DNA of 64,000 nt, taken from Microbulbifer sp. A4B17 (lineage in GTDB: Bacteria; Pseudomonadota; Gammaproteobacteria; Pseudomonadales; Cellvibrionaceae). The position numbers and the translations under genes are program-made. Under the pieces are notes generated by a model. The model saw only the letters and a list, made by a program, of their open reading frames with translations. It made no database searches and had not been told where the DNA came from. Each line of letters begins with the position of its first letter. Positions within the stretch are counted from its first letter, which is position 1. Positions 1 to 64,000 of the stretch are shown here, piece after piece. The stretch is taken from assembly GCF_003076275.1 (NCBI RefSeq), contig NZ_CP029064.1:1126501-1190500 (forward strand), read 5' to 3'.

Positions 1-988
1 GCGTGGCGAAGACGCCGTTGTGCCCGTAGGGTGGGGTGATCTCGATGTTGCGGAGAGTGGGGACTTTGAATTTACCATCCTGCGATCCGTCGGGGTGCTT
101 GGCGGCGATCTCCGGCCGACCGCCCAGGCCCCGGTCAATTGGTAGGCTGTCGACGCCGTGCAGGCCGGCGATTCGCGGGTTCACAGGGAGACCCAGGTTG
201 TCGTAGGTGAAGTCGGTGAACAGAGCGTGCGGGTAGTTCGCCGGCGGCTTACTGCTATGGCAGTTGCTGCATTTGGCTTTGCCGTTGAACAGTTGGAGTC
301 CCAGCTGTTCCTGCGGGGTCAGGTCGATCTTGCCCGCGACGTAGTAGTCGTACTTGGAGTTGAACTCGGCGAACTCGTCAGTGGGCTCGAAGGACCCGAT
401 TGCGGCGCCGAACTTGGGGTAGACCATCTCAACCTGTGGCCACTTGAGGTCTACGCCGTAGAGCCGCCGGAAGGCCTCGAGGTAGACCGGATTCTCCGCG
501 AGGCGCGCGAGCACAGCCTCTTTGCTCGGCATGGCCATCTCCTGCGGGTTGAGTGGCGGTCCGATCGCTTGGTCTTTGAGCGAGTTGGCCCGGCCGTCCC
601 AGAACTGCCCGCCGACATAGGTCTTGTTCTGCTCATCCCAGTGGAACGGGGGGCTGAACGTCGCGTAGGCGGCGGTCTGGGCGTTGCGCGTGCCAAATTT
701 CCCGGGCTCGGACCCAGGGGAGACCGGCATGCTCACCGGATCGGCGGCACTGCGTGGATCGGCGAAACCGGCCGAGTGCGCGTGACAGGTGACGCAGCCG
801 GTGTTGCGCCTGGCCGAGATGTTCAGGTCGTTGTAAAGAAGGAATCCCAGCTGAACCCGATCGGGGAGCGAGGTGTCCTGCAGCGGCGGAAGCGTCGCGG
901 GCATCGTCTCTGACGTGGTGGCCGTTTCCCCCGTCAATGGGATGACGAAGGCCGAGAAGGCGATCATGGTGCCGGCCACGATCAACAT
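1..988 (-). CDS. Di-heme cytochrome c peroxidase / MauG-family protein, C-terminus off the window
   Basis: The frame opens at the ATG at 986-988 and is still open at base 1, leaving about 329 residues. A hydrophobic N-terminus (about residues 1-20) looks like an export signal. Two heme c sites are visible, CVTCH at 65-69 and CSNCH at 240-244, with the family segments GTRNAQT (~99-105) and FWDGRA (~129-134) between them. Such proteins are periplasmic di-heme peroxidases or MauG-like oxidases. The DNA is strikingly G+C-rich with G/C third positions, unlike everything to its right, and the change happens at about base 1010. It may come from another organism by transfer or by faulty assembly. Family assignment is good; the exact substrate is unknown. 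Confidence 0.75.
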   Translation of the reverse strand, partial: MLIVAGTMIAFSAFVIPLTGETATTSETMPATLPPLQDTSLPDRVQLGFLLYNDLNISARRNTGCVTCHAHSAGFADPRSAADPVSMPVSPGSEPGKFGTRNAQTAAYATFSPPFHWDEQNKTYVGGQFWDGRANSLKDQAIGPPLNPQEMAMPSKEAVLARLAENPVYLEAFRRLYGVDLKWPQVEMVYPKFGAAIGSFEPTDEFAEFNSKYDYYVAGKIDLTPQEQLGLQLFNGKAKCSNCHSSKPPANYPHALFTDFTYDNLGLPVNPRIAGLHGVDSLPIDRGLGGRPEIAAKHPDGSQDGKFKVPTLRNIEITPPYGHNGVFAT

Positions 989-1281
989 ACCCAGCCCCCG
1001 TGCCTTTTAGCTTTAATGCTCTTGCAGTAACCCTCATACTCTACATACTGCTTTACAGCAGATTTTCTAGATTCTCTCGCTGAAGCTAGAATTACTTCGC
1101 CAATTACAGCAAGAAATTCTTCTTCTTCGCTTCTTCCCTTCTTTTCAGAGACAGGGAATATCTTAATATTATCCGCTGTATACATTGTCGTTACATTACA
1201 TAGCGCCAGTTTCAACTGCTCCTTGGAAAGATCACCGTATTTTGAAAAAACATTATGAAAAAATCTTGAATCTTTACTCAT
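982..1281 (-). pseudogene. Unknown small protein, 3' end replaced at the G+C-rich junction
   Basis: A 99-codon minus-strand frame begins at 1281. Its first ~90 residues lie in AT-rich DNA and are charged and helical-looking. The last ~9 residues (ending in RHGGWVC) are read from the G+C-rich DNA left of base 1010. The natural C-terminus therefore seems lost where the two kinds of DNA meet. No family recognised. It is probably the remains of another cassette gene, as its strand and composition match the array. Confidence 0.4.
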
Positions 1282-1612
1282 GAGTTAAGAGTCCTGATTT
1301 CATGTAATAGTTTACCATAGAGCTAGTGGTTCACTATCTATCCGTCTATTACTTCTATTGAAGGCCTTTCAAGTCCCACAGCGAATCTACTAGTTACTTT
1401 AGATTATAGATTTCCTATAAAGTGACAATCAGATATATTTATTTGCAACTTAATAATCTACGGCAACCTAGTCTCTTCAAAAAAATAGCTCAGGGGCATG
1501 GCGCACATAAATCAGAGTGCCTGACTTTAACCACCGTTAGTAAGTAAATTTAAACGCCTATTTCAATCCTTTCACCCCACTCTGTTGTGGTTAACTCGAA
1601 CTGAGTACTTCT
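1282..1612. other. AT-rich spacer with no recognisable gene
   Basis: Both strands are full of stops. Nothing more than short AT-rich stretches is visible, plus a weak attC-like AAACGCC near 1552-1560. It lies between the truncated gene on the left and the IS3-type relic on the right. Confidence 0.5.
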
Positions 1613-1969
1613 CTAAGAACATTTCTCAAATTCGATAGGGACTACGTCCCCTAGTGTTGTATTTATTCTGCGTGAGTTGTAATAAGCAATATAGGCTCTT
1701 ACATCTGCTATCGTATTCTCCCTTGTTGGATAGAGATTTCCCGTTAACCACTCTCGCTTCAGGCTGCTAAAGAAACGTTCAGTCGGTGCGTTGTCCCAAC
1801 AATTTCCCTCTTCCTGCTTCAGATCCTTTATCCAGCGTTGCAGGTTATTGGCAGTTGTTCCTACAGCCTCTGCTGTCTTAGAAATCGAATATCCTTGCTA
1901 GGAGACTAGAGTTTCAGCGTCTTTCTTAAATTCCGGCTTGAAATGCCGACGTGTACCTTTTGTTGTCAT
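1613..1969 (-). pseudogene. IS3-family transposase relic (orfA start joined to orfB end)
   Basis: Read from the ATG at 1967-1969, the relic begins with an OrfA-type HTH start (MTTKGTRRHFKPEFKKDAE). It has an in-frame stop shortly after, then runs into the end of the DDE integrase core, with the diagnostic CWDNAPTERFFSSLKREWL, and stops at 1613-1615. The middle (most of orfA and the first two catalytic acids of orfB) is deleted. A terminal-repeat-like TGTCCGGAAGG lies at about 1991-2001, just before the intron fragment. The element appears to have destroyed the 5' part of that intron. Confidence 0.8.
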
Positions 1970-2031
1970 AGTTCATCTTGCTTTGTAGTTTTACCATCTT
2001 AGCGAAGTGTCCGGAAGGATTAGATCACTAC

Positions 2032-2252
2032 ACTGAACCTAAAATCTATAAGCTACAAGGCAGGGCTAGACTACCGATATGTTTCCAGTCGGATAAAGTT
2101 GAGGTAACGCACCGCCATGGTATTCAACTTAAGTGAAGTGCTGCTCGACACTATCGTTGGGTAGAAATTTATTGCTGGTAGGAACTTCCCATTGCGGACC
2201 CGCTCGATGGGTGGTGTGGTAGCCGGTAGCTAAAAACTACCGGCTGCCCGAT
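2032..2252 (+). mobile_element. Group IIC intron copy A, 3' fragment only
   Basis: About 220 bases match the 3' third of the other copies: the stretch after the lost ORF region, then domain V (lower stem around 2189-2210) and the domain VI hairpin around GCCGGTAGC...GCTACCGGC-type arms, ending CCCGAT at 2252. The 5' two thirds are missing; an IS3-type relic lies immediately upstream. The exon begins with TTAGC, as at other insertion points. Confidence 0.8.
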
Positions 2253-3415
2253 TTAGCTGCTCCATACTCTGCCTTTAAATCACTAAATAAGCGCATACAT
2301 CTATTTAAGTTCTTGGTGGTATAACTTCTACACTCCGTTTTTCCAGCAAATTCATCTGGTACACTGTAGTTACGTATATCTCTAGTCTCTACTAAGAGCT
2401 CCTGCTCAAGTTCCCTTGCCTCTAGTTCAGAATCACATCTAATTGAATCGAATATTTTTACTAAATTATTTCCATACCGCTTTTTAAGGATGTCATCGTC
2501 TTCATCACTATTTGATCGGGATGATGAAATTCCAAACTTTAGTGTTTCGTTACCATTGACACTTAACAACATCAAAGCGATAATTGTAGAACCTCGATCA
2601 TCCACTTCATCTCTACGAAGGTTGTGAAGACGTCTAATATTTTCAAAGTCATCAGAACTACATTCAGGGCAATTAAACCAAAGACCGACTTCGATATTAT
2701 TAATTGTCGCACTGGTCTTTATTCCATGTTGTTTACAAAAAACCGTTACCCTTGTCACTCCTGATTCACGAAAGACTCCGCCATCAACCACCTCATAGTT
2801 ATCGTGAAGCTGGTTATCAAATACGACAAGCTTTGCGCGCCGAATTATTTCTTTATCTTTTTTAAGATTTCTAAATGGATCAACTGTTGTTGGTGATTTT
2901 ATCCAGTGCTTGAGATTCGCCTGTGAATATCCATGCTCCGGATGCCAAAAAATTATAGTCTTTGATGTCTTTCCTTCTTTAATGGCATACGGCCTATATT
3001 GTAATTTCTCGTTTTGGCATATTTTCTGTATGTATTTTTTATCAATTTTATTTGTTGTTCTGGGCTTGTATACGCCTTTTATTTTTCTTCTCAGCGCATA
3101 AGTTACTAGCGGATTTCCAACCAAGCCCCCTTTCTGAATAACGGAATGGACATAGTGCTTTTTAATTATATATCCAACGGGGAACTTACCTTCTCTTTCT
3201 AGGTATTCTAGGATAGCAATATCACAACAAGGCTTAGGAGAGGCTATTTTCCCACCGCTCTCCCTACTTGAGAAGTTAAAAGCTATCACTCTTGCAGGGC
3301 AACGATCATCTTCCAATAGTGCTTTTTCTATTTCTTCCTTTTTCTTTAGGCAAACCTTCTCTCTTACAACTTTTTCACCATCAGGATCTATCAAGGGATA
3401 ATTTTCTTCAGTCAT
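2237..3415 (-). CDS. Putative GIY-YIG/T5orf172-like nuclease with zinc-finger-type repeats
   Basis: 392 residues, starting ATG at 3415. The middle has repeated short modules of the type FWHPEHGYSQANLKHW and FCKQHGIKTSATINN, the second followed by a CPEC pair. These resemble the DUF723-type zinc modules found beside HNH or GIY-YIG nucleases. The C-terminal third (about 280-370) has the LKFGIS...L.KRYGN...LEARELEQELL pattern of GIY-YIG-like T5orf172 domains. A DNA-binding or cleaving role is an inference. The frame runs through the intron 3' boundary: the last five residues (KSGSR) and the stop codon come from intron copy A, so the intron has remodelled the C-terminus. It starts just left of the attC remainder at 3436-3491. 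Confidence 0.55.
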   Translation of the reverse strand: MTEENYPLIDPDGEKVVREKVCLKKKEEIEKALLEDDRCPARVIAFNFSSRESGGKIASPKPCCDIAILEYLEREGKFPVGYIIKKHYVHSVIQKGGLVGNPLVTYALRRKIKGVYKPRTTNKIDKKYIQKICQNEKLQYRPYAIKEGKTSKTIIFWHPEHGYSQANLKHWIKSPTTVDPFRNLKKDKEIIRRAKLVVFDNQLHDNYEVVDGGVFRESGVTRVTVFCKQHGIKTSATINNIEVGLWFNCPECSSDDFENIRRLHNLRRDEVDDRGSTIIALMLLSVNGNETLKFGISSSRSNSDEDDDILKKRYGNNLVKIFDSIRCDSELEARELEQELLVETRDIRNYSVPDEFAGKTECRSYTTKNLNRCMRLFSDLKAEYGAAKSGSR

Positions 3416-3491
3416 ATGACTCTCTGATAAAGACAGCTAACGACTAACCAACGATCCCTGCGTTTTTAGCAGGGTATCATTCGGCGACTTG

Positions 3492-4200
3492 ATACGCCCA
3501 GTATGGGCGTGGACTAATGGGGTGAAAGTCCTCTGTAGGAAGATCACCATTTAATGGATTCCATTAAATGCTAACTACTAGCGAATGGCAACTGCAATAC
3601 CGTGAGGTCTTGTGGGGAGGAAGCTTCTAGCAAAACTACGAGTTGATGAACAGAAGCAGTTTATAAGACTCAGCCTGGAGGCGAGATGCCCAAGGATATC
3701 GAAGCCATGTGGTCTAACGGGTAGAGTCAATGATGCAATTGTGTAGTGAAAGTTTACGTTTTTATCTGGGGAGATCTGTTTAACTTGCTGTTGTGAAGCT
3801 GTCAGCGTGGCCGCTGACTCATAAATAGGCCCAACTCGATAGCCAACATCGCGGGGATAGAAAAAAAGTGGTGGAACACAGCAACGCCTCGGCCAGTAAT
3901 GGCCTAGGTGATTAAACAGAAGTCAGCAGACGGCATAGTAGCCTAATGTCAAGATTAATACCTTGGACAGGGTGAAGGCCTGAACCTAAATCCACGAGTT
4001 AAAAGACAGGGCTAGCCTACCGATATGATACCAGTCGGATATAAAATTGAAGTAGCGCGCAGCCATGATACTTAGCTCAAATGAAGAGCTACTTGGTACT
4101 GCCGTTGGGCAGAGATTCATTGCGGATAGGGAGCCGCCTATTGCGGACCTGCATGATGGATGGCGTGGGGCTGGTAGCTAGAAACTATCGGCTACCCGAT
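3492..4200 (+). mobile_element. Group IIC intron copy B, full length, ORF-less
   Basis: 709 bases inserted in the attC of the 4210-4581 cassette. The 5' end ATACGCCCAGTATGGGCGTG matches the GUGYGCCCRGCAUGGG start of group IIC introns except for its first bases. Further class hallmarks are the GGGGTGAAAGTCC block, the GTGGGGAGGAAGC block and CAGAAGTCAGCAGACGGCATAGTA (domain III/IV edge, ~3919-3942). The usual site of the reverse transcriptase gene after this edge holds only ~110 bases. Domain V (AGCCGCC...GATGGATGGC, ~4133-4164) keeps the AGC triad and two-base bulge, followed by domain VI and the CCCGAT end. The remaining attC half lies at 3436-3491. Splicing in trans would need a maturase encoded elsewhere. 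Confidence 0.88.
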
Positions 4201-4209
4201 TTAAATGCC

Positions 4210-4581
4210 TCAATCTGTGCCGCCGCCGTCATCAATACCATGTGAACCACCACCAAAGTCAGAGCCAACAGATGCAACATCGTTACTACTAAAGTTTGCA
4301 TTTCCGTAAAAATGAAGATTTCCTACTTCTCCACGCATTGCTCCGTAATCACACACCTCACCAATTTCATGATGATATGCATCAAATTCATTCTTTGAGC
4401 AAAAAATTGAAATCGCGTAACAGGTATAAATAATTGAGAGCCCTGACCTCTCAATCGTAGCCCTTACTTGTTTTGGGCGATACCTTTTAGATTTTCCATA
4501 ATCTTTCGCTAGCAACCTAGGCAATTTCCGCAAGTACGATTTTATCGCTCTATTTCGTTTTATTCTTCGGATGAACTGCAT
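4210..4581 (-). CDS. Cassette protein of unknown function, basic N-terminus and Gly/Asp-rich tail
   Basis: 123 residues from the ATG at 4579-4581, chosen because AAGGA lies just upstream; a longer frame to 4650 would start inside the attC site. The N-terminal ~50 residues are very basic (FIRRIKRNRAIKSYLRKLP...). The C-terminal ~25 are rich in Gly, Asp and Ser (FGGGSHGIDDGGGTD). No family recognised. The stop falls eight bases from the intron B boundary, the usual place for a cassette gene to end. Confidence 0.5.
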   Translation of the reverse strand: MQFIRRIKRNRAIKSYLRKLPRLLAKDYGKSKRYRPKQVRATIERSGLSIIYTCYAISIFCSKNEFDAYHHEIGEVCDYGAMRGEVGNLHFYGNANFSSNDVASVGSDFGGGSHGIDDGGGTD

Positions 4582-4601
4582 TACGTGTTCCTTATGCGCA
4601 T

Positions 4602-4660
4602 TTAACGCCTTGCCAAGCAGCAGCCCCGTAGGGGCGTAACGTTTGGGCAACTTGTTATGT
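4602..4660 (-). other. attC recombination site, empty
   Basis: Read on the minus strand the site runs from CATAACAAGTTGCC to TTGGCAAGGCGTTAA, with complementary arms (GTTGCC.../...GGCAAG) and an imperfect central hairpin (GCCCCTACGGGGC). It is VCR-like and ends the 4706-5188 cassette. The ACTTGTTATG-type end is the uninterrupted form of the sequence into which introns are inserted elsewhere. Confidence 0.75.
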
Positions 4661-4705
4661 ATTGTATTAGCTGCATTGTAGGCACGATTTTAATTTTTAT
4701 TGAAA

Positions 4706-5188
4706 TCAATGTTTACCCTTAATCTTGGTAACTATCTCATTAATTAATTCAGGAGGTAATAACGATTTAGACAAGTACTGCTGCCCCCCAGATTTAGCCA
4801 CCAAAATAAGCCCTAAATCGGTTTCAATAATACGCTCGATATCTGCCCACAACAGGGCTGTTATCGTATAAGGATTCTGTGTCTGGATTCCATCCTTATC
4901 TATGGTTAATTTCACTTCACTACCGGCACTTTTTCCAAGCATCTGCCGTGTTAACCACCAAGCTCGTCGATATCGAATGTGGATCAGTTCCAGCACGCCT
5001 AATGCAATTAACGTGCAACTTGCGATCTTAGGTTGCTCAGTAAATAACAGTAATCCCGCACCAGAAGATAATAATAATGTAGGAAGAAGATAATTGGGCT
5101 TGACATTTTTTCCATAGGGTAGAGACTGATCATAGCATTCGGCAAGGTAATCTCTAGATAAGGTAAATTGAGTATTAAAAGTCTGCAT
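4706..5188 (-). CDS. YcxB-like membrane protein
   Basis: 160 residues. Two hydrophobic helices around residues 33-50 and 55-72 are followed by a soluble domain with the pattern VKLTIDKDGIQTQNP...LLWADIERIIETDLGLILV. That pattern fits the YcxB-like C-terminal domain, a bacterial cousin of PH-type folds on membrane proteins. The biochemical role is unknown. It is a single-gene cassette with an intact attC at its 3' side (4602-4660). Its start at 5188 has no strong ribosome-binding site. Confidence 0.6.
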   Translation of the reverse strand: MQTFNTQFTLSRDYLAECYDQSLPYGKNVKPNYLLPTLLLSSGAGLLLFTEQPKIASCTLIALGVLELIHIRYRRAWWLTRQMLGKSAGSEVKLTIDKDGIQTQNPYTITALLWADIERIIETDLGLILVAKSGGQQYLSKSLLPPELINEIVTKIKGKH

Positions 5189-5374
5189 AAAAACAACTTA
5201 TTGTATCTGGTAAATTTGTCGTAGCACTACAGTGAGTGTCAGGATGATCCTTTAAGCTAATGTCAAATACGCCACATTTCTCAATAAGGCCTGGACTTAG
5301 CCTCATATAACGCCTTTAGCAACGGTAAATTACGGAATCGAAGGCGTAGTAATTTGTCCGCTTGCCTAAATTTG

Positions 5375-6069
5375 GCACGCCCAGCGTGAGCGTGGACTAA
5401 TGGGGTGAAAGTCCCGTGCAGGAAGATCACCGTTTAATTGGCGCCATTAAATGCTAACTACTAGCGAATAGCAACTGCAATACCGTGATGTCTTGTGGGG
5501 AGGAAGCCGCTAGCAAACTACGAGCTGACGAACAGAAACATCCTATAAGGCTTTGCCTGGAGGCGAGGTGGTCAAGGTCACCGAAGCCATGTGATCTAAC
5601 AGGTTGAGTCAATGAAGCAGTTGTGTAGTGAAAGTTCACGTTCTTTCTGGGGAGATCTGTTTAGCCTGCTGTTGTGAATCTGTGAGTATGGCCGCTGACT
5701 CATAAGTAGGCCCAACCGCTAGTTACCATCGCGGGAATAAAAAAGTAGTAGAACACAGCAGCGCTTCGGTCAGTAATGATCCAGGTGATTTAACAGAAGT
5801 CAGCCGACGACATAGTAGCTTAATGCCATGATTAATACCTTGGACATGTTGAGGTCCTGAACCCAAAATCCATGAGTTAAAAGACAGGGCTAGCCTACCG
5901 ATATGTTTCTAGTTGGATAAAGTTGACGTAGCGCACTGCTATGATACTCAACTCAAATGAAGGAGCTGCTCGATATTATCGTTGGGTAGAGATTTAGTAC
6001 GGATAGGGAACTGCTCATTACGGATCCGCACGATGGGTGGTGGTAGCTAGAAACTACCGGCTACCGGAT
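5375..6069 (+). mobile_element. Group IIC intron copy C, full length, ORF-less
   Basis: 695 bases, starting GCACGCCCAGCGTGAGCGTG after TTTG and ending CCGGAT (most copies end CCCGAT). All blocks of copy B are present in order, including GACGACATAGTAGC at the domain III edge and a domain V whose proximal strand reads AACTGCTC. The AGC triad position is therefore altered to AAC, which may impair catalysis. The remaining attC half is 5311-5374. The stop codon of the next gene begins at the first exon base, 6070. Confidence 0.85.
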
Positions 6070-6414
6070 TTATGAGTTTCGGTACTCACCTATTACCTCG
6101 ATTTTCCCAACAATATTTTTATTAAGATCTTCCAGATCTTCAGCGGGCACCCACCATTCAGTATGTGACTTAGCACCCACGCATTTTATGGGGTATTTTT
6201 CTATGAAGGACTTAACCACTTCAAATTTGGTTACGTAGCCTACACCGAAGTCGGTGATATTCCACTGTGTTAAGGCAATGGCATACTCTTCGTTTGTAAC
6301 CGGATAAAAAATTGGTTGTTCTGGCAAACGAGGGGGCCATTTCTTATAGCCCGATTCCTTAACCAGTTCTGAATCTTTTTCGCCAGTGGGGCTATAGCAA
6401 GTGACAGTTTCCAT
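6070..6414 (-). CDS. Small cassette protein of the type usually labelled 'ADP-ribosylation/crystallin J1'
   Basis: 114 residues. The segments PPRLPEQPIFYPVTNEEYA (~28-46), GVGYVTKFEV (~57-66) and EWWVPAEDLEDLNKNIVGKI (~84-103) match my memory of a widespread ~110-residue family carrying that label. The label is misleading: nothing here resembles the catalytic core of ADP-ribosyl-glycohydrolases. The function is unknown, and such proteins recur in integron cassettes. Its TAA stop is formed by the first three exon bases after intron C. Confidence 0.6.
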   Translation of the reverse strand: METVTCYSPTGEKDSELVKESGYKKWPPRLPEQPIFYPVTNEEYAIALTQWNITDFGVGYVTKFEVVKSFIEKYPIKCVGAKSHTEWWVPAEDLEDLNKNIVGKIEVIGEYRNS

Positions 6415-6432
6415 GCTTTAAAGCTCAGTACT

Positions 6433-6528
6433 CATAACGCTTTGCTAAAGGGCAGCCGAAACACAGTGTAGGCTGTCCGTGGAGGACGCAACCTTTGCGC
6501 CCGGAACGTATTTAAGCAACTTGTTAAG
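6433..6528 (-). other. attC recombination site, empty
   Basis: Minus-strand reading runs from CTTAACAAGTTGC to GGGCTGCCCTTTAGCAAAGCGTTAT-like ends, with complementary GGACAGCC / GGCTGTCC-type arms inside. It forms the 3' end of the 6524-6922 cassette, whose stop TAA lies in the first R-type box. Confidence 0.7.
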
Positions 6529-6922
6529 TTTGCAGACGCGACAAATCTTCACAGATAGGTTCAACTTTTGAGAGAACCTCAATACATTCATTAGCAGTAT
6601 AAATACAATAATGAACAATTGAGCTTTCTCGATAAATTTTACAGCTAAACATATGAAAACGCTCAATTAAATCCGATGCTTTTGTTTGCTGGAAAGTAGC
6701 GGCTGGATTACCTACCGTACTTTCTGGAGGCAACAAAAAGCCTTCATCTACTCTGTGGTAGTACATCGGGCCAGCCAGAGGAAATCTCACTCTTAATGCT
6801 TGCTTATTCGAGATCTTGTCACAGTAAGCCTCTAAAAGTATTCGAAAACCCTCCGAGTCGTCATGGATTACCTGAAACGAAAAATCTCGATACTCAGGAA
6901 ATGCGTTCCAGCTTAAATCCAT
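6524..6922 (-). CDS. Cassette protein of unknown function
   Basis: 132 residues, soluble, no signal or membrane segment, with scattered cysteines near the C-terminus. The ATG at 6922 sits a few bases from the R' box of the neighbouring attC, typical cassette spacing. No domain recognised. Confidence 0.5.
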   Translation of the reverse strand: MDLSWNAFPEYRDFSFQVIHDDSEGFRILLEAYCDKISNKQALRVRFPLAGPMYYHRVDEGFLLPPESTVGNPAATFQQTKASDLIERFHMFSCKIYRESSIVHYCIYTANECIEVLSKVEPICEDLSRLQT

Positions 6923-7027
6923 AATATTTCCGTAAACTTAACGCCTCAAGCACCGGCTTGGTAAAGTTGGTGACTTTTTTGGTACAAAAAAGGTGACAGC
7001 TTTACCAAGTCCGCGTGCTTTGACTTG

Positions 7028-7243
7028 ATACGCCCAGCATGGGCGTGAACTAATGGGGTGAAATTCCTCTGTGGGAAGATCACCATTTAATGGGTTCTGT
7101 TAAATGCTAACTACTGGCGAATGGCAACTGCAATACTGTGAGGTCTTGTGGGGAGGAAGCGGCTAGCAAAACTACGAGCTGACGAACAGAAACATCCTCT
7201 AAGGCTTAGCCTGGAGGCGAGGTGACCAAGGACACCAAAGCTG
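7028..7243 (+). mobile_element. Group IIC intron copy D, 5' fragment
   Basis: It begins ATACGCCCAGCATGGGCGTG after GACTTG and follows the other copies as far as the block GACCAAGGACACC, then breaks off at about 7243. The remainder of the intron, and most of the cassette gene that should follow, are missing. The sequence from 7244 to 7287 is AT-rich and leads straight into the next attC half (7288-7383). Confidence 0.8.
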
Positions 7244-7383
7244 GAAAAATATTTTAGGAATTTTATCAATTAGAATCTCCCTTATAATTATAACGCCCGG
7301 CTCACCGAGAAAATTTTGATGGCGGTTTGTGCATAATTTTGCACACAAGGTGACAGCTAAAATTTGTCCCGTGCAGCCACTTG

Positions 7384-7503
7384 GTACGCCCAGCATGAGC
7401 GTGGGCTAATTGGGGTGAAAGTCCCATGTAGGAGGATCACCATTTAATGGATACCATTAAATGCTAACTACTAGCGAATGGCAACTTCAATACCGCGAAG
7501 TCT
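7384..7503 (+). mobile_element. Group IIC intron copy E, 5' piece, cut by the island
   Basis: It starts GTACGCCCAGCATGAGCGTG after CACTTG and matches the other copies for about 120 bases up to GCGAAGTCTT, where IS5-type sequence begins. A 3' intron piece follows the other edge of the island at 24443-24646. The two pieces together lack about 400 internal bases. Confidence 0.8.
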
Positions 7504-7707
7504 TACGCCTGTGCTTGTTGGCAGGATTGATAGGGAGAAAATATCTGGCTGCCTAGGGGCAGTACGCCTGAAATTCGTGTATAGCGGACTTCAAGCAGAA
7601 AATTTGAGGGCTATTTCCCAGAAATTAAAGCTTTCCTCATAAAAAGGTCAATTTTTTAATCAGTTCAGTCTGGTCAGAGAAAAAGATTTAGTTGATCAGA
7701 GGTTCCC
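7504..7707 (+). mobile_element. IS5-type element relic, 3' end only
   Basis: The sequence is the inverted counterpart of 23277-23480: shared blocks include CTGTGCTTG, ATAGGGAGAAAATA, TAGGGGCAGTACGCCTGAAAT and the terminal GATCAGAGGTTCCCTAA. Only the untranslated end downstream of the transposase gene is left. It and the right-hand copy face each other with their transposase 3' ends toward the RiPP cluster. Confidence 0.7.
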
Positions 7708-7924
7708 TAAACGTAGCCTTGCCTTGGAATACCATCAATACTGCAAACAGTGACACTAAAAACAACTTCTGCGGCTTATTTACACTAGACATCGAATTCA
7801 GAATTGTTTTTACTGGTGCTTCCATGGATAGAGTTCTGCGACTTTGTGAGAATAAACAGTCGCATTCTCGCAGTTTCTGTCCGTGGTTCCTACTCCTAGC
7901 AATCAAAAACTGTCCACAGTATTG
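7708..7924 (-). mobile_element. Relic of the DDE-transposase element found whole at 14728-16041 (5' end)
   Basis: Terminal repeat AAACTGTCCACAGTATTG at 7907-7924. Reading leftwards, the leader GGTAGGAACCACGG is followed by the first ~36 codons of the transposase (ATG at 7823-7825; LFAVLMVFQGKA shared with the other copy). It is cut at 7708 by the IS5-type relic. Its terminal repeat ends only nine bases before the start codon of the radical SAM gene. Confidence 0.75.
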
Positions 7925-7932
7925 ATATAACA

Positions 7933-9333
7933 ATGACTCAGACTAAAGAAGCTAGCCTTATTCCTGCAGAAATAATAAGCGCACTAGAAATAAATGACCC
8001 CGATGATCAAGCAGAATTTCATTCAATATATCAAGAAATTCCAGAGCAAGATAAGAAAGATTTAATTAAGTATGCCTCTTTAATGGGCTCTGGAGTTGCC
8101 AATACAACATTAAGCAATGTACCTGTTAGTGAAATTTTATCTGATAGCGAGCAAGAAAAGTATTCTAAGGAAAAGAATTCTCTAGACACAATCACGGTAG
8201 AGGATCTTAATATAAGCGGATCACATTTGGTTGCAGTCATGAAGGTAACACGCCTTTGCAATCTGAGGTGTTCCTACTGTCGCTCTTGGAGGGAGGGACC
8301 GAATCAAACAATGAAGTTTGAAACCATGTTGAAGGCGGTCAGTCAGGTGCTATCAATCCCAAATGTGAGCTCTATTGACTTTGTCTGGCATGGCGGTGAA
8401 GTAACGTTATTAAAGACGTCAATATTTAGAAAATTATTATGGTTACAAGAGAAGTTTAGAAGGCCCAACCAGAGAATAAAAAATACAATTCAAACAAATG
8501 CGTATTTAATTTCAGACGAATGGGCAAAGCTTCTCTCTGCATACAGCGTAACTGTAGGAGTTAGTATAGATGGCCCTCCAGAAATTAATGATAAGTATAG
8601 AAAAAATAAAGATGGTCTAAAAACATCAGAAAATATAGAGGAAGGGATAAAAAAACTAGGATCATATAATGTAGAGTATGGGGCACTTGTAGTAGTAGAG
8701 AAAGAAATTTTCGAAGCTGGCCCCAATAGACTTTTCGACTATTTTGACAATATTGGATTAAGGAAAATAAATTTTCTTAATGTTATTCCAGATATTTACG
8801 CCCAAGAGCATGTTCTAAATGACCAGAACTATATACCATACCACCTGTATATAGAATTCTTGTGTGACGCATTTCGTGTTTGGAAGCAAAAATACCGGGA
8901 GAAGCTTTTAATATCTGACTTTGAAGACTTGATGACAGCTATTAAAAATAAATCCAAGCCAAAAACATGTTTGTGGTCCGGCGATTGCCTTAAAAGTATC
9001 GTTACAATAGAGCCTGAAGGCACTGTAAACCCATGCGATAAATATATAGGAGGCAAGGATGTTAGCTATGGTTCAATTTTTGAAAGTAGCTTATCCTCTC
9101 TTATAAATAGATCTTCTTTTGTAGATATCGAAAATAAAAATTACCGTAACTCTATAAAGAATATGCATAAATGCAAGTGGAGTGGCATTTGCAACGGAGG
9201 ATGTCCGCACGATAGAGCGCTAGATGTAAAGTTTAAAAACAATATGGATCTGGAATGTTGTGGCCTATCACCTTTGTTAGAGCGAATTAACAATATGGTT
9301 TACTCTGATTCAGAGGGCCGTCACTCTGAATGA
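7933..9333 (+). CDS. Radical SAM/SPASM peptide-modifying enzyme of a RiPP cluster
   Basis: 466 residues. An N-terminal region (1-100) that could bind the leader peptide precedes the radical SAM core. The 4Fe-4S motif CNLRCSYC lies at 109-116, followed by DFVWHGGEVTL, typical of peptide-modifying members. The C-terminal third is a SPASM region with many Cys, including CLWSGDC, NPCDKY, CKWSGICNGGCPHD and ECCGL, expected to hold auxiliary clusters. Such enzymes form C-C, C-O or C-S crosslinks in precursor peptides. The likely substrate is the Trp-rich peptide encoded 48 bases downstream. The start is nine bases from an IS terminal repeat and has no good ribosome-binding site, so the natural promoter was probably lost or replaced. 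Family certain, chemistry inferred. Confidence 0.85.
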   Translation: MTQTKEASLIPAEIISALEINDPDDQAEFHSIYQEIPEQDKKDLIKYASLMGSGVANTTLSNVPVSEILSDSEQEKYSKEKNSLDTITVEDLNISGSHLVAVMKVTRLCNLRCSYCRSWREGPNQTMKFETMLKAVSQVLSIPNVSSIDFVWHGGEVTLLKTSIFRKLLWLQEKFRRPNQRIKNTIQTNAYLISDEWAKLLSAYSVTVGVSIDGPPEINDKYRKNKDGLKTSENIEEGIKKLGSYNVEYGALVVVEKEIFEAGPNRLFDYFDNIGLRKINFLNVIPDIYAQEHVLNDQNYIPYHLYIEFLCDAFRVWKQKYREKLLISDFEDLMTAIKNKSKPKTCLWSGDCLKSIVTIEPEGTVNPCDKYIGGKDVSYGSIFESSLSSLINRSSFVDIENKNYRNSIKNMHKCKWSGICNGGCPHDRALDVKFKNNMDLECCGLSPLLERINNMVYSDSEGRHSE

Positions 9334-9381
9334 TATTGAATTAATGGCGGAATCCTATAATTCTCTTGAGGAGATAACACA

Positions 9382-9573
9382 ATGGAAAACATGGCTACTA
9401 GTACTAGCAGCTCTTTCGAAAGAGTTTCAGCATTTTTGGCCGAAAGAAATAGCAAAGTTGCTAATCAGTTTAACGCGGTTGCTGAAGAGCCAACTGCTAA
9501 AGTTGATATTTCTGACGCTAAGGCTCCTGAAGCTAAATCACCTACTGCGTGGGGATGGGGCTGGCCCCTTTAG
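9382..9573 (+). CDS. RiPP precursor peptide with Trp-Gly-Trp-Gly-Trp-Pro-Leu core
   Basis: 63 residues, preceded by a strong ribosome-binding site (GAGGAG, spacing about 8). Residues 1-50 form a leader: Ser/Thr-rich start, then SFERVSAFLAERNSKVANQF, a likely helical recognition segment, then a charged Ala/Glu/Lys linker. The C-terminus is SPTAWGWGWPL. All three tryptophans of the peptide lie in this tail, alternating with glycine, which makes the tail the obvious core. W-x-W-x-(W/K/R) cores are known from darobactin-type peptides, and W-x-W is also a three-residue cyclophane motif. The stop is followed by a hairpin at 9582-9604. No peptidase gene is seen in the cluster, so leader removal would use a host or exporter-associated protease. 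Confidence 0.85.
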   Translation: MENMATSTSSSFERVSAFLAERNSKVANQFNAVAEEPTAKVDISDAKAPEAKSPTAWGWGWPL

Positions 9574-9581
9574 TCGTAATT

Positions 9582-9604
9582 GTCGGCGGGGCTTCCTCGC
9601 CGAC
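9582..9604 (+). terminator. Hairpin between the precursor and the downstream genes
   Basis: GTCGGCG...CGCCGAC arms enclose a short GGGCTTCCT loop, followed by only a weak T-run. Position directly after a precursor gene suggests partial termination or RNA processing, raising precursor over enzyme expression. Confidence 0.5.
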
Positions 9605-9635
9605 TATATTTCATATGGAGAATTTGTAATCCAAA

Positions 9636-10343
9636 ATGAAGAATTCTGAATACATATTGAGCTTAAATAATGAGTCCAGCTTGTCTGCAGAGTATTGTGG
9701 CGCAGTTAAATTTTTTGATTCCAACGAATTTTTAAGAACTTTAGAGGCGCTCGACAGTTCTATAGAGGTTTTATTTTCAAGCGCCCCATTAATGATAAAA
9801 AGACTTAAGCGTCACTCAGAACATGAGAAAAGTGGCTCTGACTTTATAAGGATGGTTTCAAGAAATATACATATAGGCGATACACTTAGAAAGGAGCTTA
9901 CCGAGCACGCAAATGATGAATTAAAGCATTCGCGTATGTTTAATGCATTGATAAAACATTTTGAAACCATTAATGATTATCACTCTAGATATGAATATGA
10001 GTATGATACCGATTCAGATGTAGAGAAATTTATGGGTGATGTTGATCTGTTTCTTATCTCAACACACTGTGCCGAGCTTAGAAATTTATTCATACTGAAC
10101 GGATATTTGGTACAAGAAAAATGTGGGGGAATGGCATTTCCATCATCATTTTATCCCGCAATCCATGAAATTCATAAAGATGAAATTAGGCATGTTGTAT
10201 ATACACAGGCTTATGTATCAAAGCTCGCATCGAACCCAGAGCTCCTTAGATATTTTAAGTTTTGCCTTGAGGACTATGAGGAGTTGTTATTGAAAGAGGT
10301 ATCTATCTCTATCGCTGCCATCCCTGAGAATGAAACGAAATAA
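9636..10343 (+). CDS. Ferritin-like di-iron protein in the RiPP cluster
   Basis: 235 residues, all-helical appearance. Two metal-ligand motifs are seen: E-H-A-N-D-E-L-K-H at about 90-98 and E-I-H-K-D-E-I-R-H at about 176-184. This E..(D)E..H pairing is the signature of ferritin-like or AurF-like non-heme di-iron proteins, which do hydroxylation, N-oxygenation or desaturation. A heme-oxygenase-like iron enzyme is an alternative. It lies 62 bases after the precursor and would belong to the same transcript. A tailoring role on the peptide is an inference. Confidence 0.6.
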   Translation: MKNSEYILSLNNESSLSAEYCGAVKFFDSNEFLRTLEALDSSIEVLFSSAPLMIKRLKRHSEHEKSGSDFIRMVSRNIHIGDTLRKELTEHANDELKHSRMFNALIKHFETINDYHSRYEYEYDTDSDVEKFMGDVDLFLISTHCAELRNLFILNGYLVQEKCGGMAFPSSFYPAIHEIHKDEIRHVVYTQAYVSKLASNPELLRYFKFCLEDYEELLLKEVSISIAAIPENETK

Positions 10344-10420
10344 ATATGGAGCTGTAGACTTAAGCTTTCAATAATGTCTAGGGGCAAGCTGTATGGATAT
10401 TCTTCATAATTTAGATATCG

Positions 10421-11098
10421 TTGCATGCTCTGTTTATATTTTTTTACAGCGGATCATTTAGCGCATTGCAAACATACAAAAATGAAAAACTAGAAGGCAG
10501 AAAAAATGAAGAAAGCATTCTTCATGTTTCTTTAAATTTGTATAAGAATCAAGAAAAGAAAGCCTCTGGAAAACCTATTAATATGAATATAGAATCGATA
10601 GGTAAGCAGTCTAGAGAATATTCCAACAACACAGAAGAACTAGAAAAAAAGATTGGAAATTCCATAGAAATAGATTCCCCTAAAATTATAGAAGAGAATG
10701 CACATCAAAAAAATACGTATGAAAAACACGAAAAGCATGGTGAATCTCACCACATTTATTTAAATAGAATCGATGATTCGATTCTATTTGGTGGTGATGA
10801 GGGCTGCAAGCAAGAAATGAGCTATAATAGCGTATTCGATCAAAGGCTACAGAGAAAAATCCAAGATTCAAAAAAAGCACATTTCACTTCACGGCCAAAA
10901 GAAATATATGAAAAAAGAATGGCCGTGAATGGGGGGCTAGTAATAACAGAGAAAGGTTGTTATGAATATAAAAAGCTACACACGCTCGATATCGATTCCA
11001 ATATTGCGCAACTATTTCGAATCAAATATGTTTTGCCCGATAATGGGGGAATAGATTTAAGTAAAAGTGAAAAGGAAAAGAGATTCAAACTCCCTTGA
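10421..11098 (+). CDS. Unknown protein with hydrophobic N-terminus, possibly frameshifted at its start
   Basis: 225 residues if started at the TTG at 10421, which has no ribosome-binding site. An ATG at 10393 with AGGGG upstream begins a hydrophobic peptide (MDILHNLDIVACSVYIFL) in another frame, and joining the two would need a one-base shift near 10450. The protein has an N-terminal hydrophobic segment, a long Lys/Glu/Asn-rich middle and a compact C-terminal ~60 residues (NGGLVITEKGCYEYKKL...). This layout recalls TonB-like proteins, but I cannot assign a family. Codons 115-123 contain a 28-base palindrome (10762-10789). It lies between the di-iron protein and the ABC exporter. Confidence 0.4.
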   Translation: MHALFIFFYSGSFSALQTYKNEKLEGRKNEESILHVSLNLYKNQEKKASGKPINMNIESIGKQSREYSNNTEELEKKIGNSIEIDSPKIIEENAHQKNTYEKHEKHGESHHIYLNRIDDSILFGGDEGCKQEMSYNSVFDQRLQRKIQDSKKAHFTSRPKEIYEKRMAVNGGLVITEKGCYEYKKLHTLDIDSNIAQLFRIKYVLPDNGGIDLSKSEKEKRFKLP

Positions 11099-11172
11099 GA
11101 ATTTGTAGAAATAGAAATGACTTCAGAAAGTTGTTGTTTTGGTCGTCATTCTAATGATATACGGGTTTTTAA

Positions 11173-13161
11173 TTGAATATTTTTGATTCTATAAGCAGTG
11201 GCCTGTCGTCCAATAAAAATACGGATCATTCCCACGCATCGGCAAACGATAATGGTAAAGAACGGTTTTTCCTGGAACAGACAGAGTTGGATTTTCAGCA
11301 TTCTCATAATGTCTGGAAAATTCTTTTACCATTAATAAGGCCACACTTGGGGCTCGCATTCAGCGCAGTTCTGATTTTGGCGGTTTCCTCTCTTGCAACT
11401 TTGGTTATGCCCTGGCTTGTAGGCGCCACTTTAGACGTTTTGTTTTCTGGGAAGATAATCGATAATGTTCCTGTACATCTCGCATGGCTCTTTGGTTTGG
11501 TTCTCCTTGTCGGATTCAGTTCTGCACTTCGTTCCTATTTAATGTCCGTATTGGGATACAAAGTAGCTGCCAACCTTCGTGAATCCTTCTACGCTATTAC
11601 AATGCGCAGACCAATGAGCTTCTTCGACAACCTACGAGCCGGAGATTTCGGTAGTAACATCATTGTCGATATCAACATTATTGGTAATTTTGTCGGCTCC
11701 AAAATTGCAACACTAGTCAAAGACGCAGCCTTACTTGTTGGTGGCATCACTCTCCTTATTGTTATGAGTGTGAAACTGGTGGCACTAGCTCTCTTAACAG
11801 TTCCCTTGGTGTTGTGCGTTCTTTATTTTTTTGGCCAGCTCGTTGCTAAAAGTTCGAAGTCAGCACAAGATGCCATGGCCAGATTGTTGACTAAAGCGAT
11901 TGTAAATCACGAAGCCGTGAGCAGCATCCGTGCTTTCGGACAGGAAAGAGCAGAAGCACTGCGCTTCTCGGACGCGATTTGGGATGCCTTCGAGAAACAC
12001 CGCATTTTGTGCAAATGGCGCGCAGTAATGAATGCGGCACTTACAATCCTTATTTTCAGCGCTATCGGGGTAATGATAGTAAAAGGCGCCATGGAAGTGG
12101 TGGCCGGTAGCATGACTGGTGGAGAAGTTGCCAAATTCATAGGGCTATCTGTAATTGTCGCATCCGCAATTGACTCCTTTCGAGAATTCTATGGGGAATT
12201 TCAGGCCGCAAAGGGGGCTATACACCGACTGTCCTCTCTATCGTTATCCGATCAAGAAACGTTAGAACCATCTCCAAAGTCTACAATAGTACCGTGGAAT
12301 CTAAAGCGACCCGATATAGAATTTCACAATGTCAGCTTCGCCTATCCTTCTAACCCTGAAAAGAAAGTTCTAAAAGAAGTAAACATTAGAGTCAATTCTG
12401 GTGAAACAGTGGCATTAGTAGGACCATCAGGCTGTGGGAAATCAACACTTTTCAAACTACTAATGAGGTTCTATGAGCCTCATTCAGGGGAAATTCTAAT
12501 TGATGGTAAATCAATAAATAAGCTAGACCCAAGATCTGTCAGGAGCCGGTTTGCTCTCATTCCTCAAGAAAGTCATATTTTTGGAGATACTGTTCTCGCT
12601 AATATTGGTTTCGGTAAACCTGATACAGATCTGAAAGCCATAAAACGCGCTACTAATCAGGCTGGCGCCAACAATTTTATCCGAATGCTACCTCAAGAGT
12701 TTTTAACTGTGCTCAGCGAGCGTGGCACGGACTTATCTGGCGGGCAGCGACAGCGGATAGCAATTGCTCGGGCTCTACTGCGAGATGCCTCTATCTTACT
12801 TTTGGATGAGGCTACTTCAGCGCTTGATGCAGAATCAGAGCAGCTCGTGCACAATGCCCTTAAGAAATCTAAGGCTGGTTGCACCAAATTGATAATCACT
12901 CATCGATTATCCACTATAAAAAATGTCGACCGAGTTATTTTGATGAATTCAGGTTGTGTCATCGATAGTGGAACTCACTCAGAACTTATTGAGCGCAATG
13001 CATTATATCAACGGCTGGCGAAGCTTCAAAACATCGTTGAGGCGACTTCGGAAAGTAAGGCGTTCGAAACGTGTGGTGTAACTACTACACCTTCGAGTGC
13101 CGAACCTAGAAAGATTATTCTAGGAGATGAGATTAAAAAATCGGAAGATCAGAGAACATGA
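11173..13161 (+). CDS. MsbA/HlyB-type ABC exporter (fused membrane and ATPase domains)
   Basis: 662 residues from a TTG start. Residues ~55-330 hold six membrane segments of an ABC type-1 exporter domain. The ATPase domain follows, with Walker A GPSGCGKST (~417-425), signature LSGGQRQR, Walker B ILLLDEATSALD and the switch His in ITHRLSTI. There is no N-terminal C39 peptidase domain, so it would not cleave the leader. It probably exports the modified peptide from the cytoplasm. It overlaps the monooxygenase gene by an ATGA. Confidence 0.85.
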   Translation: MNIFDSISSGLSSNKNTDHSHASANDNGKERFFLEQTELDFQHSHNVWKILLPLIRPHLGLAFSAVLILAVSSLATLVMPWLVGATLDVLFSGKIIDNVPVHLAWLFGLVLLVGFSSALRSYLMSVLGYKVAANLRESFYAITMRRPMSFFDNLRAGDFGSNIIVDINIIGNFVGSKIATLVKDAALLVGGITLLIVMSVKLVALALLTVPLVLCVLYFFGQLVAKSSKSAQDAMARLLTKAIVNHEAVSSIRAFGQERAEALRFSDAIWDAFEKHRILCKWRAVMNAALTILIFSAIGVMIVKGAMEVVAGSMTGGEVAKFIGLSVIVASAIDSFREFYGEFQAAKGAIHRLSSLSLSDQETLEPSPKSTIVPWNLKRPDIEFHNVSFAYPSNPEKKVLKEVNIRVNSGETVALVGPSGCGKSTLFKLLMRFYEPHSGEILIDGKSINKLDPRSVRSRFALIPQESHIFGDTVLANIGFGKPDTDLKAIKRATNQAGANNFIRMLPQEFLTVLSERGTDLSGGQRQRIAIARALLRDASILLLDEATSALDAESEQLVHNALKKSKAGCTKLIITHRLSTIKNVDRVILMNSGCVIDSGTHSELIERNALYQRLAKLQNIVEATSESKAFETCGVTTTPSSAEPRKIILGDEIKKSEDQRT

Positions 13162-14702
13162 AATATACTGTCATTATCCTTGGTGCTGGACCAGGTGGAT
13201 TACAGCTGGCCCATTTTCTTGAAAATACAAATATCGACTATTTAGTACTTGAAAGACACAATGAGGCGGGTAGTTTTTTTCGGAAACTGCCACGAGGTCG
13301 TAGATTAATCTCCATAAACAAACCCAATACAGGTTTCGAAAATTACGAGAAAAATTTACGATGGGACTGGAACTCCTTGCTTGGAGGTTGTGAAGATCCA
13401 CCCTTCAGCGATTATGACAATGAGTTCTATCCAAACGCCGACTCAATAGTGAGGTATCTTAACGATTTTACTGCTCGCCATTTCCTCAAAGTTCGGTTTG
13501 GTGAGGATGTCGAAGAGGTAACGCGTCAAGGCGACAACTTCCGCTTAAGAACCGGTGGTGGTAATACTTTCTCCTGCGATTATTTGGTAGTAGGTACGGG
13601 AGTAAGCAAAACCCACAACCCTCCATTTTCGGGCGCGGATCTAATCCCGTCATACACAGACTACTCCATGGATCCGGCAGTTTATACTAACAAGCGCGTG
13701 CTGGTAATTGGGAAAGGCAATTCCGCATTTGAAACAGCGAATTACCTACTTCCCTTTGCGAGCCACCTTCATTTGATTAGTCCGAATTATCTAAGGTCCG
13801 CAGCATATACCCACTTTTCTGGAGATCTTCGTTCCATAAACGCTACTTTTCTTGATACTTTTTTTCTGAAGCAACAAGGGGCTGTGTTAAATGGAACCAT
13901 AGAATCTATCACGCCCGTCGGAGAAGGCTACGAGGTTCAGGTTACTTATACCGAGAACTCGATGTCCGTTACTCTTTATTACGACAGGGTAATCAAAGCT
14001 ACCGGTTTTAGCTTCGATACATCAATATTTTCATCGGAATGCATGCCCGACATTGCACATGAGGAGCGTTTACCAGATATTACTTGCGAATGGGAAAGCA
14101 CTAACGTCAAGAAAATGTTCTTCGTCGGAACCCTTATGCAGGGCAATGACTATAAGAAATCCGCTTCAACCTTCATTGCCGGAATTCGCTACAATGCCAG
14201 AGCGCTGGGCTATTTTTTGAGAAAACGTATTACAGGCGAAGTATGGCCAGTCTCCTCAGTTCCATGCAAAGGTGAAGAGCTATATAAATCTATTTTTTCG
14301 AGAATTCACAATTCTTCTTCTCTCTGGCACCTTTTCGGCTGCATGTGTGATGCCTATGTTTATGACCCTGAGGGCAAAGTATATTTACATTATAGGAATA
14401 TCCCCAACCGTGTGGTGGATGAGCAGGAGCTATTCAAAGGAAGCATTGGCTTTACCCTACAGTTCGGATATCACTCTCCGAGAGATCCACAGGAGCGCAA
14501 GAAGTTCGATGACCATGGTTTCATCCATCCGATTGTCTGCCTTTGGAACGATGGACAGATCAAACGGGAAAGTCATATGCTGCTAGATGTCCATGCGGAA
14601 TGGGAGGACATGAATTTCTTCGGAAAGTCTTTGCAGCACCTTATTGAGGAATGCCATGATAGTCTGCCGGATTTGGAGCCTACTATGAGTAATCGCCAAT
14701 GA
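13158..14702 (+). CDS. Flavin-dependent monooxygenase (FMO/FOXRED2-like)
   Basis: 514 residues. An FAD-binding Rossmann motif GAGPGGLQLA lies at about 9-18, an NADPH-binding motif VIGKGNSAFETA at about 184-195, and an ATG-type motif ATGFSFD follows. The pattern RGRRLISINK near 50 resembles FOXRED2-type flavoproteins seen in natural-product clusters. Expected chemistry is NADPH- and O2-dependent hydroxylation or N-oxidation. It is translationally coupled to the exporter gene (ATGA overlap). An insertion sequence begins 25 bases after its stop and cuts the likely operon from the second transporter. Confidence 0.75.
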   Translation: MKYTVIILGAGPGGLQLAHFLENTNIDYLVLERHNEAGSFFRKLPRGRRLISINKPNTGFENYEKNLRWDWNSLLGGCEDPPFSDYDNEFYPNADSIVRYLNDFTARHFLKVRFGEDVEEVTRQGDNFRLRTGGGNTFSCDYLVVGTGVSKTHNPPFSGADLIPSYTDYSMDPAVYTNKRVLVIGKGNSAFETANYLLPFASHLHLISPNYLRSAAYTHFSGDLRSINATFLDTFFLKQQGAVLNGTIESITPVGEGYEVQVTYTENSMSVTLYYDRVIKATGFSFDTSIFSSECMPDIAHEERLPDITCEWESTNVKKMFFVGTLMQGNDYKKSASTFIAGIRYNARALGYFLRKRITGEVWPVSSVPCKGEELYKSIFSRIHNSSSLWHLFGCMCDAYVYDPEGKVYLHYRNIPNRVVDEQELFKGSIGFTLQFGYHSPRDPQERKKFDDHGFIHPIVCLWNDGQIKRESHMLLDVHAEWEDMNFFGKSLQHLIEECHDSLPDLEPTMSNRQ

Positions 14703-14727
14703 TGATTTTATGAAAAAATTCACTATC

Positions 14728-16041
14728 AATACTTCGGACAGTTTTAAGAAGTAAAACAGGTAGGAACCACGGGCAGATACTGAGAGAATAAGGTTCTCAA
14801 ATCAAATCAAAACAAAACAATACCTGCCCATGGAAGATGTAGTAAAAACTGTTTTCGCCAAAATGTCCAATGTTAAAAGACCGCAAAGAAAGTTCATGCT
14901 CTCTCTGTTTGCCGTCTTGATGGTGTTTCAAGGGAAAGCAATCTATCTGAACATGGGGCGATACAGTTCTGCCAGTGAGAAACGCTTTTGTCGCTGGTCT
15001 CGTAGAGAATTTGATTTTGTCCAGTTCAATAAAGAGTTATTTACACGAGAATTTCCTCGCAATCATGAGCATGTAGCGGCTATCGATGCAAGCTTTATGA
15101 GTAAGTCAGGTCAAAAAACTGAAGGGTTGGGGTGGTATTACAACGGCAGTGCCAGAGAGTCACAACGCGGTCTCGAAATTTCCATGATCAGTATCACTGA
15201 TCTGAAGTCAAATACCGCCTATGTCTTGGATGCTCATTAGATAATAGATGAAGAAGGTCGATCTCGAATTGAGTTATATGCCGATCATGCCGGCAAAGTT
15301 GCGGCAACAATTCTTGCGCTTGGTATCAAATATCTAGCTGCAGATGCTTATTATAGCAAGGCTAAATTTGTTTCAGTTATCATTCCAGCAGGATTACACA
15401 TTGTTGGAAATGTTGCGAATAGATGCAGACTTACAGTGGTTATACGAGGGGGTATACAAAGATTCTGGGCGCCCCAAAAATATGATGGCAAGGTTGATTT
15501 TGATGCAGATGTGCATCGTTTTGACTACGTTGGTATTCTGAATAAAAGAACTGAAGTATATACGAAAATTGTTTATGCAAAATTTTTAAAACGAACCATT
15601 CGCGTTGTGATGTTTAAATCGATAAAGAACGGCAAAAAGGGTCATGCATTACTGTATTCGAAAGACACAGAGCTGGATGCAATGACATTGGTTGAGTATT
15701 AAAAGTCGAGATTCCAAATAGAATTTCTATTCAGAGATGCAAAACAGCACACTGGTTTGGCTCATTGTCAGTCAATCCGAAAAGAGGCAATCAACATGCA
15801 TGTCAATGCAATCATTGACGGCTCTAAACTTGCTAAAAATCGAAGATAGAAAGGCGAAACAAACGGACGAAGCTACGATCATTTCAATTGCTAGTTGGAA
15901 GTGTCGCAAATTCAATCAGCACCTTATGGATAGAATTTTTGACGAGTTAAATCTGGATTTAAGTTGTGGGAAAGTTGTCCGCATTTACGAACGGTACAGT
16001 GACTACCAGGCTATAGCTGCATGAAACTGTCCGAGGTATTG
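14728..16041 (+). mobile_element. Insertion sequence with terminal inverted repeats (decayed)
   Basis: The left end CAATACTTCGGACAGTTT (14728-14745) and the right end AAACTGTCCGAGGTATTG (16024-16041) are inverted repeats bounding ~1.3 kb. One DDE transposase gene lies within. It separates the flavin monooxygenase from the LolD/MacB-type transporter. The 7708-7924 relic is the same element. Confidence 0.85.
14830..16023 (+). pseudogene. DDE transposase (IS4/ISH3-like), interrupted by stops
   Basis: The frame opens at 14830 with MEDVVKTVFAKMS and contains AIDASFMSKSG (first Asp), AADAYYSKAKF (second Asp) and FLFRDAKQHTGL (Glu region). In-frame stops at 15238-15240 (TAG) and 15700-15702 (TAA), and further ones toward the end, make it inactive. 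I am confident it is a DDE transposase but not of the exact family. Confidence 0.8.
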
Positions 16042-16140
16042 TAGAAGCTAAAGGTTAATCTTCTACTCTAGCGAAGTGATGTATCGGAATATGCGAAATG
16101 TAACTGCCCTGCGTTTTCAACAGATACCTGAGGAATTATA

Positions 16141-16836
16141 ATGTCGCAGAATATATTGTTTAAACTAAATGGAGTCAGTAAAAGTTTCATTAAAGGTGGA
16201 GAGAAACTATCTATATTTAGCAACCTAGATATGACAATAGAGAACGGTGATTTTGTCGCTATTATGGGACCTTCCGGATCTGGCAAAACTACACTGTTGA
16301 ACATGCTTGGCGGTGTAGACAAACCCACTGGCGGCGAGATCTTTTTCGAGAATGTTAGGGTAGAAAACCTAAGTGAAAGTCAACTCACCCATTGGCGTGC
16401 GCGCAACATCGGATTTGTCTTTCAGTTCTACAACCTTATGCCTATGCTTAATGCGTCGCGTAATGTGGAGCTTCCGCTATTACTCACCAATCTCTCTAAG
16501 GAACAGCGCCGCAGAAGTGTAGAGACGGCACTTGTGCTGATGGGGCTTTCTGATCGCGCCAAGCATATGCCCAATGAAATGTCCGGCGGACAGCAACAGC
16601 GGGTGGCTATAGCCCGCGCAATAGTCTCTGATCCAAAACTAGTTCTGTGTGACGAACCTACTGGAGATTTAGATCGCCAGACTGCGGATGAAATTTTGGA
16701 GATGCTCCAGCTTTTAAACCGTGAGCATGGAAAAACTATCGTAATGGTTACCCATGACCCTGCAGCAGCAGCTTATGCAAAGCGTACCCTACACCTGGAC
16801 AAAGGTAAGTTTATACAAAAGGAGCTAGTGGTATGA
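16141..16836 (+). CDS. LolD/MacB-type ABC transporter ATPase
   Basis: 231 residues. Walker A GPSGSGKTT (~43-51), a Q-loop in FVFQFYNLMPML, the signature MSGGQQQR and Walker B LVLCDEPTGDLD are all present. This class works with FtsX-type permeases and commonly exports antibiotics or peptides or handles lipoproteins. It overlaps the next permease gene by four bases. In darobactin-type clusters an ATPase and permease of this class export the peptide, which fits the role proposed here. Confidence 0.85.
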   Translation: MSQNILFKLNGVSKSFIKGGEKLSIFSNLDMTIENGDFVAIMGPSGSGKTTLLNMLGGVDKPTGGEIFFENVRVENLSESQLTHWRARNIGFVFQFYNLMPMLNASRNVELPLLLTNLSKEQRRRSVETALVLMGLSDRAKHMPNEMSGGQQQRVAIARAIVSDPKLVLCDEPTGDLDRQTADEILEMLQLLNREHGKTIVMVTHDPAAAAYAKRTLHLDKGKFIQKELVV

Positions 16837-17993
16837 GCGATTTCTATTTGATCTATAAAAATATGACCAGGAAGCCGTTGCGACTTTTTCTTACATGCTT
16901 TGCCATATCTATCGCTTTCCTGATCTTCGGAGCAGTTTCCACTCTTAAAGGTGCTTTGGATTCTCGTGTAGAACTTTCCGCGGAAAACCGTTTATTGGTT
17001 TTTAGCAAACTTAATTTTTCCGTACCGCTTCCTATCGCCCACTTCCAGAAAGTTAAGGCCATCGAAGGGGTAAAGGATATTACTCATATTACTTGGTTCG
17101 GCGCATATTATCAAGATCCTATCGAGCAGGTTGGAGCCTTTGCAGTCGACCCTGAGTCTTATCTGAAGGTATACGATGAACTAGAGGTGGATTCTAAACA
17201 GCGCCTTTCTTGGTTAGGCAACCGACAAGGTATACTGGTCGGGAAGAAATTAGCAGACCGCTACGGTTGGAAACCTGGAGACCGAATTCCTATATCGTCA
17301 AATATTTATTCCCACAGGAATGAAGGGAATACTTGGGACTTTGTGGTGGAAGGCATTTTTAATGCTTCTGATGAGCGAACAGATACAGGGAAAGCACTAT
17401 TTCACTATAAATATCTTCAAGAAACTGCCTCGTTCGATGGCGACAGTGTGAGTCGTCTATCATTGACTACTAAAAGCTCCTCGCTAAACGACAAGGTTTC
17501 CAAAAGCATCGACGACATTTTTTCCAACTCACCATATGAGACAAAAACGAGTTCTGAAAATGCCTTTTATAAAGAATACTTTGACCAAGTAGGCAACATT
17601 GGCCTGATTATTTTTGGCGTTGTGTCTATGGCTTTTCTTACCATTCTAATGGTCGTGGGCAGCACTATGGCTCTGGCCATCCGAGAGCGCACTGGTGAGA
17701 TAGCTGTGTTGAAAACCATAGGGTTCTCCAGCATCCGAGTATTTAAGATTGTATTATCAGAGTCTTTGCTGATTTCCATTCTCGGCGGGGCCAGCGGCTT
17801 ATTAGGGGCCTATTGCTTAATCCTCGGAGTTAGTGCCAATTGGGGCAGCTCCCTGCCTGGCTTGGTGATGCGTCCTGAAACACTACTGCAGGCCACTAGT
17901 TATATGCTGTTGCTGGGGTTGATTACCGGCCTGATACCGGCGCTCAATGCCCTACGTTTAAATATAGTTTCCGCTTTCAATATAGCGAGTTAA
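16833..17993 (+). CDS. FtsX/MacB-type ABC permease, first of two
   Basis: 386 residues. One N-terminal membrane helix (~17-40) is followed by a ~200-residue periplasmic domain and three C-terminal helices (~250-380) carrying the FtsX pattern AIRERTGEIAVLKTIGFSS. It pairs with the ATPase at 16141 and the second permease three bases downstream. No membrane-fusion (HlyD/MacA) gene is found, unlike typical MacAB or darobactin exporters. Confidence 0.8.
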   Translation: MSDFYLIYKNMTRKPLRLFLTCFAISIAFLIFGAVSTLKGALDSRVELSAENRLLVFSKLNFSVPLPIAHFQKVKAIEGVKDITHITWFGAYYQDPIEQVGAFAVDPESYLKVYDELEVDSKQRLSWLGNRQGILVGKKLADRYGWKPGDRIPISSNIYSHRNEGNTWDFVVEGIFNASDERTDTGKALFHYKYLQETASFDGDSVSRLSLTTKSSSLNDKVSKSIDDIFSNSPYETKTSSENAFYKEYFDQVGNIGLIIFGVVSMAFLTILMVVGSTMALAIRERTGEIAVLKTIGFSSIRVFKIVLSESLLISILGGASGLLGAYCLILGVSANWGSSLPGLVMRPETLLQATSYMLLLGLITGLIPALNALRLNIVSAFNIAS

Positions 17994-17996
17994 ATT

Positions 17997-19187
17997 ATGG
18001 GATCTTATTTTTTGCAAGTAATCGCTGTCGCGACGATGAATGTTCGTGGTCTCCCTCGCCGCCTGTGGATGTCGCTAGCCATGATTCTGGCCTCAGCTGT
18101 GGTTGTAGTAATACTGCTGGCTTTCCTAGCCATGGCTAAAGGGTTCGAGGCTACCATGAAAGGGGCAGGCTCTGACGACCTTGCAATTATCATACGTAAA
18201 GGTGCATCTGCCGAAATCAACTCGGTGATTACTCGAGAACAGTTAAGCCTGCTGACTGAGTCTCCTGGGATCGCTCGTGACACCAAAGGGCCTGATGTTT
18301 CTGCAGAACTCTATGTGAGTGTCAGCGGCACTAAGAAAGATTCTGGCTCTGAGACCAACATTCCTCTTCGAGGATTGGGAACTCGAGGTATGGCTATGCG
18401 GAAAAATATGCGCCTTGTAGCCGGGCATGTTTTTACTCCTGGGACCAATGAGATAATGGTAGGAGAAGGAGTATTACGAGAGTTTAATGGTTTTGAAATT
18501 GGGCAAGAAGTTCGTCTTGGTGAAAGTGTGTGGATTGTAGTTGGTATATTTTCTACCGGCGGCAACGTATTCGAAAGCGAGATTTGGGCGGATGCAAAGA
18601 TGCTTCAGAGCCTCTACAGCCGCGGTAGTGGCTACCAGATTGTTCGTGCAAGGCTGGGAGATTCTAGCGAATTAATACCTATAGAAAAAACTATTGAAGA
18701 AAATTCGCAGCTGAATAACCTTGACGTTAAAATTGAGTCCAGCTTTTTCATTGCTCAAAGTAAACAATTACAGTACATTGCTTGGTTTGGTCGAATCGTT
18801 AGTTACATTATGGCTGTTGGGGCTTTAGCAGGCGCGCTTAACACCATGTACACATCGGTGTCAGATAGGGCTCAGGAAATAGCCACTCTCCGCGCCTTGG
18901 GATTTAACAATTTCTCTGCATTTTTCGGCACACTCGTCGAGGCTGTGATGTTAGCAGTGGTGGGCGGCCTATTCGGTTCTCTCATTGCTTATATATTGTT
19001 TGATGGAATGAATGCCTCAACTCTTGGTGGTAGCTTTACCCAAGTGGCATTTAGTTTCGATATGACACTGGATCTGTTCATTCAAGGAGTGACTCTAGCG
19101 CTGACTATTGGCATTGTTAGCGGATTTTTCCCTGCTTGGCGTGCTGCGCGTATGCCGGTAGCATTAGCGTTTCGAAGAAATATGTAA
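17997..19187 (+). CDS. FtsX/MacB-type ABC permease, second of two
   Basis: 396 residues with the same layout: helix at ~22-45, a large periplasmic domain, then three helices including SVSDRAQEIATLRALGFNN, the FtsX consensus. The two permeases would form a heterodimer on one ATPase dimer. It ends 72 bases before the oxygenase gene. Confidence 0.8.
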   Translation: MGSYFLQVIAVATMNVRGLPRRLWMSLAMILASAVVVVILLAFLAMAKGFEATMKGAGSDDLAIIIRKGASAEINSVITREQLSLLTESPGIARDTKGPDVSAELYVSVSGTKKDSGSETNIPLRGLGTRGMAMRKNMRLVAGHVFTPGTNEIMVGEGVLREFNGFEIGQEVRLGESVWIVVGIFSTGGNVFESEIWADAKMLQSLYSRGSGYQIVRARLGDSSELIPIEKTIEENSQLNNLDVKIESSFFIAQSKQLQYIAWFGRIVSYIMAVGALAGALNTMYTSVSDRAQEIATLRALGFNNFSAFFGTLVEAVMLAVVGGLFGSLIAYILFDGMNASTLGGSFTQVAFSFDMTLDLFIQGVTLALTIGIVSGFFPAWRAARMPVALAFRRNM

Positions 19188-19259
19188 ACATTAACTAAAA
19201 AATTCTGAAATTTTAATTAGAGTCTTGCCTGATTATTATAGGCAACGAGGGTATAAACA

Positions 19260-19844
19260 ATGATCCCCCCTAATTCAACTGTGTTACTTGAAGAGAATTT
19301 TTTAACCATTCAGGAGTGCGATGAGCTAATTCAATCCAGCAGTCCTTATTTGGAGGAAGCTCTAATATATGATCGGAATTCGGAAAAGTACCAGACCCTG
19401 AAAGAATTCAGATCTTGTTGTCAGACAGTAGAGTACTTAGGTGACAAACATGAGGTTTTTGGCTCGGTTGCAATAAGAATAGCCAATTTACTGTGTGTCA
19501 GTCAGGAATTGTGTGAACCTGTCAAAGTTGTTCGCTATAGAAAGGGGGACTACTTCAGACCTCACTTCGATGCTTTTGGGAAGGATTATCTGGATGGTTT
19601 GGATGAATTTGACAAGCACGGGCAGAGAGTAAATTCGGTTATTATATATCTCAATGATGAGTATTCCGGTGGTGAAACCTATTTTCAAGAATTAGGTATT
19701 AAAATCGAACCTTCTAAAGGGGCTATGCTAATAATTAACAATGTCGATGGTAATGGAAATATTAATCCATTGTCATTACATGAAGGAAGGGAAATTACCA
19801 GCGGGGAAAAATGGATAGCGGTATGCTGGATCAGGGATAAGTAG
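19260..19844 (+). CDS. 2-oxoglutarate/Fe(II) oxygenase, prolyl-4-hydroxylase type
   Basis: 194 residues. The iron ligands are readable: H-x-D in RPHFDAFG (~100-107) and the distal His in LHEGREITSGEKW, where the Lys/Arg that binds 2-oxoglutarate also lies. VNSVIIYLNDEYSGGETYF between them is the classic P4H core. The enzyme would hydroxylate a side chain, for instance the Pro or Trp of the peptide core (inference). An IS5-type element is inserted just after it, 17 bases beyond the stop. Confidence 0.8.
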   Translation: MIPPNSTVLLEENFLTIQECDELIQSSSPYLEEALIYDRNSEKYQTLKEFRSCCQTVEYLGDKHEVFGSVAIRIANLLCVSQELCEPVKVVRYRKGDYFRPHFDAFGKDYLDGLDEFDKHGQRVNSVIIYLNDEYSGGETYFQELGIKIEPSKGAMLIINNVDGNGNINPLSLHEGREITSGEKWIAVCWIRDK

Positions 19845-19860
19845 TTACGGCATTTATTAC

Positions 19861-20713
19861 CTAGAAGCTGTTTCATAACTTAAAATCAGTTATTCTTACG
19901 GCCTCATGAAATGATAAGACCAGTAAGTGTGAGCAGATTTAAGTCAAAATTAACCGATGCTCAGTGGAAATTGATTGAGCCTTGCCTTCCTCAGTTAAAA
20001 CGTGGAAAAGGTGGCCTAAAACCCATTGACAACCGTGCTTGTTTTGAGGGTATCTTGTGGATTTAGCGTTCAGGAGCACGATGGAAGGACCTCCCTTCAT
20101 CTTATCCCTCGTCGAGTACTTGCTGGAGAAGACTCCAGTTGTGGGAAGAACAAGGCACTTGGCTGGAGGCTTGGCGAGAGTTTCTCGGATAGCTCGATCA
20201 CAAATCTCTGCTTAACTGGGAAGAAGTCTTTTCCGATGGCAGCTTTGCTTCAGTAAAAAAAGGAGGGCTGAAGTCGGAAAAACTAAGCAGGGCAAGGGTG
20301 CAAAGTGGATGGTGGGATGGCGAAGGTATTCCATTGGGAGGCACCGTTACTTCGGCCTCACCAGCAGAAGTAAAGTTATTGCATCCACTACTGGATGTTA
20401 CCTATAAAAATACAAAAATTCGACGCCTAATATACGACAAAGCTGCAGATTCGGATCTTTTACGATACAGCTTGGCCCGTCGTGAAATTGACCTGATTTG
20501 TCCCCACCGTAGGAACAGAAGAAAACCTTCTAAACAAGATGGCAGGAAGCTTAGAAGGTACGTGCGGTGTTGGAAAGTTGAGCGAACTTTTGCATGATTA
20601 GGAAACTACCGTCGCTTGGTCGTCAGGTGGGATCGCTATTTATCTTCTTACAGAGCTTTTTCTATATTGCCTGCATGTTGATTACGTTAAAGAAATTATG
20701 AAACAGCTTCTAG
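19861..20713 (+). mobile_element. IS5-family insertion sequence (decayed), ~850 bp
   Basis: Ends AAGCTGTTTCATA (19865-19877) and TATGAAACAGCTT (20697-20709) are inverted repeats flanked on both sides by CTAG, the 4-bp target duplication expected for this family. It separates the oxygenase from the N-acetyltransferase-like gene. Confidence 0.85.
19911..20698 (+). pseudogene. IS5-family transposase, frameshifted
   Basis: Starts MIRPVSVSRFKSKLTDAQW at 19911 and reads ...IEPCLPQLKRGKGGLKP, then an in-frame stop and frame changes near 20064-20270. The remainder (DGSFASVKKGG, LICPHRRNRRKP, VERTFA*LGNYRRLVVRWDR) carries the DDE-region blocks of small IS5-group transposases. Inactive. Confidence 0.8.
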
Positions 20714-21002
20714 TAACATCGGCATCCTCCCTGGGCAATTGACATTGGGGCTAACTCGGAGTTTATAGAGCCCTGAGAATTGTCTAGACGACTTGCAAAG
20801 TTCAGAACATTGTTAATTCGATGCAGGGGAATAAAGAGATTGAAGAGAACGATGCCAAGGCTGCACTCTCGAGTACTGATCTGGAAAGGTTGGGGAGAGC
20901 GTGAAATAAACTTGAACAACTGTAAGTCAGAAGTATAAAAAATAAACTATGCCGTAACAACAGCAGCGTCTACTGTCCATTTACACTGTCTATTACGATT
21001 CC
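20714..21002. other. Spacer between IS5 copy and N-acetyltransferase gene, nothing recognisable
   Basis: About 290 bases with only short open frames. A weak Arg/Lys-rich reading on the plus strand (KRLKRTMPRLHSR) might be the relic of a coding sequence but matches nothing I know. It presumably contains the promoter for the 21018-22955 genes. Confidence 0.4.
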
Positions 21003-21017
21003 GTGAAGGAGGAAGAC

Positions 21018-21743
21018 ATGGATATCGATGTTTATTTGGAGCGCATTGGATTTGAAGATGAGATCCGAATTGACTACAGAACTTTGTGTGCCCTTCAAAG
21101 GGCTCATATACTCAGCATTCCCTTTGAAAATATTGACATCCATCTCGGGCGGCCACTCAGTATGGAACCAGCCAAGGTATTTGATAAGGTGGTACTTGGT
21201 CAGCGGGGTGGATGGTGCTATGAATTGAACTTCCTTTTCGCCGCCCTCCTTAAGGAATTAGGTTTCAACGTCGAAATGGTTGGCATGCTCTCCATGCAGC
21301 TAATGAAAATCTCTCGCGAGCAAGTCGGAAAAGAACTACAGATACGTCACCCCGGGATTGCTGTAAACCTCGATTCCAGATATATCGCCGATGTCGGCAG
21401 TGGCGACGGCCCCCTGCAACCAATTAAATTCCCGGACGTTGACCCCAAGATTATCGGCCGAGTACCTCCGAATGACTTCACATTAGCAGCCGACTGGTTT
21501 CTGGAGTCACCTCTCTCTCCACACTTGAAGTCGGTGATTTGCGTTAGCGTTGATGAATCTACTGTAACTTCTCTTTTCGACCGGCAACTCCAGGAAGGAA
21601 AAATTTCTCGAGTTATTGAGTCTGCGGAAGATTTCGTCAACACACTTAACAAAAAAATCGGTATAGACCTGCCAGAAGCGGCAGGCTTGTGGCCTGACAT
21701 AGTGGCGCGCGATAAATCAGCTAAGGCGAGGGTGCCGGCGTGA
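21018..21743 (+). CDS. Arylamine N-acetyltransferase-like (NAT) acyltransferase
   Basis: 241 residues from the ATG at 21018, which follows AAGGAGG at ideal spacing (an in-frame GTG lies at 21003). Family motifs are PFENIDIHLGRPL (~37-49), the active-site Cys in RGGWCYELN (~65-73), His in RHPGIAVNL and Asp in YIADVGSG. This is the Cys-His-Asp triad of NATs. In antibiotic clusters NAT-fold enzymes such as amide synthases move carrier-bound acyl groups onto amines. Here the next two genes are a carrier protein and its aminoacyl ligase, so it probably transfers an aminoacyl group from the carrier protein to the peptide (inference). It overlaps the carrier gene by four bases. Confidence 0.75.
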   Translation: MDIDVYLERIGFEDEIRIDYRTLCALQRAHILSIPFENIDIHLGRPLSMEPAKVFDKVVLGQRGGWCYELNFLFAALLKELGFNVEMVGMLSMQLMKISREQVGKELQIRHPGIAVNLDSRYIADVGSGDGPLQPIKFPDVDPKIIGRVPPNDFTLAADWFLESPLSPHLKSVICVSVDESTVTSLFDRQLQEGKISRVIESAEDFVNTLNKKIGIDLPEAAGLWPDIVARDKSAKARVPA

Positions 21744-22009
21744 TATCGACTACAGACGATTGGGTCATAGCTCAAGTTCGGATGCTGGTAGGGCGCCACG
21801 CAGGGCTGTTGGTGTCGGCTGAAACGCTATCATTTTCTGACAACCTCTATGATGCAGGTATGAATTCCTTAGCCTCCGTTACATTATTGCTATCTCTTGA
21901 AGAAAGCTTCAATGTCTTTTTCCCTGATACAATGTTAAACCAAGAGACGTTTCAAAATTTGGGCAGTATCTGCAATGCTATTTCAAACTTAAGAAGAGAC
22001 ACGCTATGA
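21740..22009 (+). CDS. Acyl/peptidyl carrier protein
   Basis: 89 residues from a GTG that overlaps the previous stop. The four-helix carrier pattern is readable, with the phosphopantetheine Ser in YDAGMNSLASVTLLLSLEE (~34-52) followed by FNVFFPDTML. It needs a phosphopantetheinyl transferase encoded elsewhere. It is the expected partner of the aminoacyl ligase downstream. Confidence 0.85.
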   Translation: MISTTDDWVIAQVRMLVGRHAGLLVSAETLSFSDNLYDAGMNSLASVTLLLSLEESFNVFFPDTMLNQETFQNLGSICNAISNLRRDTL

Positions 22010-22040
22010 ACTCTTGTTACCTTAATGGAGCCTTCCCATC

Positions 22041-22955
22041 ATGCATGTAAAGACGCCGATCTCATTTCGTGAGAAGTTATTCAATGCCGGACTTCTAATT
22101 GAGACAGAAGTTAAAGGGATTTACGGATTCAGTGAAGGCTTTAATTACGTCATCCGATTTATTGACAATATTGTCAGTGAAATGGGTTTCAAAGACAATG
22201 CTCAGTCTGTCCGTTTCCCACCGGTAATTAAGCGAAGCTTAGTAGAAAGGTGTGGATATCTCGAGAAATTCCCCCATCTCGCCGGCACAGTGTACAGTTT
22301 CTGCGGTGATGACTGCGCACATGCACAGATGCAGTTGGCGATGGCTGCCGGCGACGATCCAACGAATTTCCAGCAGCCAACCGATGTTATGTTGACACCA
22401 GCTGCTTGCTATCCAATCTATCCAATGATCTCTGAACTCAGTCCTCTACCGCAAGGAGGGGTTGTCTTTGATGTGCAGTCCACTTGCTATCGTAATGAAC
22501 CCTCAGATGATCCTGTACGCATGCAATCTTTCCGCATGCGCGAGTATGTACGAGCAGGCGAAGAGATGGAGGTCCTGGAATTCCGAAACGTCTGGATGAG
22601 GCGCGCACAGGAATTCTGCAGTGAGCTTGGTCTCGACTTTGAAATCAAGGTGGCGAATGATCCCTTCTTCGGTCGTAGCGGCCGTCTCCTTGCCGATAAC
22701 CAACGTAAGAACTCGCTCAAATACGAACTTCTTATCCCAGTTTCGAATTGGGAAGAGCCAACTGCCTGCGCGAGTTTTAACTACCATGAGGACCATTTCG
22801 GTGAAATTTGGTCGATTCGTACTGCTACGGGCAATGTGGCGAAGAGTGCATGCGTCAGCTTCGGTTACGAGCGTCTTGCTCTCGCTCTCATCGCTCATCA
22901 TGGCACTAGTATTAACTCTTGGCTCCCTGCATCCGTGCGGGCAGGAATGGTGTGA
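22041..22955 (+). CDS. Amino acid:[carrier protein] ligase (SerRS-like class II synthetase fold)
   Basis: 304 residues, starting ATG 22041. A truncated class II synthetase core without tRNA-binding domains is seen: motif 2 as TCYRNEPS...FRMREYVR (~151-171), motif 3 as VSFGYERLALAL (~282-293), and zinc-ligand candidates Cys (~150), Glu in EEMEVLEF, and Cys in ACASFN. This matches the amino acid:carrier-protein ligases related to atypical archaeal SerRS, which adenylate a small amino acid (Gly or Ala in studied members) and load it on a carrier protein's phosphopantetheine. The adjacent carrier gene supports this. The amino acid used cannot be read from the sequence. Confidence 0.85.
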   Translation: MHVKTPISFREKLFNAGLLIETEVKGIYGFSEGFNYVIRFIDNIVSEMGFKDNAQSVRFPPVIKRSLVERCGYLEKFPHLAGTVYSFCGDDCAHAQMQLAMAAGDDPTNFQQPTDVMLTPAACYPIYPMISELSPLPQGGVVFDVQSTCYRNEPSDDPVRMQSFRMREYVRAGEEMEVLEFRNVWMRRAQEFCSELGLDFEIKVANDPFFGRSGRLLADNQRKNSLKYELLIPVSNWEEPTACASFNYHEDHFGEIWSIRTATGNVAKSACVSFGYERLALALIAHHGTSINSWLPASVRAGMV

Positions 22956-23006
22956 GATAAATATTCACTCTCGATACTAGCGATGAGATGTGAATACAGT
23001 TGTCGA

Positions 23007-23276
23007 TCAGCATATGCGTAACGAAATCTCATTGCCGTTATCAGAGAAAAATTGCGTGGAGATATACCCATTTTTAGGATCTCGAACATATTGGGTATAT
23101 TTAGGGTATGCACCTGACGATATGACTACCATTGCCTCTTCCGCCAAATATGGCTCGAGTATTTGTAAAATCGGAAGTCGATCTGCTGGCGATCCATCCA
23201 AGAATACCATATCAATTTTGCATGGCAATGGTAAGCGAAGAGTCTCGAATGCATCCCCATGCCTAATTTCAATTAG
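23007..23276 (-). pseudogene. Class I methyltransferase, 5' part removed by an IS
   Basis: The C-terminal ~88 residues of an O-methyltransferase-type protein: an AFETLRLPLP segment, IDMVFLDGSPAD (the Asp that follows strand 4), LEPYLAEEAMVVIS. The SAM-binding N-terminal half is missing because IS5-type sequence begins at about 23277. It is convergent with the ligase gene and marks the broken right edge of the biosynthetic cluster. Confidence 0.7.
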
Positions 23277-23307
23277 GGAACCTCTGATCAACGAAGTATC
23301 TTTCTAG

Positions 23308-23359
23308 AATTAAGCTGAACCGCGTAAAAATTCACTTTTTTACGCGGTTCAGCTTAATT
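23308..23359. repeat. Perfect 23-bp inverted repeat (terminator-like hairpin)
   Basis: Arms 23308-23330 and 23337-23359, loop 6 bases, with A/T runs at the tip and T-run on the outside; key core CTGAACCGCG/CGCGGTTCAG. It sits between the end of the transposase gene and the IS end. It would work as a bidirectional terminator shielding the element. Confidence 0.7.
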
Positions 23360-23499
23360 TTCGCGTAATAGCTCTCTGGTTTTTCACCTGAAGTCCTCAA
23401 TAGGCGGATTTCAGGCGCACCACCCCTAGGTAGCCAAGTATTTTCTCCCTATTAGTAAGTTGGTAAAGCCTGCTAGCAAGCACAGCCGCTCAGTATTTT

Positions 23500-24375
23500 T
23501 TACCTGTCCCCGATAGCGGACCTGTCATAACCAAATACCCGTTTGATGTAGCGAAAGGGGTGCTCAACCTTTGCTCTTATCTGCGCCTTGATCTTTCCCG
23601 CCTTACGGAGTGCATCACGCCCTGGAAGAGTTTTTAGCTTGCTCGGCTTCATTGCTATGTACCAATCTACCTCCCGCTCTTTCAACTCTTCACGCTTCTC
23701 CGCACCAATGTACCCAGAGTCACCCCAAACTCTTCTTTCCTCCCCTTGGAGGACTCACTCTGTGGCTGTGACATCAAGCGAATTTGCTTCTGTTGTATCT
23801 ACGCTGTGTATTACTCCGAGTACATCATCAACCCCGATATGCATCTTCATTCCAAAATGCCACTGATTGCCTTTCTTTGCCTGATGCATTTCCGGATCAC
23901 GCTCTTTCTTTTTATTCTTAGTTGAAGTTGGCGCAGAGATAATAGTGGCATCTACAATGGTGTCTTCACGCAGTACCATGCCATTCTCAGCAAGATGTGT
24001 ATTGATTCCATCAAAAAGCGCTGTACTTAACTGATTCAGCTCCAGTAAGTAGCGAAAGTTAAGAATCGTTGTTTCGTCGGGAATTGAGCCGCTCAAAGTC
24101 AAATTGGCAAAACTACGCATGGATTCAATTTCATACAGTGCATTTTCCATAGCGGGATCACTGAGGTTTTAAAATAGCTGTATGCAATGAATACGGAGCA
24201 TGACATTCAATGGATATGGCTGTCGGCCACGTTTGCCTTGGGGATAACAAGGAGTGATCTGAGCTTCTAGTCGCTGCCATGGGATGAGAGCATCCATTTG
24301 AGAAAGAAACTTCTCTCGGCGAGTTATACGGCGCTTTAGATTGTATTCTGCTTCGTCAAAGGTGACTTGGTGCAT
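23500..24375 (-). pseudogene. IS5-family transposase, interrupted
   Basis: Reads MHQVTFDEAEYNLKRRI from 24375, PCYPQGKRGRQPYPLNVML, then an in-frame stop, [51 protein letters not shown] (DDE region), another stop near 23757, then HPFRYIKRVFGYDR at the end. It is clearly IS5-group and inactive. Confidence 0.85.
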
Positions 24376-24442
24376 GATTCATCGTAGTCTTGATGGGTAG
24401 CTGAATAATACCAAATTGACTCAGAATTATTCAGAGGCTCCC

Positions 24443-24646
24443 TAAATCCATGAGTTAAAAGACAAGTCTAGCCTGCCGATATGTACCCAGTCGGATATAA
24501 AGTTGAGATAGCGCACTGCTATGATACTCAACTCAGCTGAGGAGCTGCTCGACATAGAGATTCATTACGGATAGGGAGCCGCCCATTAAGGACCCGTACG
24601 ATGGGTGGTGTGGGGGCCGGTAGCTAGAAACTTCCGGCTACCCGAT
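24443..24646 (+). mobile_element. Group IIC intron 3' piece (copy E continued)
   Basis: It starts in the block AAATCCATGAGTTAAAAGAC directly at the IS end and continues through domain V (AGCCGCCCATTAAGGACCC...GATGGGTGG) and domain VI to CCCGAT at 24646. Together with the 5' piece at 7384-7503 it shows that the island lies inside one intron, or joins two of them. The proximal-distal pairing of domain V is nearly intact. Confidence 0.8.
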
Positions 24647-25108
24647 TTAGCTTTGATCTCTCACTGGGCACCGTAATAGTGCGGACTCTACGCCAGAAAT
24701 AACTTTATTAAATTCTTTTTCCTTCAATTCGAACACCACTCTCCAATCGGATGGTGGGCGGCCAAATTGCTTCAGTTCGAAGTTAGGCTTCAGCTCGTGG
24801 CTTAGATGGATAGATATTCTCACTGAACTATCTGTACAAGCAAGAAACTTAAACTCCAAGCAAGGCTCGGTAAAAGAGAGCCTCGTGTAACGCGGCAATC
24901 TTCGCTCGGAGAGGTGCCTAAACCATTCAAGAATTCTCATCAATTCTGTAGTTTCGAGCGCCGGATCAACTGCTTCAAAGGTATCTTTGCCCTGCTTGAC
25001 GATTAATTTGATAAAGCACCAGTCATCCTTTGGACTTTCGGGGAATTGGTAGCCCTCAACGGACAACTCTAGCTCTACTTTATTTTCAACATTACTTAAC
25101 TTAAACAT
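24647..25108 (-). CDS. WapI-type immunity protein family member (tentative)
   Basis: 153 residues, soluble. The pattern ELSVEGYQFPES...DDWCFIKLIVKQGKDTF, then DPALETTELMRILEWF, LSFTEPCLEFKFL and SIHLSHELKPNF, resembles small immunity proteins of the WapI type that protect against contact-dependent toxins. I recognise the pattern but cannot verify it. Its TAA stop is made by the first three exon bases after the intron piece. A full attC follows upstream at 25139-25235. Confidence 0.5.
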   Translation of the reverse strand: MFKLSNVENKVELELSVEGYQFPESPKDDWCFIKLIVKQGKDTFEAVDPALETTELMRILEWFRHLSERRLPRYTRLSFTEPCLEFKFLACTDSSVRISIHLSHELKPNFELKQFGRPPSDWRVVFELKEKEFNKVISGVESALLRCPVRDQS

Positions 25109-25138
25109 ATTTCATTCAGCTATGGGTCAGTCTTACAT

Positions 25139-25235
25139 TTAACGCCCGGTTAATGGGCAGGAGAAGCAACGCGAAGCCTGTCCGAGTGGAAGCTGTGTTT
25201 TTCGCAGCTGGAACGAATTGAACCGCTTGCTATAT
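25139..25235 (-). other. attC recombination site, empty
   Basis: On the minus strand the arms are TATAGCAAGCGGTTC at one end and ATTAACCGGGCGTTAA at the other, with inner GGACAGGC / GCCTGCCC-type arms. It terminates the 25236-25532 cassette. Confidence 0.7.
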
Positions 25236-25532
25236 TTATGCACTACCAAAGATACGAGCCACACACCGATTACAACCCCAGATTGAAGTCACTAAGCCAA
25301 GGGAGAATAGAAAGCCAAGAAAAATACAAAGTGACTTTGTAACCATATCTAAAGGCCCTTCGTTTTGGACTACCGTATATACCCCATAGCCTCCGCCCAC
25401 TAGGGCAATTAAGCTGAGTATAAAGAGTGTTGGACGTTTCCACTTTGCTTGAGGCATATCACCCCAGAAACATAAGAAATTAACAACACTACAAAGATTA
25501 CAATGTTTTCTCATATGATTTAAATATAACAC
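25236..25532 (-). CDS. Small membrane protein, unknown
   Basis: Up to 98 residues. Two hydrophobic helices lie at about 33-55 and 63-85, followed by a Cys-containing tail (IWGCNRCVARI). The start may instead be the ATG at 25455-25457 (MPQAKWKRP), which has GGGGTG upstream and would give a tidy 73-residue two-helix protein. Unknown function; a single-gene cassette. Confidence 0.45.
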   Translation of the reverse strand: MLYLNHMRKHCNLCSVVNFLCFWGDMPQAKWKRPTLFILSLIALVGGGYGVYTVVQNEGPLDMVTKSLCIFLGFLFSLGLVTSIWGCNRCVARIFGSA

Positions 25533-25572
25533 CTAAATCAGGTGCGCCGTAGGCGTCACCTGGATTTACTTG

Positions 25573-26266
25573 GTACGCCCAGCATGGGCGTGGACTAATG
25601 GGGTGAAAGTCCCCTGTAGGAATATCACCATTTAATGGATTCCATTAAATGCTAACTACTAGCGAATGGCAACTGCAGTACCGCGAGATCTTGTGGGGAG
25701 GAAGCTGCTAATAAAACTACGAGCTGACGAACAGAAACATCCTGTAGGGCTTAGCCTGGAGGCGAGGTGGTGGAGGACACCGAAGCTATGTGGTCTAACG
25801 GGTAGAGTCAATGATGCATCTGTGTAGTGAAAGTTTACGTTCTTATCTGGGGAGATCTGTTTAGCTTGCTGCTGTGAAGCTGTCAGCGTGGCCGCTGACT
25901 CATAAGTAGGCTTAACCCGTTAGCCAACATTACGGGAATTGAAAAAAATGATGGAATACAGCAGCGCCTCGATCAGTAATGACCAGGGTGATTCAACAGA
26001 AGTCATAGCCAAATACCAAGGTGAATACCTTGGACATGGTGAAGGCCTGAATCTTAATCCACGAGTTAGAAAGCAGGGCTAGCCTGCCGATATGTTTCCA
26101 GTCCGATGAAGTTGAGGTAGCGCAATGCCAGAATACTCAACTCAAATGAAGAGCTGTTCGACACTATCGTAGGGTAGAGATTCATTACGGATAGGGAACT
26201 GCTCATTGCGGATCCGCACGATGGGTGGTGTGGGGGCCGGTAGCTAGAAACTACCGGTTACCCGAT
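25573..26266 (+). mobile_element. Group IIC intron copy F, full length, ORF-less
   Basis: 694 bases, GTACGCCCAGCATGGGCGTG to CCCGAT. It is slightly shortened in the domain III/IV region: AACAGAAGTCATAGCC lacks the middle of the CAGCCGACGGCATAGTAGCC block, so the catalytic core may be impaired. Domain V reads AACTGCTC at its proximal strand. The attC half is 25523-25572. Confidence 0.85.
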
Positions 26267-26271
26267 TTAGT

Positions 26272-26433
26272 TTATTCTTCCTCGTCGCCCCGTTCCACCA
26301 GATTATCTGGAGAACCGAATGTATCTTTTTTACTCAACTCATCTTCGATGTCTTTAGGGCGAGGCTTAAAGAGATCTTCTGAGGATTTCTTTATTTCTTC
26401 TTCAATTTTCTTTAATTCATCACTATTTTTCAT
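26272..26433 (-). CDS. Small acidic partner of the GNAT protein
   Basis: 53 residues from the ATG at 26431-26433, which overlaps the GNAT stop codon (ATGA), so it is translationally coupled. Charged and probably disordered, with a helical Lys/Glu start and the short motif FGSPDNL near residue 39-45. The same arrangement and a GSP(D/E)xL motif recur at 29997-30173. An antitoxin or regulator of the GNAT is possible but unproven. Confidence 0.55.
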   Translation of the reverse strand: MKNSDELKKIEEEIKKSSEDLFKPRPKDIEDELSKKDTFGSPDNLVERGDEEE

Positions 26434-26963
26434 AGATCTTTTACCAAATAATGTGGTACGCCTTGCTTTCCAGGACATAGCGAAAATCCACCGTGAGATG
26501 AATAATATTTCACCAATTTATCGTTGAGTGGATCCATTACTCTAATTTGAGTCGCGCCGATTAGACGCGCATACGCTTCATAGGCCAATAATGAAACAGG
26601 AAACATATCGTTTGCGAACAAAATATGCTTGTTGAAACGCTCTATAAAGTCCAAACGTATAGCAGTGCCTCTGTAGGTCGGCCGACCGAGAGTTAATGAG
26701 CACAAAGTACTTCCGTGCCACACAGAAAGGTCAAACGCCTTTGGATAGAAAATTTTGTACCGGCTAGAAAAATTCCAGTTCCAGCTCACAGAGCGTTCTT
26801 GATCCAAATCTATTGATTTGAAAGCAGCAAGAGCTTTGTGATCTATTGCCTCTAGCGTGATTTTTCCGAGGAGGTGCCTTGGTAAGTTTCTGGATGCCAT
26901 GTCTCTAGCTTGAGAGCCCAACTTCTCATATTTATTGATTGTTTCTAGATGCGAAACTTGCAT
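26430..26963 (-). CDS. GNAT-like N-acetyltransferase, first copy of a repeated cassette module
   Basis: 177 residues from the ATG at 26961-26963, preceded by AAAGGAG (a TTG start 18 bases upstream is less likely). Conserved with the 30170-30646 protein in LSVWHGSTLCSLTLGRPTYRGTAIRLDFIE, which has the beta-strand and pocket layout of GNAT folds, and in RVMDPLNDKLVKYYSSHGG, a typical GNAT C-terminal motif. Substrate unknown. GNAT toxins acetylating aminoacyl-tRNA exist in other toxin-antitoxin pairs, but order and partner differ here. Confidence 0.6.
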   Translation of the reverse strand: MQVSHLETINKYEKLGSQARDMASRNLPRHLLGKITLEAIDHKALAAFKSIDLDQERSVSWNWNFSSRYKIFYPKAFDLSVWHGSTLCSLTLGRPTYRGTAIRLDFIERFNKHILFANDMFPVSLLAYEAYARLIGATQIRVMDPLNDKLVKYYSSHGGFSLCPGKQGVPHYLVKDL

Positions 26964-27080
26964 TCCAACTCCTTTTGTCAATTTAACTTCCGTACAAGTT
27001 AACGCCCCACACAGGGATAGACAAATAAGCGCAGCATTTTGGTTGTTCTTGTGACCAGCTGGAGTGATTGCTGCTGCTTG

Positions 27081-27787
27081 CTATGCCTAGCATGGGCGTG
27101 AACTAATGGGGTGAAAGTCCTCTGTAGGAAGATCACCATTTAATGAATTCCATTAAATGCTAACTACTAGCGAATGGCAACTGCAATACTGTGAGGTCTT
27201 GTGGGGAGGAAGTCGCTAGCAAGACTACGAGCTGGCGAACAGGAGCATCTTATGTGGCTTGGCCTGGAGGCGAGGAGACCAAGGGCACCGAAGTCGGGTG
27301 ATCTAACGGGTAGAGTCAATGGTGCAATTGTGTAGTGAAAGTTCACGTTCTTATCTGGGGAGACCTGTTTAGCTTGCTGCTGTGAAGCTGTCTGCGTGGC
27401 CGTTGACTCATAAGTAGGCCGAGCCCGCTAGCCACCATCGTAGGGTAGACAAAAATGGTGGGACACAGCAGAGCCTCGGTTAGTAATGGCTTAGAAGATT
27501 AAACAGAAGTCAGCCGACGGCATAGTAGCTAAATGCCAAGATTAATGCCTTGGACAGGGTGAAAGCCTGAACCCAAAATCCACGAATTAGAAGGTAGGGC
27601 TAGCATACAGATATGTTTCCAGTCGGATAAAGTTGGGGTGGCGCACTGCCATGACATTCAATTCGATGGAAGAACTGCTCGATACTATCACTGGGCAGAA
27701 ATTCATTAGGGATAGGAAACTGTCCATTCCAGGTTCATACGATGGGTGGTGGAGGGATCGGTAGCTAGAAACTAACGGCTACCCGAT
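27081..27787 (+). mobile_element. Group IIC intron copy G, full length, ORF-less
   Basis: 707 bases. The 5' end is divergent (CTATGCCTAGCATGGGCGTG) and the domain V distal strand is preserved (GATGGGTGGTG) while the proximal one has drifted (AACTGTCCATTCC). It is probably splicing-dead by point mutation. Ends ACCCGAT; the TAA of the next gene starts at 27788. Confidence 0.82.
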
Positions 27788-28285
27788 TTATGTGTGTAAC
27801 TTTTGATTAAATAACTGTTCATAGTCTAGCTCCATGTTTTCTATGAAATCCTCTGCTATTAGGGGAAAGCCTTCAGTGTGCTCTTCTCGATAAGATATTC
27901 GGAACAATCTATAGAGAAGGTCGTGCTGTTTGATGCTGACACGAACAGATTTGTATGGCCGCCTATAAACTATGTCGTCGTTAAGTTCCTTCGTACTAAG
28001 GATATTGTACTGATCCGATGTGATATCAACACAGTATCGGTCTACTTCTAACCAGTAGTGAGATATTGTCTCGTTCCCCGATCTATCCTTACAAACACCG
28101 CCAACTCCAATGATTTTAACTTTCGGCCAGAGCTTTAAAAAATGATAGGCCAGCAGCATTGATGAAAGCTTGCAGTTCATTACCGGAAAATCTGGAGTTA
28201 CCAACTTTATTCGGGTCTTATCGCACGAATTTAGTAGGGATCTTAACCTTGATGCTTCTCGTTCTATTTCTCTGAAATTGGGCAC
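27788..28285 (-). CDS. Transglutaminase/papain-like fold cassette protein (tentative)
   Basis: 165 residues. A candidate Cys-His-Asp arrangement is visible: Cys in MNCKLSSMLLAYHFL (~36-50), His in ETISHYWLEVD (~72-82) and Asp in YCVDITSDQYN (~84-94). That spacing is typical of transglutaminase-like cysteine enzymes. Hydrolase or deamidase activity is inferred only from this pattern. It is a single-gene cassette whose upstream attC is at 28470-28529. Confidence 0.45.
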   Translation of the reverse strand: MPNFREIEREASRLRSLLNSCDKTRIKLVTPDFPVMNCKLSSMLLAYHFLKLWPKVKIIGVGGVCKDRSGNETISHYWLEVDRYCVDITSDQYNILSTKELNDDIVYRRPYKSVRVSIKQHDLLYRLFRISYREEHTEGFPLIAEDFIENMELDYEQLFNQKLHT

Positions 28286-28469
28286 TGAAGCTAATTCCTT
28301 GCTTAAACATAACGAAAGTGTTAAAAAACACCCATATTTTATATCGTACTTCTACGTAAAAAATAGTCCAGTCATCAGTGAAAACTTGACTAGAATTCAC
28401 GTAAAACACAATTTATTTTAAAATTTGATCCTCTCTGATGAGGCAGAGATATACATTAATTTTTCTACA
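28286..28469. other. 5' spacer of the 27788-28285 cassette
   Basis: About 185 AT-rich bases with no gene on either strand that I trust; longer than usual for a cassette leader and possibly containing its own promoter. Confidence 0.35.
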
Positions 28470-28529
28470 GCCTAAACTCCTCAAACAGCGGCAGTTTTGG
28501 AGCAGCGGTGCTGCTTTGATTTGTTAGGC
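28470..28529 (-). other. attC recombination site, short form, empty
   Basis: 60 bases with exactly complementary outer boxes GCCTAAC and GTTTAGGC and inner arms around AGCAGC...GCTGCT. This is the compact attC type seen in mobile-integron cassettes rather than the VCR-like type of its neighbours, which suggests that this cassette came from elsewhere. Confidence 0.8.
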
Positions 28530-28937
28530 ACTGACCTTGGCATACAACTCCCCTAGAGTTACATCTTCTGACCAGAATTCAGAGATTTCCTCAATAGACT
28601 TCTCAAAGCACTCTGAAAGAGCTTCTACAAATGTTTCACATTCGAGATTGTCACCTAGTGGAACTTTACCATTGTACAGAGATTTATATATGTCAATTGT
28701 CTTATCATTTGGACTAAACTTTAATCGTGTTTTTGACGATAAAGCCATGCCCTCGACAAGGCATTCTAAGAATAGACGTATTTCATCATTGTTCTTATCT
28801 GGAAAGGCCAACTTCCACTTCTTTCCTTGGCACTTTCGGGCACGGAAAGCCTTCGGGCCTTTCGTGTACTTGAGGTAGGCCAGGAGCGAAACTGCAAAAA
28901 TGATTGCACATATAATTAATATGCTCTCGATGTCCAT
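28524..28937 (-). CDS. Membrane-anchored acidic cassette protein, unknown
   Basis: 137 residues. One N-terminal membrane helix (~5-23) is followed by a basic stretch (GPKAFRARKCQGKKWK) and a soluble acidic domain ending EEISEFWSEDVTLGELYAKV. No family recognised; an immunity-type role would fit the shape but is a guess. The stop lies inside its attC. Confidence 0.5.
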   Translation of the reverse strand: MDIESILIICAIIFAVSLLAYLKYTKGPKAFRARKCQGKKWKLAFPDKNNDEIRLFLECLVEGMALSSKTRLKFSPNDKTIDIYKSLYNGKVPLGDNLECETFVEALSECFEKSIEEISEFWSEDVTLGELYAKVSA

Positions 28938-28943
28938 GATCGC

Positions 28944-28996
28944 TTAACGCCGTGTTAACCGGTAGACGAAGGCTGTGAAGTTGAACACTTTGTTAT
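28944..28996 (-). other. attC recombination site, empty, overlapped by a coding end
   Basis: Minus-strand reading from TATAACAAAGTGTTC to ACACGGCGTTAA, 53 bases with complementary AGTGT/ACACG-type arms. The ORF of the 28955-29329 gene runs into it and ends at its internal GTTAAC. Confidence 0.7.
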
Positions 28997-29329
28997 ATTT
29001 TTGGACTTTACGTATTCCTCGACATATTTTTTAACTTCTTCGTTACTGAGCTTGAAGCCTTGGCAGTGGTCATAGTTGCGTTCAACTGGTGAAACACGAT
29101 TGGCAACTATGTGCTGGCAGCCGCCTCCCACATTTTTTCCGTGACCTTCTTTTTCGCACTGAGCCACTTCCTGCCAGTAATGAAAAGTATTTACCGAGCT
29201 AGTACAGGCTTCATAGGCATATTGGGAGTCTTTTACCATTTGGTTCCGCGCTTCACGATATTCCTTGGTCAATTCGCAGGCTTGGGCCAGCGGAGATAGA
29301 ATAAGAAGCAAATACACTACTTTATTCAT
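28955..29329 (-). CDS. Secreted Cys-containing small protein
   Basis: 124 residues from the ATG at 29327-29329 (a longer frame to 29353 lacks support). The signal peptide MNKVVYLLLILSPLAQA is followed by a mature part with six or more Cys (for example EACTSS, AQCEKEG, GGCQH, HCQGF), likely disulfide-bonded in the periplasm. Unknown function. The last ~11 residues are read from attC sequence. Confidence 0.5.
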   Translation of the reverse strand: MNKVVYLLLILSPLAQACELTKEYREARNQMVKDSQYAYEACTSSVNTFHYWQEVAQCEKEGHGKNVGGGCQHIVANRVSPVERNYDHCQGFKLSNEEVKKYVEEYVKSKNITKCSTSQPSSTG

Positions 29330-29423
29330 GATGAAATATAACACCTTTAGCAACGGCTGAAATGTAGCGGCGAAGTCGTGGAATGTAGGTCCAGCCCCTC
29401 AGCGGCGATGTTGCCTAAACTTG

Positions 29424-29896
29424 GTACGCCCAACATGGACGTGAGCTAAAGGGGTGAAAGTTCCCTGTAGGAGAATCACCGATTAATGTTTTCCATTAAA
29501 TGCTAACTACTAGCGAATGGCAACTGCAACACTAGGACGTCTTGTGGGGAGGAGGCCGCTAGCCAAGGCGAACAGAAACATCCTATAAGGCTTAGCTTGG
29601 AGGCGAGGTGGCCAAGGACATCGAAGCCGGGTGATCTAATGGGTAGAGTCAATTACGCGGTTGTGTAGTGAAACTTCAGGTTCTTGTCTGGGAAGGCCTG
29701 TTTAGCTTACTGCTGTGAAGCTGTCTGCGTGGCTGCTGACTCAGAAGTAGCTCACTGCCATGATACTCAACTCAAATGAAGACCTGCTCGAGACTTTCGT
29801 TGGCTAGGGATTCATTACGGATAGGGAACTGCCTATTGCGGACCTGCACGATGGGTGGTGTGGGGGCCGGTAGCTAGAAACTACCGGCTATCCGAT
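29424..29896 (+). mobile_element. Group IIC intron copy H, internally deleted (473 bp)
   Basis: Normal ends (GTACGCCCAACATGGACGTG ... TCCGAT). The core between AGAAGTAG (~29750) and CTCACTGCC is missing: about 230 bases including the CAGAAGTCAGC domain III edge. Copy J has exactly the same junction. The deletion could have arisen between GTAG repeats present at both points in full-length copies. The attC half is 29341-29423. Confidence 0.85.
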
Positions 29897-30028
29897 TTAG
29901 CGCTGGGGTGGGCCCTGCGGTTTTGATTTAATCGGTAAAGAATGCAGTTTTTGGGCGATCTTTCTTTTTGCTTCTTCTTTCGATTTAGCCTCTTTATCAC
30001 TTTTTGTCGTTTGTTGGTTCATCATCAT
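29897..30028 (-). CDS. Lys-rich 43-residue peptide, possible third gene of the GNAT cassette
   Basis: ATG at 30026-30028, overlapping the end of the 58-residue gene in another frame; the TAA stop is formed by the first exon bases after intron H, exactly as for established cassette genes. Composition is Lys/Glu/Gln-rich with a Pro-rich end (KPQGPPQR). No homologue known to me. Only position and stop placement support it. Confidence 0.3.
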   Translation of the reverse strand: MMMNQQTTKSDKEAKSKEEAKRKIAQKLHSLPIKSKPQGPPQR

Positions 30029-30173
30029 TCTCAATCTCTTCAGTTAGTGTCTCTGGTGATCCGACAACCGACGGTTCATCATTTATGTATGTTGGGTTAT
30101 CTTGAAGAATCTTCTTAGCTCTCTTTCTAAGCTCTTCAGGAGTTAATGGTTTTTTTCTTTCGTTCTTGCTCAT
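29997..30173 (-). CDS. Small acidic partner of the second GNAT copy
   Basis: 58 residues, ATG at 30171-30173 overlapping the GNAT stop (ATGA). It begins MSKNERKKPLTPEELRKRAKK and contains VVGSPETLTEE, the counterpart of the GSPDNL motif in the 26272-26433 protein. Same gene order, same overlap and same motif make it a genuine conserved partner. Function unknown. Confidence 0.55.
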   Translation of the reverse strand: MSKNERKKPLTPEELRKRAKKILQDNPTYINDEPSVVGSPETLTEEIENDDEPTNDKK

Positions 30174-30646
30174 GAGATGGCCTTCACAAGATGGTGCTTG
30201 TGATTCTTTTCACTAGCAGCTTTGCTGTATGTATATCCGAATGACGAATAGTATTCGATCAATTTTTCATCAATTGGGTCAATTATGCGTAATTCATCAG
30301 CTCCAATAACATTTGCATACAGCTCGGCAACTGAGATGGTTATAGGAACAATCCGCCCTCTAAGAGGACTCGAAGACGGCCTAGATTCGATAAATTCTAG
30401 GCGAAGTCGTGTGCCTGCGTAGCTAGGTCTACCTAAGCTTAGGCCTGCAAGGGTATTTCCATACCAGGTGGCCAGTTCAAATCGCTTGGGGTTTCTATAT
30501 GAATAATCCTGATAGCCGCTATCCCAAGGCCAATCAACTCGCCTATTGGGGTCTTCATCCCATAGCTTTGCCTGCATTAGGGCCTTTTGACAAATGTTGT
30601 TTCTATCGGTATGTTGAGGTGACGCGCACCATGACACTCGACTCAA
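30170..30646 (-). pseudogene. GNAT-like N-acetyltransferase, second copy, N-terminus lost
   Basis: 158 codons, of which the first ~14 are read from intron fragment I. From about residue 18 it aligns with the 26430-26963 protein: ATWYGNTLAGLSLGRPSY, RLRLEFIES and RIIDPIDEKLIEYYSSFGY. About 50 N-terminal residues of that homologue are missing, together with the native start and ribosome-binding site. It is probably non-functional unless the chimeric start is used. Confidence 0.6.
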
Positions 30647-30767
30647 ATGAAGAGCTGCTCGACACTATCGCTGGGTAGAAACTCATTATGGATAGGCAAG
30701 CATCCATTGCGGACCCGCACGATGGGGGATGTGGGGGCTGGTAGCTAGAAACTACAGGCTATCCGAT
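30603..30767 (+). mobile_element. Group IIC intron copy I, 3' fragment
   Basis: It starts with CTATCGGTATG joined to TTGAGGTGACGCGC (small internal gap) and runs through domain V (GCATCCATTGCGGACCCGCACGATGGGGG) to ATCCGAT at 30767. The deletion that removed its 5' part also removed the GNAT start and an attC half. Confidence 0.75.
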
Positions 30768-31243
30768 TTAGGCATTTCGCGCTCTTTTAGTTTTTTAGCT
30801 TTATCGATAATTTTTTTATATTCTTCAATGTCATTTCTATAATGATGGAAATGAATATCGCAAAAGCTTACATGGCGATAGCTCTTTGGCTCATCATCTT
30901 CGCCTTCTGGAAGGGTTATAAAATAGTATGTTCCTGGCGTGAAACCTACGTAACCAGTGCCGATACCAAGTAAATCTTTTAGATCTGGATTGTATTCTTC
31001 GTTACCCTTAAAGTTTTCAATTGTATCGTACTTAACCTTTAGTATTTTTACATGACCGGCCGATTCTGGATGTTCACGCTCCATCTTTTGTGTTTCTTTT
31101 TTATCTAAGGCTACTTCCGTGACATATATCATGAGTGCTCTACGAGATTCACGAAAGCTATTCTCTAGTGAATTATCTTTTTCACATTGAAAAGCAAATA
31201 TCGGTCCGGAGAAAAACATGATAAATAAAATTAAGTACTTCAT
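30752..31243 (-). CDS. Secreted TIMP/netrin-like (NTR fold) cassette protein (tentative)
   Basis: 163 residues from the ATG at 31241-31243. The signal peptide MKYLILFIMFFSGPIFA is followed by Cys and a domain with pattern ALMIYVTEV...VKILKVKYDTIENFKGN...GYVGFTPGTYYFIT, resembling bacterial tissue-inhibitor/NTR-like domains. Acts outside the cytoplasm. The frame crosses the intron boundary, so its last residues (SDSL) and stop are supplied by intron I. Confidence 0.5.
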   Translation of the reverse strand: MKYLILFIMFFSGPIFAFQCEKDNSLENSFRESRRALMIYVTEVALDKKETQKMEREHPESAGHVKILKVKYDTIENFKGNEEYNPDLKDLLGIGTGYVGFTPGTYYFITLPEGEDDEPKSYRHVSFCDIHFHHYRNDIEEYKKIIDKAKKLKEREMPKSDSL

Positions 31244-31249
31244 ATTTCC

Positions 31250-31308
31250 GTTGCCTAACTTCAAATTAGTAGTGGCTGTAAGCCGTCGTGTTTGATTGCA
31301 TTGTTAAC
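31250..31308 (-). other. attC recombination site, empty
   Basis: Minus strand: GTTAACAATGCAATC ... AGTTAGGCAAC with inner GGCTTACAGCC hairpin. It closes the 31304-31594 cassette, whose stop lies in the first box. Confidence 0.7.
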
Positions 31309-31594
31309 TATTGATGCCAAGTTGTGGCACAACGAATAAAACAACTACAAGTATCATGCAGATTATTATTGTAAACGAAATTAAAGCTCGCCATATTGAA
31401 GACTTAGTTGATAGCTCACCTCCCGGTCTAAGAGCGTTTTGAACAAAAGTTGCTTTAATATGATTTTGTTGGATTTTTTGTCTGCTGATGCCACTTCGAA
31501 TGATAAACCGAAAGATTGCAACTACCAGCGACACCATTGCTCCGACAAAAAGTAGGCCAATTAATAAAATTCCAATTCTTATCAATATATCCAT
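31304..31594 (-). CDS. Two-helix membrane protein, unknown
   Basis: 96 residues with a strong N-terminal helix (~4-32) and a C-terminal helix (~68-92), joined by a ~35-residue soluble loop. Ends PQLGINS. No family recognised. The attC half with intron J lies just upstream (31613-31691). Confidence 0.5.
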   Translation of the reverse strand: MDILIRIGILLIGLLFVGAMVSLVVAIFRFIIRSGISRQKIQQNHIKATFVQNALRPGGELSTKSSIWRALISFTIIICMILVVVLFVVPQLGINS

Positions 31595-31691
31595 AATATG
31601 TAATGACAGTTAACGCATTTATATCGGGCCGTGTTGCTAGAAAGCAGTGCTTCTAGTAGTCCGGCCCGAAGGGCGAACGCTGATAAACTTG

Positions 31692-32173
31692 GTACGCCCA
31701 GTATGAGTGTGGACTAATGGGTGAAATTCCCCCTGTAGGAAGATCATCATTTAATGGGTTCCATTAAATGCTAACTACTAGCGAATGGCAACTGCAACGC
31801 CGGGAGGTCTTGTGGGGAGGAAGTTGCCAGCAAAACTAAGGGCTGACGAACAGAGATATCCTATAAGGCTTTGTCTGGAGGCGAGGTGGCCAAGGACACT
31901 GAAGCCGGGTGGTCTAGCGGCTAGAGTCAATGATGCAGTTGTGCAGTGAGAGTTCACGTTCTTATCTCGGGAGACCTGTTTAGCTTGCTGCTGTGAAGCT
32001 GTCTGCGTGGCCGCTGACTCAGAAGTAGCTCACTGCCATGATACTCAACTCAAATGAAGACCTGCTCGAGACTTTCGTTGGGTAGGGATTCATTACGGAT
32101 AGGGAGCCGCCCATTGCGGACCCGTACGATGGGTGTGTGGGGGCCGGTAGCTAGAAACTACCGGCTACCCGAT
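31692..32173 (+). mobile_element. Group IIC intron copy J, internally deleted (482 bp)
   Basis: Ends GTACGCCCAGTATGAGTGTG and CCCGAT. It carries the same AGAAGTAG/CTCACTGCC deletion junction (~32028) as copy H and the same CAAATGAAGACCTGCTCGAGACTTTCG variant afterwards. Its first ~200 bases are closest to copy M (shared GGAAGTTGCCAGCAAAACTAAGG). Domain V is canonical (AGCCGCCCATTGCGGACCC). Confidence 0.85.
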
Positions 32174-32200
32174 TTAGGCGGGGAAAGTAAATACGAAGCA

Positions 32201-32437
32201 CTACCTTTTTTTGATAGCGATAGATTGAATTTGTTTTAAATCCACAGATTGCTTCTCGGATTTCTGAAAGGTATACAGAAGTTTTTCATAAAACAGTAAA
32301 TCTTCTTGAAGATCCATTCTTTCATCATCATCTATTTCTTCAGATTCAATATCTAGTTTCAAAAGACCAATATAGCCTTCCAAGGCTGAACGGATATATG
32401 ATATTTCTTTATAAGATAATTCTCTTAACTCACTCAT
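32201..32437 (-). CDS. Tsi2-like small immunity/antitoxin protein (tentative)
   Basis: 78 residues, acidic, predicted helical hairpin (ELSYKEISYIRSALEGYI ... ERMDLQEDLLFYEKLLYTF). Its size and two-helix layout match the ~77-residue immunity protein of Tse2. Its ATG overlaps the stop of the upstream toxin-like gene (ATGA), so the toxin is translated first. Neutralisation of the neighbour is inferred from the pairing. Confidence 0.5.
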   Translation of the reverse strand: MSELRELSYKEISYIRSALEGYIGLLKLDIESEEIDDDERMDLQEDLLFYEKLLYTFQKSEKQSVDLKQIQSIAIKKR

Positions 32438-32943
32438 ACCTTTCTCATCTGTGTGCCGATCTCACTCAGTTTATCAGTGAATTCTGATAATTTCATGCTG
32501 TATGCAGGCTGGAATGCATAGTGAAAATGCCCATGTGCGTCAGGCTCAACATCCTTGGCGATAAGAATTCCCTCTGGTATAACGACATTCTTTGGAACAT
32601 AATACCAACAGTCATTTTTGCCCATTTTAAGTTTTGGGCTCATAGCATCAAATAAAGAGACACCACCTGATTTTTCTAATACATAAAGCTCATCGTTTTC
32701 TTTGAAGGTGATTATTTCATTCCTCTTCGAGGTTTCAATACCCGTTCTTTTATTAACACTCTTCATTGGGCGGCTATCTTCGTGATGCCTTAATCTAGTT
32801 ATTCTTGTGGTATCATTTTTTCCCATTCGATAAATCATTCGTTTATCAAGTTGCTTTAGATAAACAACCGGTTTAGCTATCCGATGTTGCTCCCTAAATT
32901 TAGACATAGCTTCATGTCTAGTTAGTGTAGTTTCCAATATCAC
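32434..32943 (-). CDS. Tse2-like ADP-ribosyltransferase-fold toxin
   Basis: 169 residues. The stretch DELYVLEKSGGVSLFDAM (~84-101), VVIPEGILIAKDV (~120-132) and HFHYAFQPAYSM (~138-149) follows the order of Tse2 (LYAPDTGGTSVFD, VIPDGTDIPPDL, THYTIMPAKPM), a cytoplasmic toxin with an ADP-ribosyltransferase-like fold. An N-terminal arginine-rich region is extra. Tse2 is a type VI effector in Pseudomonas, but homologues also occur as plain toxin-antitoxin pairs, which fits a cassette. No secretion marker is visible. Confidence 0.6.
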   Translation of the reverse strand: MILETTLTRHEAMSKFREQHRIAKPVVYLKQLDKRMIYRMGKNDTTRITRLRHHEDSRPMKSVNKRTGIETSKRNEIITFKENDELYVLEKSGGVSLFDAMSPKLKMGKNDCWYYVPKNVVIPEGILIAKDVEPDAHGHFHYAFQPAYSMKLSEFTDKLSEIGTQMRKV

Positions 32944-33020
32944 TATTTTTTCCTTGTTATATTGTTGATGACGTGATTGCCTAACGAGCCGGCGGCAAAG
33001 TCGTCAGGTTGTGCGCTTTG

Positions 33021-33735
33021 GTACGCCCAGTATGGGCGTGGACTAATGGGACGGAAGTACCCTGTAGGAAAATCGCCATTTAATGGATTCTATTAAATGC
33101 TAACTACTAGCGAATGGCAACTGCAACACCGTGAGGTCTTGTGGGGAGGGAGCTGCTAGCAAAACTACGATCTGACGAACAGGAATATTCTATAAGTCTC
33201 AGCCTGGAGGTGGGGTGGCCAAGGATGCCGTAACGGGTAGAGTCAATGATGCAGTCGTGTAGTGTAAGTTCACGTCCCTATTAGGGGAGATCTGTTTAGC
33301 TTGCTACTGTGTAGCTGTCAGCGTGGCCGTTGGCTCATAAGTAGGTGCAACCCGCTGTGAGGATAGACAAAAGTGGCGGAACACAGCAGCGCCTCGGTCA
33401 GTAATGGTCAAGGTGATTAAACAGAAGTCAGTCGACGGCATAGTAGCCAAATGCCAAGATTAATACCTTGGACAGGGTGAAGGCCTGAACCTAAACTCCA
33501 CTAGTTAAAAGACAAGGCTAGCCTATCGGTATGTTTCCAGGCGGATAAAGTTGAAGTGGCGCACTGCCATGACACCCAACTCAAATGAAGAACTGCCCGA
33601 CATTATCGTTGAGTAGAGATTCATTACGGATAGGGAGCCGCCTATTGCGGAGCCGCCCATTGCGGACCCGCCTATTGCGGACCCGCATGATGGGTGGTGT
33701 GGGGGGCGGTAGCTAGAAGCTACCGGCTACCGGAT
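33021..33735 (+). mobile_element. Group IIC intron copy K, full length, with a triplicated domain V strand
   Basis: 715 bases. The proximal strand of domain V is present as three 15-base units (33635-33649, 33650-33664, 33665-33679; core GCCGCC(C/T)ATTGCGGA). The distal strand is single. A functional fold is possible with any one unit. It lacks a short part in the GATGCCG...TAACGGG region. Ends CCGGAT. Confidence 0.85.
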
Positions 33736-33741
33736 TTAGCA

Positions 33742-34128
33742 TTAGACTTTAGATCTAAAACCCTCAGCAATTTCAGCCATATCCAGCATGAAATTGATAT
33801 TTCTAGCCCTTTCATGCGCTCTATCTATAACTGCGATTAGCAGGTATGCATTCGGATTCATAAAACCGCGACAATATAAAAGATGTAGATTACTCAACCT
33901 TCGAAACTGGACAATATTTAAGCTCCATTTTTCATTGCCTTTCAGATGGATATGATGCATATCTGCTTTGAGTACAGCATCTGGACGATTGTATGAGGCA
34001 TCTCGACCAAAGAGTAGCGGAGCATTTCCGGATTTTTTATACGTTCTGAACTCCGATACAAGACTAGCCAATTCCGACTCTGGCATCGTATCCCGTATTA
34101 GAGAAGAGGTAAAAACCTTTACTTCCAT
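33742..34128 (-). CDS. yafO: YafO-type ribosome-dependent mRNA interferase toxin
   Basis: 128 residues. Aligns along its length with E. coli YafO as I know it: VFTSSLIRDTMPESELASL, SEFRTYKKSGNAPLLFGRDASYN, HIHL, QFRRLSN-HLLYCRG, NAYLLIAVI, MAEIAEGFR. YafO binds the ribosome and cleaves mRNA near start codons. The ATG at 34126-34128 overlaps the end of the upstream small gene by ten bases, the usual antitoxin-toxin order. Confidence 0.8.
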   Translation of the reverse strand: MEVKVFTSSLIRDTMPESELASLVSEFRTYKKSGNAPLLFGRDASYNRPDAVLKADMHHIHLKGNEKWSLNIVQFRRLSNLHLLYCRGFMNPNAYLLIAVIDRAHERARNINFMLDMAEIAEGFRSKV

Positions 34129-34283
34129 TCGGTAAATTCCTCAGTATTACTCTTTTCTTTCTTCCTTTTTTCCAAGGCCTTATCGGTATTTTTAGACGAT
34201 ATAATTAGCGATGATTCAGAGATGGGCTTTTGAGTTGTATGGTTACCGGAATATTTCACGTTAATTTGAGTATTCTTTTTCAT
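34119..34283 (-). CDS. Minimal antitoxin candidate for YafO
   Basis: 54 residues, ATG at 34281-34283, overlapping the yafO start. Hydrophilic and probably unfolded (many Lys, Ser, Asn), ending SNTEEFTEWK. That tail resembles the acidic/aromatic C-terminus of YafN (DDFNDFKE), which wraps the toxin. The DNA-binding PhD/YefM domain of normal YafN is absent, so autoregulation would have to work differently or not at all. Confidence 0.5.
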   Translation of the reverse strand: MKKNTQINVKYSGNHTTQKPISESSLIISSKNTDKALEKRKKEKSNTEEFTEWK

Positions 34284-34293
34284 ACAATAGGCC

Positions 34294-34656
34294 TTAATTG
34301 GATACCACGATTTCTTTGAATATTTTCATGCCCTTGAAGATCGAATAACAACCGATATCATCCTCTGTGTATTTTTGAGATGGAAGTTTTGCTAACATTT
34401 CCTTAGCTGAGAAATTAAATTCAGCTAAAGTTGAGATAAGTGGTAATAGACCATTCTCAGGATCATCCGGTTTGAAATAATATTCAGTCGAACTGGATTC
34501 GCCTTCATATATATTGATTACCAAATAGGCATCATCTCCTTCGCCGAATATTTTAAAATTACAATCTATATCATCTAAAGAAACGTCCTTTTCATTTACG
34601 ATGAAATCCATCCATTGATAGAGGCTATTTAGATTTTCATAACTAATAGATTTCAT
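34294..34656 (-). CDS. Unknown acidic protein preceding the YafO pair
   Basis: 120 residues, acidic, no signal or membrane segment; pattern LDDIDCNFKIFGEGDDAYLVINIYEGESS suggests a compact beta fold. It ends ten bases before the antitoxin candidate, so it is probably the first gene of a three-gene cassette. Function unknown. Confidence 0.5.
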   Translation of the reverse strand: MKSISYENLNSLYQWMDFIVNEKDVSLDDIDCNFKIFGEGDDAYLVINIYEGESSSTEYYFKPDDPENGLLPLISTLAEFNFSAKEMLAKLPSQKYTEDDIGCYSIFKGMKIFKEIVVSN

Positions 34657-34741
34657 TAATTTTTCTCGATCTTTGCTACCGATTCAGATTGCGGCAAGCG
34701 TCAGCAAGTCCAGCCACGCAGTGGCGAACAACATTGACTTA

Positions 34742-35442
34742 GTACGCCCAATGGACGCGGACTAATGGGTGAAAGTCCCCAGTAGGAAAATCACACTTTA
34801 ATGGGCGCCATTAAATGCTAACTACTAGCGAATGGCAACTGCAACACCGTGAGGTCTTGTGGGGAGGAAGCCGCTAGTAAAGCGATGAGCTGACGGACTG
34901 AAACAACCTATAAGGCTTAGCCTGGAGGTGAGGTGGCCAAGGATACCCAAGCAGGGTGATCTAACGGGTAGAGTCAATGATGCAGTTGTGTAGTGGAAGT
35001 TCACGTTCTTATCTGGGGAGACCTGTTTAGCTTGCTGCTGTGAAGCTGTCAGCGTGGTCGCTGACTCATAAGGCCCAACCGGCTAGCTATCATCGCGGGG
35101 ATAGTGAAAAGTGCTGGGACATAGCAGCGCCTCGGTCAGTAATGACCAAGGTGATTAAACAGAAGTCAGGTGACGGCATAGTAGCCAAATGCCAAGATTA
35201 ATGCCTTGGACATGGTGAAGGCCTGAACCCAAACTCCATGAGTTAAAAGACAGGCTAGCCTGCCGATATGTTTCCAGTTGGATAAAGTTGAGGTAGCGCA
35301 ATGCCATGACATTCAACTTAAGTGAAGAGCTGCTCGACACTATCATTGGATAGATATTTATTATGGATAGGGAACCGGCCATTGCGGATCCGCACGATGG
35401 GTGATATGGGGCCCGGTAGCTAGAAACTACCGACTACCCGAT
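34742..35442 (+). mobile_element. Group IIC intron copy L, full length, ORF-less
   Basis: 701 bases. The 5' exon ends CTTA instead of CTTG, and the first stem is shortened (GTACGCCCAATGGACGCGG). The domain III edge AGAAGTCAGGTGACGGCATAGTAGCC is intact. Domain V proximal strand AACCGGCCATTGCGGATCC pairs with GATGGGTGAT less perfectly. Ends ACCCGAT at 35442; a 72-base spacer follows before the ABC-3C operon end. Confidence 0.83.
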
Positions 35443-35514
35443 TTATACGTGATATATCTCATCATTGCTATACCCAAATCCGGCCAAAAGCAGGCATTAA
35501 TACTCCTCTTCTTA

Positions 35515-37371
35515 TCATGGGTTTAAACTGTCAAAATACTCTTGGGGGACAAGAGCGTTTCCATCTCGGAACTCTTCGACCAAATGAATGTTGCCAAAGT
35601 CAGCAAAATAGTCCTTAGGAACATGCTCAAAAACAATCATTTGAAAGGACTTCTGCATGTGGTTTAAAATATTTCCTATAAAATCATCTAATAATTTAAA
35701 TGCATCAATGACTTTTGATTTATCCGAGTGCAGCAATCTTTTTTTCGAAAGATTTTCTTCTTCACCATAATACGGTCTGCTAGGCTGATCAATTAGCAAA
35801 AACGAAGGAACATGTTTGCTATTTTTTGTTAGCATTAGTTCATGAAGCCCTAAGAACATAAAGAGGTGTTTAAACATATCATTCGAACTACTTCCGGCAG
35901 CTTCAATATACGTCGTTTTAGGCTTTCTAAAGTCGATTTTCTTGTCTTTATAATTAAAGACTGGCTGGTAGCTTCCGTAGTTCTCCAGTGATGGCTCAAC
36001 TAGTTTCATGTATCCTTGAATAATTTCTTCCAAAACCTTAATACATAAATCCCTGTTCTCTGTGGTATCAGTAACCTGAATTGAACTTAGCTGATCTTCA
36101 ATTTCTTTTGTTGATGTGATGTCATCACTATCATTATTGGAGGCATATAGATCTAGTTTAGTTTTAGTTTGACCTAGAAAAATGTACTTATCCCTATCAT
36201 CGCTAAAGCTCTTTACTTGTTTAGGTAAGACTTTTGCCTCTTCTTCAAGTTCATTTATCAGTCGTTTGCATTCTGCGATTTCATCTGAGGTTTTTCCATC
36301 AATAGGTGTTCTTTTTTTATTTGCTTTCTTAATTCGATGGAAATCTTCATCTAAAGACCTAATCAAATCGTCAAATATAGATGTTTTTACTATATCGTCT
36401 TTTCCCTTCCAATATTCTAGTGGCCTCAAACTATCCTCGATGACGTTCAGGCTAGATTTGTACTCATTGTATGCTGACTGAAATCTCGTAAGGTTTCTAA
36501 TTTTCCGTTCCAGAAAGCTTATCTCTGAAATTATTTCATCAAACCTACTCATTTTTCCGCTATAGGCTTGATTAATTCCAGTATCGATAAGCGACTTAAG
36601 GGATTCAACTGATTCTAATGTTTCGCTCTCTTCACTGATTAACCCGAACTCCCTAGCCTGAGAGGTTATGCTTTTAAGCTCATCATGGAATTCAGACTTT
36701 TTCTCAGAAACCTTCGTATTCTTTTTTTCTATTTTCGCTAACTTTGCTTGCAAGTTGAGCTTTTTCTCTCGCATAAGAATATTTTCGATTGTTTCAATCC
36801 CTACCGCAAGATCAAAGATTCTAGGAAGAGCCTCTCTATATCTATTGTCATTTTGCTTATCAAAAAATACTTCACTATGCTGAATAATGTCACCTGAAAT
36901 ACTGCAAAATAACATAAAATATCTTAGTGATATTTTACTATTAGCTTTTAATGACCTTCCGCCGAACGGAATTATTACGTCCTTATCAATATCAAACTCG
37001 GTTTCTAATATTTCCTTCAAGCTTCCTTCTGTCATATTTGAAGAAGGGAGGCCGGGAACTTCGCCAGTCGATGAAAAGTAGTATTCACTCGAGGTTTTGG
37101 CTCTATTGGGTGATTTTCTCGCGATAGTGTAATTCTTATCATTTATCTTGAAGTTTATTCCATACCAAGCTACATTCTCATTAATTTTACTCTCTGCAAT
37201 TTTGTGCTTCGACGCGAAGAGACAGTAATCAATGATATGAAGGATGGCTGTTTTTCCAGTATTTGACTCCCCTGTTATAACATTTACCTTGTTTTCTTCG
37301 AATTTAAGCTCCCTCCTGTAGTTATTTTCATCGTTCATCCAAAGAATTATCTTTGTTATGGAATACTTCAT
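35515..37371 (-). CDS. ABC-3C system SMC-like ATPase (DUF3732 type)
   Basis: 618 residues. Walker A is near the N-terminus (VITGESNTGKTAILHIIDYCLF, Gly-Lys-Thr at ~38-40), followed by long coiled-coil segments (~190-430) and a C-terminal half with SSNDMFKHLFMFLGLHELM and VPSFLLIDQPSRPYY, the Walker B region of DUF3732 proteins. These ATPases are the sensor or motor of ABC three-component anti-phage systems. It is coupled to the middle component by an ATGA overlap. Confidence 0.8.
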   Translation of the reverse strand: MKYSITKIILWMNDENNYRRELKFEENKVNVITGESNTGKTAILHIIDYCLFASKHKIAESKINENVAWYGINFKINDKNYTIARKSPNRAKTSSEYYFSSTGEVPGLPSSNMTEGSLKEILETEFDIDKDVIIPFGGRSLKANSKISLRYFMLFCSISGDIIQHSEVFFDKQNDNRYREALPRIFDLAVGIETIENILMREKKLNLQAKLAKIEKKNTKVSEKKSEFHDELKSITSQAREFGLISEESETLESVESLKSLIDTGINQAYSGKMSRFDEIISEISFLERKIRNLTRFQSAYNEYKSSLNVIEDSLRPLEYWKGKDDIVKTSIFDDLIRSLDEDFHRIKKANKKRTPIDGKTSDEIAECKRLINELEEEAKVLPKQVKSFSDDRDKYIFLGQTKTKLDLYASNNDSDDITSTKEIEDQLSSIQVTDTTENRDLCIKVLEEIIQGYMKLVEPSLENYGSYQPVFNYKDKKIDFRKPKTTYIEAAGSSSNDMFKHLFMFLGLHELMLTKNSKHVPSFLLIDQPSRPYYGEEENLSKKRLLHSDKSKVIDAFKLLDDFIGNILNHMQKSFQMIVFEHVPKDYFADFGNIHLVEEFRDGNALVPQEYFDSLNP

Positions 37372-37811
37372 ATCTCAATCCTTAAGTTCAAGTATAGGCT
37401 TGATGCGTCTTCACTTAATATTTTTGATATATTATCAGAGGCCTTAGAAACTCTCTTTAATCGATCTCCGGCTGAGTTCGGGTGCTCAACCTTTTCCATT
37501 GATACCATGCAAGATTTATCTATAGATATCATGTCGACTTCAGAAAGAAATTGAATGGCATTTATAGAAGTGCTCAAGTTGTCGTAATAGCGTTTATTGA
37601 AGTTTGAAAAGCAGTGAAGCTTATCTATTATCAGCTTATCTAGACTTATTATTTGAGTTCTTCCATTGGCCAAATAGGACAACAGTTCTTTATGTGCGAT
37701 GAAAGGCATTATCAGCAGCGCTTTCGTTAACTCAAGTTTTTGTGACTTCTCTACCACTATGGACATTGCCAATGAAGCAAAGGCTAAATTATTTAGAGTT
37801 TCCGTCCTCAT
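37368..37811 (-). CDS. ABC-3C system middle component
   Basis: 147 residues, all-helical, beginning MRTETLNNLAFASLAMSIVV and containing LLIMPFIAHKELLSYLANGR, the usual opening of the small middle component proteins of ABC-3C operons. It bridges the effector and the ATPase. Overlaps both neighbours by four bases. Confidence 0.75.
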   Translation of the reverse strand: MRTETLNNLAFASLAMSIVVEKSQKLELTKALLIMPFIAHKELLSYLANGRTQIISLDKLIIDKLHCFSNFNKRYYDNLSTSINAIQFLSEVDMISIDKSCMVSMEKVEHPNSAGDRLKRVSKASDNISKILSEDASSLYLNLRIEI

Positions 37812-39022
37812 TTATACTTCTCTTCCCAATTTTTAAGCCAGCCAATTGAGGGTTCATTTGACAGGCTGTACAAGCTTCCATGGCTCATATCTGATAGTAA
37901 TTTTTGCCCTGATATTGATAGTTCTTTATCTCTCATCGCTTTTAAAAGCTTATAGGCTATATCAATATGTTCGTCAGGGTTGTCTTTTTTTCGATATGAA
38001 GACCGGTATTCCGTCTGCCACTGCCTAAAAATTTCATCTTTAAATACGTTGATTTCTTCAGAGGTTAACTGACCTTCTTCCACCCAATTGGATAAGTTGC
38101 TTTCCAGCATAAGTCTATAGCGAGTGTAATTTTGGATGAATTCTTGCTCGTTTAGATCAATGTCTTCTATATCTAATAGCTGCTTAATAAACGTTTGATC
38201 TTCAAGTCTATCAGGCAGGCCACCATCAAACTTTTGTATCTTTAATTCTAGGTTTTTTGCTATATCAAAGTATCTTCGAAACTTTCGAGCCCTTTCTTCA
38301 AAGGTATAAATTAGTTTTTTGCTCTTTGAGAAATTTATAAATAAATCTTGCCGAACAACAGAATCCAATTGACTGAATAGACTGTCTATAGACTTTGGGT
38401 TAACGTCTTTTTCCTCGAGAGCTGTTTTACATTTCTCAATTATTCGATCAACCTGTAGATCAGTTTTTATTCTATTTAAGAATTTTTTTAAAACTAGTTC
38501 ATCAAGGCTTATCACCGAGTTAATATATTTCTTGGTTTCTTCTGATTTAGCTGACCCATGAAGTCCAATCAGGTACTTCTTTATACCCTCAAATTCCATA
38601 TTTTCATCTTGATACTTGGAAAGAGCCGACAGGAAATCGTTGTTTGATGAAAATGATTTGTTGGTAGCTAAAACAAAGCTGGTCTTTTCCAGAAAATTAT
38701 TTTGTTTAGCCGAGCTCTCTCTACCGTCATTTTTATCCTTAATAACAGCGCTCCAATTATGCAACGTTTTCCATAAATCAGGATCAAGCTCTGTTAAATT
38801 GGCCGTGGTTCCATCCGGTTTTTTTTTGATTGTGTGCTTGATTTGAATAAGAACAAGATGATCATTATCAAGCTGAGTATGTACATCATCCAACAATTCA
38901 AACCCAATTGATTCACCCTTCTTGAGAGTTAAGAGCTTGTACAAAAAATAGTAATATTGGTAATCAAATCCAGCAATTGTCCCTGCGGCAGATGTTTTCT
39001 CTATCTGAGGTTTTCCTGTCAT
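37808..39022 (-). CDS. ABC-3C system effector with N-terminal restriction-nuclease-like domain
   Basis: 404 residues after GAGG at good spacing. The N-terminus TSAAGTIAGFDYQYYYFLY...IGFELLDDVHTQ...VLIQIKHT shows the E...DDV...QxK pattern of Cap4/DUF4297-type PD-(D/E)XK nucleases. The C-terminal ~170 residues (from ~230) should be the ABC-3C effector tail that contacts the middle component. It is expected to degrade DNA after the ATPase senses infection. First gene of the operon. Confidence 0.7.
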   Translation of the reverse strand: MTGKPQIEKTSAAGTIAGFDYQYYYFLYKLLTLKKGESIGFELLDDVHTQLDNDHLVLIQIKHTIKKKPDGTTANLTELDPDLWKTLHNWSAVIKDKNDGRESSAKQNNFLEKTSFVLATNKSFSSNNDFLSALSKYQDENMEFEGIKKYLIGLHGSAKSEETKKYINSVISLDELVLKKFLNRIKTDLQVDRIIEKCKTALEEKDVNPKSIDSLFSQLDSVVRQDLFINFSKSKKLIYTFEERARKFRRYFDIAKNLELKIQKFDGGLPDRLEDQTFIKQLLDIEDIDLNEQEFIQNYTRYRLMLESNLSNWVEEGQLTSEEINVFKDEIFRQWQTEYRSSYRKKDNPDEHIDIAYKLLKAMRDKELSISGQKLLSDMSHGSLYSLSNEPSIGWLKNWEEKYK

Positions 39023-39242
39023 ACTAACCTCTTTCTTCCATTCTTTTTTATTGATACGTATATTATGTAAATGCTACTAGCTGATCTCTTATCGCAATAT
39101 CCGCTTTGGGTCGCAAGCAGACTTGCTAGTCACACCATATAATGCCTTTAGCATACGCCCAATACCGAAACTTGGATTTTGTGCGAGTATTTTTCTGCGT
39201 AAATTTCAAGTGGAGTGTATTGGGTCGCTGTTCCTAAGCTTG

Positions 39243-39942
39243 GTACGCCCAACATGGGCGTGGCCTACTTGGATGAAAGTCCCCTGGCGGACGATCACCG
39301 TTCAATACATTCTATTAAATGCGAACTACTAGCGAATGGCAACTGCAACGCCGGGAAGTCTTGTGGGGAGGAAGTTGCCAGCAAAACTAAGGGCTGACGA
39401 ACAGAGATATCCTATAAGGCTTTGTCTGGAGGGGAGGTGGCCAAGGACACTGAAGCCGGGTGGTCTAACGGGTAGAGTCAATGATGCAGTTGTGCAGTTA
39501 AAGTTCACGTTCTTCTCTGGGAAGATCTATTTAGCTTGCTACTGTGAAGCTGTCAGTGTGGTCGTTGACTTATAAATAGGTCCAGCCCGCTAGCGATCAT
39601 CGCGGGGATAGGCAAAAGTGTTGGGACACAGCTGCGCCTTGGTCAGTAATGATCAAGGTGATTAAGCAGAAGTCAGCCGACGGCATAGTAGCCAAATGCC
39701 AAGATTAATACCTAGGGCAGGGTGAAGGCCGGAACTTTAATCCATGAGTTAAAAAGACTGGGCTAGCCTACCGATATGTATCCAGATGGATAAAGTTGAG
39801 GTGGCGCACTGCCATGACACTCAGCTCAAATGAAGAGCTATTCGAGACTATCGTTGGGTGCTACGGATAGAGAACTGCCTATTGTGGACCCCTATGATGG
39901 GTAGTGTGGGGGCCGGTAGCTAGAAACTACCGGCTACCCGAT
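39243..39942 (+). mobile_element. Group IIC intron copy M, full length, ORF-less
   Basis: 700 bases, GTACGCCCAACATGGGCGTG to CCCGAT. The end of the 5' half matches copy J closely. The region before domain V is shortened (GTTGGGTGCTACGGATAG lacks AGAGATTCATT). Domain V reads AACTGCC...GATGGGTAGTG. The attC half is about 39136-39242. Confidence 0.84.
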
Positions 39943-39951
39943 TTAGCAATA

Positions 39952-41718
39952 TTACTCTGCGCAGTATATTATTGGCCTTGCGTTCATATCTTTGACTGCA
40001 TGGGCGAAGGAAGAAATAATCCATAGCAGTTGGGTAATATTCCCTCTCACAGACTTCCCCTCCTTGATTTTGTTAAATTCCTCTGTAACGCTTGAGACAG
40101 AAAGGAATGAACAGCATAAGATGCAGCTACGGTTGAGTTTGTAATCCTTAAGCAAATTCGCCAAATACCCTTCAAAATCATCTATATTTCCCTTTCTTAC
40201 CCTAGGTATTTTTGTCTGAACTCCCTTTCCTGACTTATAATCTTTCTTAATCGTTTTATCTAATTTCGACAGCATAGAATTTGTATCAAAATACATATTT
40301 CCAAGATTCTTTATTCCTTGACCTACAACATCATGCAAGTTGCTGGCTGATTTGCTGGGATCACCATGCTTTGAGTGAATAAAACATATATTTGAGTTAT
40401 CTTTATTAAAAGTTATGTGGTCAGCCCACTCATCACCTAGATCGTCACAGAATATGTAATCATCTTCGATATGAATTTTTTCAACGGCATCAAACATCGA
40501 GTCCTCTGTAAAGTTCTCACTGTCTACTGTAAAACTGCCTTTTTCTGATTTGATTTTAGGGATCACTTCCATTGGTTGAAGAATCTCGAGGATATTGTCA
40601 ATCTCGGAAATTCCAGAAGAATCCTCGAAACAAGCCCCCATAAAGTACATGTATTTCGGGTCATCAAAAGTAACACTATAGAGCCCATTTTTGACAATAT
40701 ATTTTTGTAGGGTTATTAGCTTTCCATTTTCAGACACTCGGAACTTAGTAAGGTGTTTTGAATATATGGTCAGGCTTTTCTTGTTGACTCTAATCCTAGA
40801 ACCATCACCAACATCTATGACATTGTGATCTGAGTCTATCTCATATACTTTCTCTAAATAAGACTCTAGCTTGTTGTAGACACGATTAGAAATTCCGATG
40901 AGCTTTCCTTTCTTTGTTTTATATTTAATTTCGATAGCGTCCTTTTTCAGACGATAAAACAAAGAAGAACTTTCTATAAGGATGGCATTAGGTGAGCAAT
41001 TCTCTAAGACTTGATTTAGTTCTACTTTACTTGCAAAAGCATCTAAGAAGTTTGTATTGCTAGGAGACTCTATTAGATTGATCTGCTCGGAAGCCCATGC
41101 AGCGATATTGTCGATTGATTCTCTAGTAGAGGATTCAACAACTCGACCAGTTCCAGATATGGATTTGGTCTTGGCTCCTTGCCGGAGCTTAAAATAATAT
41201 GGAATTGACCTTCCTGCTGCGTGAGTAGAAAGTAAACCTTTTAAGTCAGCGGCCTCATACGATCTAGATCTCATTGCGCGTTCTGAAACCGTCATGTTTC
41301 TAAGTGCTAACCTTTGAAACTCTACATCATCGTCAGAAAATGAAGATGAAAATTCCTTACTACCGACAAGCGTAAATTTTTCATCCATCAGCTCAAAAAT
41401 GTTGGCACAGCTCTTCTTTAGGACAGCTAAGTAATCGTCAATCTCTATGATCAATATGAATGCATAAATCTTATCTTTGATTTCGTCATCTAAGAAGTAA
41501 ACTGGCCGACTAGAAGGAAATACTCTGACAGAATAGAGAAAACCAAAATTTTGCTCATCTATATGCCGCCCCTGCCTAAATTGATCGATTACAAACGCAC
41601 TATCAGGATTTATGTTGTAAGAGGCAGCGTCGAGGATATTCTTGATCAACTCATCCTCTACGGGCACATTGGCCCTATAAAATTGAGCATTTTTGGTCAA
41701 CTTGAGTCTTTCTGGCAT
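39952..41718 (-). CDS. Large cassette protein with nuclease-like C-terminal domain, unknown
   Basis: 588 residues from the ATG at 41716-41718, which has AAGGAGG at ideal distance; an upstream extension to 41823 would be read from an attC site. The C-terminal part contains DDYIFCDDLGDEWADHITF...NICFIHSKHG...SASNLHDVVGQGIKNLG, a layout (D/E, then x-K, then QA-KNL-type helix) seen in restriction-like domains of sporadic defence proteins, such as the TIGR04141/DUF6119 group. I am not sure of the family. It may form a defence unit with the nuclease-like gene upstream, although an attC lies between them. Confidence 0.5.
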   Translation of the reverse strand: MPERLKLTKNAQFYRANVPVEDELIKNILDAASYNINPDSAFVIDQFRQGRHIDEQNFGFLYSVRVFPSSRPVYFLDDEIKDKIYAFILIIEIDDYLAVLKKSCANIFELMDEKFTLVGSKEFSSSFSDDDVEFQRLALRNMTVSERAMRSRSYEAADLKGLLSTHAAGRSIPYYFKLRQGAKTKSISGTGRVVESSTRESIDNIAAWASEQINLIESPSNTNFLDAFASKVELNQVLENCSPNAILIESSSLFYRLKKDAIEIKYKTKKGKLIGISNRVYNKLESYLEKVYEIDSDHNVIDVGDGSRIRVNKKSLTIYSKHLTKFRVSENGKLITLQKYIVKNGLYSVTFDDPKYMYFMGACFEDSSGISEIDNILEILQPMEVIPKIKSEKGSFTVDSENFTEDSMFDAVEKIHIEDDYIFCDDLGDEWADHITFNKDNSNICFIHSKHGDPSKSASNLHDVVGQGIKNLGNMYFDTNSMLSKLDKTIKKDYKSGKGVQTKIPRVRKGNIDDFEGYLANLLKDYKLNRSCILCCSFLSVSSVTEEFNKIKEGKSVRGNITQLLWIISSFAHAVKDMNARPIIYCAE

Positions 41719-41731
41719 TATCCTGCCTCCT

Positions 41732-41814
41732 TGCAAACGCCACCAGCACAGGCCAGAGCATTCTGTGCGTAGTTTCAGCCCCGAAAGGACGATCATGCCA
41801 AGTTTTGTTAACTT
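41732..41814 (-). other. attC recombination site, empty
   Basis: Minus strand: AGTTAACAAAACTTGGC ... GGTGGCGTTTGC, with inner arms around CGTCCTTTCGGGGC. It closes the 41808-42230 cassette, whose stop lies at its edge. Confidence 0.65.
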
Positions 41815-42230
41815 TTCAACCACTTTCCCAGCTTCGATTTTATTACCGCCACATCACTTTTTGTTCTAACAAGCCGTCTATTGCTTCGGTGCTCAAAATC
41901 TGTGTGCTTTAGGACAATAATATCGATACCGTTTTCAGGAAGAACCTCAATTCGACGCTGATCATACAGCTCACGCTGCACTCCTCTTGGTATGCCACTT
42001 GCAGTTTGCTTATTATCCCAAAATGCTACAGGTTCAGTATGTTGCCTCTCATGATATTCAATTACCAAATTTATCTCTGGGTAGTAGGCATCCACTGGTA
42101 ATTTAGACCCAGTGTCTCCACGAAGAAAATCAAACCTATGCTGGCGTTTCGCACGCAGTTCTAAGGTGGAATCGCAAAGGTCAATGATGTAATTTTCATC
42201 TTTCGGCATGGAAGTTAAAGCCGCGAGCAT
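41808..42230 (-). CDS. PD-(D/E)XK-type nuclease-like cassette protein
   Basis: 140 residues (the start may be the ATG at 42207-42209, seven residues in). FLRGDTGSKLPVDAYYPEINLVIEYHERQH (~35-64) is the D-x(n)-E-x-(Q/E) pattern of small Vsr/REase-like nucleases, and QRELYDQRRIEVLPENGIDIIVL follows as in that fold. DNA cleavage activity is inferred. An attC-like palindrome (CATGGACTAAAGGTCCCATG, 42230-42249) overlaps its start. Confidence 0.55.
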   Translation of the reverse strand: MLAALTSMPKDENYIIDLCDSTLELRAKRQHRFDFLRGDTGSKLPVDAYYPEINLVIEYHERQHTEPVAFWDNKQTASGIPRGVQRELYDQRRIEVLPENGIDIIVLKHTDFEHRSNRRLVRTKSDVAVIKSKLGKWLKS

Positions 42231-42268
42231 GGACTAAAGGTCCCATGCCTTGCCTGGTTATGTGCCAT

Positions 42269-42523
42269 TTATTTACCCTGCCTAAGCTTGCCAATTGCAA
42301 CAACGATTAGCATTGGAAGAGCCGTAAAATATAGAATTAGAGCAAGAAACCAAAATTGTTTGTAGGGACCAAAAAAGAATCCCGCCAGCATTAGAGTGCA
42401 TCCAATGAAAGGAATGAAAGATGTATTCCTTTTTTTCACGGTTGCCAATAAGTAGGCGTACCAATTAGTGATGCCAATAAGAAGCCCGATAGAGAAAAAA
42501 ATAATGCTTAGAGTTGAGTTCAT
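42269..42523 (-). CDS. Small three-helix membrane protein
   Basis: 84 residues, almost entirely hydrophobic, with helices around 5-27, 36-52 and 56-78. No family recognised. It lies at the distal side of a possible short attC (42215-42257). Confidence 0.45.
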   Translation of the reverse strand: MNSTLSIIFFSIGLLIGITNWYAYLLATVKKRNTSFIPFIGCTLMLAGFFFGPYKQFWFLALILYFTALPMLIVVAIGKLRQGK

Positions 42524-43465
42524 TAATTTTGACTATCCTAGTCAAGCACATAGCAGTATATTCAAAGAAGCTTTATTAAATCACCAGTCAATATATCCGA
42601 AGGGTAGAAAACACCTTTAGCCAAAAAACACAAATAAATCAGCATATTAGCCAACACTGGTGGAAAATTATTTTAGTGGATAAGTTGCGGCTGCATTGTA
42701 TCTTGATATTTTGCTATTTTTGATCACAGACGTAAACCACCCAAAATCATGGGGTCAACATTCTTTTTACTGTGGATATGCGCGGTTACTCTTGATCTTC
42801 GAACTAAAGAGTGCAGGAAAGCAACAGAGTGTATATAAAATCAGCAAAATGATGCCGCTAAGGAGGATCTATTGTTTCTGGGTTCCAAAGCGAAAGGCAA
42901 TGAAGAGTACCAGTCTTAACGTCCATTTTTGTACGTTACTGAAATTTTTCAATATGTGAGCAGCGAAAAATATAGGCACAAAAATAATCTTATTGGATTT
43001 TATTCAGTTTGTTTTAGTGTCAAAGCTGCGTAAAATCGGTGGATATTTATCGGTATTTGGGTCGTCATTAAACAGCCCTCTAAAGGCCGATGGCCAAATA
43101 GATTCGAGAGAATCAAGAATTTTCTAAAACGCATTCCCTCAAAGGAGAACGGTAGCGTGACGTAAGAGTAAGTAAAAGGCGCTGACCCAAGGTGCGCTAA
43201 CACCTGGGGCCAGCTAACCAAATTGATAACTAGACTATCAAAATGGCTATATGGATCATACGCTAGAAACCCGCTCGTCTTCAATAAAGTGGAGTCCATT
43301 CAGTAGTTTGGGGCGTGTCCCTTGGCTCTGGAAGCGTTGCGTCTGCCTTTTCTACCTCTATGCCTACCGTTCTCGCGCTCCACCTGATACTTCCTTAATA
43401 GTTACTTTCAAACCCTTCCATTAAGGGAGGTCTACGTATGGTTTGAGTATTCATAGGAAGCAAAT
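42524..43465. other. 940-bp region without a credible gene
   Basis: Open frames on both strands (plus 42696-42959, minus 43000-43299) lack ribosome-binding sites and protein-like composition. The last 60 bases before csrA (TTAAGGGAGGTC and AGGAAGC) must hold its leader. The region may be worn-out cassette or mobile DNA. Confidence 0.4.
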
Positions 43466-43654
43466 ATGTTGATCTTAAAGCGCCGGACGGGTGAAAACTT
43501 ACGGATTGGAGCGAACGTCTCAATTACGGTATTGGAAGTTAAGGGTAATCAGGTAAAGATAGGCATACGTGCTCCCAAATCTCTACCCGTTCACCGTGAG
43601 GAAATCTATAGACGTGTGCAAAAGGAGAGGGTACTGGGGGATGGCGTTGGTTGA
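43466..43654 (+). CDS. csrA: CsrA/RsmA-family RNA-binding regulator, paralogue
   Basis: 62 residues after [47 protein letters not shown] covers the whole CsrA fold, including the RNA-contacting N-terminal strand (Leu4-Arg6-type) and the GxxAPxxxxVHREEI segment. It binds GGA motifs in mRNA leaders. It lies on the strand opposite to the cassette genes at the edge of the array, so it could be a cassette gene in reverse or a chromosomal neighbour. The C-terminal tail ([10 protein letters not shown]) differs from classical CsrA. Confidence 0.9.
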
Positions 43655-43716
43655 GATTATAGAGCGCCGCGAAGTAGCGGCGCGCGTTGGTGTGTCCAGT
43701 TTGCTGGGCGATAGGG

Positions 43717-43804
43717 TTAACGTTCTAATAACTGGCAGCTCTGGAGCGTATCGTAAGCTGACCGGCGCGTGGCTTTCACGCGCGAAGTCCATTAGCTTGT
43801 TATC
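43717..43804 (-). other. attC recombination site, empty
   Basis: Minus strand: GATAACAAGCTAATGG ... AGTTATTAGAACGTTAAC, with an inner GCGCGTGAAAGCCACGCGC hairpin. It closes the 43803-44054 cassette and is the last clear attC before csrA. Confidence 0.7.
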
Positions 43805-44054
43805 AACTACCATGTACCTCTCTTCTATTTTCAAGATCTTCACCACAAAATGGGCAGTATCTTATAAGGAGGTGATGAGAGCACATCTGTGAGCCAACTT
43901 CCCCTTCATAACCATCCTCAATATCAAATTCAGTTGCAGATTGCCACTGCGAAAGAACCCAACCCCATTCCACCCGATTAATTTTTTGATAGAAAATTTC
44001 AGCATCTTCGTACTGATTTTGTCTACAACGATGCTTTAATTTTTCTTTACTCAT
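43803..44054 (-). CDS. Small cassette protein with a C-terminal CPxCG zinc knuckle
   Basis: 83 residues. Ends ...SHHLLIRYCPFCGEDLENRR, a typical treble-clef/zinc-ribbon knuckle with a further Cys-x-His-His just before it, which could bind one zinc. No family recognised otherwise. An attC stands at each side, making it a textbook single-gene cassette. Confidence 0.55.
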   Translation of the reverse strand: MSKEKLKHRCRQNQYEDAEIFYQKINRVEWGWVLSQWQSATEFDIEDGYEGEVGSQMCSHHLLIRYCPFCGEDLENRREVHGS

Positions 44055-44060
44055 ATGGAT

Positions 44061-44150
44061 TTATAACGCCTTTGTAATGGGCAGCCTTGTGGCGAAGACA
44101 CGCTTAAGGTCGGCCAGTCCGAAGGACGATCGTCGACAAACTTGTTATAA
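44061..44150 (-). other. attC recombination site, empty, VCR-like
   Basis: Minus strand: TTATAACAAGTTTGTCG ... CCATTACAAAGGCGTTATAA, with GGACTGGCCGACC / GGCTGCCC inner arms. The uninterrupted ACTTGTTATAA here shows the native sequence of the intron target (introns enter after TTG). Confidence 0.8.
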
Positions 44151-44157
44151 ATCGTTG

Positions 44158-44499
44158 CTAAGTACAAGTGAATGAAAACGTTAACCGACAATCTATGTGT
44201 TTTAGCAATTGGTTCACAATATTTGGGGCTTCCCATATTTCAGTATCACTGCCAGTAGATATCGAAAGAAATATATCACACGACTCTGTGGCAATTTGGT
44301 ATTTACTAAAGAAAGCCACTATTTCTGCCATGGTATCTTCATTCAAAGGAATACGTCCCACAAAGCAAGGATTCTTGAAATGTGCCCGATACTTTGACAG
44401 CTTAACCTCATGGACGAGATTGCCAGCTTGCTCCTCTGTTAACTCCAGAAACCGAAAGCTAACATAGTCTTTAAAATGATAATCTCGATGATTTGACAT
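44158..44499 (-). CDS. Cassette protein of unknown function, first of the array
   Basis: 113 residues, soluble, with patterns DYVSFRFLELTEEQAGNLV and DIFLSISTGSDTEIWEAP. No family recognised. It is the right-most cassette gene; the DNA to its right holds no attC. Confidence 0.5.
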   Translation of the reverse strand: MSNHRDYHFKDYVSFRFLELTEEQAGNLVHEVKLSKYRAHFKNPCFVGRIPLNEDTMAEIVAFFSKYQIATESCDIFLSISTGSDTEIWEAPNIVNQLLKHIDCRLTFSFTCT

Positions 44500-44522
44500 A
44501 TTTTAGGTTTATAAATTTTATA

Positions 44523-44558
44523 TAGTAATCATTCTGACTATTATTACCATGATTACTA
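44523..44558. promoter_or_regulatory. Inverted repeat TAGTAATCAT ... ATGATTACTA
   Basis: Perfect 10-base arms with a 16-base spacer, in front of the first cassette gene. It could be an operator controlling array transcription, or part of an attI-like region. No protein partner is evident. Confidence 0.35.
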
Positions 44559-44977
44559 TCCTGGGATCAATCTTACGAAGAAGTGCGTAAAAATCTCGAG
44601 GAATTAATAAATCACATGCAAGTCTGAATTCTTGCTCCAGATGCGTAAATGATCACTTTGCCCACTATCCCCAACGGATAGACTTTCTCCAACTCACTGT
44701 CGTACCTAGAACTTCCAATCAATCAGGGTCTTTATAAAAAATAGCAGTCGAACCAATCGGAAATCATGTTGATTTCTTATCAGGGACCTAGAGGGTTGAA
44801 AAATGGTTTGGTACTTGAAGCGTTTTAGGTCGAAGACCACTTCGGTAAAGTTGATTTTGGAGATGACAAACCCATAAGCGATGCAGGTACATTGAGCACA
44901 TACTCGGGTTCTGAAGTTGATAGACAATCGAAAGGCACTAGGGCAAGAAGAGGTAGTTTGATTTATATCAAAAAAAT

Positions 44978-45001
44978 AAAAGGGGGCAGAGCCCCCTTTT
45001 T
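44978..45001 (-). terminator. Rho-independent terminator of valS
   Basis: AAAAGGGGGCTCTGCCCCCTTTT on the minus strand followed by a T-rich run; a second hairpin (ATCCGCTC...GAGCGGAT) lies between it and the stop codon. Confidence 0.9.
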
Positions 45002-45043
45002 TAAATCAGATCCGCTCTTTTATGGAGCGGATTACCAGAACCA

Positions 45044-47818
45044 TTAAAGGTTACTGATTTCCTCAAGCTGCTGCTGCAGGCGCTCGTGAGCACCTTTCAT
45101 TTCGGCGAGCTTGTCCTTTTCCTTGGCAACAACGGCTTCGGGGGCTTTGTCTACAAACTTGGGATTGTTGAGTTTGCCTTCGACTCGTGCGAGTTCTTTG
45201 GAAAGTTTATCAATCTCTTTTTGTAGACGGGCGCTCTCGGCTTTAACGTCGATCAGGCCAGCCATGGGTACCAGCAATTCCATATCGCCTACCAGGGCGG
45301 TGGCGGAGGCTGGGGCCGCTTCTCCGCTTTCCAGCCAGGTAATTTCTTCGAGGCTCGCCAATTTGATCAGCAGGCTGCGGGCTTGCTCCAGCAGTTCTTG
45401 GTCACGGCTGGAACCGCCGCGCAGGATCAGTGGGATTTTCTTCGCTGGGGAAATATTCATTTCACCACGAATATTACGCACGCCTTCAATAACCTGCTTC
45501 AACCAGGCAACGGCCGCTTCCGCTTCTTCGTCGATCTTGCTGCTGTCGGCTTCCGGGTATTGCTGCAGCATAATGGTGTCACCGTTGGAACCGGCGAGGG
45601 TTTTTACACGCTGCCAGATTTCTTCGGTGATAAACGGCATCAGTGGGTGAGCCAGACGCAAGATGGTTTCCAGTACGCGGATCAGGGTGCGGCGGGTGCC
45701 TTTCTTCACTGCGTCGGACGCGTTGTCGTCCCACAGTACCGGCTTGGACAGTTCCAGGTACCAGCTGCAGTACTCGCTCCAGATAAAGTCGTACAGGGCC
45801 TGGGAGGCGAGGTCGAAGCGGTAGGTATCCATGGCTTCGCGCACGGTAATTTCGGTGCGCTGCAGTTGGGAAATAATCCAGCGGTCGGCGATGGTCAGTT
45901 CAAAATCCGTGCTGCCGTCCTGTCCACAATCGTGCTCTTCGCAGTTTTGCAGTACGTAGCGGGAGGCATTCCAGATCTTGTTACAGAAGTTGCGGAAGCC
46001 TTCGATACGGCCCACGTCAAACTTGATGTCGCGGCCGGTGGATGCCAGTGAGTAGTAGGTGTAGCGCAGGGCATCGGTACCAAAAGCTGAGAAACCTTCG
46101 GGGAAGTCCTTGCGGGTTTGCTTCTCGATCTTTTCGCGCAGGTGCGGTTGCATCAGACCAGAGGTGCGCTTCTCTACCAGGGTCTCCAGGTCGATACCGT
46201 CGATTAGGTCGATTGGATCGATTACGTTGCCCTTGGATTTGGACATCTTCTGGCCGTGGTTGTCGCGCACCAGGCCGTGTACGTACACGGTGTTAAACGG
46301 TACTTCCTTCTTGAAGTAGAGGGTCAGCATCATCATGCGCGCGACCCAGAAGAAAATAATATCGAAGCCGGTGACCAGTACGGAGCTGGGGTGGAAGGCT
46401 TTCAGTTCTTCGGTATCTTCTGGCCAGCCCAGGGTGCCGAAGGTCCACAGGCCGGAGGAGAACCAGGTGTCGAGTACGTCGTCGTCCTGGCGCAGGCTGA
46501 TGTCGGCGCCCAGGTTGTGCTTCTCGCGCACTTCCTCTTCGCTGCGGCCAACATAGACATTGCCGTCGTTGTCGTACCAAGCGGGGATGCGGTGGCCCCA
46601 CCACAGCTGGCGGGAAATACACCAGTCCTGGATATCGCGCATCCAGGAGAAGTACATGTTTTCGTAGTTTTTCGGTACGAACTCAACGCGGCCATCTTCA
46701 ACGGCGGCGATGGCTTCATCGGCCAGGGGCTGGGTTTTTACGTACCATTGATCGGTGAGCCAGGGCTCAATCACGGCGCCGGAGCGGTCTCCGTGAGGTA
46801 CCTTGAGGCTGTGGGGCTCTACTTTTTCCAGCAGGCCGAGGGCGTCCAGGTCATCGACAATTTGGGTGCGCGCGGCAAAGCGCTCCATGCCCCGGTATTT
46901 TTCCGGTACTGCGTCGTTCAGGTGGGCGTCGGCATCGAGGATGTTGATCATCTCGAGGTTGTGGCGCTGGCCCATCTCGTAGTCGTTGAAGTCGTGGGCA
47001 GGGGTGATTTTTACACAGCCGGTACCGAATTCACGATCGACGTATTCGTCGGCAATAATCGGGATTTCGCGATCCGCCAGGGGCAACTTGATGGTCTTGC
47101 CGATCAGGTGCTGGTAGCGCTCGTCTTCCGGGTGTACGGCTACGGCGGTATCGCCGAGCATGGTTTCCGGGCGGGTAGTGGCAACTACCAAGTGGCCGGA
47201 GCCGTCGGAGAGCGGGTAGCGGAAGTGCCACAGGTGGCCCTGCTTCTCTTCGTTTAGTACTTCCAGGTCTGAGATCGCGGTGTGGAATTTCGGGTCCCAG
47301 TTCACCAGGCGCTTGCCGCGATAAATCAGGCCGTCTTCATACAGTTTGATAAAGACTTCCTGCACCGCTTTGTAGAAGCCGTCGTCCATGGTGAAGCGTT
47401 CGCGGGACCAGTCGGGGCTGGCGCCCAGGCGGCGCAGCTGGCGGGTAATGGTGCCGCCGGACTCTTCCTTCCACTCCCAGACCTTCTCAATAAACTTGTC
47501 GCGGCCCAGGTCGTGGCGGGATACGCCTTCGGCGCCCAGCAGGCGCTCTACCACCATCTGGGTGGCGATACCGGCATGGTCGGTGCCCACTTGCCACAGG
47601 GTGTTGTCTCCCTGCATGCGGTGGTAGCGAATCAGGGCGTCCATGATGGACTCCTGGAAACCGTGGCCCATATGCAGGCTGCCGGTGACGTTCGGCGGCG
47701 GGATCATAATGCTGTAGGGCTTGGCCTCAGTATCCCCGGAAGGCTTGAAGTAGCCGTTCTCCTCCCAGGTTTTGTACCACTGCTGTTCGATGGCGTTGGG
47801 CTGGTATGTTTTGTCCAT
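45044..47818 (-). CDS. valS: Valyl-tRNA synthetase
   Basis: 924 residues from the ATG at 47816-47818 ([19 protein letters not shown]). The open frame upstream to 47989 is rejected because its reading is unrelated to the family. Class I signatures are seen: [14 protein letters not shown] (HIGH region) and KMSKSKGNV (KMSKS), the editing-domain block [17 protein letters not shown], and a C-terminal coiled coil with [21 protein letters not shown] sequence. Charges tRNA-Val. Strong terminator downstream. Typical neighbour of holC and pepA in gammaproteobacteria. Confidence 0.97.
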
Positions 47819-47979
47819 GCGGGCGGGAAACCTTGTGTTTAACTGACTGCGTGCACAGCGTTTTGGCTCAGGATAGTCTGGTGCTTGCTCGGGCTGCGCG
47901 GAAAAGGCGGCAATTATACCGCCGGGGTCTGGTGGGAAAAAGGCGGTATTTGAGCTTAGGGAGTTATTCAGAGGCTCCC

Positions 47980-48870
47980 TTAATCCCAAACACCGAGCTC
48001 GTCGACCACCTGTTCTATTCGGGCGCGCAGGCGTGGCTCCAATTTAGCGATCTGCTGGGCGACGAGTTGTTCGATCAATTCCTGGCGCTGGCGCTCTTTG
48101 GCGGAGGGCTCAGGGTCTGCGGCCGGATCTTCTTCGGCGGCTTGGGCCTCAGTGCTTGGAAGTTCAGCTTCTTTCTTCACTTCAGGGGCTGGTGCCACTG
48201 TTGTTGGAGCTTCTGCTTCCGGGGGCACAGGGGCTTCGGTTACTTGGGTATTTTCTTCAACTGGCAGGGGCCGTCCACCGGTGAGGCGGGAGCGAATATG
48301 ATTTGGCAGGAACGGGTTTTCCGCTTGGGGCTCCGGCTGCGGTTCGGGCTCTCTCTCCGGTTGGGCCTCTGGGAAAACTTCAGCTTTGGTTTCCCGGGAA
48401 TTCTGCTCTAACGGTGTTTCAACCGGTTTATCTTCAGCGGGCTTTTCTTCGATTTGCCCGGTTTCTGCGGAAGCTTGCGGTTCCTCATCCTCTACAGCCA
48501 GCTCTTGAAGCGGGCGCAAAAGAGCCAGGTCAGACTCCGCCAGCGACAGGGATTGCTGGGCCAGCATCTCTTCTTCAACCGGTGAAAATAAAATCGGCAG
48601 GTCGATATCTTCCAGTGAGGTATCGATATCTTCGAACTCACTGGTAGCTGGTGTCCCACTGGGTTTTGGTATGTCGGCAATAGTGGGAAGTGTGGGGGGC
48701 TCTGGGGTTACAGGATTACCCTGCTTGGCCACCTGGCTGAGCACGGGGATTTCTTCATTGTTCTCGTCGGTGACAAGCAAGTTGTGCAGTGAATTAAGTT
48801 CATCCAGAAATTCACTGGGCTGCTTGCGCTGCTGTCCGCGGTGCTTGTGTTTGTTTTTTTTGCCGGACAT
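47980..48870 (-). CDS. Proline/glutamate-rich hypothetical protein between valS and holC
   Basis: 296 residues, low complexity: basic start ([16 protein letters not shown]), a short conserved helix ([15 protein letters not shown]), a long Pro/Glu/Ala-rich linker (~120-260) and a C-terminal helix ([28 protein letters not shown]). It corresponds by position and ends to the uncharacterised protein found between holC and valS in many relatives. A partner role with the chi subunit is only suggested by position. Confidence 0.7.
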
Positions 48871-48894
48871 GACTCTCGGACGTAGTTAGAGGCT

Positions 48895-49317
48895 CTAATT
48901 GATCTTATGGGATTGTAACGGATATCCGCGATCGCGGAAGTGACCAAATCGCAATCGGGACCGTTTTAATGGTTCCGGTTGTTGGATAACAACTTCTGCC
49001 AAGCGTTCAAAGCGGCTAAACCACTTGGGTACTTTGGAGCAGAGGTTGATCAGTAAGCCGTGGTGATCTGCGGGGTCTTCGCCACTGTTAATTTCTATTT
49101 GCGCCTGTTGGTTTTCAGTTTGCGGGGCGTGGGGCAGAAAACTGTCCTCGCGAAATGTCCACAGCAGTTGATCCATCTGCTCCGCCCGTTGCGAGTCGTC
49201 CACCGCGATTAATACCCGCATACCCGCGCGGAAGGCTTTCTCAGCCAGGCGGCAGGCAAAAACATCGGCGTGTTCCGGTTGGTCGGAAGAGAGAATATAG
49301 AAATCAATGCGAGTCAT
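48895..49317 (-). CDS. holC: DNA polymerase III chi subunit
   Basis: 140 residues. Starts MTRIDFYILSSDQPE, continues ACRLAEKAFRAGMRVLI, DQLLWTFREDSFLPH and HHGLLINL, the family core. Links the clamp loader to single-strand binding protein. Downstream of pepA as in relatives. Confidence 0.92.
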   Translation of the reverse strand: MTRIDFYILSSDQPEHADVFACRLAEKAFRAGMRVLIAVDDSQRAEQMDQLLWTFREDSFLPHAPQTENQQAQIEINSGEDPADHHGLLINLCSKVPKWFSRFERLAEVVIQQPEPLKRSRLRFGHFRDRGYPLQSHKIN

Positions 49318-49361
49318 TACAGATACTGGTCAAATAATCCCGGCCATATTGATACGCTGCC

Positions 49362-49395
49362 AAAAACAAAAGCGGCCCATTAATCAATGGACCGC
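49362..49395 (-). terminator. Terminator after pepA
   Basis: GCGGTCCATTGATTAATGGGCCGC hairpin on the minus strand followed by TTTTGTTTTTGG; ends just before holC, so holC may have its own promoter within or rely on read-through. Confidence 0.75.
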
Positions 49396-49446
49396 CCGGC
49401 GCGCCGGGCACCGATGGTGCCGGCGGCTATTGTGCGCTTTGGCTAC

Positions 49447-50913
49447 TTATTTGCCCAGTAGATATTCAACCAGTAGGGGAACCGGACGGCCGGTTGCGCC
49501 TTTCTGTGCGCCGGACTTCCAGGCACTACCGGCAATATCCATATGTGCCCACTTGTAGTCTTTGGCAAAACGCGCCAGGAAGCAGGCAGCGGTTACTGAA
49601 CCGGCTTCGCGTCCACCGATATTTTGGATATCGGCAAAATTGGAATCCAGGGAGGACTGGTACTCGTCCCACAGCGGCATTTGCCATGCGCGGTCGCCAG
49701 TAGTTTCGCCAGCCTGGAGAAGGCTCTTGGCCAGTTCTTCGTTATTGGCGTAGAGACCGGTGGCGTGATGGCCCAGGGCAATAACACAGGCACCGGTGAG
49801 GGTGGCGATATCAATCACTGCGCTGGGCTTGAACTTGGCTGCGTAGGTGATCGTATCGCACAGAACCAGGCGGCCTTCGGCATCGGTGTTGAGGATTTCG
49901 ATGGTTTTGCCGGACATGGAAGTCACAACATCACCGGGCTTGCTGGCGCGGCCGCTGGGCATATTTTCAGCAGCGGCAACCAGACCCACCACATTGATAG
50001 ACGGCTGTAGTTCAACCAGGGCGTTCATCACACCGAAAACACTGGCGGCACCGCCCATATCGTATTTCATTTCATCCATGGCGAGGCCCGGCTTGATGCT
50101 GATGCCGCCGCTATCGAAGGTGATACCTTTACCGACCAACACCACTGGTTTTTCGCTGGCCTTGCCACCTTTGTAGTTCATGGCAATCAGCGCGGGAGGC
50201 TCGTCGCTGCCCTTGGAGACGCTGAGGAAAGCACCCATGCCCAGGGCTTTCATTTTCTTTTCGTCCAGCACGCTGGTGGTGAGCTTTGCATTCTTTTTGG
50301 CTAGTGCTTTAGCCTGGGCAACCAGGTAGTTGGGGGTGCAGACATTGCCTGGCAGGTCTCCCAGTTCCCGGGCGACATTGCTGCCCAGTGCTTGAGCCGC
50401 ACCTACTTCCATACTGCCTTGGATGCCTTTCAGCTGTTTTTTCTCTGGGGCGTGAATGATGAACTTCGCCAGGGGCAGGGCCTTTGCATCGGTGCGGTTG
50501 TGAGTGTAGCGGTAGCTGGCCAGGCCAGCGGCCATGGCGATCTGCTGGGCTTTCCAGCGGTTGTCGGCGTCTTCAACTTCCACTTCACACAGGTAGCTCA
50601 CGGCCTCTTTAAAGTTCTTTACTCCATTGGCACTGCTGGATGCCAGCTTGCGAAATGCTGCCTGGCTGATGGTGCCTTTGCCAGTGCGTACTACCAGGAC
50701 ACGCTCGCTGGGAGCGTCGATTAGATCGATCAGCTGGGTGCTGCCGGATTTGGCCCCCAAGTCCCCACGCTTGAGGATTTTTGCAATCATTCCCCCGGTT
50801 AATTTATCCAGGCTTTTTCCACTTTCGCTGAGGTTATTTTTGGCATCTGCTGAAATAATTGAACAGGCGCTGCGTTGTTTAGTGATATCTGCAACCTTGG
50901 CGGAGAACTGCAT
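49447..50913 (-). CDS. pepA: Cytosol aminopeptidase (leucyl aminopeptidase), M17
   Basis: 488 residues. GKGITFDSGGISIKPG (first metal/active Lys block), DMGGAASVFGVM, and the signature NTDAEGRLVLCD are all present. Dinuclear-metal hexameric peptidase; also a DNA-binding factor in some enterobacteria. It is divergent from lptF with ~190 bases between, the usual arrangement. Confidence 0.96.
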   Translation of the reverse strand: MQFSAKVADITKQRSACSIISADAKNNLSESGKSLDKLTGGMIAKILKRGDLGAKSGSTQLIDLIDAPSERVLVVRTGKGTISQAAFRKLASSSANGVKNFKEAVSYLCEVEVEDADNRWKAQQIAMAAGLASYRYTHNRTDAKALPLAKFIIHAPEKKQLKGIQGSMEVGAAQALGSNVARELGDLPGNVCTPNYLVAQAKALAKKNAKLTTSVLDEKKMKALGMGAFLSVSKGSDEPPALIAMNYKGGKASEKPVVLVGKGITFDSGGISIKPGLAMDEMKYDMGGAASVFGVMNALVELQPSINVVGLVAAAENMPSGRASKPGDVVTSMSGKTIEILNTDAEGRLVLCDTITYAAKFKPSAVIDIATLTGACVIALGHHATGLYANNEELAKSLLQAGETTGDRAWQMPLWDEYQSSLDSNFADIQNIGGREAGSVTAACFLARFAKDYKWAHMDIAGSAWKSGAQKGATGRPVPLLVEYLLGK

Positions 50914-51102
50914 TTTTCGCTTTCCTTAAAATCTGACAATAGATTGCATGTCTCTAGGCCGAGACATAGCAAGAATTTTTAGTGATAATGCGTCGCACAA
51001 GTTTAACCCGCCTGTCTATGGATTGCTGTACCTAGAGGGAAACTTGCTCGTTTTTGATTCAGACAACATCACACCGCTGTCACCAAGGAATTTGTTCGCC
51101 CT

Positions 51103-52236
51103 GTGATTATTTTTCGCTATCTCTGCCGCGAGCTGCTGTTTGCCACGCTGGCGGTCAGCGCAGTTTTGCTGTTAATTGTGATGAGCGGCCGATTCGTGAA
51201 ATACCTGGCGGAGGCTGCCGCTGGTGATATTTCGGCGAATATCCTGTTCTCCCTAATGGGATTCCGCTTACCGGGGTTCCTGGAGCTGGTTTTACCGCTG
51301 GGCCTGTTTGTTGGGATTCTCCTCGCCTATGGCCGTCTCTATATAGAAAGTGAGATGACCGTTCTGCACGCCTGTGGCTTTAGTGACTGGCGTTTGCTGG
51401 GCTATACCATGATTCCGGCACTGATGCTGGCGCTGGTGGTGGCGTCCATGAGTCTGTATTTTTCCCCGGCGGGTATGGCGCGTTCCACCAGCCTGCTAAA
51501 TGCGGAAAAGGCCCGCAACGAGTTTGACCATCTGGTGCCAAAGAGATTTGTGTCCTCCCAGGGCGGTCGCGCGGTTTATTACGCCGATGCGCTGAGCGAG
51601 GACAAGTCCACCATGTTGGGGGTGTTCCTGGCTGAGTTGGGTGGTGCAGAAGAGGAAACTGAGGCAGACCAGCAGATTGTCATCCGTGCTCGTGAAGGTG
51701 TACAGGAGATAGATCCTGAGACAGGCCTGCGCTATTTGGTACTGCGCGACGGTTTTCGCTATGAGGGTGTTCCCGGTGAGCGGGAATACCGCCAGATGAA
51801 ATTTGACAGTTACTCGGTGATTCTAGAGGTGCCTCGTGAGCGCAGCCGCCTGCAGGACCAGATGGAATCGGCTTCAACCCTGGATCTCCTTAAAGGCGAT
51901 GACCCACAACAGAGAGCTTACCTCTACTGGCGTTTCAGTCTTCCTATATTGGTATTGGTGGTTGCTGTGTTAGCGGTGCCACTATCCCGCACCAACCCTC
52001 GCCAGGGGCGTTTTGCGAAGATGATCCCGGCTATTTTGCTGTATATCACCTACCTGGTAATCCTGCAGGGTGTCAGGGGGGCGATTGAGGACGGTAAGAT
52101 TTCCAACCCGGCAATGATCTGGTTGGTACATCCGCCTTTCCTGTTGCTCGGTTTACTGTTGTTGGCAGGAAGAAACTGGCGCAAGGCGCCGCCCAAGCGT
52201 TTGCCCGAGGGTGTGAAGGAGTCACCAGGTGAGTAA
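51103..52236 (+). CDS. lptF: LPS export permease LptF
   Basis: 377 residues from the GTG at 51103 (MIIFRYLCRELLFATLAVSA). Six membrane helices, three at each end, surround a periplasmic jellyroll domain (~125-265). With LptG and the ATPase LptB it extracts lipopolysaccharide from the inner membrane. Overlaps lptG by eight bases. Confidence 0.95.
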   Translation: MIIFRYLCRELLFATLAVSAVLLLIVMSGRFVKYLAEAAAGDISANILFSLMGFRLPGFLELVLPLGLFVGILLAYGRLYIESEMTVLHACGFSDWRLLGYTMIPALMLALVVASMSLYFSPAGMARSTSLLNAEKARNEFDHLVPKRFVSSQGGRAVYYADALSEDKSTMLGVFLAELGGAEEETEADQQIVIRAREGVQEIDPETGLRYLVLRDGFRYEGVPGEREYRQMKFDSYSVILEVPRERSRLQDQMESASTLDLLKGDDPQQRAYLYWRFSLPILVLVVAVLAVPLSRTNPRQGRFAKMIPAILLYITYLVILQGVRGAIEDGKISNPAMIWLVHPPFLLLGLLLLAGRNWRKAPPKRLPEGVKESPGE

Positions 52237-53290
52237 GCTCGATCTATATATCGCCCGCACCGTGATAGTTGCTGTGGGTGGTGCACTGATGATTATTCTT
52301 GGCCTCACGGTGGTCTTTGCCCTGGTGGATCAGCTGGGGGAGTTGAAGAAGGATTACGGCTTTGTCGATGCCCTGAAGTATGTGGGTTGGACATTACCGG
52401 CGCGTATTTATGAGCAGTTGGGTTTTTCCGCCCTGGTTGGCTGCCTGGTGGGGCTGGGTTCACTGGCGGGTACCAGTGAGCTGACCGTTATGCGGGCTGC
52501 GGGGGTGTCAATTGGCCGTATCGCCTGGGCGGTGATGAAACCCATCATGCTGCTGATTTTACTGGGGTTGGCGCTGGCGGAATTTGTTATTCCAAAAACC
52601 AATGTGATCGCCGAGAGCGATAAAGCCCGGGCTCTGGGTGAGCTGGAGGCGAGCGGTTTGGAAAGCGGCCTGTGGCTGAAAGACAGCGGCGAGTTTGTTC
52701 ACTTCAATGCGGCACTGCCGGATGGCGAACTCTACGGTGTTACCCGTTACCACTTTGGTGCAAACCGGGAGCTGGAACAGGTGGAGTTTGCTGAGCGCGG
52801 CCATTTTGATGGCGAGCGCTGGGAGCTGGAAAATAGCCGCACTACCACCTTTACCGGTGAGCATACCGAGAGTGAAACGGTACCCACGACAGAATGGAAG
52901 GCGGAGATTTCACCGGAGTTATTCGCCTTAGTGGTGCCACTGCCGGCGGATCTGTCGCCACGCAACTTGTGGGCCTACGGCAAATTCCTCGACCGCAAGG
53001 GTGAGGACTCCAGCCGTTACTGGCTGCAATTTTGGAAGAAGGTATTGCAGCCCCTTACCATTGCCAGCTTGGTGATGGTGGCGATCTCCTTTATTTTTGG
53101 TCCTCTGCGGGAGGTGACCACCGGGCTGCGTGTGTTTACCGGTCTGGTGGTTGGCCTGGTGTTCCAGTTTATCCAGGATATGCTGGGGCCATCTTCCCTG
53201 GTATTTGGTTTCCCGCCTTTCCTCGCCGTGTTGCTGCCGATATTATTTTGCTTTGGCGCTGGCTGGTATTTACTACAACGGGCCCGCTAG
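52229..53290 (+). CDS. lptG: LPS export permease LptG
   Basis: 353 residues from a GTG start inside the end of lptF. MSKLDLYIARTVIVAV, SELTVMRAAGVSIGRIA and the C-terminal FGPLREVTTGLRVFTGLVVGL-type helices are typical. Forms the heterodimeric permease with LptF. Confidence 0.95.
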   Translation: MSKLDLYIARTVIVAVGGALMIILGLTVVFALVDQLGELKKDYGFVDALKYVGWTLPARIYEQLGFSALVGCLVGLGSLAGTSELTVMRAAGVSIGRIAWAVMKPIMLLILLGLALAEFVIPKTNVIAESDKARALGELEASGLESGLWLKDSGEFVHFNAALPDGELYGVTRYHFGANRELEQVEFAERGHFDGERWELENSRTTTFTGEHTESETVPTTEWKAEISPELFALVVPLPADLSPRNLWAYGKFLDRKGEDSSRYWLQFWKKVLQPLTIASLVMVAISFIFGPLREVTTGLRVFTGLVVGLVFQFIQDMLGPSSLVFGFPPFLAVLLPILFCFGAGWYLLQRAR

Positions 53291-53303
53291 GGCCCACAGT
53301 CTT

Positions 53304-53795
53304 CTATTTGGACTTCTTTGGAAGTACGCGCACTTCGGATTCGGAGATAAGGTCATGCCAAGTGGCCTTATCGGATCTGGCCCAGGCAGAGAAGTAACCG
53401 AGTCCCAAACAGGCAATAGACAGCGGCGCTACAATGGCGCGAAGGATACACTGGCGCCAAGTGAGCTGGGCTCCGTTTGGGCTCGCCAGCAGCAGGCGCC
53501 AGGCGCGCATCCCCACAGTTTGACCAGCAGCCCTCCAGGACCAGAAATAATACCCTGCAATAACCGCTAGAGCGCCCAGCTGGAAGAATGGCCCGCTGAC
53601 GCAGGGGTTATAGTCATTCACTTCGGGTTGGCAGTTGAGGCCGACCACCGTCGACGCGACCATAATCGCGATAAAGCCGTAAACTACCAATAGGCCCATC
53701 AGTATCAGCAGGTCGTAGAGCAGTGCCGCCAGGCGCTTGCCTACCCCGGCAACAGGAAGTTCAGAAAAGGATTTGGGGGTGTTCGAGCTACTCAC
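53304..53795 (-). CDS. RDD-family membrane protein
   Basis: 163 residues. GVGKRLAALLYDLLILMGLLVVY carries the R-D-type residues of the family in the first helix; two more helices follow. Function usually unknown, sometimes linked to ion or osmotic stress. Convergent with lptG. Confidence 0.8.
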   Translation of the reverse strand: MSSSNTPKSFSELPVAGVGKRLAALLYDLLILMGLLVVYGFIAIMVASTVVGLNCQPEVNDYNPCVSGPFFQLGALAVIAGYYFWSWRAAGQTVGMRAWRLLLASPNGAQLTWRQCILRAIVAPLSIACLGLGYFSAWARSDKATWHDLISESEVRVLPKKSK

Positions 53796-53894
53796 GGTTA
53801 TCTCCGCCGGTTTTAAGTGGCGGAGATTCTAACAAACCTGTAAGGGGGTAAGGAGAGGGAGCGCGCCTGACTTAAGGAGGCAGAGGTTCCCTGG

Positions 53895-54383
53895 CTAAAA
53901 CTCCAGTTCAAAAGAGAACTTGAATTTGTCGTCGGACAGGGAGATGCCGTAGTCCACCGAGCTGCCAATCTTGCCCTCGTTGTTGGTGTAGCGAAGCAAG
54001 CCCGTGCGTGCGGCGCGGGAATTTTGCGCCTTATAGGTCTCGAGGCCCATTCGCAGGATTTTGGACAGCGCTTTGCCTCCGTTGAGGGGCTTAAATTTAT
54101 CTGGGTTGGTGTGCATCTGCAGCCACTGGTAGTTCAGGCGCCGCTGTACATTGCTCATACTGTTGGTGCGGAGATACTCGGCGGCCTGGATCAGGGCTTC
54201 GTTATCCATCGCAAATGCGGTATCGGAAAAGAACAGGTTGCCGGATTCCATATTCAGGGTTTGATGGGAATCCGGGATAAACAAATCATCGGCAGAACAG
54301 ACGCAGCACGCGGGCAGTAGAAACAGGCCAACGGTTTTTGGCACTAGTTGATTGGTGCTGAATCGGAAACTGCAGAGTAGCAT
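53895..54383 (-). CDS. Hypothetical exported protein
   Basis: 162 residues with a weak hydrophobic N-terminus (~15-30, containing PACCVCSA, a possible signal-peptide end). The middle is helical (EALIQAAEYLRTNSMSN) and the last ~20 residues (GSSVDYGISLSDDKFKFSFELEF) look like an outer-membrane-type beta strand. Not recognised. Confidence 0.5.
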   Translation of the reverse strand: MLLCSFRFSTNQLVPKTVGLFLLPACCVCSADDLFIPDSHQTLNMESGNLFFSDTAFAMDNEALIQAAEYLRTNSMSNVQRRLNYQWLQMHTNPDKFKPLNGGKALSKILRMGLETYKAQNSRAARTGLLRYTNNEGKIGSSVDYGISLSDDKFKFSFELEF

Positions 54384-54727
54384 TCTATTTACCCCTGGGT
54401 GTCAACTTGTCATTTCAGTGGCCGCATGCGGTCGTTGAATTTATTATGGGTCACCCGTAACAAAGCATTTTTTCGAATAAATTAGGCGGCTGTTGCAACT
54501 TCAATTACTGGACAGTCCAAAAAAGTCAGCTCTTTCCTTGGAGGCCGCATAAAACGGATACTTTTTCATTTTTGTCTAAGTGGTCGGGAGCGTGAGCAGG
54601 AGCCCGCCAATGTTTTTTTATTATTGTTTTGATATTTCGGTGCCAGAGCTGATGAAAAAATCGTCTTGAATTGCTCCTCTTTCTACCTGGCCGGGGTTCA
54701 GATGCCAGGAAATAGTGCCAAGATGCA
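54384..54727. other. 344-bp intergenic region, nothing recognised
   Basis: No coding frame of note; contains AT-rich stretches that could hold the promoter of the gene at 53895-54383. No repeat or RNA motif seen. Confidence 0.45.
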
Positions 54728-55417
54728 CTACTGCATTATTTTGGCGCAAATGATCAGTGAAGATGGGGGTGACAGGATATCGGCTTTGGGCTCGCTTATT
54801 CTTTCTATAGCAAAACCGTTGTCGTGAAATAATTGAATCCAGCTCTCCAGAGTGCGGAAATACCAGGGGGCTGCTTCGTCAAAATCCCCCTCAATACCTT
54901 CCCACGAACCCGGGCGCCATCCGTCCCGGTAGGGTTGATCACCACAGGCCTGATGGGGGTGGAGGGTTTGGATAATAAAATGCCCGCCGGGTAACAGCAG
55001 TTCACGGGCGTTGCTGAAAAGTTGCTCGACAGAATCCTTTCCGATCAGGGAAAAGTTACACACCATAAGTTGAAACTTTTGTTCCAGCTCTTCGGCACAA
55101 ATTTCCTCGTATTGCAGATGTCGATAAGACTCATTGGCACCTGCACGGGCGCTGGCAATATCCACTAAATCTTTAACGCCATCGATACCACAGACCCGAA
55201 TGCCTTGTTCAGCGAATTTTCTACTGAGCCAGCCTTCACCGCAGCCGATATCCAAAATGTTCTCAGGCTGGTGCGCAATGATGGTGCTGACAATTGCGGC
55301 ATCAGTAACCAGTCGGCGGCTGGGAATGGCGGCATTGTCTACTACTTTAGTCCACTCATGAGCATTCTTATGCCAGCAGTTGAGTACTTGATCATCACTG
55401 AATTCGGAATTGGGCAT
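54728..55417 (-). CDS. SAM-dependent methyltransferase, class I
   Basis: 229 residues. ILDIGCGEGWLSRKFAEQGIRVCGIDGV (~55-82) contains motif I and the acidic residue after strand 2; QLMVCNFSLIG and ELLLPGGHFIIQTLHP follow in order. Substrate unknown. Divergent from the oxidoreductase gene. Confidence 0.85.
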   Translation of the reverse strand: MPNSEFSDDQVLNCWHKNAHEWTKVVDNAAIPSRRLVTDAAIVSTIIAHQPENILDIGCGEGWLSRKFAEQGIRVCGIDGVKDLVDIASARAGANESYRHLQYEEICAEELEQKFQLMVCNFSLIGKDSVEQLFSNARELLLPGGHFIIQTLHPHQACGDQPYRDGWRPGSWEGIEGDFDEAAPWYFRTLESWIQLFHDNGFAIERISEPKADILSPPSSLIICAKIMQ

Positions 55418-55501
55418 GCTTGGGTGACCTCCAGCCTGTCATTATTCACGGCTTGAGTGTACCGTCAGCAGACCATCCAGCTAAAAAGGTGCTGAGGTCC
55501 C

Positions 55502-57139
55502 ATGTCCACTCAAATGATTTTTGATTATGTGATCGTAGGTGCCGGCTCCGCCGGTTGTGTTTTGGCAAACCGGCTTAGTGCCGAAGAGCAGAATCGAGTT
55601 TGCCTCCTGGAAGCGGGTCCCAAAGATCGGAGCCCTCTAATCTCCATTCCTGTGGGTATTGGCGAGTTGTTACCGGGTACTCGCTATAACCTACACCACC
55701 ATACCACGCCACAAAAGCACCTGAATGACAGGAAATTGTTTTGGCCGAGGGGCAGGACCCTGGGTGGTAGCAGTTCGATCAATGCCATGGTTTATATTCG
55801 CGGTAATAGCGACGATTATGATGGCTGGGAAGCAGCGGGTAATCCCGGTTGGGGCTGGCAGGGTTTATTGCCCTATTTCCTGATGTCGGAGGGCAATGAG
55901 CGGGGCACTGATGCACATCACAGTGGCTATGGCCCACTGTCGGTATCGGACCTGAAGTGGAAAACCCGTTCTGGTCATGCTTTTGTACGGGCTGCAGAGT
56001 CCCTTGGACACCGGCTAAATAATGACTTTAATGGCAGCCAGCAAAATGGGGTGGGATTTTACCAGGTGACACAGCGGCGCGGGCGCCGCTGCTCCGCAGC
56101 GACGGCCTATCTACACCCAATTGCCAGTCGCTCCAACTTGCGTGTGCGCACTAACAGTCAGGTAGCGCGAATTATTCTCAGAGGGGAAAAAGCGGCCGGC
56201 GTCGAACTGCTGGACGGAACTAGAATCCTGGCGAATAAAGAAGTGATTCTAAGTGCCGGTGCTATCCAGTCACCACAGTTATTGTTGCTGTCCGGTATTG
56301 GGGACCAGGACCAATTGCGTAACTTTGGATTGACGTCTCAGACTCATTTACCTGGTGTCGGCAAGAATCTGCAGGATCACCTGGATATTATCCAGGTGAT
56401 GGAAGCCTCTGAACCGGTTAGTTTTTCTGAAGCGTTATGGCCAAAATTGCTTACCGCTCTGCGGCTGCCAGAACTGATCTTTTTAAATAAAGGGCCTTTG
56501 ACTAATAATGTGGCTGAGGCAGGGGGCTTTGCCAGTTCCAGTTTGGCTGGGGGCAACCCGGATATTCAATTCCATATGACGGCGGTGCCGACCTTCCAGC
56601 ATGGGCTTAATAAACGTACCTGTTATGGTTACTCCCTCCATGCCTGTGCCTTGAGGCCCAAGAGTCGCGGTGAGATCACCTTGGAATCCAGTGACCCACG
56701 CAAACTGCCGAGAATCGAGCCCAACTACCTGAGCGAGCCCGAGGATTTGCAGGTCATGGTGGAGGCGTTTGAAATGGCACAGGATATCCTCGCCCAGGAG
56801 GAACTGAGTCGCTACCAGAAAAAGTCCTTGCGCCCAGAGCAGAAGTTGAGTGATAGGGATTCAATCATCCACTATATTCGCCAGCATGCAGAAACCATCT
56901 ACCATCCTGTAGGCACTTGCCGGATGGGGGATGATGAATTAGCTGTAGTGGATAACGAGTTAAAAGTACACGGAGTGGATGGACTGAGGGTTGTGGACGC
57001 CTCCATAATGCCCACCCTGATCAGTGGCAATACCAATGCGCCTGTGATCGCTATTGCGGAGAAGGCGGCAGATATGATTTTGCAGCGAACTCCGCGCTCG
57101 TTTGTAGAAGAGAATAGACACACTCAGGAAGTTGAATGA
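55502..57139 (+). CDS. GMC-family flavin oxidoreductase (choline dehydrogenase-like)
   Basis: 545 residues. FAD motif YVIVGAGSAGCVLANRL (~9-25), GGSSSINAMVYIRG (GMC signature 1), GAIQSPQLLLLSGIG (signature 2), and the C-terminal HPVGTCRMG with NTNAPVIAIAEKAADMI. Oxidises an alcohol or choline-like substrate that cannot be told from sequence. Overlaps rlmA by an ATGA. Confidence 0.9.
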   Translation: MSTQMIFDYVIVGAGSAGCVLANRLSAEEQNRVCLLEAGPKDRSPLISIPVGIGELLPGTRYNLHHHTTPQKHLNDRKLFWPRGRTLGGSSSINAMVYIRGNSDDYDGWEAAGNPGWGWQGLLPYFLMSEGNERGTDAHHSGYGPLSVSDLKWKTRSGHAFVRAAESLGHRLNNDFNGSQQNGVGFYQVTQRRGRRCSAATAYLHPIASRSNLRVRTNSQVARIILRGEKAAGVELLDGTRILANKEVILSAGAIQSPQLLLLSGIGDQDQLRNFGLTSQTHLPGVGKNLQDHLDIIQVMEASEPVSFSEALWPKLLTALRLPELIFLNKGPLTNNVAEAGGFASSSLAGGNPDIQFHMTAVPTFQHGLNKRTCYGYSLHACALRPKSRGEITLESSDPRKLPRIEPNYLSEPEDLQVMVEAFEMAQDILAQEELSRYQKKSLRPEQKLSDRDSIIHYIRQHAETIYHPVGTCRMGDDELAVVDNELKVHGVDGLRVVDASIMPTLISGNTNAPVIAIAEKAADMILQRTPRSFVEENRHTQEVE

Positions 57140-57939
57140 TCTGGCAATGCCCACTCTGTGCTGCCCCCTTAACTTTAGGTAAAGATACTTGGCACTGTAC
57201 CAATCGACATAGTTTTGATCGCGCGCGTGAGGGTTACGTCAATTTGTTGCCCGTTTATCGCAAGCGCCGCAAAGACCCCGGCGACTCCTCGGAGATGCTT
57301 CACGCGCGGCGGCGCTTTCTTCACGCCGGTTACTATCGCCCCCTGGTTGATAGTATTTCGGCGCTTTTGCCCTATAAGCCTGGCCGCCGTTTACTGGATA
57401 TTGGTTGTGGAGAAGGGTATTACCTGCGGGAGCTTGAGTCTGCTGGCTGGCATGGTCACAGCCTTTCCGGTATCGATATCTCCAAATCCGGGGTACGTAT
57501 GGCGGCCAAGCGCGATAGTGGCGCTCAGTTTGTAGTTGCCAGCACTGTGAATTTGCCCGTGGTCTCAGAGTCGGTGGATAACCTGCTGAAGATTTTTGCC
57601 CCGGCCCCAGATCATGAGATGGAGCGGGTGATAAAAACCGGTGGCCACCTGGTGGATGTATCGCCAGGCCCAGATCACTTGTGGACATTGAAGAAGTACC
57701 TATATAAAGAACCCCGTAAACATCTGGCACCCAAGGTGATCGAGAAATTGACGCCGGAAGTTGACATGCGCTGCTGTTTCCCTTTCGTACTGCAAGGAAA
57801 GCAAGCCATTTCAGATTTTCTCTCTATGACGCCTTTTGCCTGGAAGGGAAATCGTGAGGAACGACAGAAATTAGAAGAACGCGATAGCCTGGAGCTGGAG
57901 GCGGACTTTGTCATTCGTCGCTTTATAAAACATAACTGA
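57136..57939 (+). CDS. rlmA: 23S rRNA (guanine-N1) methyltransferase, RlmA type
   Basis: 267 residues. The N-terminal zinc module WQCPLCAAPL...WHCTNRHSFDRAREGYVNLL (four ligands Cys, Cys, Cys, His) is followed by LLDIGCGEGYYLREL and a class I core. Methylates a guanine in 23S rRNA helix 35 in known members. Confidence 0.88.
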   Translation: MIWQCPLCAAPLTLGKDTWHCTNRHSFDRAREGYVNLLPVYRKRRKDPGDSSEMLHARRRFLHAGYYRPLVDSISALLPYKPGRRLLDIGCGEGYYLRELESAGWHGHSLSGIDISKSGVRMAAKRDSGAQFVVASTVNLPVVSESVDNLLKIFAPAPDHEMERVIKTGGHLVDVSPGPDHLWTLKKYLYKEPRKHLAPKVIEKLTPEVDMRCCFPFVLQGKQAISDFLSMTPFAWKGNREERQKLEERDSLELEADFVIRRFIKHN

Positions 57940-58017
57940 TACTCATTCATTGTTATTAGCACAGCTCTCGAATGAGGCGTTTGACAGAGATAAGGTAGAG
58001 GTAGAAAGAGAAGCTTT

Positions 58018-58473
58018 ATGGCGACTCCCAGAGACTTTGGATTTATGCGGCGAGCACTGGAGCTTGCACAGCTCGCAGCTGAGCGCGGTGAAGTACCGGT
58101 GGGTGCAGTTTTGGTACAGGAAGGAAAAATCATCGGCGAGGGCAGCAACCGGCCAATTGGGAATTGTGACCCCAGTGCCCATGCAGAAATCGTCGCCCTG
58201 CGGCAAGCGGCAGATAAGCAACAGAATTATCGCCTGCCAAACACCACTTTATATGTCACGATTGAGCCCTGTACTATGTGCTTTGGCGCGCTGGTACATG
58301 CGCGGGTAGGGCGGTTGGTATACGGCGCCACCGAGCCCCGGGCCGGTGTTGTTGAGAGCCAGCTGGAATTGGCGCAGGCCAGTTTTTTCAATCATAAGAT
58401 TACGGTGGAGTCGGGAGTCATGGCGGAAGAGGCAAGCAAATTAGTGCGCGAGTTCTTTCATGATCGACGCTGA
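58018..58473 (+). CDS. tadA: tRNA-specific adenosine deaminase
   Basis: 151 residues. HAEIVAL (His and catalytic Glu) and PCTMCFGALVHARV (zinc Cys pair) are visible, with MRRALELAQLAAERGEVPVGAVLV at the start. Makes inosine at tRNA-Arg position 34. Overlaps the channel gene by 14 bases. Confidence 0.93.
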   Translation: MATPRDFGFMRRALELAQLAAERGEVPVGAVLVQEGKIIGEGSNRPIGNCDPSAHAEIVALRQAADKQQNYRLPNTTLYVTIEPCTMCFGALVHARVGRLVYGATEPRAGVVESQLELAQASFFNHKITVESGVMAEEASKLVREFFHDRR

Positions 58474-58897
58474 TCTGGCATTCGCTTTTGTGGTGAACTC
58501 AATCGTTGTCGCCACCGTCGTCCTGATTCACCACGAAGTGTTGAGTGCCCTTGCCCGCATCGGGCGCTGGATACCGATCAAGCATAACCTGGCGATTGTC
58601 CTGGGGGTGTTTGGTGCTCTGATCGCTCATGTGGCTGAAATATGGCTTTTTGCTTACTGCTACTACTTTATGGTGAATTCGCCCTATTTTGGCACTTTGG
58701 TGGGTAACTTTAATGGCAGCCTGCTCGACTGTGCCTATTTCTCATTCACCACATATACCTCACTGGGTTTTGGTGATATTGAGCCTCTGGGACATTTGCG
58801 TTTTACCGCTGGACTGGAAGCCCTCACGGGATTGGTGATGATTACCTGGACAGCGTCATTTATGTTTTTAAAAATGCAACGCTATTGGGAGAATTAA
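58460..58897 (+). CDS. Two-pore-loop-type ion channel protein (potassium-channel-like)
   Basis: 145 residues with about four membrane helices. YFSFTTYTSLGFGDIEPLG is a K+-channel selectivity-filter-like loop (T-S-L-G-F-G-D). Ion selectivity is inferred from the filter only. Confidence 0.7.
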   Translation: MIDADLAFAFVVNSIVVATVVLIHHEVLSALARIGRWIPIKHNLAIVLGVFGALIAHVAEIWLFAYCYYFMVNSPYFGTLVGNFNGSLLDCAYFSFTTYTSLGFGDIEPLGHLRFTAGLEALTGLVMITWTASFMFLKMQRYWEN

Positions 58898-58908
58898 TTA
58901 CAGGCTCC

Positions 58909-59853
58909 TTAAGGTTTAATCCGCGCTGTACGCCCTATACGTTGCTTGGGCTTTTCTGCGGGGTAAAATTCTTTAGAGTGTTGCCACAAATATGCATGCC
59001 TTCCAATACTGCGCCAAAGCTTTCCAAATGGATGCAGCCAATAGAGCCATTGGGCGACTTTAGTCCGGTGGATATTGGATTTAACAATATTGGAGATGTG
59101 TTCATTCTCCCAGAGAAGGTGTGGCTCAACACCATATAATCTCAGATCAAATTGCCAGAAGTGATCGAATACTTTGTCGATGGGTTCGAAAATACGGTTG
59201 GCATAATTTAAGACTTTCTCCATACCCGCACGATTGATCAGGTATCCCTGGGCTCCGCACCACCCCCGTTCTGGTCGAACTAGTTGGTGAACACCATCGT
59301 TTAATACCTGAACGACTTTTCGCTTGCGTATCTTCAGACCCATCAGGCGAACCATCTCAATGTTTTCAGGTAGTTGTTCCAGCTCTGAGAGAATGCGACC
59401 GAATGAGGGCTCCAGCTGTACATCGTCTTCAAGAATACAGACTCTGTCTAAACCGGAGTGATATGCCCGACGAATGGCTCTCAAGTGGGCAAGGTAACAT
59501 CCAATTTCCGAGCTTTTGAGCTCGCATAAATGGCGCCAGCGGGTGATGTTAGTCGCGATTTGCTCATCTGCCTCTAATTCAGGAATACCTGAGCGCCCAT
59601 CGATTCCCTCAATCGTGTTGATATGCAGCCGTTGTATTTTTCCGGCACTAAGCAGGAGATCGACGCCCTCACTATTTGGTTGCAGCGTAATAACCCAACA
59701 AGGGGTGTTGGCGATGTAAGGCTGCCGACGGCGGCCGCGTGGAGCAATCGGACGCCTTGAGCTTAATGGAAGGCGCAGGCGCTGTCTTTTAGTTGTAGAT
59801 AGCGTGTGCCGTTCAGGTCTGTTGCTGGTAGAGGCCACAGAGCGAGACAACAA
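58909..59853 (-). CDS. Glycosyltransferase family 25 (LPS/lipooligosaccharide type)
   Basis: 314 residues if started at the TTG at 59853; the family core begins near residue 46 (NTPCWVITLQ). SSEIGCYLAHLRAIRRAYHSGLDRVCILEDDV (~114-145), with its DxD-like acidic end, is the GT25 signature. Probably decorates lipopolysaccharide or a surface glycan. The basic first 40 residues make the true start doubtful. Confidence 0.75.
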   Translation of the reverse strand: MLSRSVASTSNRPERHTLSTTKRQRLRLPLSSRRPIAPRGRRRQPYIANTPCWVITLQPNSEGVDLLLSAGKIQRLHINTIEGIDGRSGIPELEADEQIATNITRWRHLCELKSSEIGCYLAHLRAIRRAYHSGLDRVCILEDDVQLEPSFGRILSELEQLPENIEMVRLMGLKIRKRKVVQVLNDGVHQLVRPERGWCGAQGYLINRAGMEKVLNYANRIFEPIDKVFDHFWQFDLRLYGVEPHLLWENEHISNIVKSNIHRTKVAQWLYWLHPFGKLWRSIGRHAYLWQHSKEFYPAEKPKQRIGRTARIKP

Positions 59854-60006
59854 TTACTGACCCACCATAATTGCTAGAATGACAGGGCTGTCCCAACTTG
59901 AGGAATTGGCGGCAAGCCAGCGATCAATAGTGACCTGCAGGGTCTCGGTGGTTAAAACAGACACTTCATCAATAATACCGTTTACGAGCGGTATAGAAAG
60001 CGACAT
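59854..60006 (-). CDS. Possible 50-residue peptide upstream of the glycosyltransferase
   Basis: ATG at 60004-60006, reading MSLSIPLVNGIIDEVSVLTTE and ending SPVILAIMVGQ, with the stop touching the glycosyltransferase start. No ribosome-binding site of note. It may be a real coupled peptide or chance. Confidence 0.25.
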   Translation of the reverse strand: MSLSIPLVNGIIDEVSVLTTETLQVTIDRWLAANSSSWDSPVILAIMVGQ

Positions 60007-60144
60007 TGGCTTTTTGCTCCGCTGATCTTCTGGCCTTAAATAAAACTCTACTGAGCAAAGATAAGGTTTGACCTGTCAGTCCGAAACGCAGAGAGAAGCT
60101 AATTGGAGGCAGGGCTCCAGGGTAGGGCTAAATAGGGACTGTGG

Positions 60145-61341
60145 ATGAACCCAGGCTTTATCAAAATGGCATTGGTACTGGGGCTCTTGAGCTCCGTCGG
60201 CCCTATGGCCATTGACATGTATCTTCCCGCACTACCGGACATAACGAAAGCCCTCGATACTTCAACACGGGTCGCGCAATATACTCTGATGGCCTACTTT
60301 GTTGCATTTGGGGCATGTCAGATTCTCTATGGTCCCACTTCAGATATGTTCGGCCGCAAGCCGCCGCTATATTTTGGCTTATCGCTTTTTACCATCGCTT
60401 CAATATGCTGTGCTTTAGCCCCAACTATTGAATGGTTGATAATTTTCCGGTTCTTTCAAGGAGTTGGTGCGGCTGCAGTGATGTCTATTCCCCGGGCTGT
60501 TATTCGGGACTTCTATACGGGGAAACAGGCAACCCGTCTTTTAACTACAGTAATGTTGGTATTTTCTATTTCACCTATGTTAGCTCCCTTGATAGGCAGC
60601 TTGCTATTGGTTCACTTTGGTTGGCGAAGTGTATTTATTGGTATTTCTATTGCAACATTTTTAAGCCTGCTATTAGCGATATCCACTCTTCCCGAAACTT
60701 TAAGTAAAAAAAATAGAGTTCCATTTAAACTGGATGCCTTGTTGGGGGCCTTTGCGGTACTACTGCGCGATCCTATTTATCTGGGATTGATAAGTATTGG
60801 AGGGTTTGGTTTTTCCAGTTTCTTTGCTTTTCTTGCATCGGCCTCATTCTTATATATGGAATACTATGGATTGCATCCCACTCAGTTCAGTTTGGCTTTT
60901 GCTTTAAATGCTATTAGCTTTTTCTTATCGAGCCAGTTTGCAGCTAATTTCGGTTCGCATTTTGGTCCGGTAAGGCTGGTTAAATGGGGAGTGGCTGGTT
61001 TTGCCCTAAGTTCAACTGTTATGTACCTGCTGGTTACAGCAGGCTTTGATCAGTTTGTATTATTGATGTTGATGTTGATGATATGCAATATGTTTTTGGG
61101 GCTTGTACTTCCCACTGTACTTATCTTATCTCTGGAGCAACACGGACCTATTGCAGGAACCGCGTCATCTCTGGGAGGGGCATTACAATTATCCATGGGT
61201 GCGGTATCGATTATTATAGTCAGCCTAATATTTGACGGCACTCCCGAGCCATTGGTCCGCGTTATCGCTGTTTGCAGCATTCTGGCATTAATGGTATCGA
61301 TTTTTGTTCTGCGGCATGTCAAAAATATAGTGGCGGATTGA
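60145..61341 (+). CDS. Bcr/CflA-type MFS drug efflux transporter
   Basis: 398 residues, twelve membrane helices. SSVGPMAIDMYLPALPDI (helix 1), GPTSDMFGRKPPL (motif A) and FFQGVGAAAVMSIPRAVIRD are the family hallmarks. Proton-driven export of drugs or small peptides. A terminator lies downstream. Confidence 0.88.
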   Translation: MNPGFIKMALVLGLLSSVGPMAIDMYLPALPDITKALDTSTRVAQYTLMAYFVAFGACQILYGPTSDMFGRKPPLYFGLSLFTIASICCALAPTIEWLIIFRFFQGVGAAAVMSIPRAVIRDFYTGKQATRLLTTVMLVFSISPMLAPLIGSLLLVHFGWRSVFIGISIATFLSLLLAISTLPETLSKKNRVPFKLDALLGAFAVLLRDPIYLGLISIGGFGFSSFFAFLASASFLYMEYYGLHPTQFSLAFALNAISFFLSSQFAANFGSHFGPVRLVKWGVAGFALSSTVMYLLVTAGFDQFVLLMLMLMICNMFLGLVLPTVLILSLEQHGPIAGTASSLGGALQLSMGAVSIIIVSLIFDGTPEPLVRVIAVCSILALMVSIFVLRHVKNIVAD

Positions 61342-61433
61342 GGCCTGCCTGTAGAGCATTGCATAGCAATGTCGGTGTTTATATCGCGAAACCGGAAAGA
61401 TTAGAAAAATCTGGCTCAGAGACTTCCCACATA

Positions 61434-61457
61434 AAATGCCGGTGGTCACCGGCATTT
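61434..61457. terminator. Bidirectional terminator
   Basis: AAATGCCGGTG/CACCGGCATTT arms with a 2-base loop between two convergent genes. Confidence 0.8.
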
Positions 61458-61478
61458 GAGAGGGCTTTGGAAAATTAA

Positions 61479-61979
61479 TTAATAGGCACCTGCACTGTAG
61501 ATTAATTCATAGCTGTGGCTGTAAAGTTCCAGAATATTACCGAATGGATCTTCCATATAAATCATACGGTATGGTTTTTCCCCAGGGTAATAATAGCGGG
61601 GTTCAGGCATACGCTTTTTGCCGCCTGCGGCTACAATTTTCTCTGCCAGTTCTTCCAGATTGGGATCTTGTACACAGAAGTGAAAGATTCCTGTTTTCCA
61701 ATACTCGAAGTTGTCCTTAGGGTTTTCCTGATTGTTAAACTGGAACAATTCTATTCCGATCCGATCTCCAGTGGATAAGTGGGCAATGCGGAAGCTGCCC
61801 CAGTTAGGACCAAAAACATCGGTGCACATTTCACCGATGGCACTTTTGTCTTCATGGATTTCTGTGGGCTTCATAATCAGATACCAGCCCAATACCTCAG
61901 TGTAGAACTTAACAGCCTCCTCAAGATTTGGCACTGAAATACCTATATGGGAGAAGGTTCTCGGGTACACGCTACTCAT
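61479..61979 (-). CDS. VOC-superfamily (glyoxalase/dioxygenase-like) protein
   Basis: 166 residues. Two betaalphabeta-betabeta modules: FSHIGISVPNLEEAVKFYTEVLG (metal His) and GIFHFCVQDPNLEELAEKI, then YMEDPFGNILELYSHS (metal Glu). Substrate unknown. Divergent from a LysR gene that probably controls it. Confidence 0.8.
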   Translation of the reverse strand: MSSVYPRTFSHIGISVPNLEEAVKFYTEVLGWYLIMKPTEIHEDKSAIGEMCTDVFGPNWGSFRIAHLSTGDRIGIELFQFNNQENPKDNFEYWKTGIFHFCVQDPNLEELAEKIVAAGGKKRMPEPRYYYPGEKPYRMIYMEDPFGNILELYSHSYELIYSAGAY

Positions 61980-62070
61980 TGCTATCTCCTTTGTTGAATG
62001 CCGGCTAAGTTACATCCATTGAGTTATTACGTATAATTATCATTTATTATATTTTTGAGTAATTTTCGTA

Positions 62071-62940
62071 ATGATTAATCCAGTGTGGTTGCGGAGCTTT
62101 TGCACGCTAGCCGAAGAGGGACACTTCACCCGCACTGCGGACCGTTTACATATGACTCAGTCTGGTGTCAGCCAGCATATACGCAAGCTAGAGGAGCACT
62201 TGGGTGTCGCCCTGTTGGTCAGGAAGGGCAAGCACTTCACTCTCACTGATGCTGGCGACCGTCTCTACTGTGAAGGGCAGGGGATTGTGCAAAAGCTCTC
62301 TAATTTGGGACAAATTGTTGGTGAGGACCCGCCTCACCGTGGGGTTGTACGAGTGATGTGTCCCGGAAGTGTGGGGTTGAAGCTCTATCCAAAGCTTTTA
62401 TCCTTGCAGAAGCTCCACAGGGGATTAGCAATAAGCTGCCGCTTTGCGCCAAACCTGGATGTGGAGAAAGCCATTGTAGAAAATGATGTTGATATAGGGT
62501 TAATGACAAGTCCTTCACAGGTGGAGGAAATTGACAGCAGGCCTATCGCTAGTGAAAAACTACTGCTAGTGACGCCCGCTGAAGTGGTATCCCCTGACTG
62601 GGAAAAGCTTTTGGCGTTGGGGTATATAGGTCATCCTGATGGTATACATCATGCGAGTCTATTATTGGGGGCAAACTTCCCACAATTTCGAAATCTAAAT
62701 GTTTTCCAGCAAAAAGGGTTTTCCAACCAAATCAGCTTGATACTGGAGCCCGTTGGCATGGGTTTGGGATTTACTGTTTTACCGTCCTATGCGGTCAATG
62801 CATTTCGAAGACCGAAATTAATCAAGGCGCACAGCCTTGAGAAGCCCGTTAGTGAAACGCTTTTTTTGGCACTTAGGCGCACTCAGGTCGTATCCGCCAG
62901 AGTCCGCTTTATTATTGGTGAAATGGAGAAATGGCTCTAA
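62071..62940 (+). CDS. LysR-type transcriptional regulator
   Basis: 289 residues. N-terminal HTH LRSFCTLAEEGHFTRTADRLHMTQSGVSQHIRKLEEHLG, then a substrate-binding-type effector domain. Divergent from the VOC gene (91 bases between). Confidence 0.9.
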   Translation: MINPVWLRSFCTLAEEGHFTRTADRLHMTQSGVSQHIRKLEEHLGVALLVRKGKHFTLTDAGDRLYCEGQGIVQKLSNLGQIVGEDPPHRGVVRVMCPGSVGLKLYPKLLSLQKLHRGLAISCRFAPNLDVEKAIVENDVDIGLMTSPSQVEEIDSRPIASEKLLLVTPAEVVSPDWEKLLALGYIGHPDGIHHASLLLGANFPQFRNLNVFQQKGFSNQISLILEPVGMGLGFTVLPSYAVNAFRRPKLIKAHSLEKPVSETLFLALRRTQVVSARVRFIIGEMEKWL

Positions 62941-63821
62941 TTAGGCTCTTAAATATCAAAAAAATTAAGAGTTATAGTAAAAATAAAGTGTTGTTTTTTT
63001 TACTGCTATTTTTGTTAATGCCAAAATTTTCTATAGAGGCATTAGCGGAGAGTAAGAGCATTAGGGGGGAAAGTATTCGGGATGAGCAGGACAACTTACT
63101 GATGCTTTTCGCTTATTCCGTAGTTTTTCAGGATTGGGTAAACCCTACAGATCAAGATAAGAGAGGTCATAATATTGGCGCAGTCTTATTTGATGATAGT
63201 GTCAAGAGAGTAGCGGCTGTCCAGCTTAATTCAGTTTCAATTTGCAATGACAAAACCCAGCATGCTGAAGTCCGTTTAATGCAACAGTGCCTGGCTGAAA
63301 AATGTCTCGGGCAAAAAACTCAATATCTGACTCATGCCAATGTTGCGATTTATACCACATTAGAGCCCTGTATGATGTGTAGTGGCATGATGACTTTCCT
63401 TGGGGTTTTGCGAGTTGTCTACGGACAGACTGATCCCGATTATGGTCAAAGTATAGAACGACTAAAGCAGAGCTCTAATGAGAGCTGTGGCGGAGAAGAT
63501 TCGCAGTGTATCGTGGATAAACCTGCGAATTATTATACTCGTCGTATAACTTCAGAACCTTCGAAGTTGTTAAAGAGAGAACAGCTGGACGGGGCTTACT
63601 TTGCCTATGAATTACAGCATGGCGACCATATCATTCGTTTCTTATTGACTGACGAAGCTAAACAAATTTATCAGCAAGCTTATCAGGACTTTAAAAATCT
63701 AAACGTTAGGCACAAGGAAAACAGGGCAATATACCGTCAAGCACTCTCAATCCTGAAGCAGCTGGAAAATGGTGAACTGCGGCTGGATTACTGTCCCTCT
63801 TGGCAGTTGCACCATCATTAA
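62931..63821 (+). CDS. Exported deaminase-fold protein (tRNA-adenosine/cytidine deaminase-like)
   Basis: 296 residues overlapping the LysR end. A signal peptide is predicted (~20-40, LLLFLLMPKFSIEALA). The deaminase core has THAEVRLM-like QHAEVRLM (His, catalytic Glu) and TLEPCMMCSGMMT (zinc Cys pair). All ligands are present, so a catalytically competent deaminase outside the cytoplasm is implied. The target is unknown. Confidence 0.65.
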   Translation: MALIRLLNIKKIKSYSKNKVLFFLLLFLLMPKFSIEALAESKSIRGESIRDEQDNLLMLFAYSVVFQDWVNPTDQDKRGHNIGAVLFDDSVKRVAAVQLNSVSICNDKTQHAEVRLMQQCLAEKCLGQKTQYLTHANVAIYTTLEPCMMCSGMMTFLGVLRVVYGQTDPDYGQSIERLKQSSNESCGGEDSQCIVDKPANYYTRRITSEPSKLLKREQLDGAYFAYELQHGDHIIRFLLTDEAKQIYQQAYQDFKNLNVRHKENRAIYRQALSILKQLENGELRLDYCPSWQLHHH

Positions 63822-63842
63822 AATATAAATCCTGTGTTCAAG

Positions 63843-64000
63843 TTACGACTGTTGCAAAGCCTTTTGAGCTTGCTCCGTGAGGTTGATAGTAATCTGCTTG
63901 ATCAACTTCGATTTTAAATTCCAAACATGCCAGTAAAGAGGAATCTCCAAACACTGGTCTTCTGCGAGTTTGACCAACTTTCCACTTTTTAGCAGGCTGG
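63843..64000 (-). CDS. argP: ArgP-like LysR regulator, C-terminal end (gene continues beyond the window)
   Basis: 52 residues readable: LLKSGKLVKLAEDQCLEIPLYWHVWNLKSKLIKQIT ... ALQQS, the typical end of ArgP/IciA-type regulators. The N-terminus lies off the window. Symbol tentative. Confidence 0.6.
   Translation of the reverse strand, partial: SLLKSGKLVKLAEDQCLEIPLYWHVWNLKSKLIKQITINLTEQAQKALQQS

What the first reader, a model, noticed from the sequence alone, without database searches (positions are those of the whole stretch)
7933..23276. Apparently undescribed RiPP gene cluster with unusual combination of tailoring enzymes
One run of plus-strand genes contains a radical SAM/SPASM enzyme, a Trp-rich precursor, a ferritin-like di-iron protein, a flavin monooxygenase, a 2-oxoglutarate oxygenase, two ABC exporters, a NAT-like acyltransferase, a carrier protein and an aminoacyl:carrier-protein ligase. 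I know each family, but not this combination. The product would be a crosslinked, oxidised and possibly aminoacylated peptide.
Basis: partly seen in the sequence, partly recalled or inferred. Interest (0 to 1): 0.93.

Follow-up and report, generated by a model that had tools for sequence, protein, structure and literature searches.

The report
Darobactin-like cluster with Trp-rich core
An island in a bacterial genome carries a distant relative of the genes for the antibiotic darobactin, with a new tryptophan-rich peptide (WGWGWPL) and extra enzymes that would likely oxidise it and add an amino acid, so it is a lead to a possible new darobactin-like compound that is still untested.

Summary
The radical SAM/SPASM gene (7933-9333) belongs to the darobactin-maturase family (best NCBIfam models DarW and DarE, both below their cut-offs) and groups with four unnamed relatives. 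The next gene (9382-9573) encodes a DarA-like precursor: Phe at -27, Glu at -36 and Thr-Ala before the core match known DarA leaders, although BLAST finds no significant similarity. Its core, WGWGWPL, has Trp where bicyclic darobactins have the crosslinked Lys/Arg. So this is a divergent daropeptide cluster rather than an unknown RiPP class. The other genes are real: a prolyl-4-hydroxylase homologue, a flavoprotein, a possible di-iron protein without relatives, and a NAT-carrier protein-aminoacyl:carrier-protein ligase trio. They are not one run: two IS remnants split them into three blocks of uneven composition, inside an island that appears to interrupt a group II intron copy. Likely mechanism: Trp1-Trp3 (perhaps also Trp3-Trp5) crosslinking, Pro6 hydroxylation, further oxidation, N-terminal aminoacylation, export. 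All chemistry is inferred. The same gene set turned up nowhere else in what was searched. New variant of a known kind.

The parts
7505..24439 (.). Island that appears to interrupt one copy of a repeated ORF-less group II intron sequence: a left part ends at 7504 and a right part begins at 24440; about 370 nt of the copy are missing between them
   Evidence: blastn of the intact copy 5340-6080: query 12-155 at 7361-7504 and query 523-733 at 24440-24649; alignment
7933..9333 (+). DarE/DarW-family radical SAM/SPASM enzyme, 466 aa; CNLRCSYC motif and 9 further Cys
   Evidence: NCBIfam DarW 485 bits, DarE 476 bits, both below cut-off 650; Pfam Radical_SAM and SPASM over cut-off; tree; motifs
9382..9573 (+). 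DarA-like precursor, 63 aa; leader 1-56, core WGWGWPL 57-63, no follower
   Evidence: F(-27) in 7 of 7 precursors compared, E(-36) in 6 of 7, TA at -2/-1 in 5 of 7; no significant BLAST/phmmer hit to DarA in L010 or L087; no relative in the protein database
9582..9604 (+). Hairpin after the precursor stop (10-bp stem, 8 G-C pairs); possible attenuator or processing site
   Evidence: (z = -2.24 for the 81-nt stretch)
9636..10343 (+). Possible ferritin-like di-iron protein, 235 aa, orphan; ExxH at 95-98 and 183-186, E147
   Evidence: motifs; Pfam DUF455 E 0.089 and COQ7 E 0.17, below cut-off; no other hit in the protein database or in 57 other related genomes
10421..11098 (+). 225-aa protein of unknown function, TTG start; a stretch near its C-terminus (about 135-213) resembles small proteins of the same genus
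   Evidence: hits in 5 of 57 other genomes, best 2.6e-6
11173..13161 (+). MsbA-type ABC exporter (permease-ATPase)
   Evidence: TIGR02204 562 bits, below its cut-off; 25% identical to the exporter next to darE on a Vibrio plasmid, E 2e-37
13158..14702 (+). FAD/NAD(P)-binding flavoprotein, monooxygenase-like, 514 aa
   Evidence: Pfam Pyr_redox_3 145 bits; start overlaps the exporter stop
14703..16140 (+). Degenerate IS-like stretch between blocks A and B; shares sequence with 7716-7927
   Evidence: (DDE_5, E 0.008, below cut-off)
16141..16836 (+). LolD/DarD-type ABC ATPase
   Evidence: LolD 228 bits, DarD model 221 bits, both below cut-off
16833..17993 (+). FtsX-type permease 1
   Evidence: Pfam FtsX and MacB_PCD over cut-off
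17997..19187 (+). FtsX-type permease 2
   Evidence: Pfam FtsX and MacB_PCD over cut-off
19260..19844 (+). Prolyl-4-hydroxylase-like 2OG-Fe(II) oxygenase, 194 aa; H102xD104, H174, K184
   Evidence: Pfam 2OG-FeII_Oxy_3; PDB 3itq, E 6.7e-20 over residues 10-192; motifs
19861..20713 (+). IS remnant with 21-nt terminal inverted repeats and a transposase fragment
   Evidence: (DDE_Tnp_1, E 2e-4, just below cut-off)
21003..21743 (+). NAT-family acyltransferase, 246 aa; C72, H116, D130; C-terminal part divergent
   Evidence: Pfam Acetyltransf_2 118 bits, profile 3-118 of 240; PDB NATs and the NAT-fold protein GdmF
21740..22009 (+). Carrier protein, predicted phosphopantetheine site Ser43 (DAGMNSL)
   Evidence: NCBIfam PRK07081 75 bits, cut-off 72
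22041..22955 (+). Amino acid:[carrier protein] ligase, 304 aa; C123, E168, C271
   Evidence: NF005479 412 bits, cut-off 357; PDB 4h2w, E 4e-79
23273..23452 (-). IS-like arm, inverted partner of 7530-7710
   Evidence: 75% identity over 182 nt

Best explanation
The island carries a divergent darobactin-type gene set whose DarE-family radical SAM enzyme would likely crosslink the tryptophans of a DarA-like precursor with the core WGWGWPL, after which a prolyl-4-hydroxylase homologue, a possible di-iron protein, a flavoprotein and a NAT/carrier-protein/ligase trio are predicted to decorate the peptide before ABC export. Proposed order: (1) the rSAM enzyme binds the leader through the E(-36)/F(-27) segment and links Trp1 to Trp3 through oxygen, as DarE does, and possibly Trp3 to Trp5, since Trp occupies the place of the Lys/Arg that DarE crosslinks (inferred). 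(2) The 2OG oxygenase hydroxylates Pro6, the only core proline (inferred). (3) The di-iron protein and the flavoprotein oxidise an indole or a backbone/beta position (inferred, site unknown). (4) The leader is cut off after Thr-Ala by a host protease (inferred; no protease gene was recognised in the cluster). (5) The ligase loads a small amino acid, probably Gly or Ala (recalled specificity of the family), on the carrier protein and the NAT-fold enzyme transfers it to the freed Trp1 amine (inferred). (6) The MsbA-type and LolD/FtsX-type transporters export the product and may give self-protection (inferred).
For: rSAM: DarW 485 and DarE 476 bits against 226 for sulfatase maturase and 188 for DynA; 40-45% identity to the hits that a source names DarE or DarW; in a tree of 125 rows it sits with P0002 (SH-aLRT 99) and P0003, P0060, P0063 (99), in an unresolved fork together with the DarW rows and the 52-row set that holds the named DarE proteins. 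Precursor: 48 nt after the rSAM gene; F(-27) in 7 of 7 precursors compared, E(-36) in 6 of 7, TA at -2/-1 in 5 of 7, heptapeptide core starting W.W. DarE chemistry, including the ether to a Trp or Phe at position 3, read in PMC9055067. P4H: PDB prolyl-4-hydroxylases, HxD-H-K intact. Ligase over cut-off and aligned to carrier-protein ligase 4h2w; NAT Cys-His-Asp present and GdmF among its PDB relatives. NAT, carrier protein and ligase are packed head to tail. An MsbA-type exporter also follows darE on a Vibrio plasmid and lies near the Gilvimarinus homologue.
Against: The rSAM misses both cut-offs of 650, so substrate and bond may differ. The precursor has no significant BLAST or phmmer match to the DarA ORFs of L010 and L087 and is 20-25% identical in alignment; its leader has three Phe, so one at -27 alone is weak. 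Core position 5 is Trp: the second ring has no precedent in the cores I read, and authors of engineered darobactins suspect that changes at positions 2 and 5 can hinder bicyclisation (PMC10726357, passage). Two IS remnants split the genes and composition differs (rSAM, di-iron protein and 225-aa ORF 33-37% GC; exporter, flavoprotein, ATPase and permeases 44-47%; 2OG enzyme 39%; NAT and ligase 48-49%), so blocks B and C may not serve this peptide. None of the tailoring genes was found in the 6 rSAM loci examined. Homologues of flavoprotein, 2OG enzyme and NAT occur in related genomes without the rSAM gene, and the own genome has a second NAT elsewhere. The di-iron protein could not be modelled (mean pLDDT 38); hits to unrelated TruD (E 0.024) and PDB 3ok8 (E 0.05) are as good as its ferritin-like ones. 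The NAT family match covers only its N-terminal part.
Confidence: 0.5

Rival explanations
1. Only block A (rSAM, precursor, perhaps di-iron protein, exporter and flavoprotein) is a daropeptide cluster; the LolD/FtsX/P4H block and the NAT/carrier/ligase block are unrelated passengers gathered by IS elements in the same island.
For: IS remnants at both block borders; GC rises from 33-37% (rSAM, di-iron, ORF225) to 48-49% (NAT, ligase); ligase, P4H and NAT families occur without daropeptide genes in other genomes.
Against: All 13 genes share one strand and stay open although the IS-like stretches between them are decayed; the NAT/carrier/ligase trio lacks the partners seen on the two plasmid records looked at (acyl-CoA dehydrogenase and DUF1839), so it looks re-purposed; the core offers a proline to the P4H.
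Confidence: 0.3
2. A relic: a once active daropeptide island that is now silent or decaying among IS and intron remnants.
For: IS and intron remnants in and around it; no cluster regulator recognised; the rSAM gene is absent from the 57 other related genomes searched; the NAT is divergent in its C-terminal part.
Against: The cluster ORFs are open throughout and those with known active-site motifs keep them; the precursor has a ribosome-binding site and a downstream hairpin.
Confidence: 0.12
3. The rSAM enzyme makes C-C cyclophane links between Trp and a neighbouring residue, as triceptide maturases do, rather than a darobactin-type ether.
For: The enzyme lies outside the DarE group in the tree and the product chemistry of its clade is unknown; Gly at positions 2 and 4 leaves only Trp, Pro and Leu as partners.
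Against: Scores fall to 188 bits for DynA and to 145 or less for the cyclophane models AmcB, YhhB, GrrM and XyeB; leader and core layout follow DarA.
Confidence: 0.1

Closest known systems
Darobactin/daropeptide clusters (DarA-DarE; Photorhabdus, Yersinia, Vibrio, Pseudoalteromonas)
   Same: rSAM/SPASM of the same family, 43% identical to DarE of Photorhabdus and Vibrio; DarA-type leader positions and a heptapeptide core starting W1-x-W3; a LolD/DarD-type ATPase
   Different: Core WGWGWPL with W5 and P6 where bicyclic darobactins have K/R5; no DarB- or DarC-like protein recognised (DarB comparisons E 3.5 or worse, DarC 4.4 or worse); extra oxygenases and an aminoacylation trio, absent from the Vibrio plasmid locus and from the five-gene cluster described in PMC8694152 (passages)
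DarW-type maturases (Myxococcus; NCBIfam NF041300)
   Same: Best-scoring NCBIfam model, 485 bits; 45% identity to the Myxococcus protein P0019 over 78% of the query
   Different: Below the cut-off of 650; separate branch in the tree; DarW gene neighbourhoods and products could not be examined here
Photorhabdus asymbiotica cluster IV daropeptide (core WT(F/Y)RF) of PMC9055067
   Same: Daropeptide cluster without DarBCD that carries an N-acetyltransferase gene (Fig. 7 legend), a loose parallel for N-acylation
   Different: Pentapeptide core; no carrier protein, ligase or oxygenases mentioned in the text read
Amino acid:[carrier protein] ligase operons (Rhizobium binae and Azospirillum brasilense plasmids)
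   Same: Same ligase family with a carrier protein gene close by
   Different: There the partners are an acyl-CoA dehydrogenase and DUF1839; here a NAT-fold acyltransferase (0 of 27 other ligase loci had a NAT within about 1.5 kb)

Membership tests
Daropeptide (darobactin family) | rSAM/SPASM enzyme homologous to DarE | tested here: met
   DarE model 476 bits, E 1e-142; 43% identity to DarE of Photorhabdus and Vibrio over about 86% of the protein
Daropeptide (darobactin family) | Score above the DarE (NF038005) or DarW (NF041300) cut-off | tested here: not met
   476 and 485 bits against 650 for both
Daropeptide (darobactin family) | DarA-type leader positions in a small ORF next to the rSAM gene | tested here: met
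   F(-27) in 7 of 7, E(-36) in 6 of 7, TA at -2/-1 in 5 of 7
Daropeptide (darobactin family) | Significant sequence similarity of the precursor to DarA | tested here: not met
   no BLAST hit at 1e-3 or phmmer hit at 0.01 to the DarA ORFs in L010 and L087; 20-25% identity
Daropeptide (darobactin family) | W1-x-W3 (or W1-x-F/Y3) at the start of the core | tested here: met
   WGWGWPL
Daropeptide (darobactin family) | Lys or Arg at core position 5 (bicyclic darobactins) | tested here: not met
   Trp at position 5
Daropeptide (darobactin family) | DarBCD-type exporter with periplasmic adaptor | tested here: not met
   ATPase resembles LolD/DarD, but no DarB- or DarC-like protein recognised; cluster IV also lacks DarBCD
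Daropeptide (darobactin family) | Aromatic-aliphatic ether crosslink in the product (the published definition) | not testable with these tools
   needs expression and MS/NMR
Amino acid:[carrier protein] ligase | NF005479 cut-off, Zn-binding Cys/Glu/Cys, carrier protein next door | tested here: met
   412 bits against 357; C123, E168, C271 align with residues of 4h2w that I recall as its Zn ligands; carrier protein at 21740
Prolyl-4-hydroxylase | 2OG-oxygenase match with HxD...H...K | tested here: met
   H102, D104, H174, K184; substrate not testable
NAT/amide synthase | Cys-His-Asp triad | tested here: met
   C72, H116, D130
NAT/amide synthase | Match over the whole family profile | tested here: not met
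   Pfam profile 3-118 of 240 only
Ferritin-like di-iron oxygenase | Significant family match and four-helix di-iron site | tested here: inconclusive
   two ExxH motifs and E147, but Pfam E 0.089 and 0.17, unrelated hits as good, and a model of pLDDT 38

The most novel reading that the evidence does not exclude
A third daropeptide branch makes a ladder of Trp-Trp links (W1-W3 and W3-W5, possibly both ethers) on WGWGWPL, hydroxylates Pro6, and then extends the ribosomal peptide at its N-terminus with an amino acid delivered by a tRNA-synthetase-like ligase, a carrier protein and a NAT-fold amide synthase: a RiPP finished by carrier-protein chemistry.
Probability: 0.25. Interest if true: 0.82.

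Novelty: new variant of a known kind. Interest (0 to 1): 0.62.

Why it matters
Darobactins are leads against Gram-negative pathogens, and the bicyclic native cores that I read keep Lys/Arg at position 5, in clusters for which the passages read name no tailoring enzyme beyond DarE. A relative that puts Trp at position 5 and brings oxygenases and an aminoacylation module would show how far the DarE reaction can be stretched and would give ready-made enzymes for varying the scaffold. It would also give the aminoacyl:carrier-protein ligases, whose products I know of in few pathways (recalled), a testable acceptor.

Tried and rejected
Considered and rejected: sulfatase maturase or other cyclophane maturase (scores far lower). 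A second precursor: one search listed five open frames of 20-140 codons with W.W between 7000 and 24000; besides the precursor only a 21-codon frame at 23169 in the IS-like right end finishes on W.W (AWQW), and it was not taken as a gene. The alternative-frame ORF 9344-9649 over the precursor: no ribosome-binding site seen before it, while the precursor start has GAGGAG (sequence).

The class search gave one further hit (G1032, 215 bits) whose short locus L090 shows no DarA-like ORF among those listed (80 aa or more) and which I read as sulfatase-maturase type. Only 6 of the 78 loci from other organisms held at that time were searched for the cluster's other genes. Literature searches listed no paper that I recognised as describing a WGWGW or Trp-5 daropeptide or this gene set; the library holds open-licence papers only, and most listed papers were seen as listings.

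Full report
WHAT IS THERE. They form three packed blocks: A, 7933-14702 (rSAM, precursor, possible di-iron protein, a 225-aa ORF, MsbA-type exporter, flavoprotein); B, 16141-19844 (LolD-type ATPase, two FtsX-type permeases, 2OG oxygenase); C, 21003-22955 (NAT, carrier protein, aa:CP ligase). Degenerate IS-like stretches separate them (14703-16140; 19861-20713 with 21-nt terminal inverted repeats; the transposase matches are weak and below Pfam cut-off).

THE ENZYME IS DAROBACTIN-FAMILY. NCBIfam scores the rSAM protein at 485 bits for DarW and 476 for DarE, both below the cut-offs of 650, against 226 for sulfatase maturase and 188 for dynobactin DynA. The database search gave 402 proteins at E <= 1e-40, of which 120 were listed; the hits that a source names DarE or DarW are 40-45% identical, and the best hit other than the window itself is an unnamed protein at 53%. 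In a quick tree of 125 rows (the 120 listed proteins, the window's own among them, and five loci) the window protein groups with P0002 (99) and with P0003, P0060 and P0063 (99), apart from the Myxococcus DarW rows and from the 52-row set that holds the named DarE proteins; the order of these branches is not resolved.

THE PRECURSOR IS LAID OUT LIKE DarA. The 63-aa peptide starts 48 nt after the rSAM gene and ends ...KSPTA-WGWGWPL. Comparison with DarA from P. asymbiotica (two), Vibrio crassostreae, P. thracensis, Pseudoalteromonas luteoviolacea and Yersinia massiliensis shows Phe at -27 in 7 of 7 (window included), Glu at -36 in 6 of 7, Thr-Ala at -2/-1 in 5 of 7 (Asn-Ala and Thr-Thr in the others), and a heptapeptide core that begins W-x-W (the last three sequences are from the table of PMC8694152, passages). 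Against this: the window leader has three Phe; identity is only 20-25%; BLAST and phmmer gave no significant match to the DarA ORFs of L010 and L087; and the protein database holds no close relative. Leu at position 7 has a precedent in the darobactin F precursor (WKWSKNL). Trp at 5, Pro at 6 and Gly at 2 and 4 have none among the cores shown.

WHAT THE OTHER GENES ARE. The 2OG enzyme matches prolyl-4-hydroxylase chains in the PDB over nearly its whole length (E 6.7e-20) with H102, D104, H174 and K184 in place. The ligase exceeds its family cut-off and aligns with aa:CP ligase 4h2w. The carrier protein just exceeds its cut-off (75 against 72 bits). The NAT has its Cys-His-Asp triad but matches the family profile only at 3-118 of 240; GdmF, a NAT-fold amide synthase that I recall as taking acyl groups from a carrier protein, is among its PDB relatives, which makes transfer of an aminoacyl group from the carrier plausible. 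The possible di-iron protein has two ExxH motifs and E147 but no significant family match, unrelated weak hits that are as good, no homologue and no usable model. The flavoprotein has 39-40% identical homologues in two genus relatives, in another context in the one examined at length. The 225-aa ORF shares a stretch near its C-terminus with small proteins of the same genus.

HOW RARE. The rSAM gene was found in 1 of 58 genomes of relatives (E <= 1e-40), 1 of 390 of the order (1e-50), 1 of 398 of the phylum (alignment query, 1e-70) and, with one distant further hit, 2 of 369 of the class (alignment query, 1e-60); each count includes the window's own genome. The ligase family is in 1 of 58 relatives and 28 of 398 of the phylum. 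Of 27 other ligase loci, each with about 1.5 kb of flank, 15 have a carrier protein and 0 a NAT, P4H, flavoprotein, di-iron or rSAM homologue. On two annotated plasmids, picked from the 15 of 60 records listed, the ligase sits between an acyl-CoA dehydrogenase gene and DUF1839. None of the window's tailoring genes was found in six rSAM-homologue loci (some of these contigs are short).

AN ISLAND. The cluster appears to interrupt one of several copies of a repeated group II intron sequence: an intact copy (5340-6080) matches 7361-7504 with its first part and 24440-24649 with its last part, about 370 nt of it being missing. Two partial copies that merely flank the cluster are not excluded. IS-like arms 7530-7710 and 23273-23452 lie inverted towards the two ends. 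With the absence from relatives this speaks for gain by transfer. Composition is uneven (rSAM 36.5% GC, ligase 49%), so the blocks may have different histories; this is the main weakness of the single-pathway reading.

MECHANISM. The DarE reaction (ether between Trp1 and Trp/Phe3 with oxygen from water, then C-C to Lys/Arg5) is taken from PMC9055067 (part 1 of 5 of the text, passages, and part 1 of 2 of section 8 read). By analogy Trp1-Trp3 is likely linked; whether Trp5 takes part is open, and a passage of PMC10726357 suspects that changes at positions 2 and 5 can hinder bicyclisation by DarE. Pro6 is the only core proline and the natural candidate substrate for the P4H homologue. The carrier trio would add an amino acid to the free amine left by leader cleavage; the published cluster IV with an N-acetyltransferase gene is a loose parallel. 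BamA as target is possible but unsupported: position 5 loses its positive charge.

VERDICT. Not an unknown RiPP class, but a divergent daropeptide-type cluster with a new core and a combination of tailoring genes that I found nowhere else in what was searched. The core claim (DarE-type enzyme plus DarA-type precursor) I hold at about 0.8; the complete tailoring scheme at about 0.5.

Noticed in passing
window 2033-39945: Many copies of an ORF-less group II intron sequence (10 RF02001 and 6 RF01998 matches, all + strand) alternate with short minus-strand genes, like a gene-cassette array.
   Followed up: partly
window 35515-39022 (-): Three adjacent genes match Lamassu defence proteins LmuB, LmuC and LmuA in PADLOC; the next gene upstream (39952-41823) matches candidate defence model PDC-S71.
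   Followed up: partly
L011 (Gilvimarinus chinensis) about 6107-6217: Overlapping the end of a 36%-identical rSAM gene lies a small ORF ending SSSWTWRF, resembling the WT(F/Y)RF cores of cluster IV daropeptides; possible further daropeptide with an ABC exporter nearby.
   Followed up: partly
L087 (Vibrio crassostreae plasmid p1) 7216-8937: A darobactin cluster on a plasmid typed as conjugative carries an extra full ABC exporter after darE, 25% identical to the window's MsbA-type exporter.
   Followed up: partly
L110 and L111 (two relatives of the same genus): Homologue of the cluster flavoprotein followed by two genes that I read, without a family search, as an alpha-hydroxy-acid oxidase and a cytochrome P450: a different, unstudied oxidative pathway (L110 examined; the L111 region only through its inner part L100).
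   Followed up: partly
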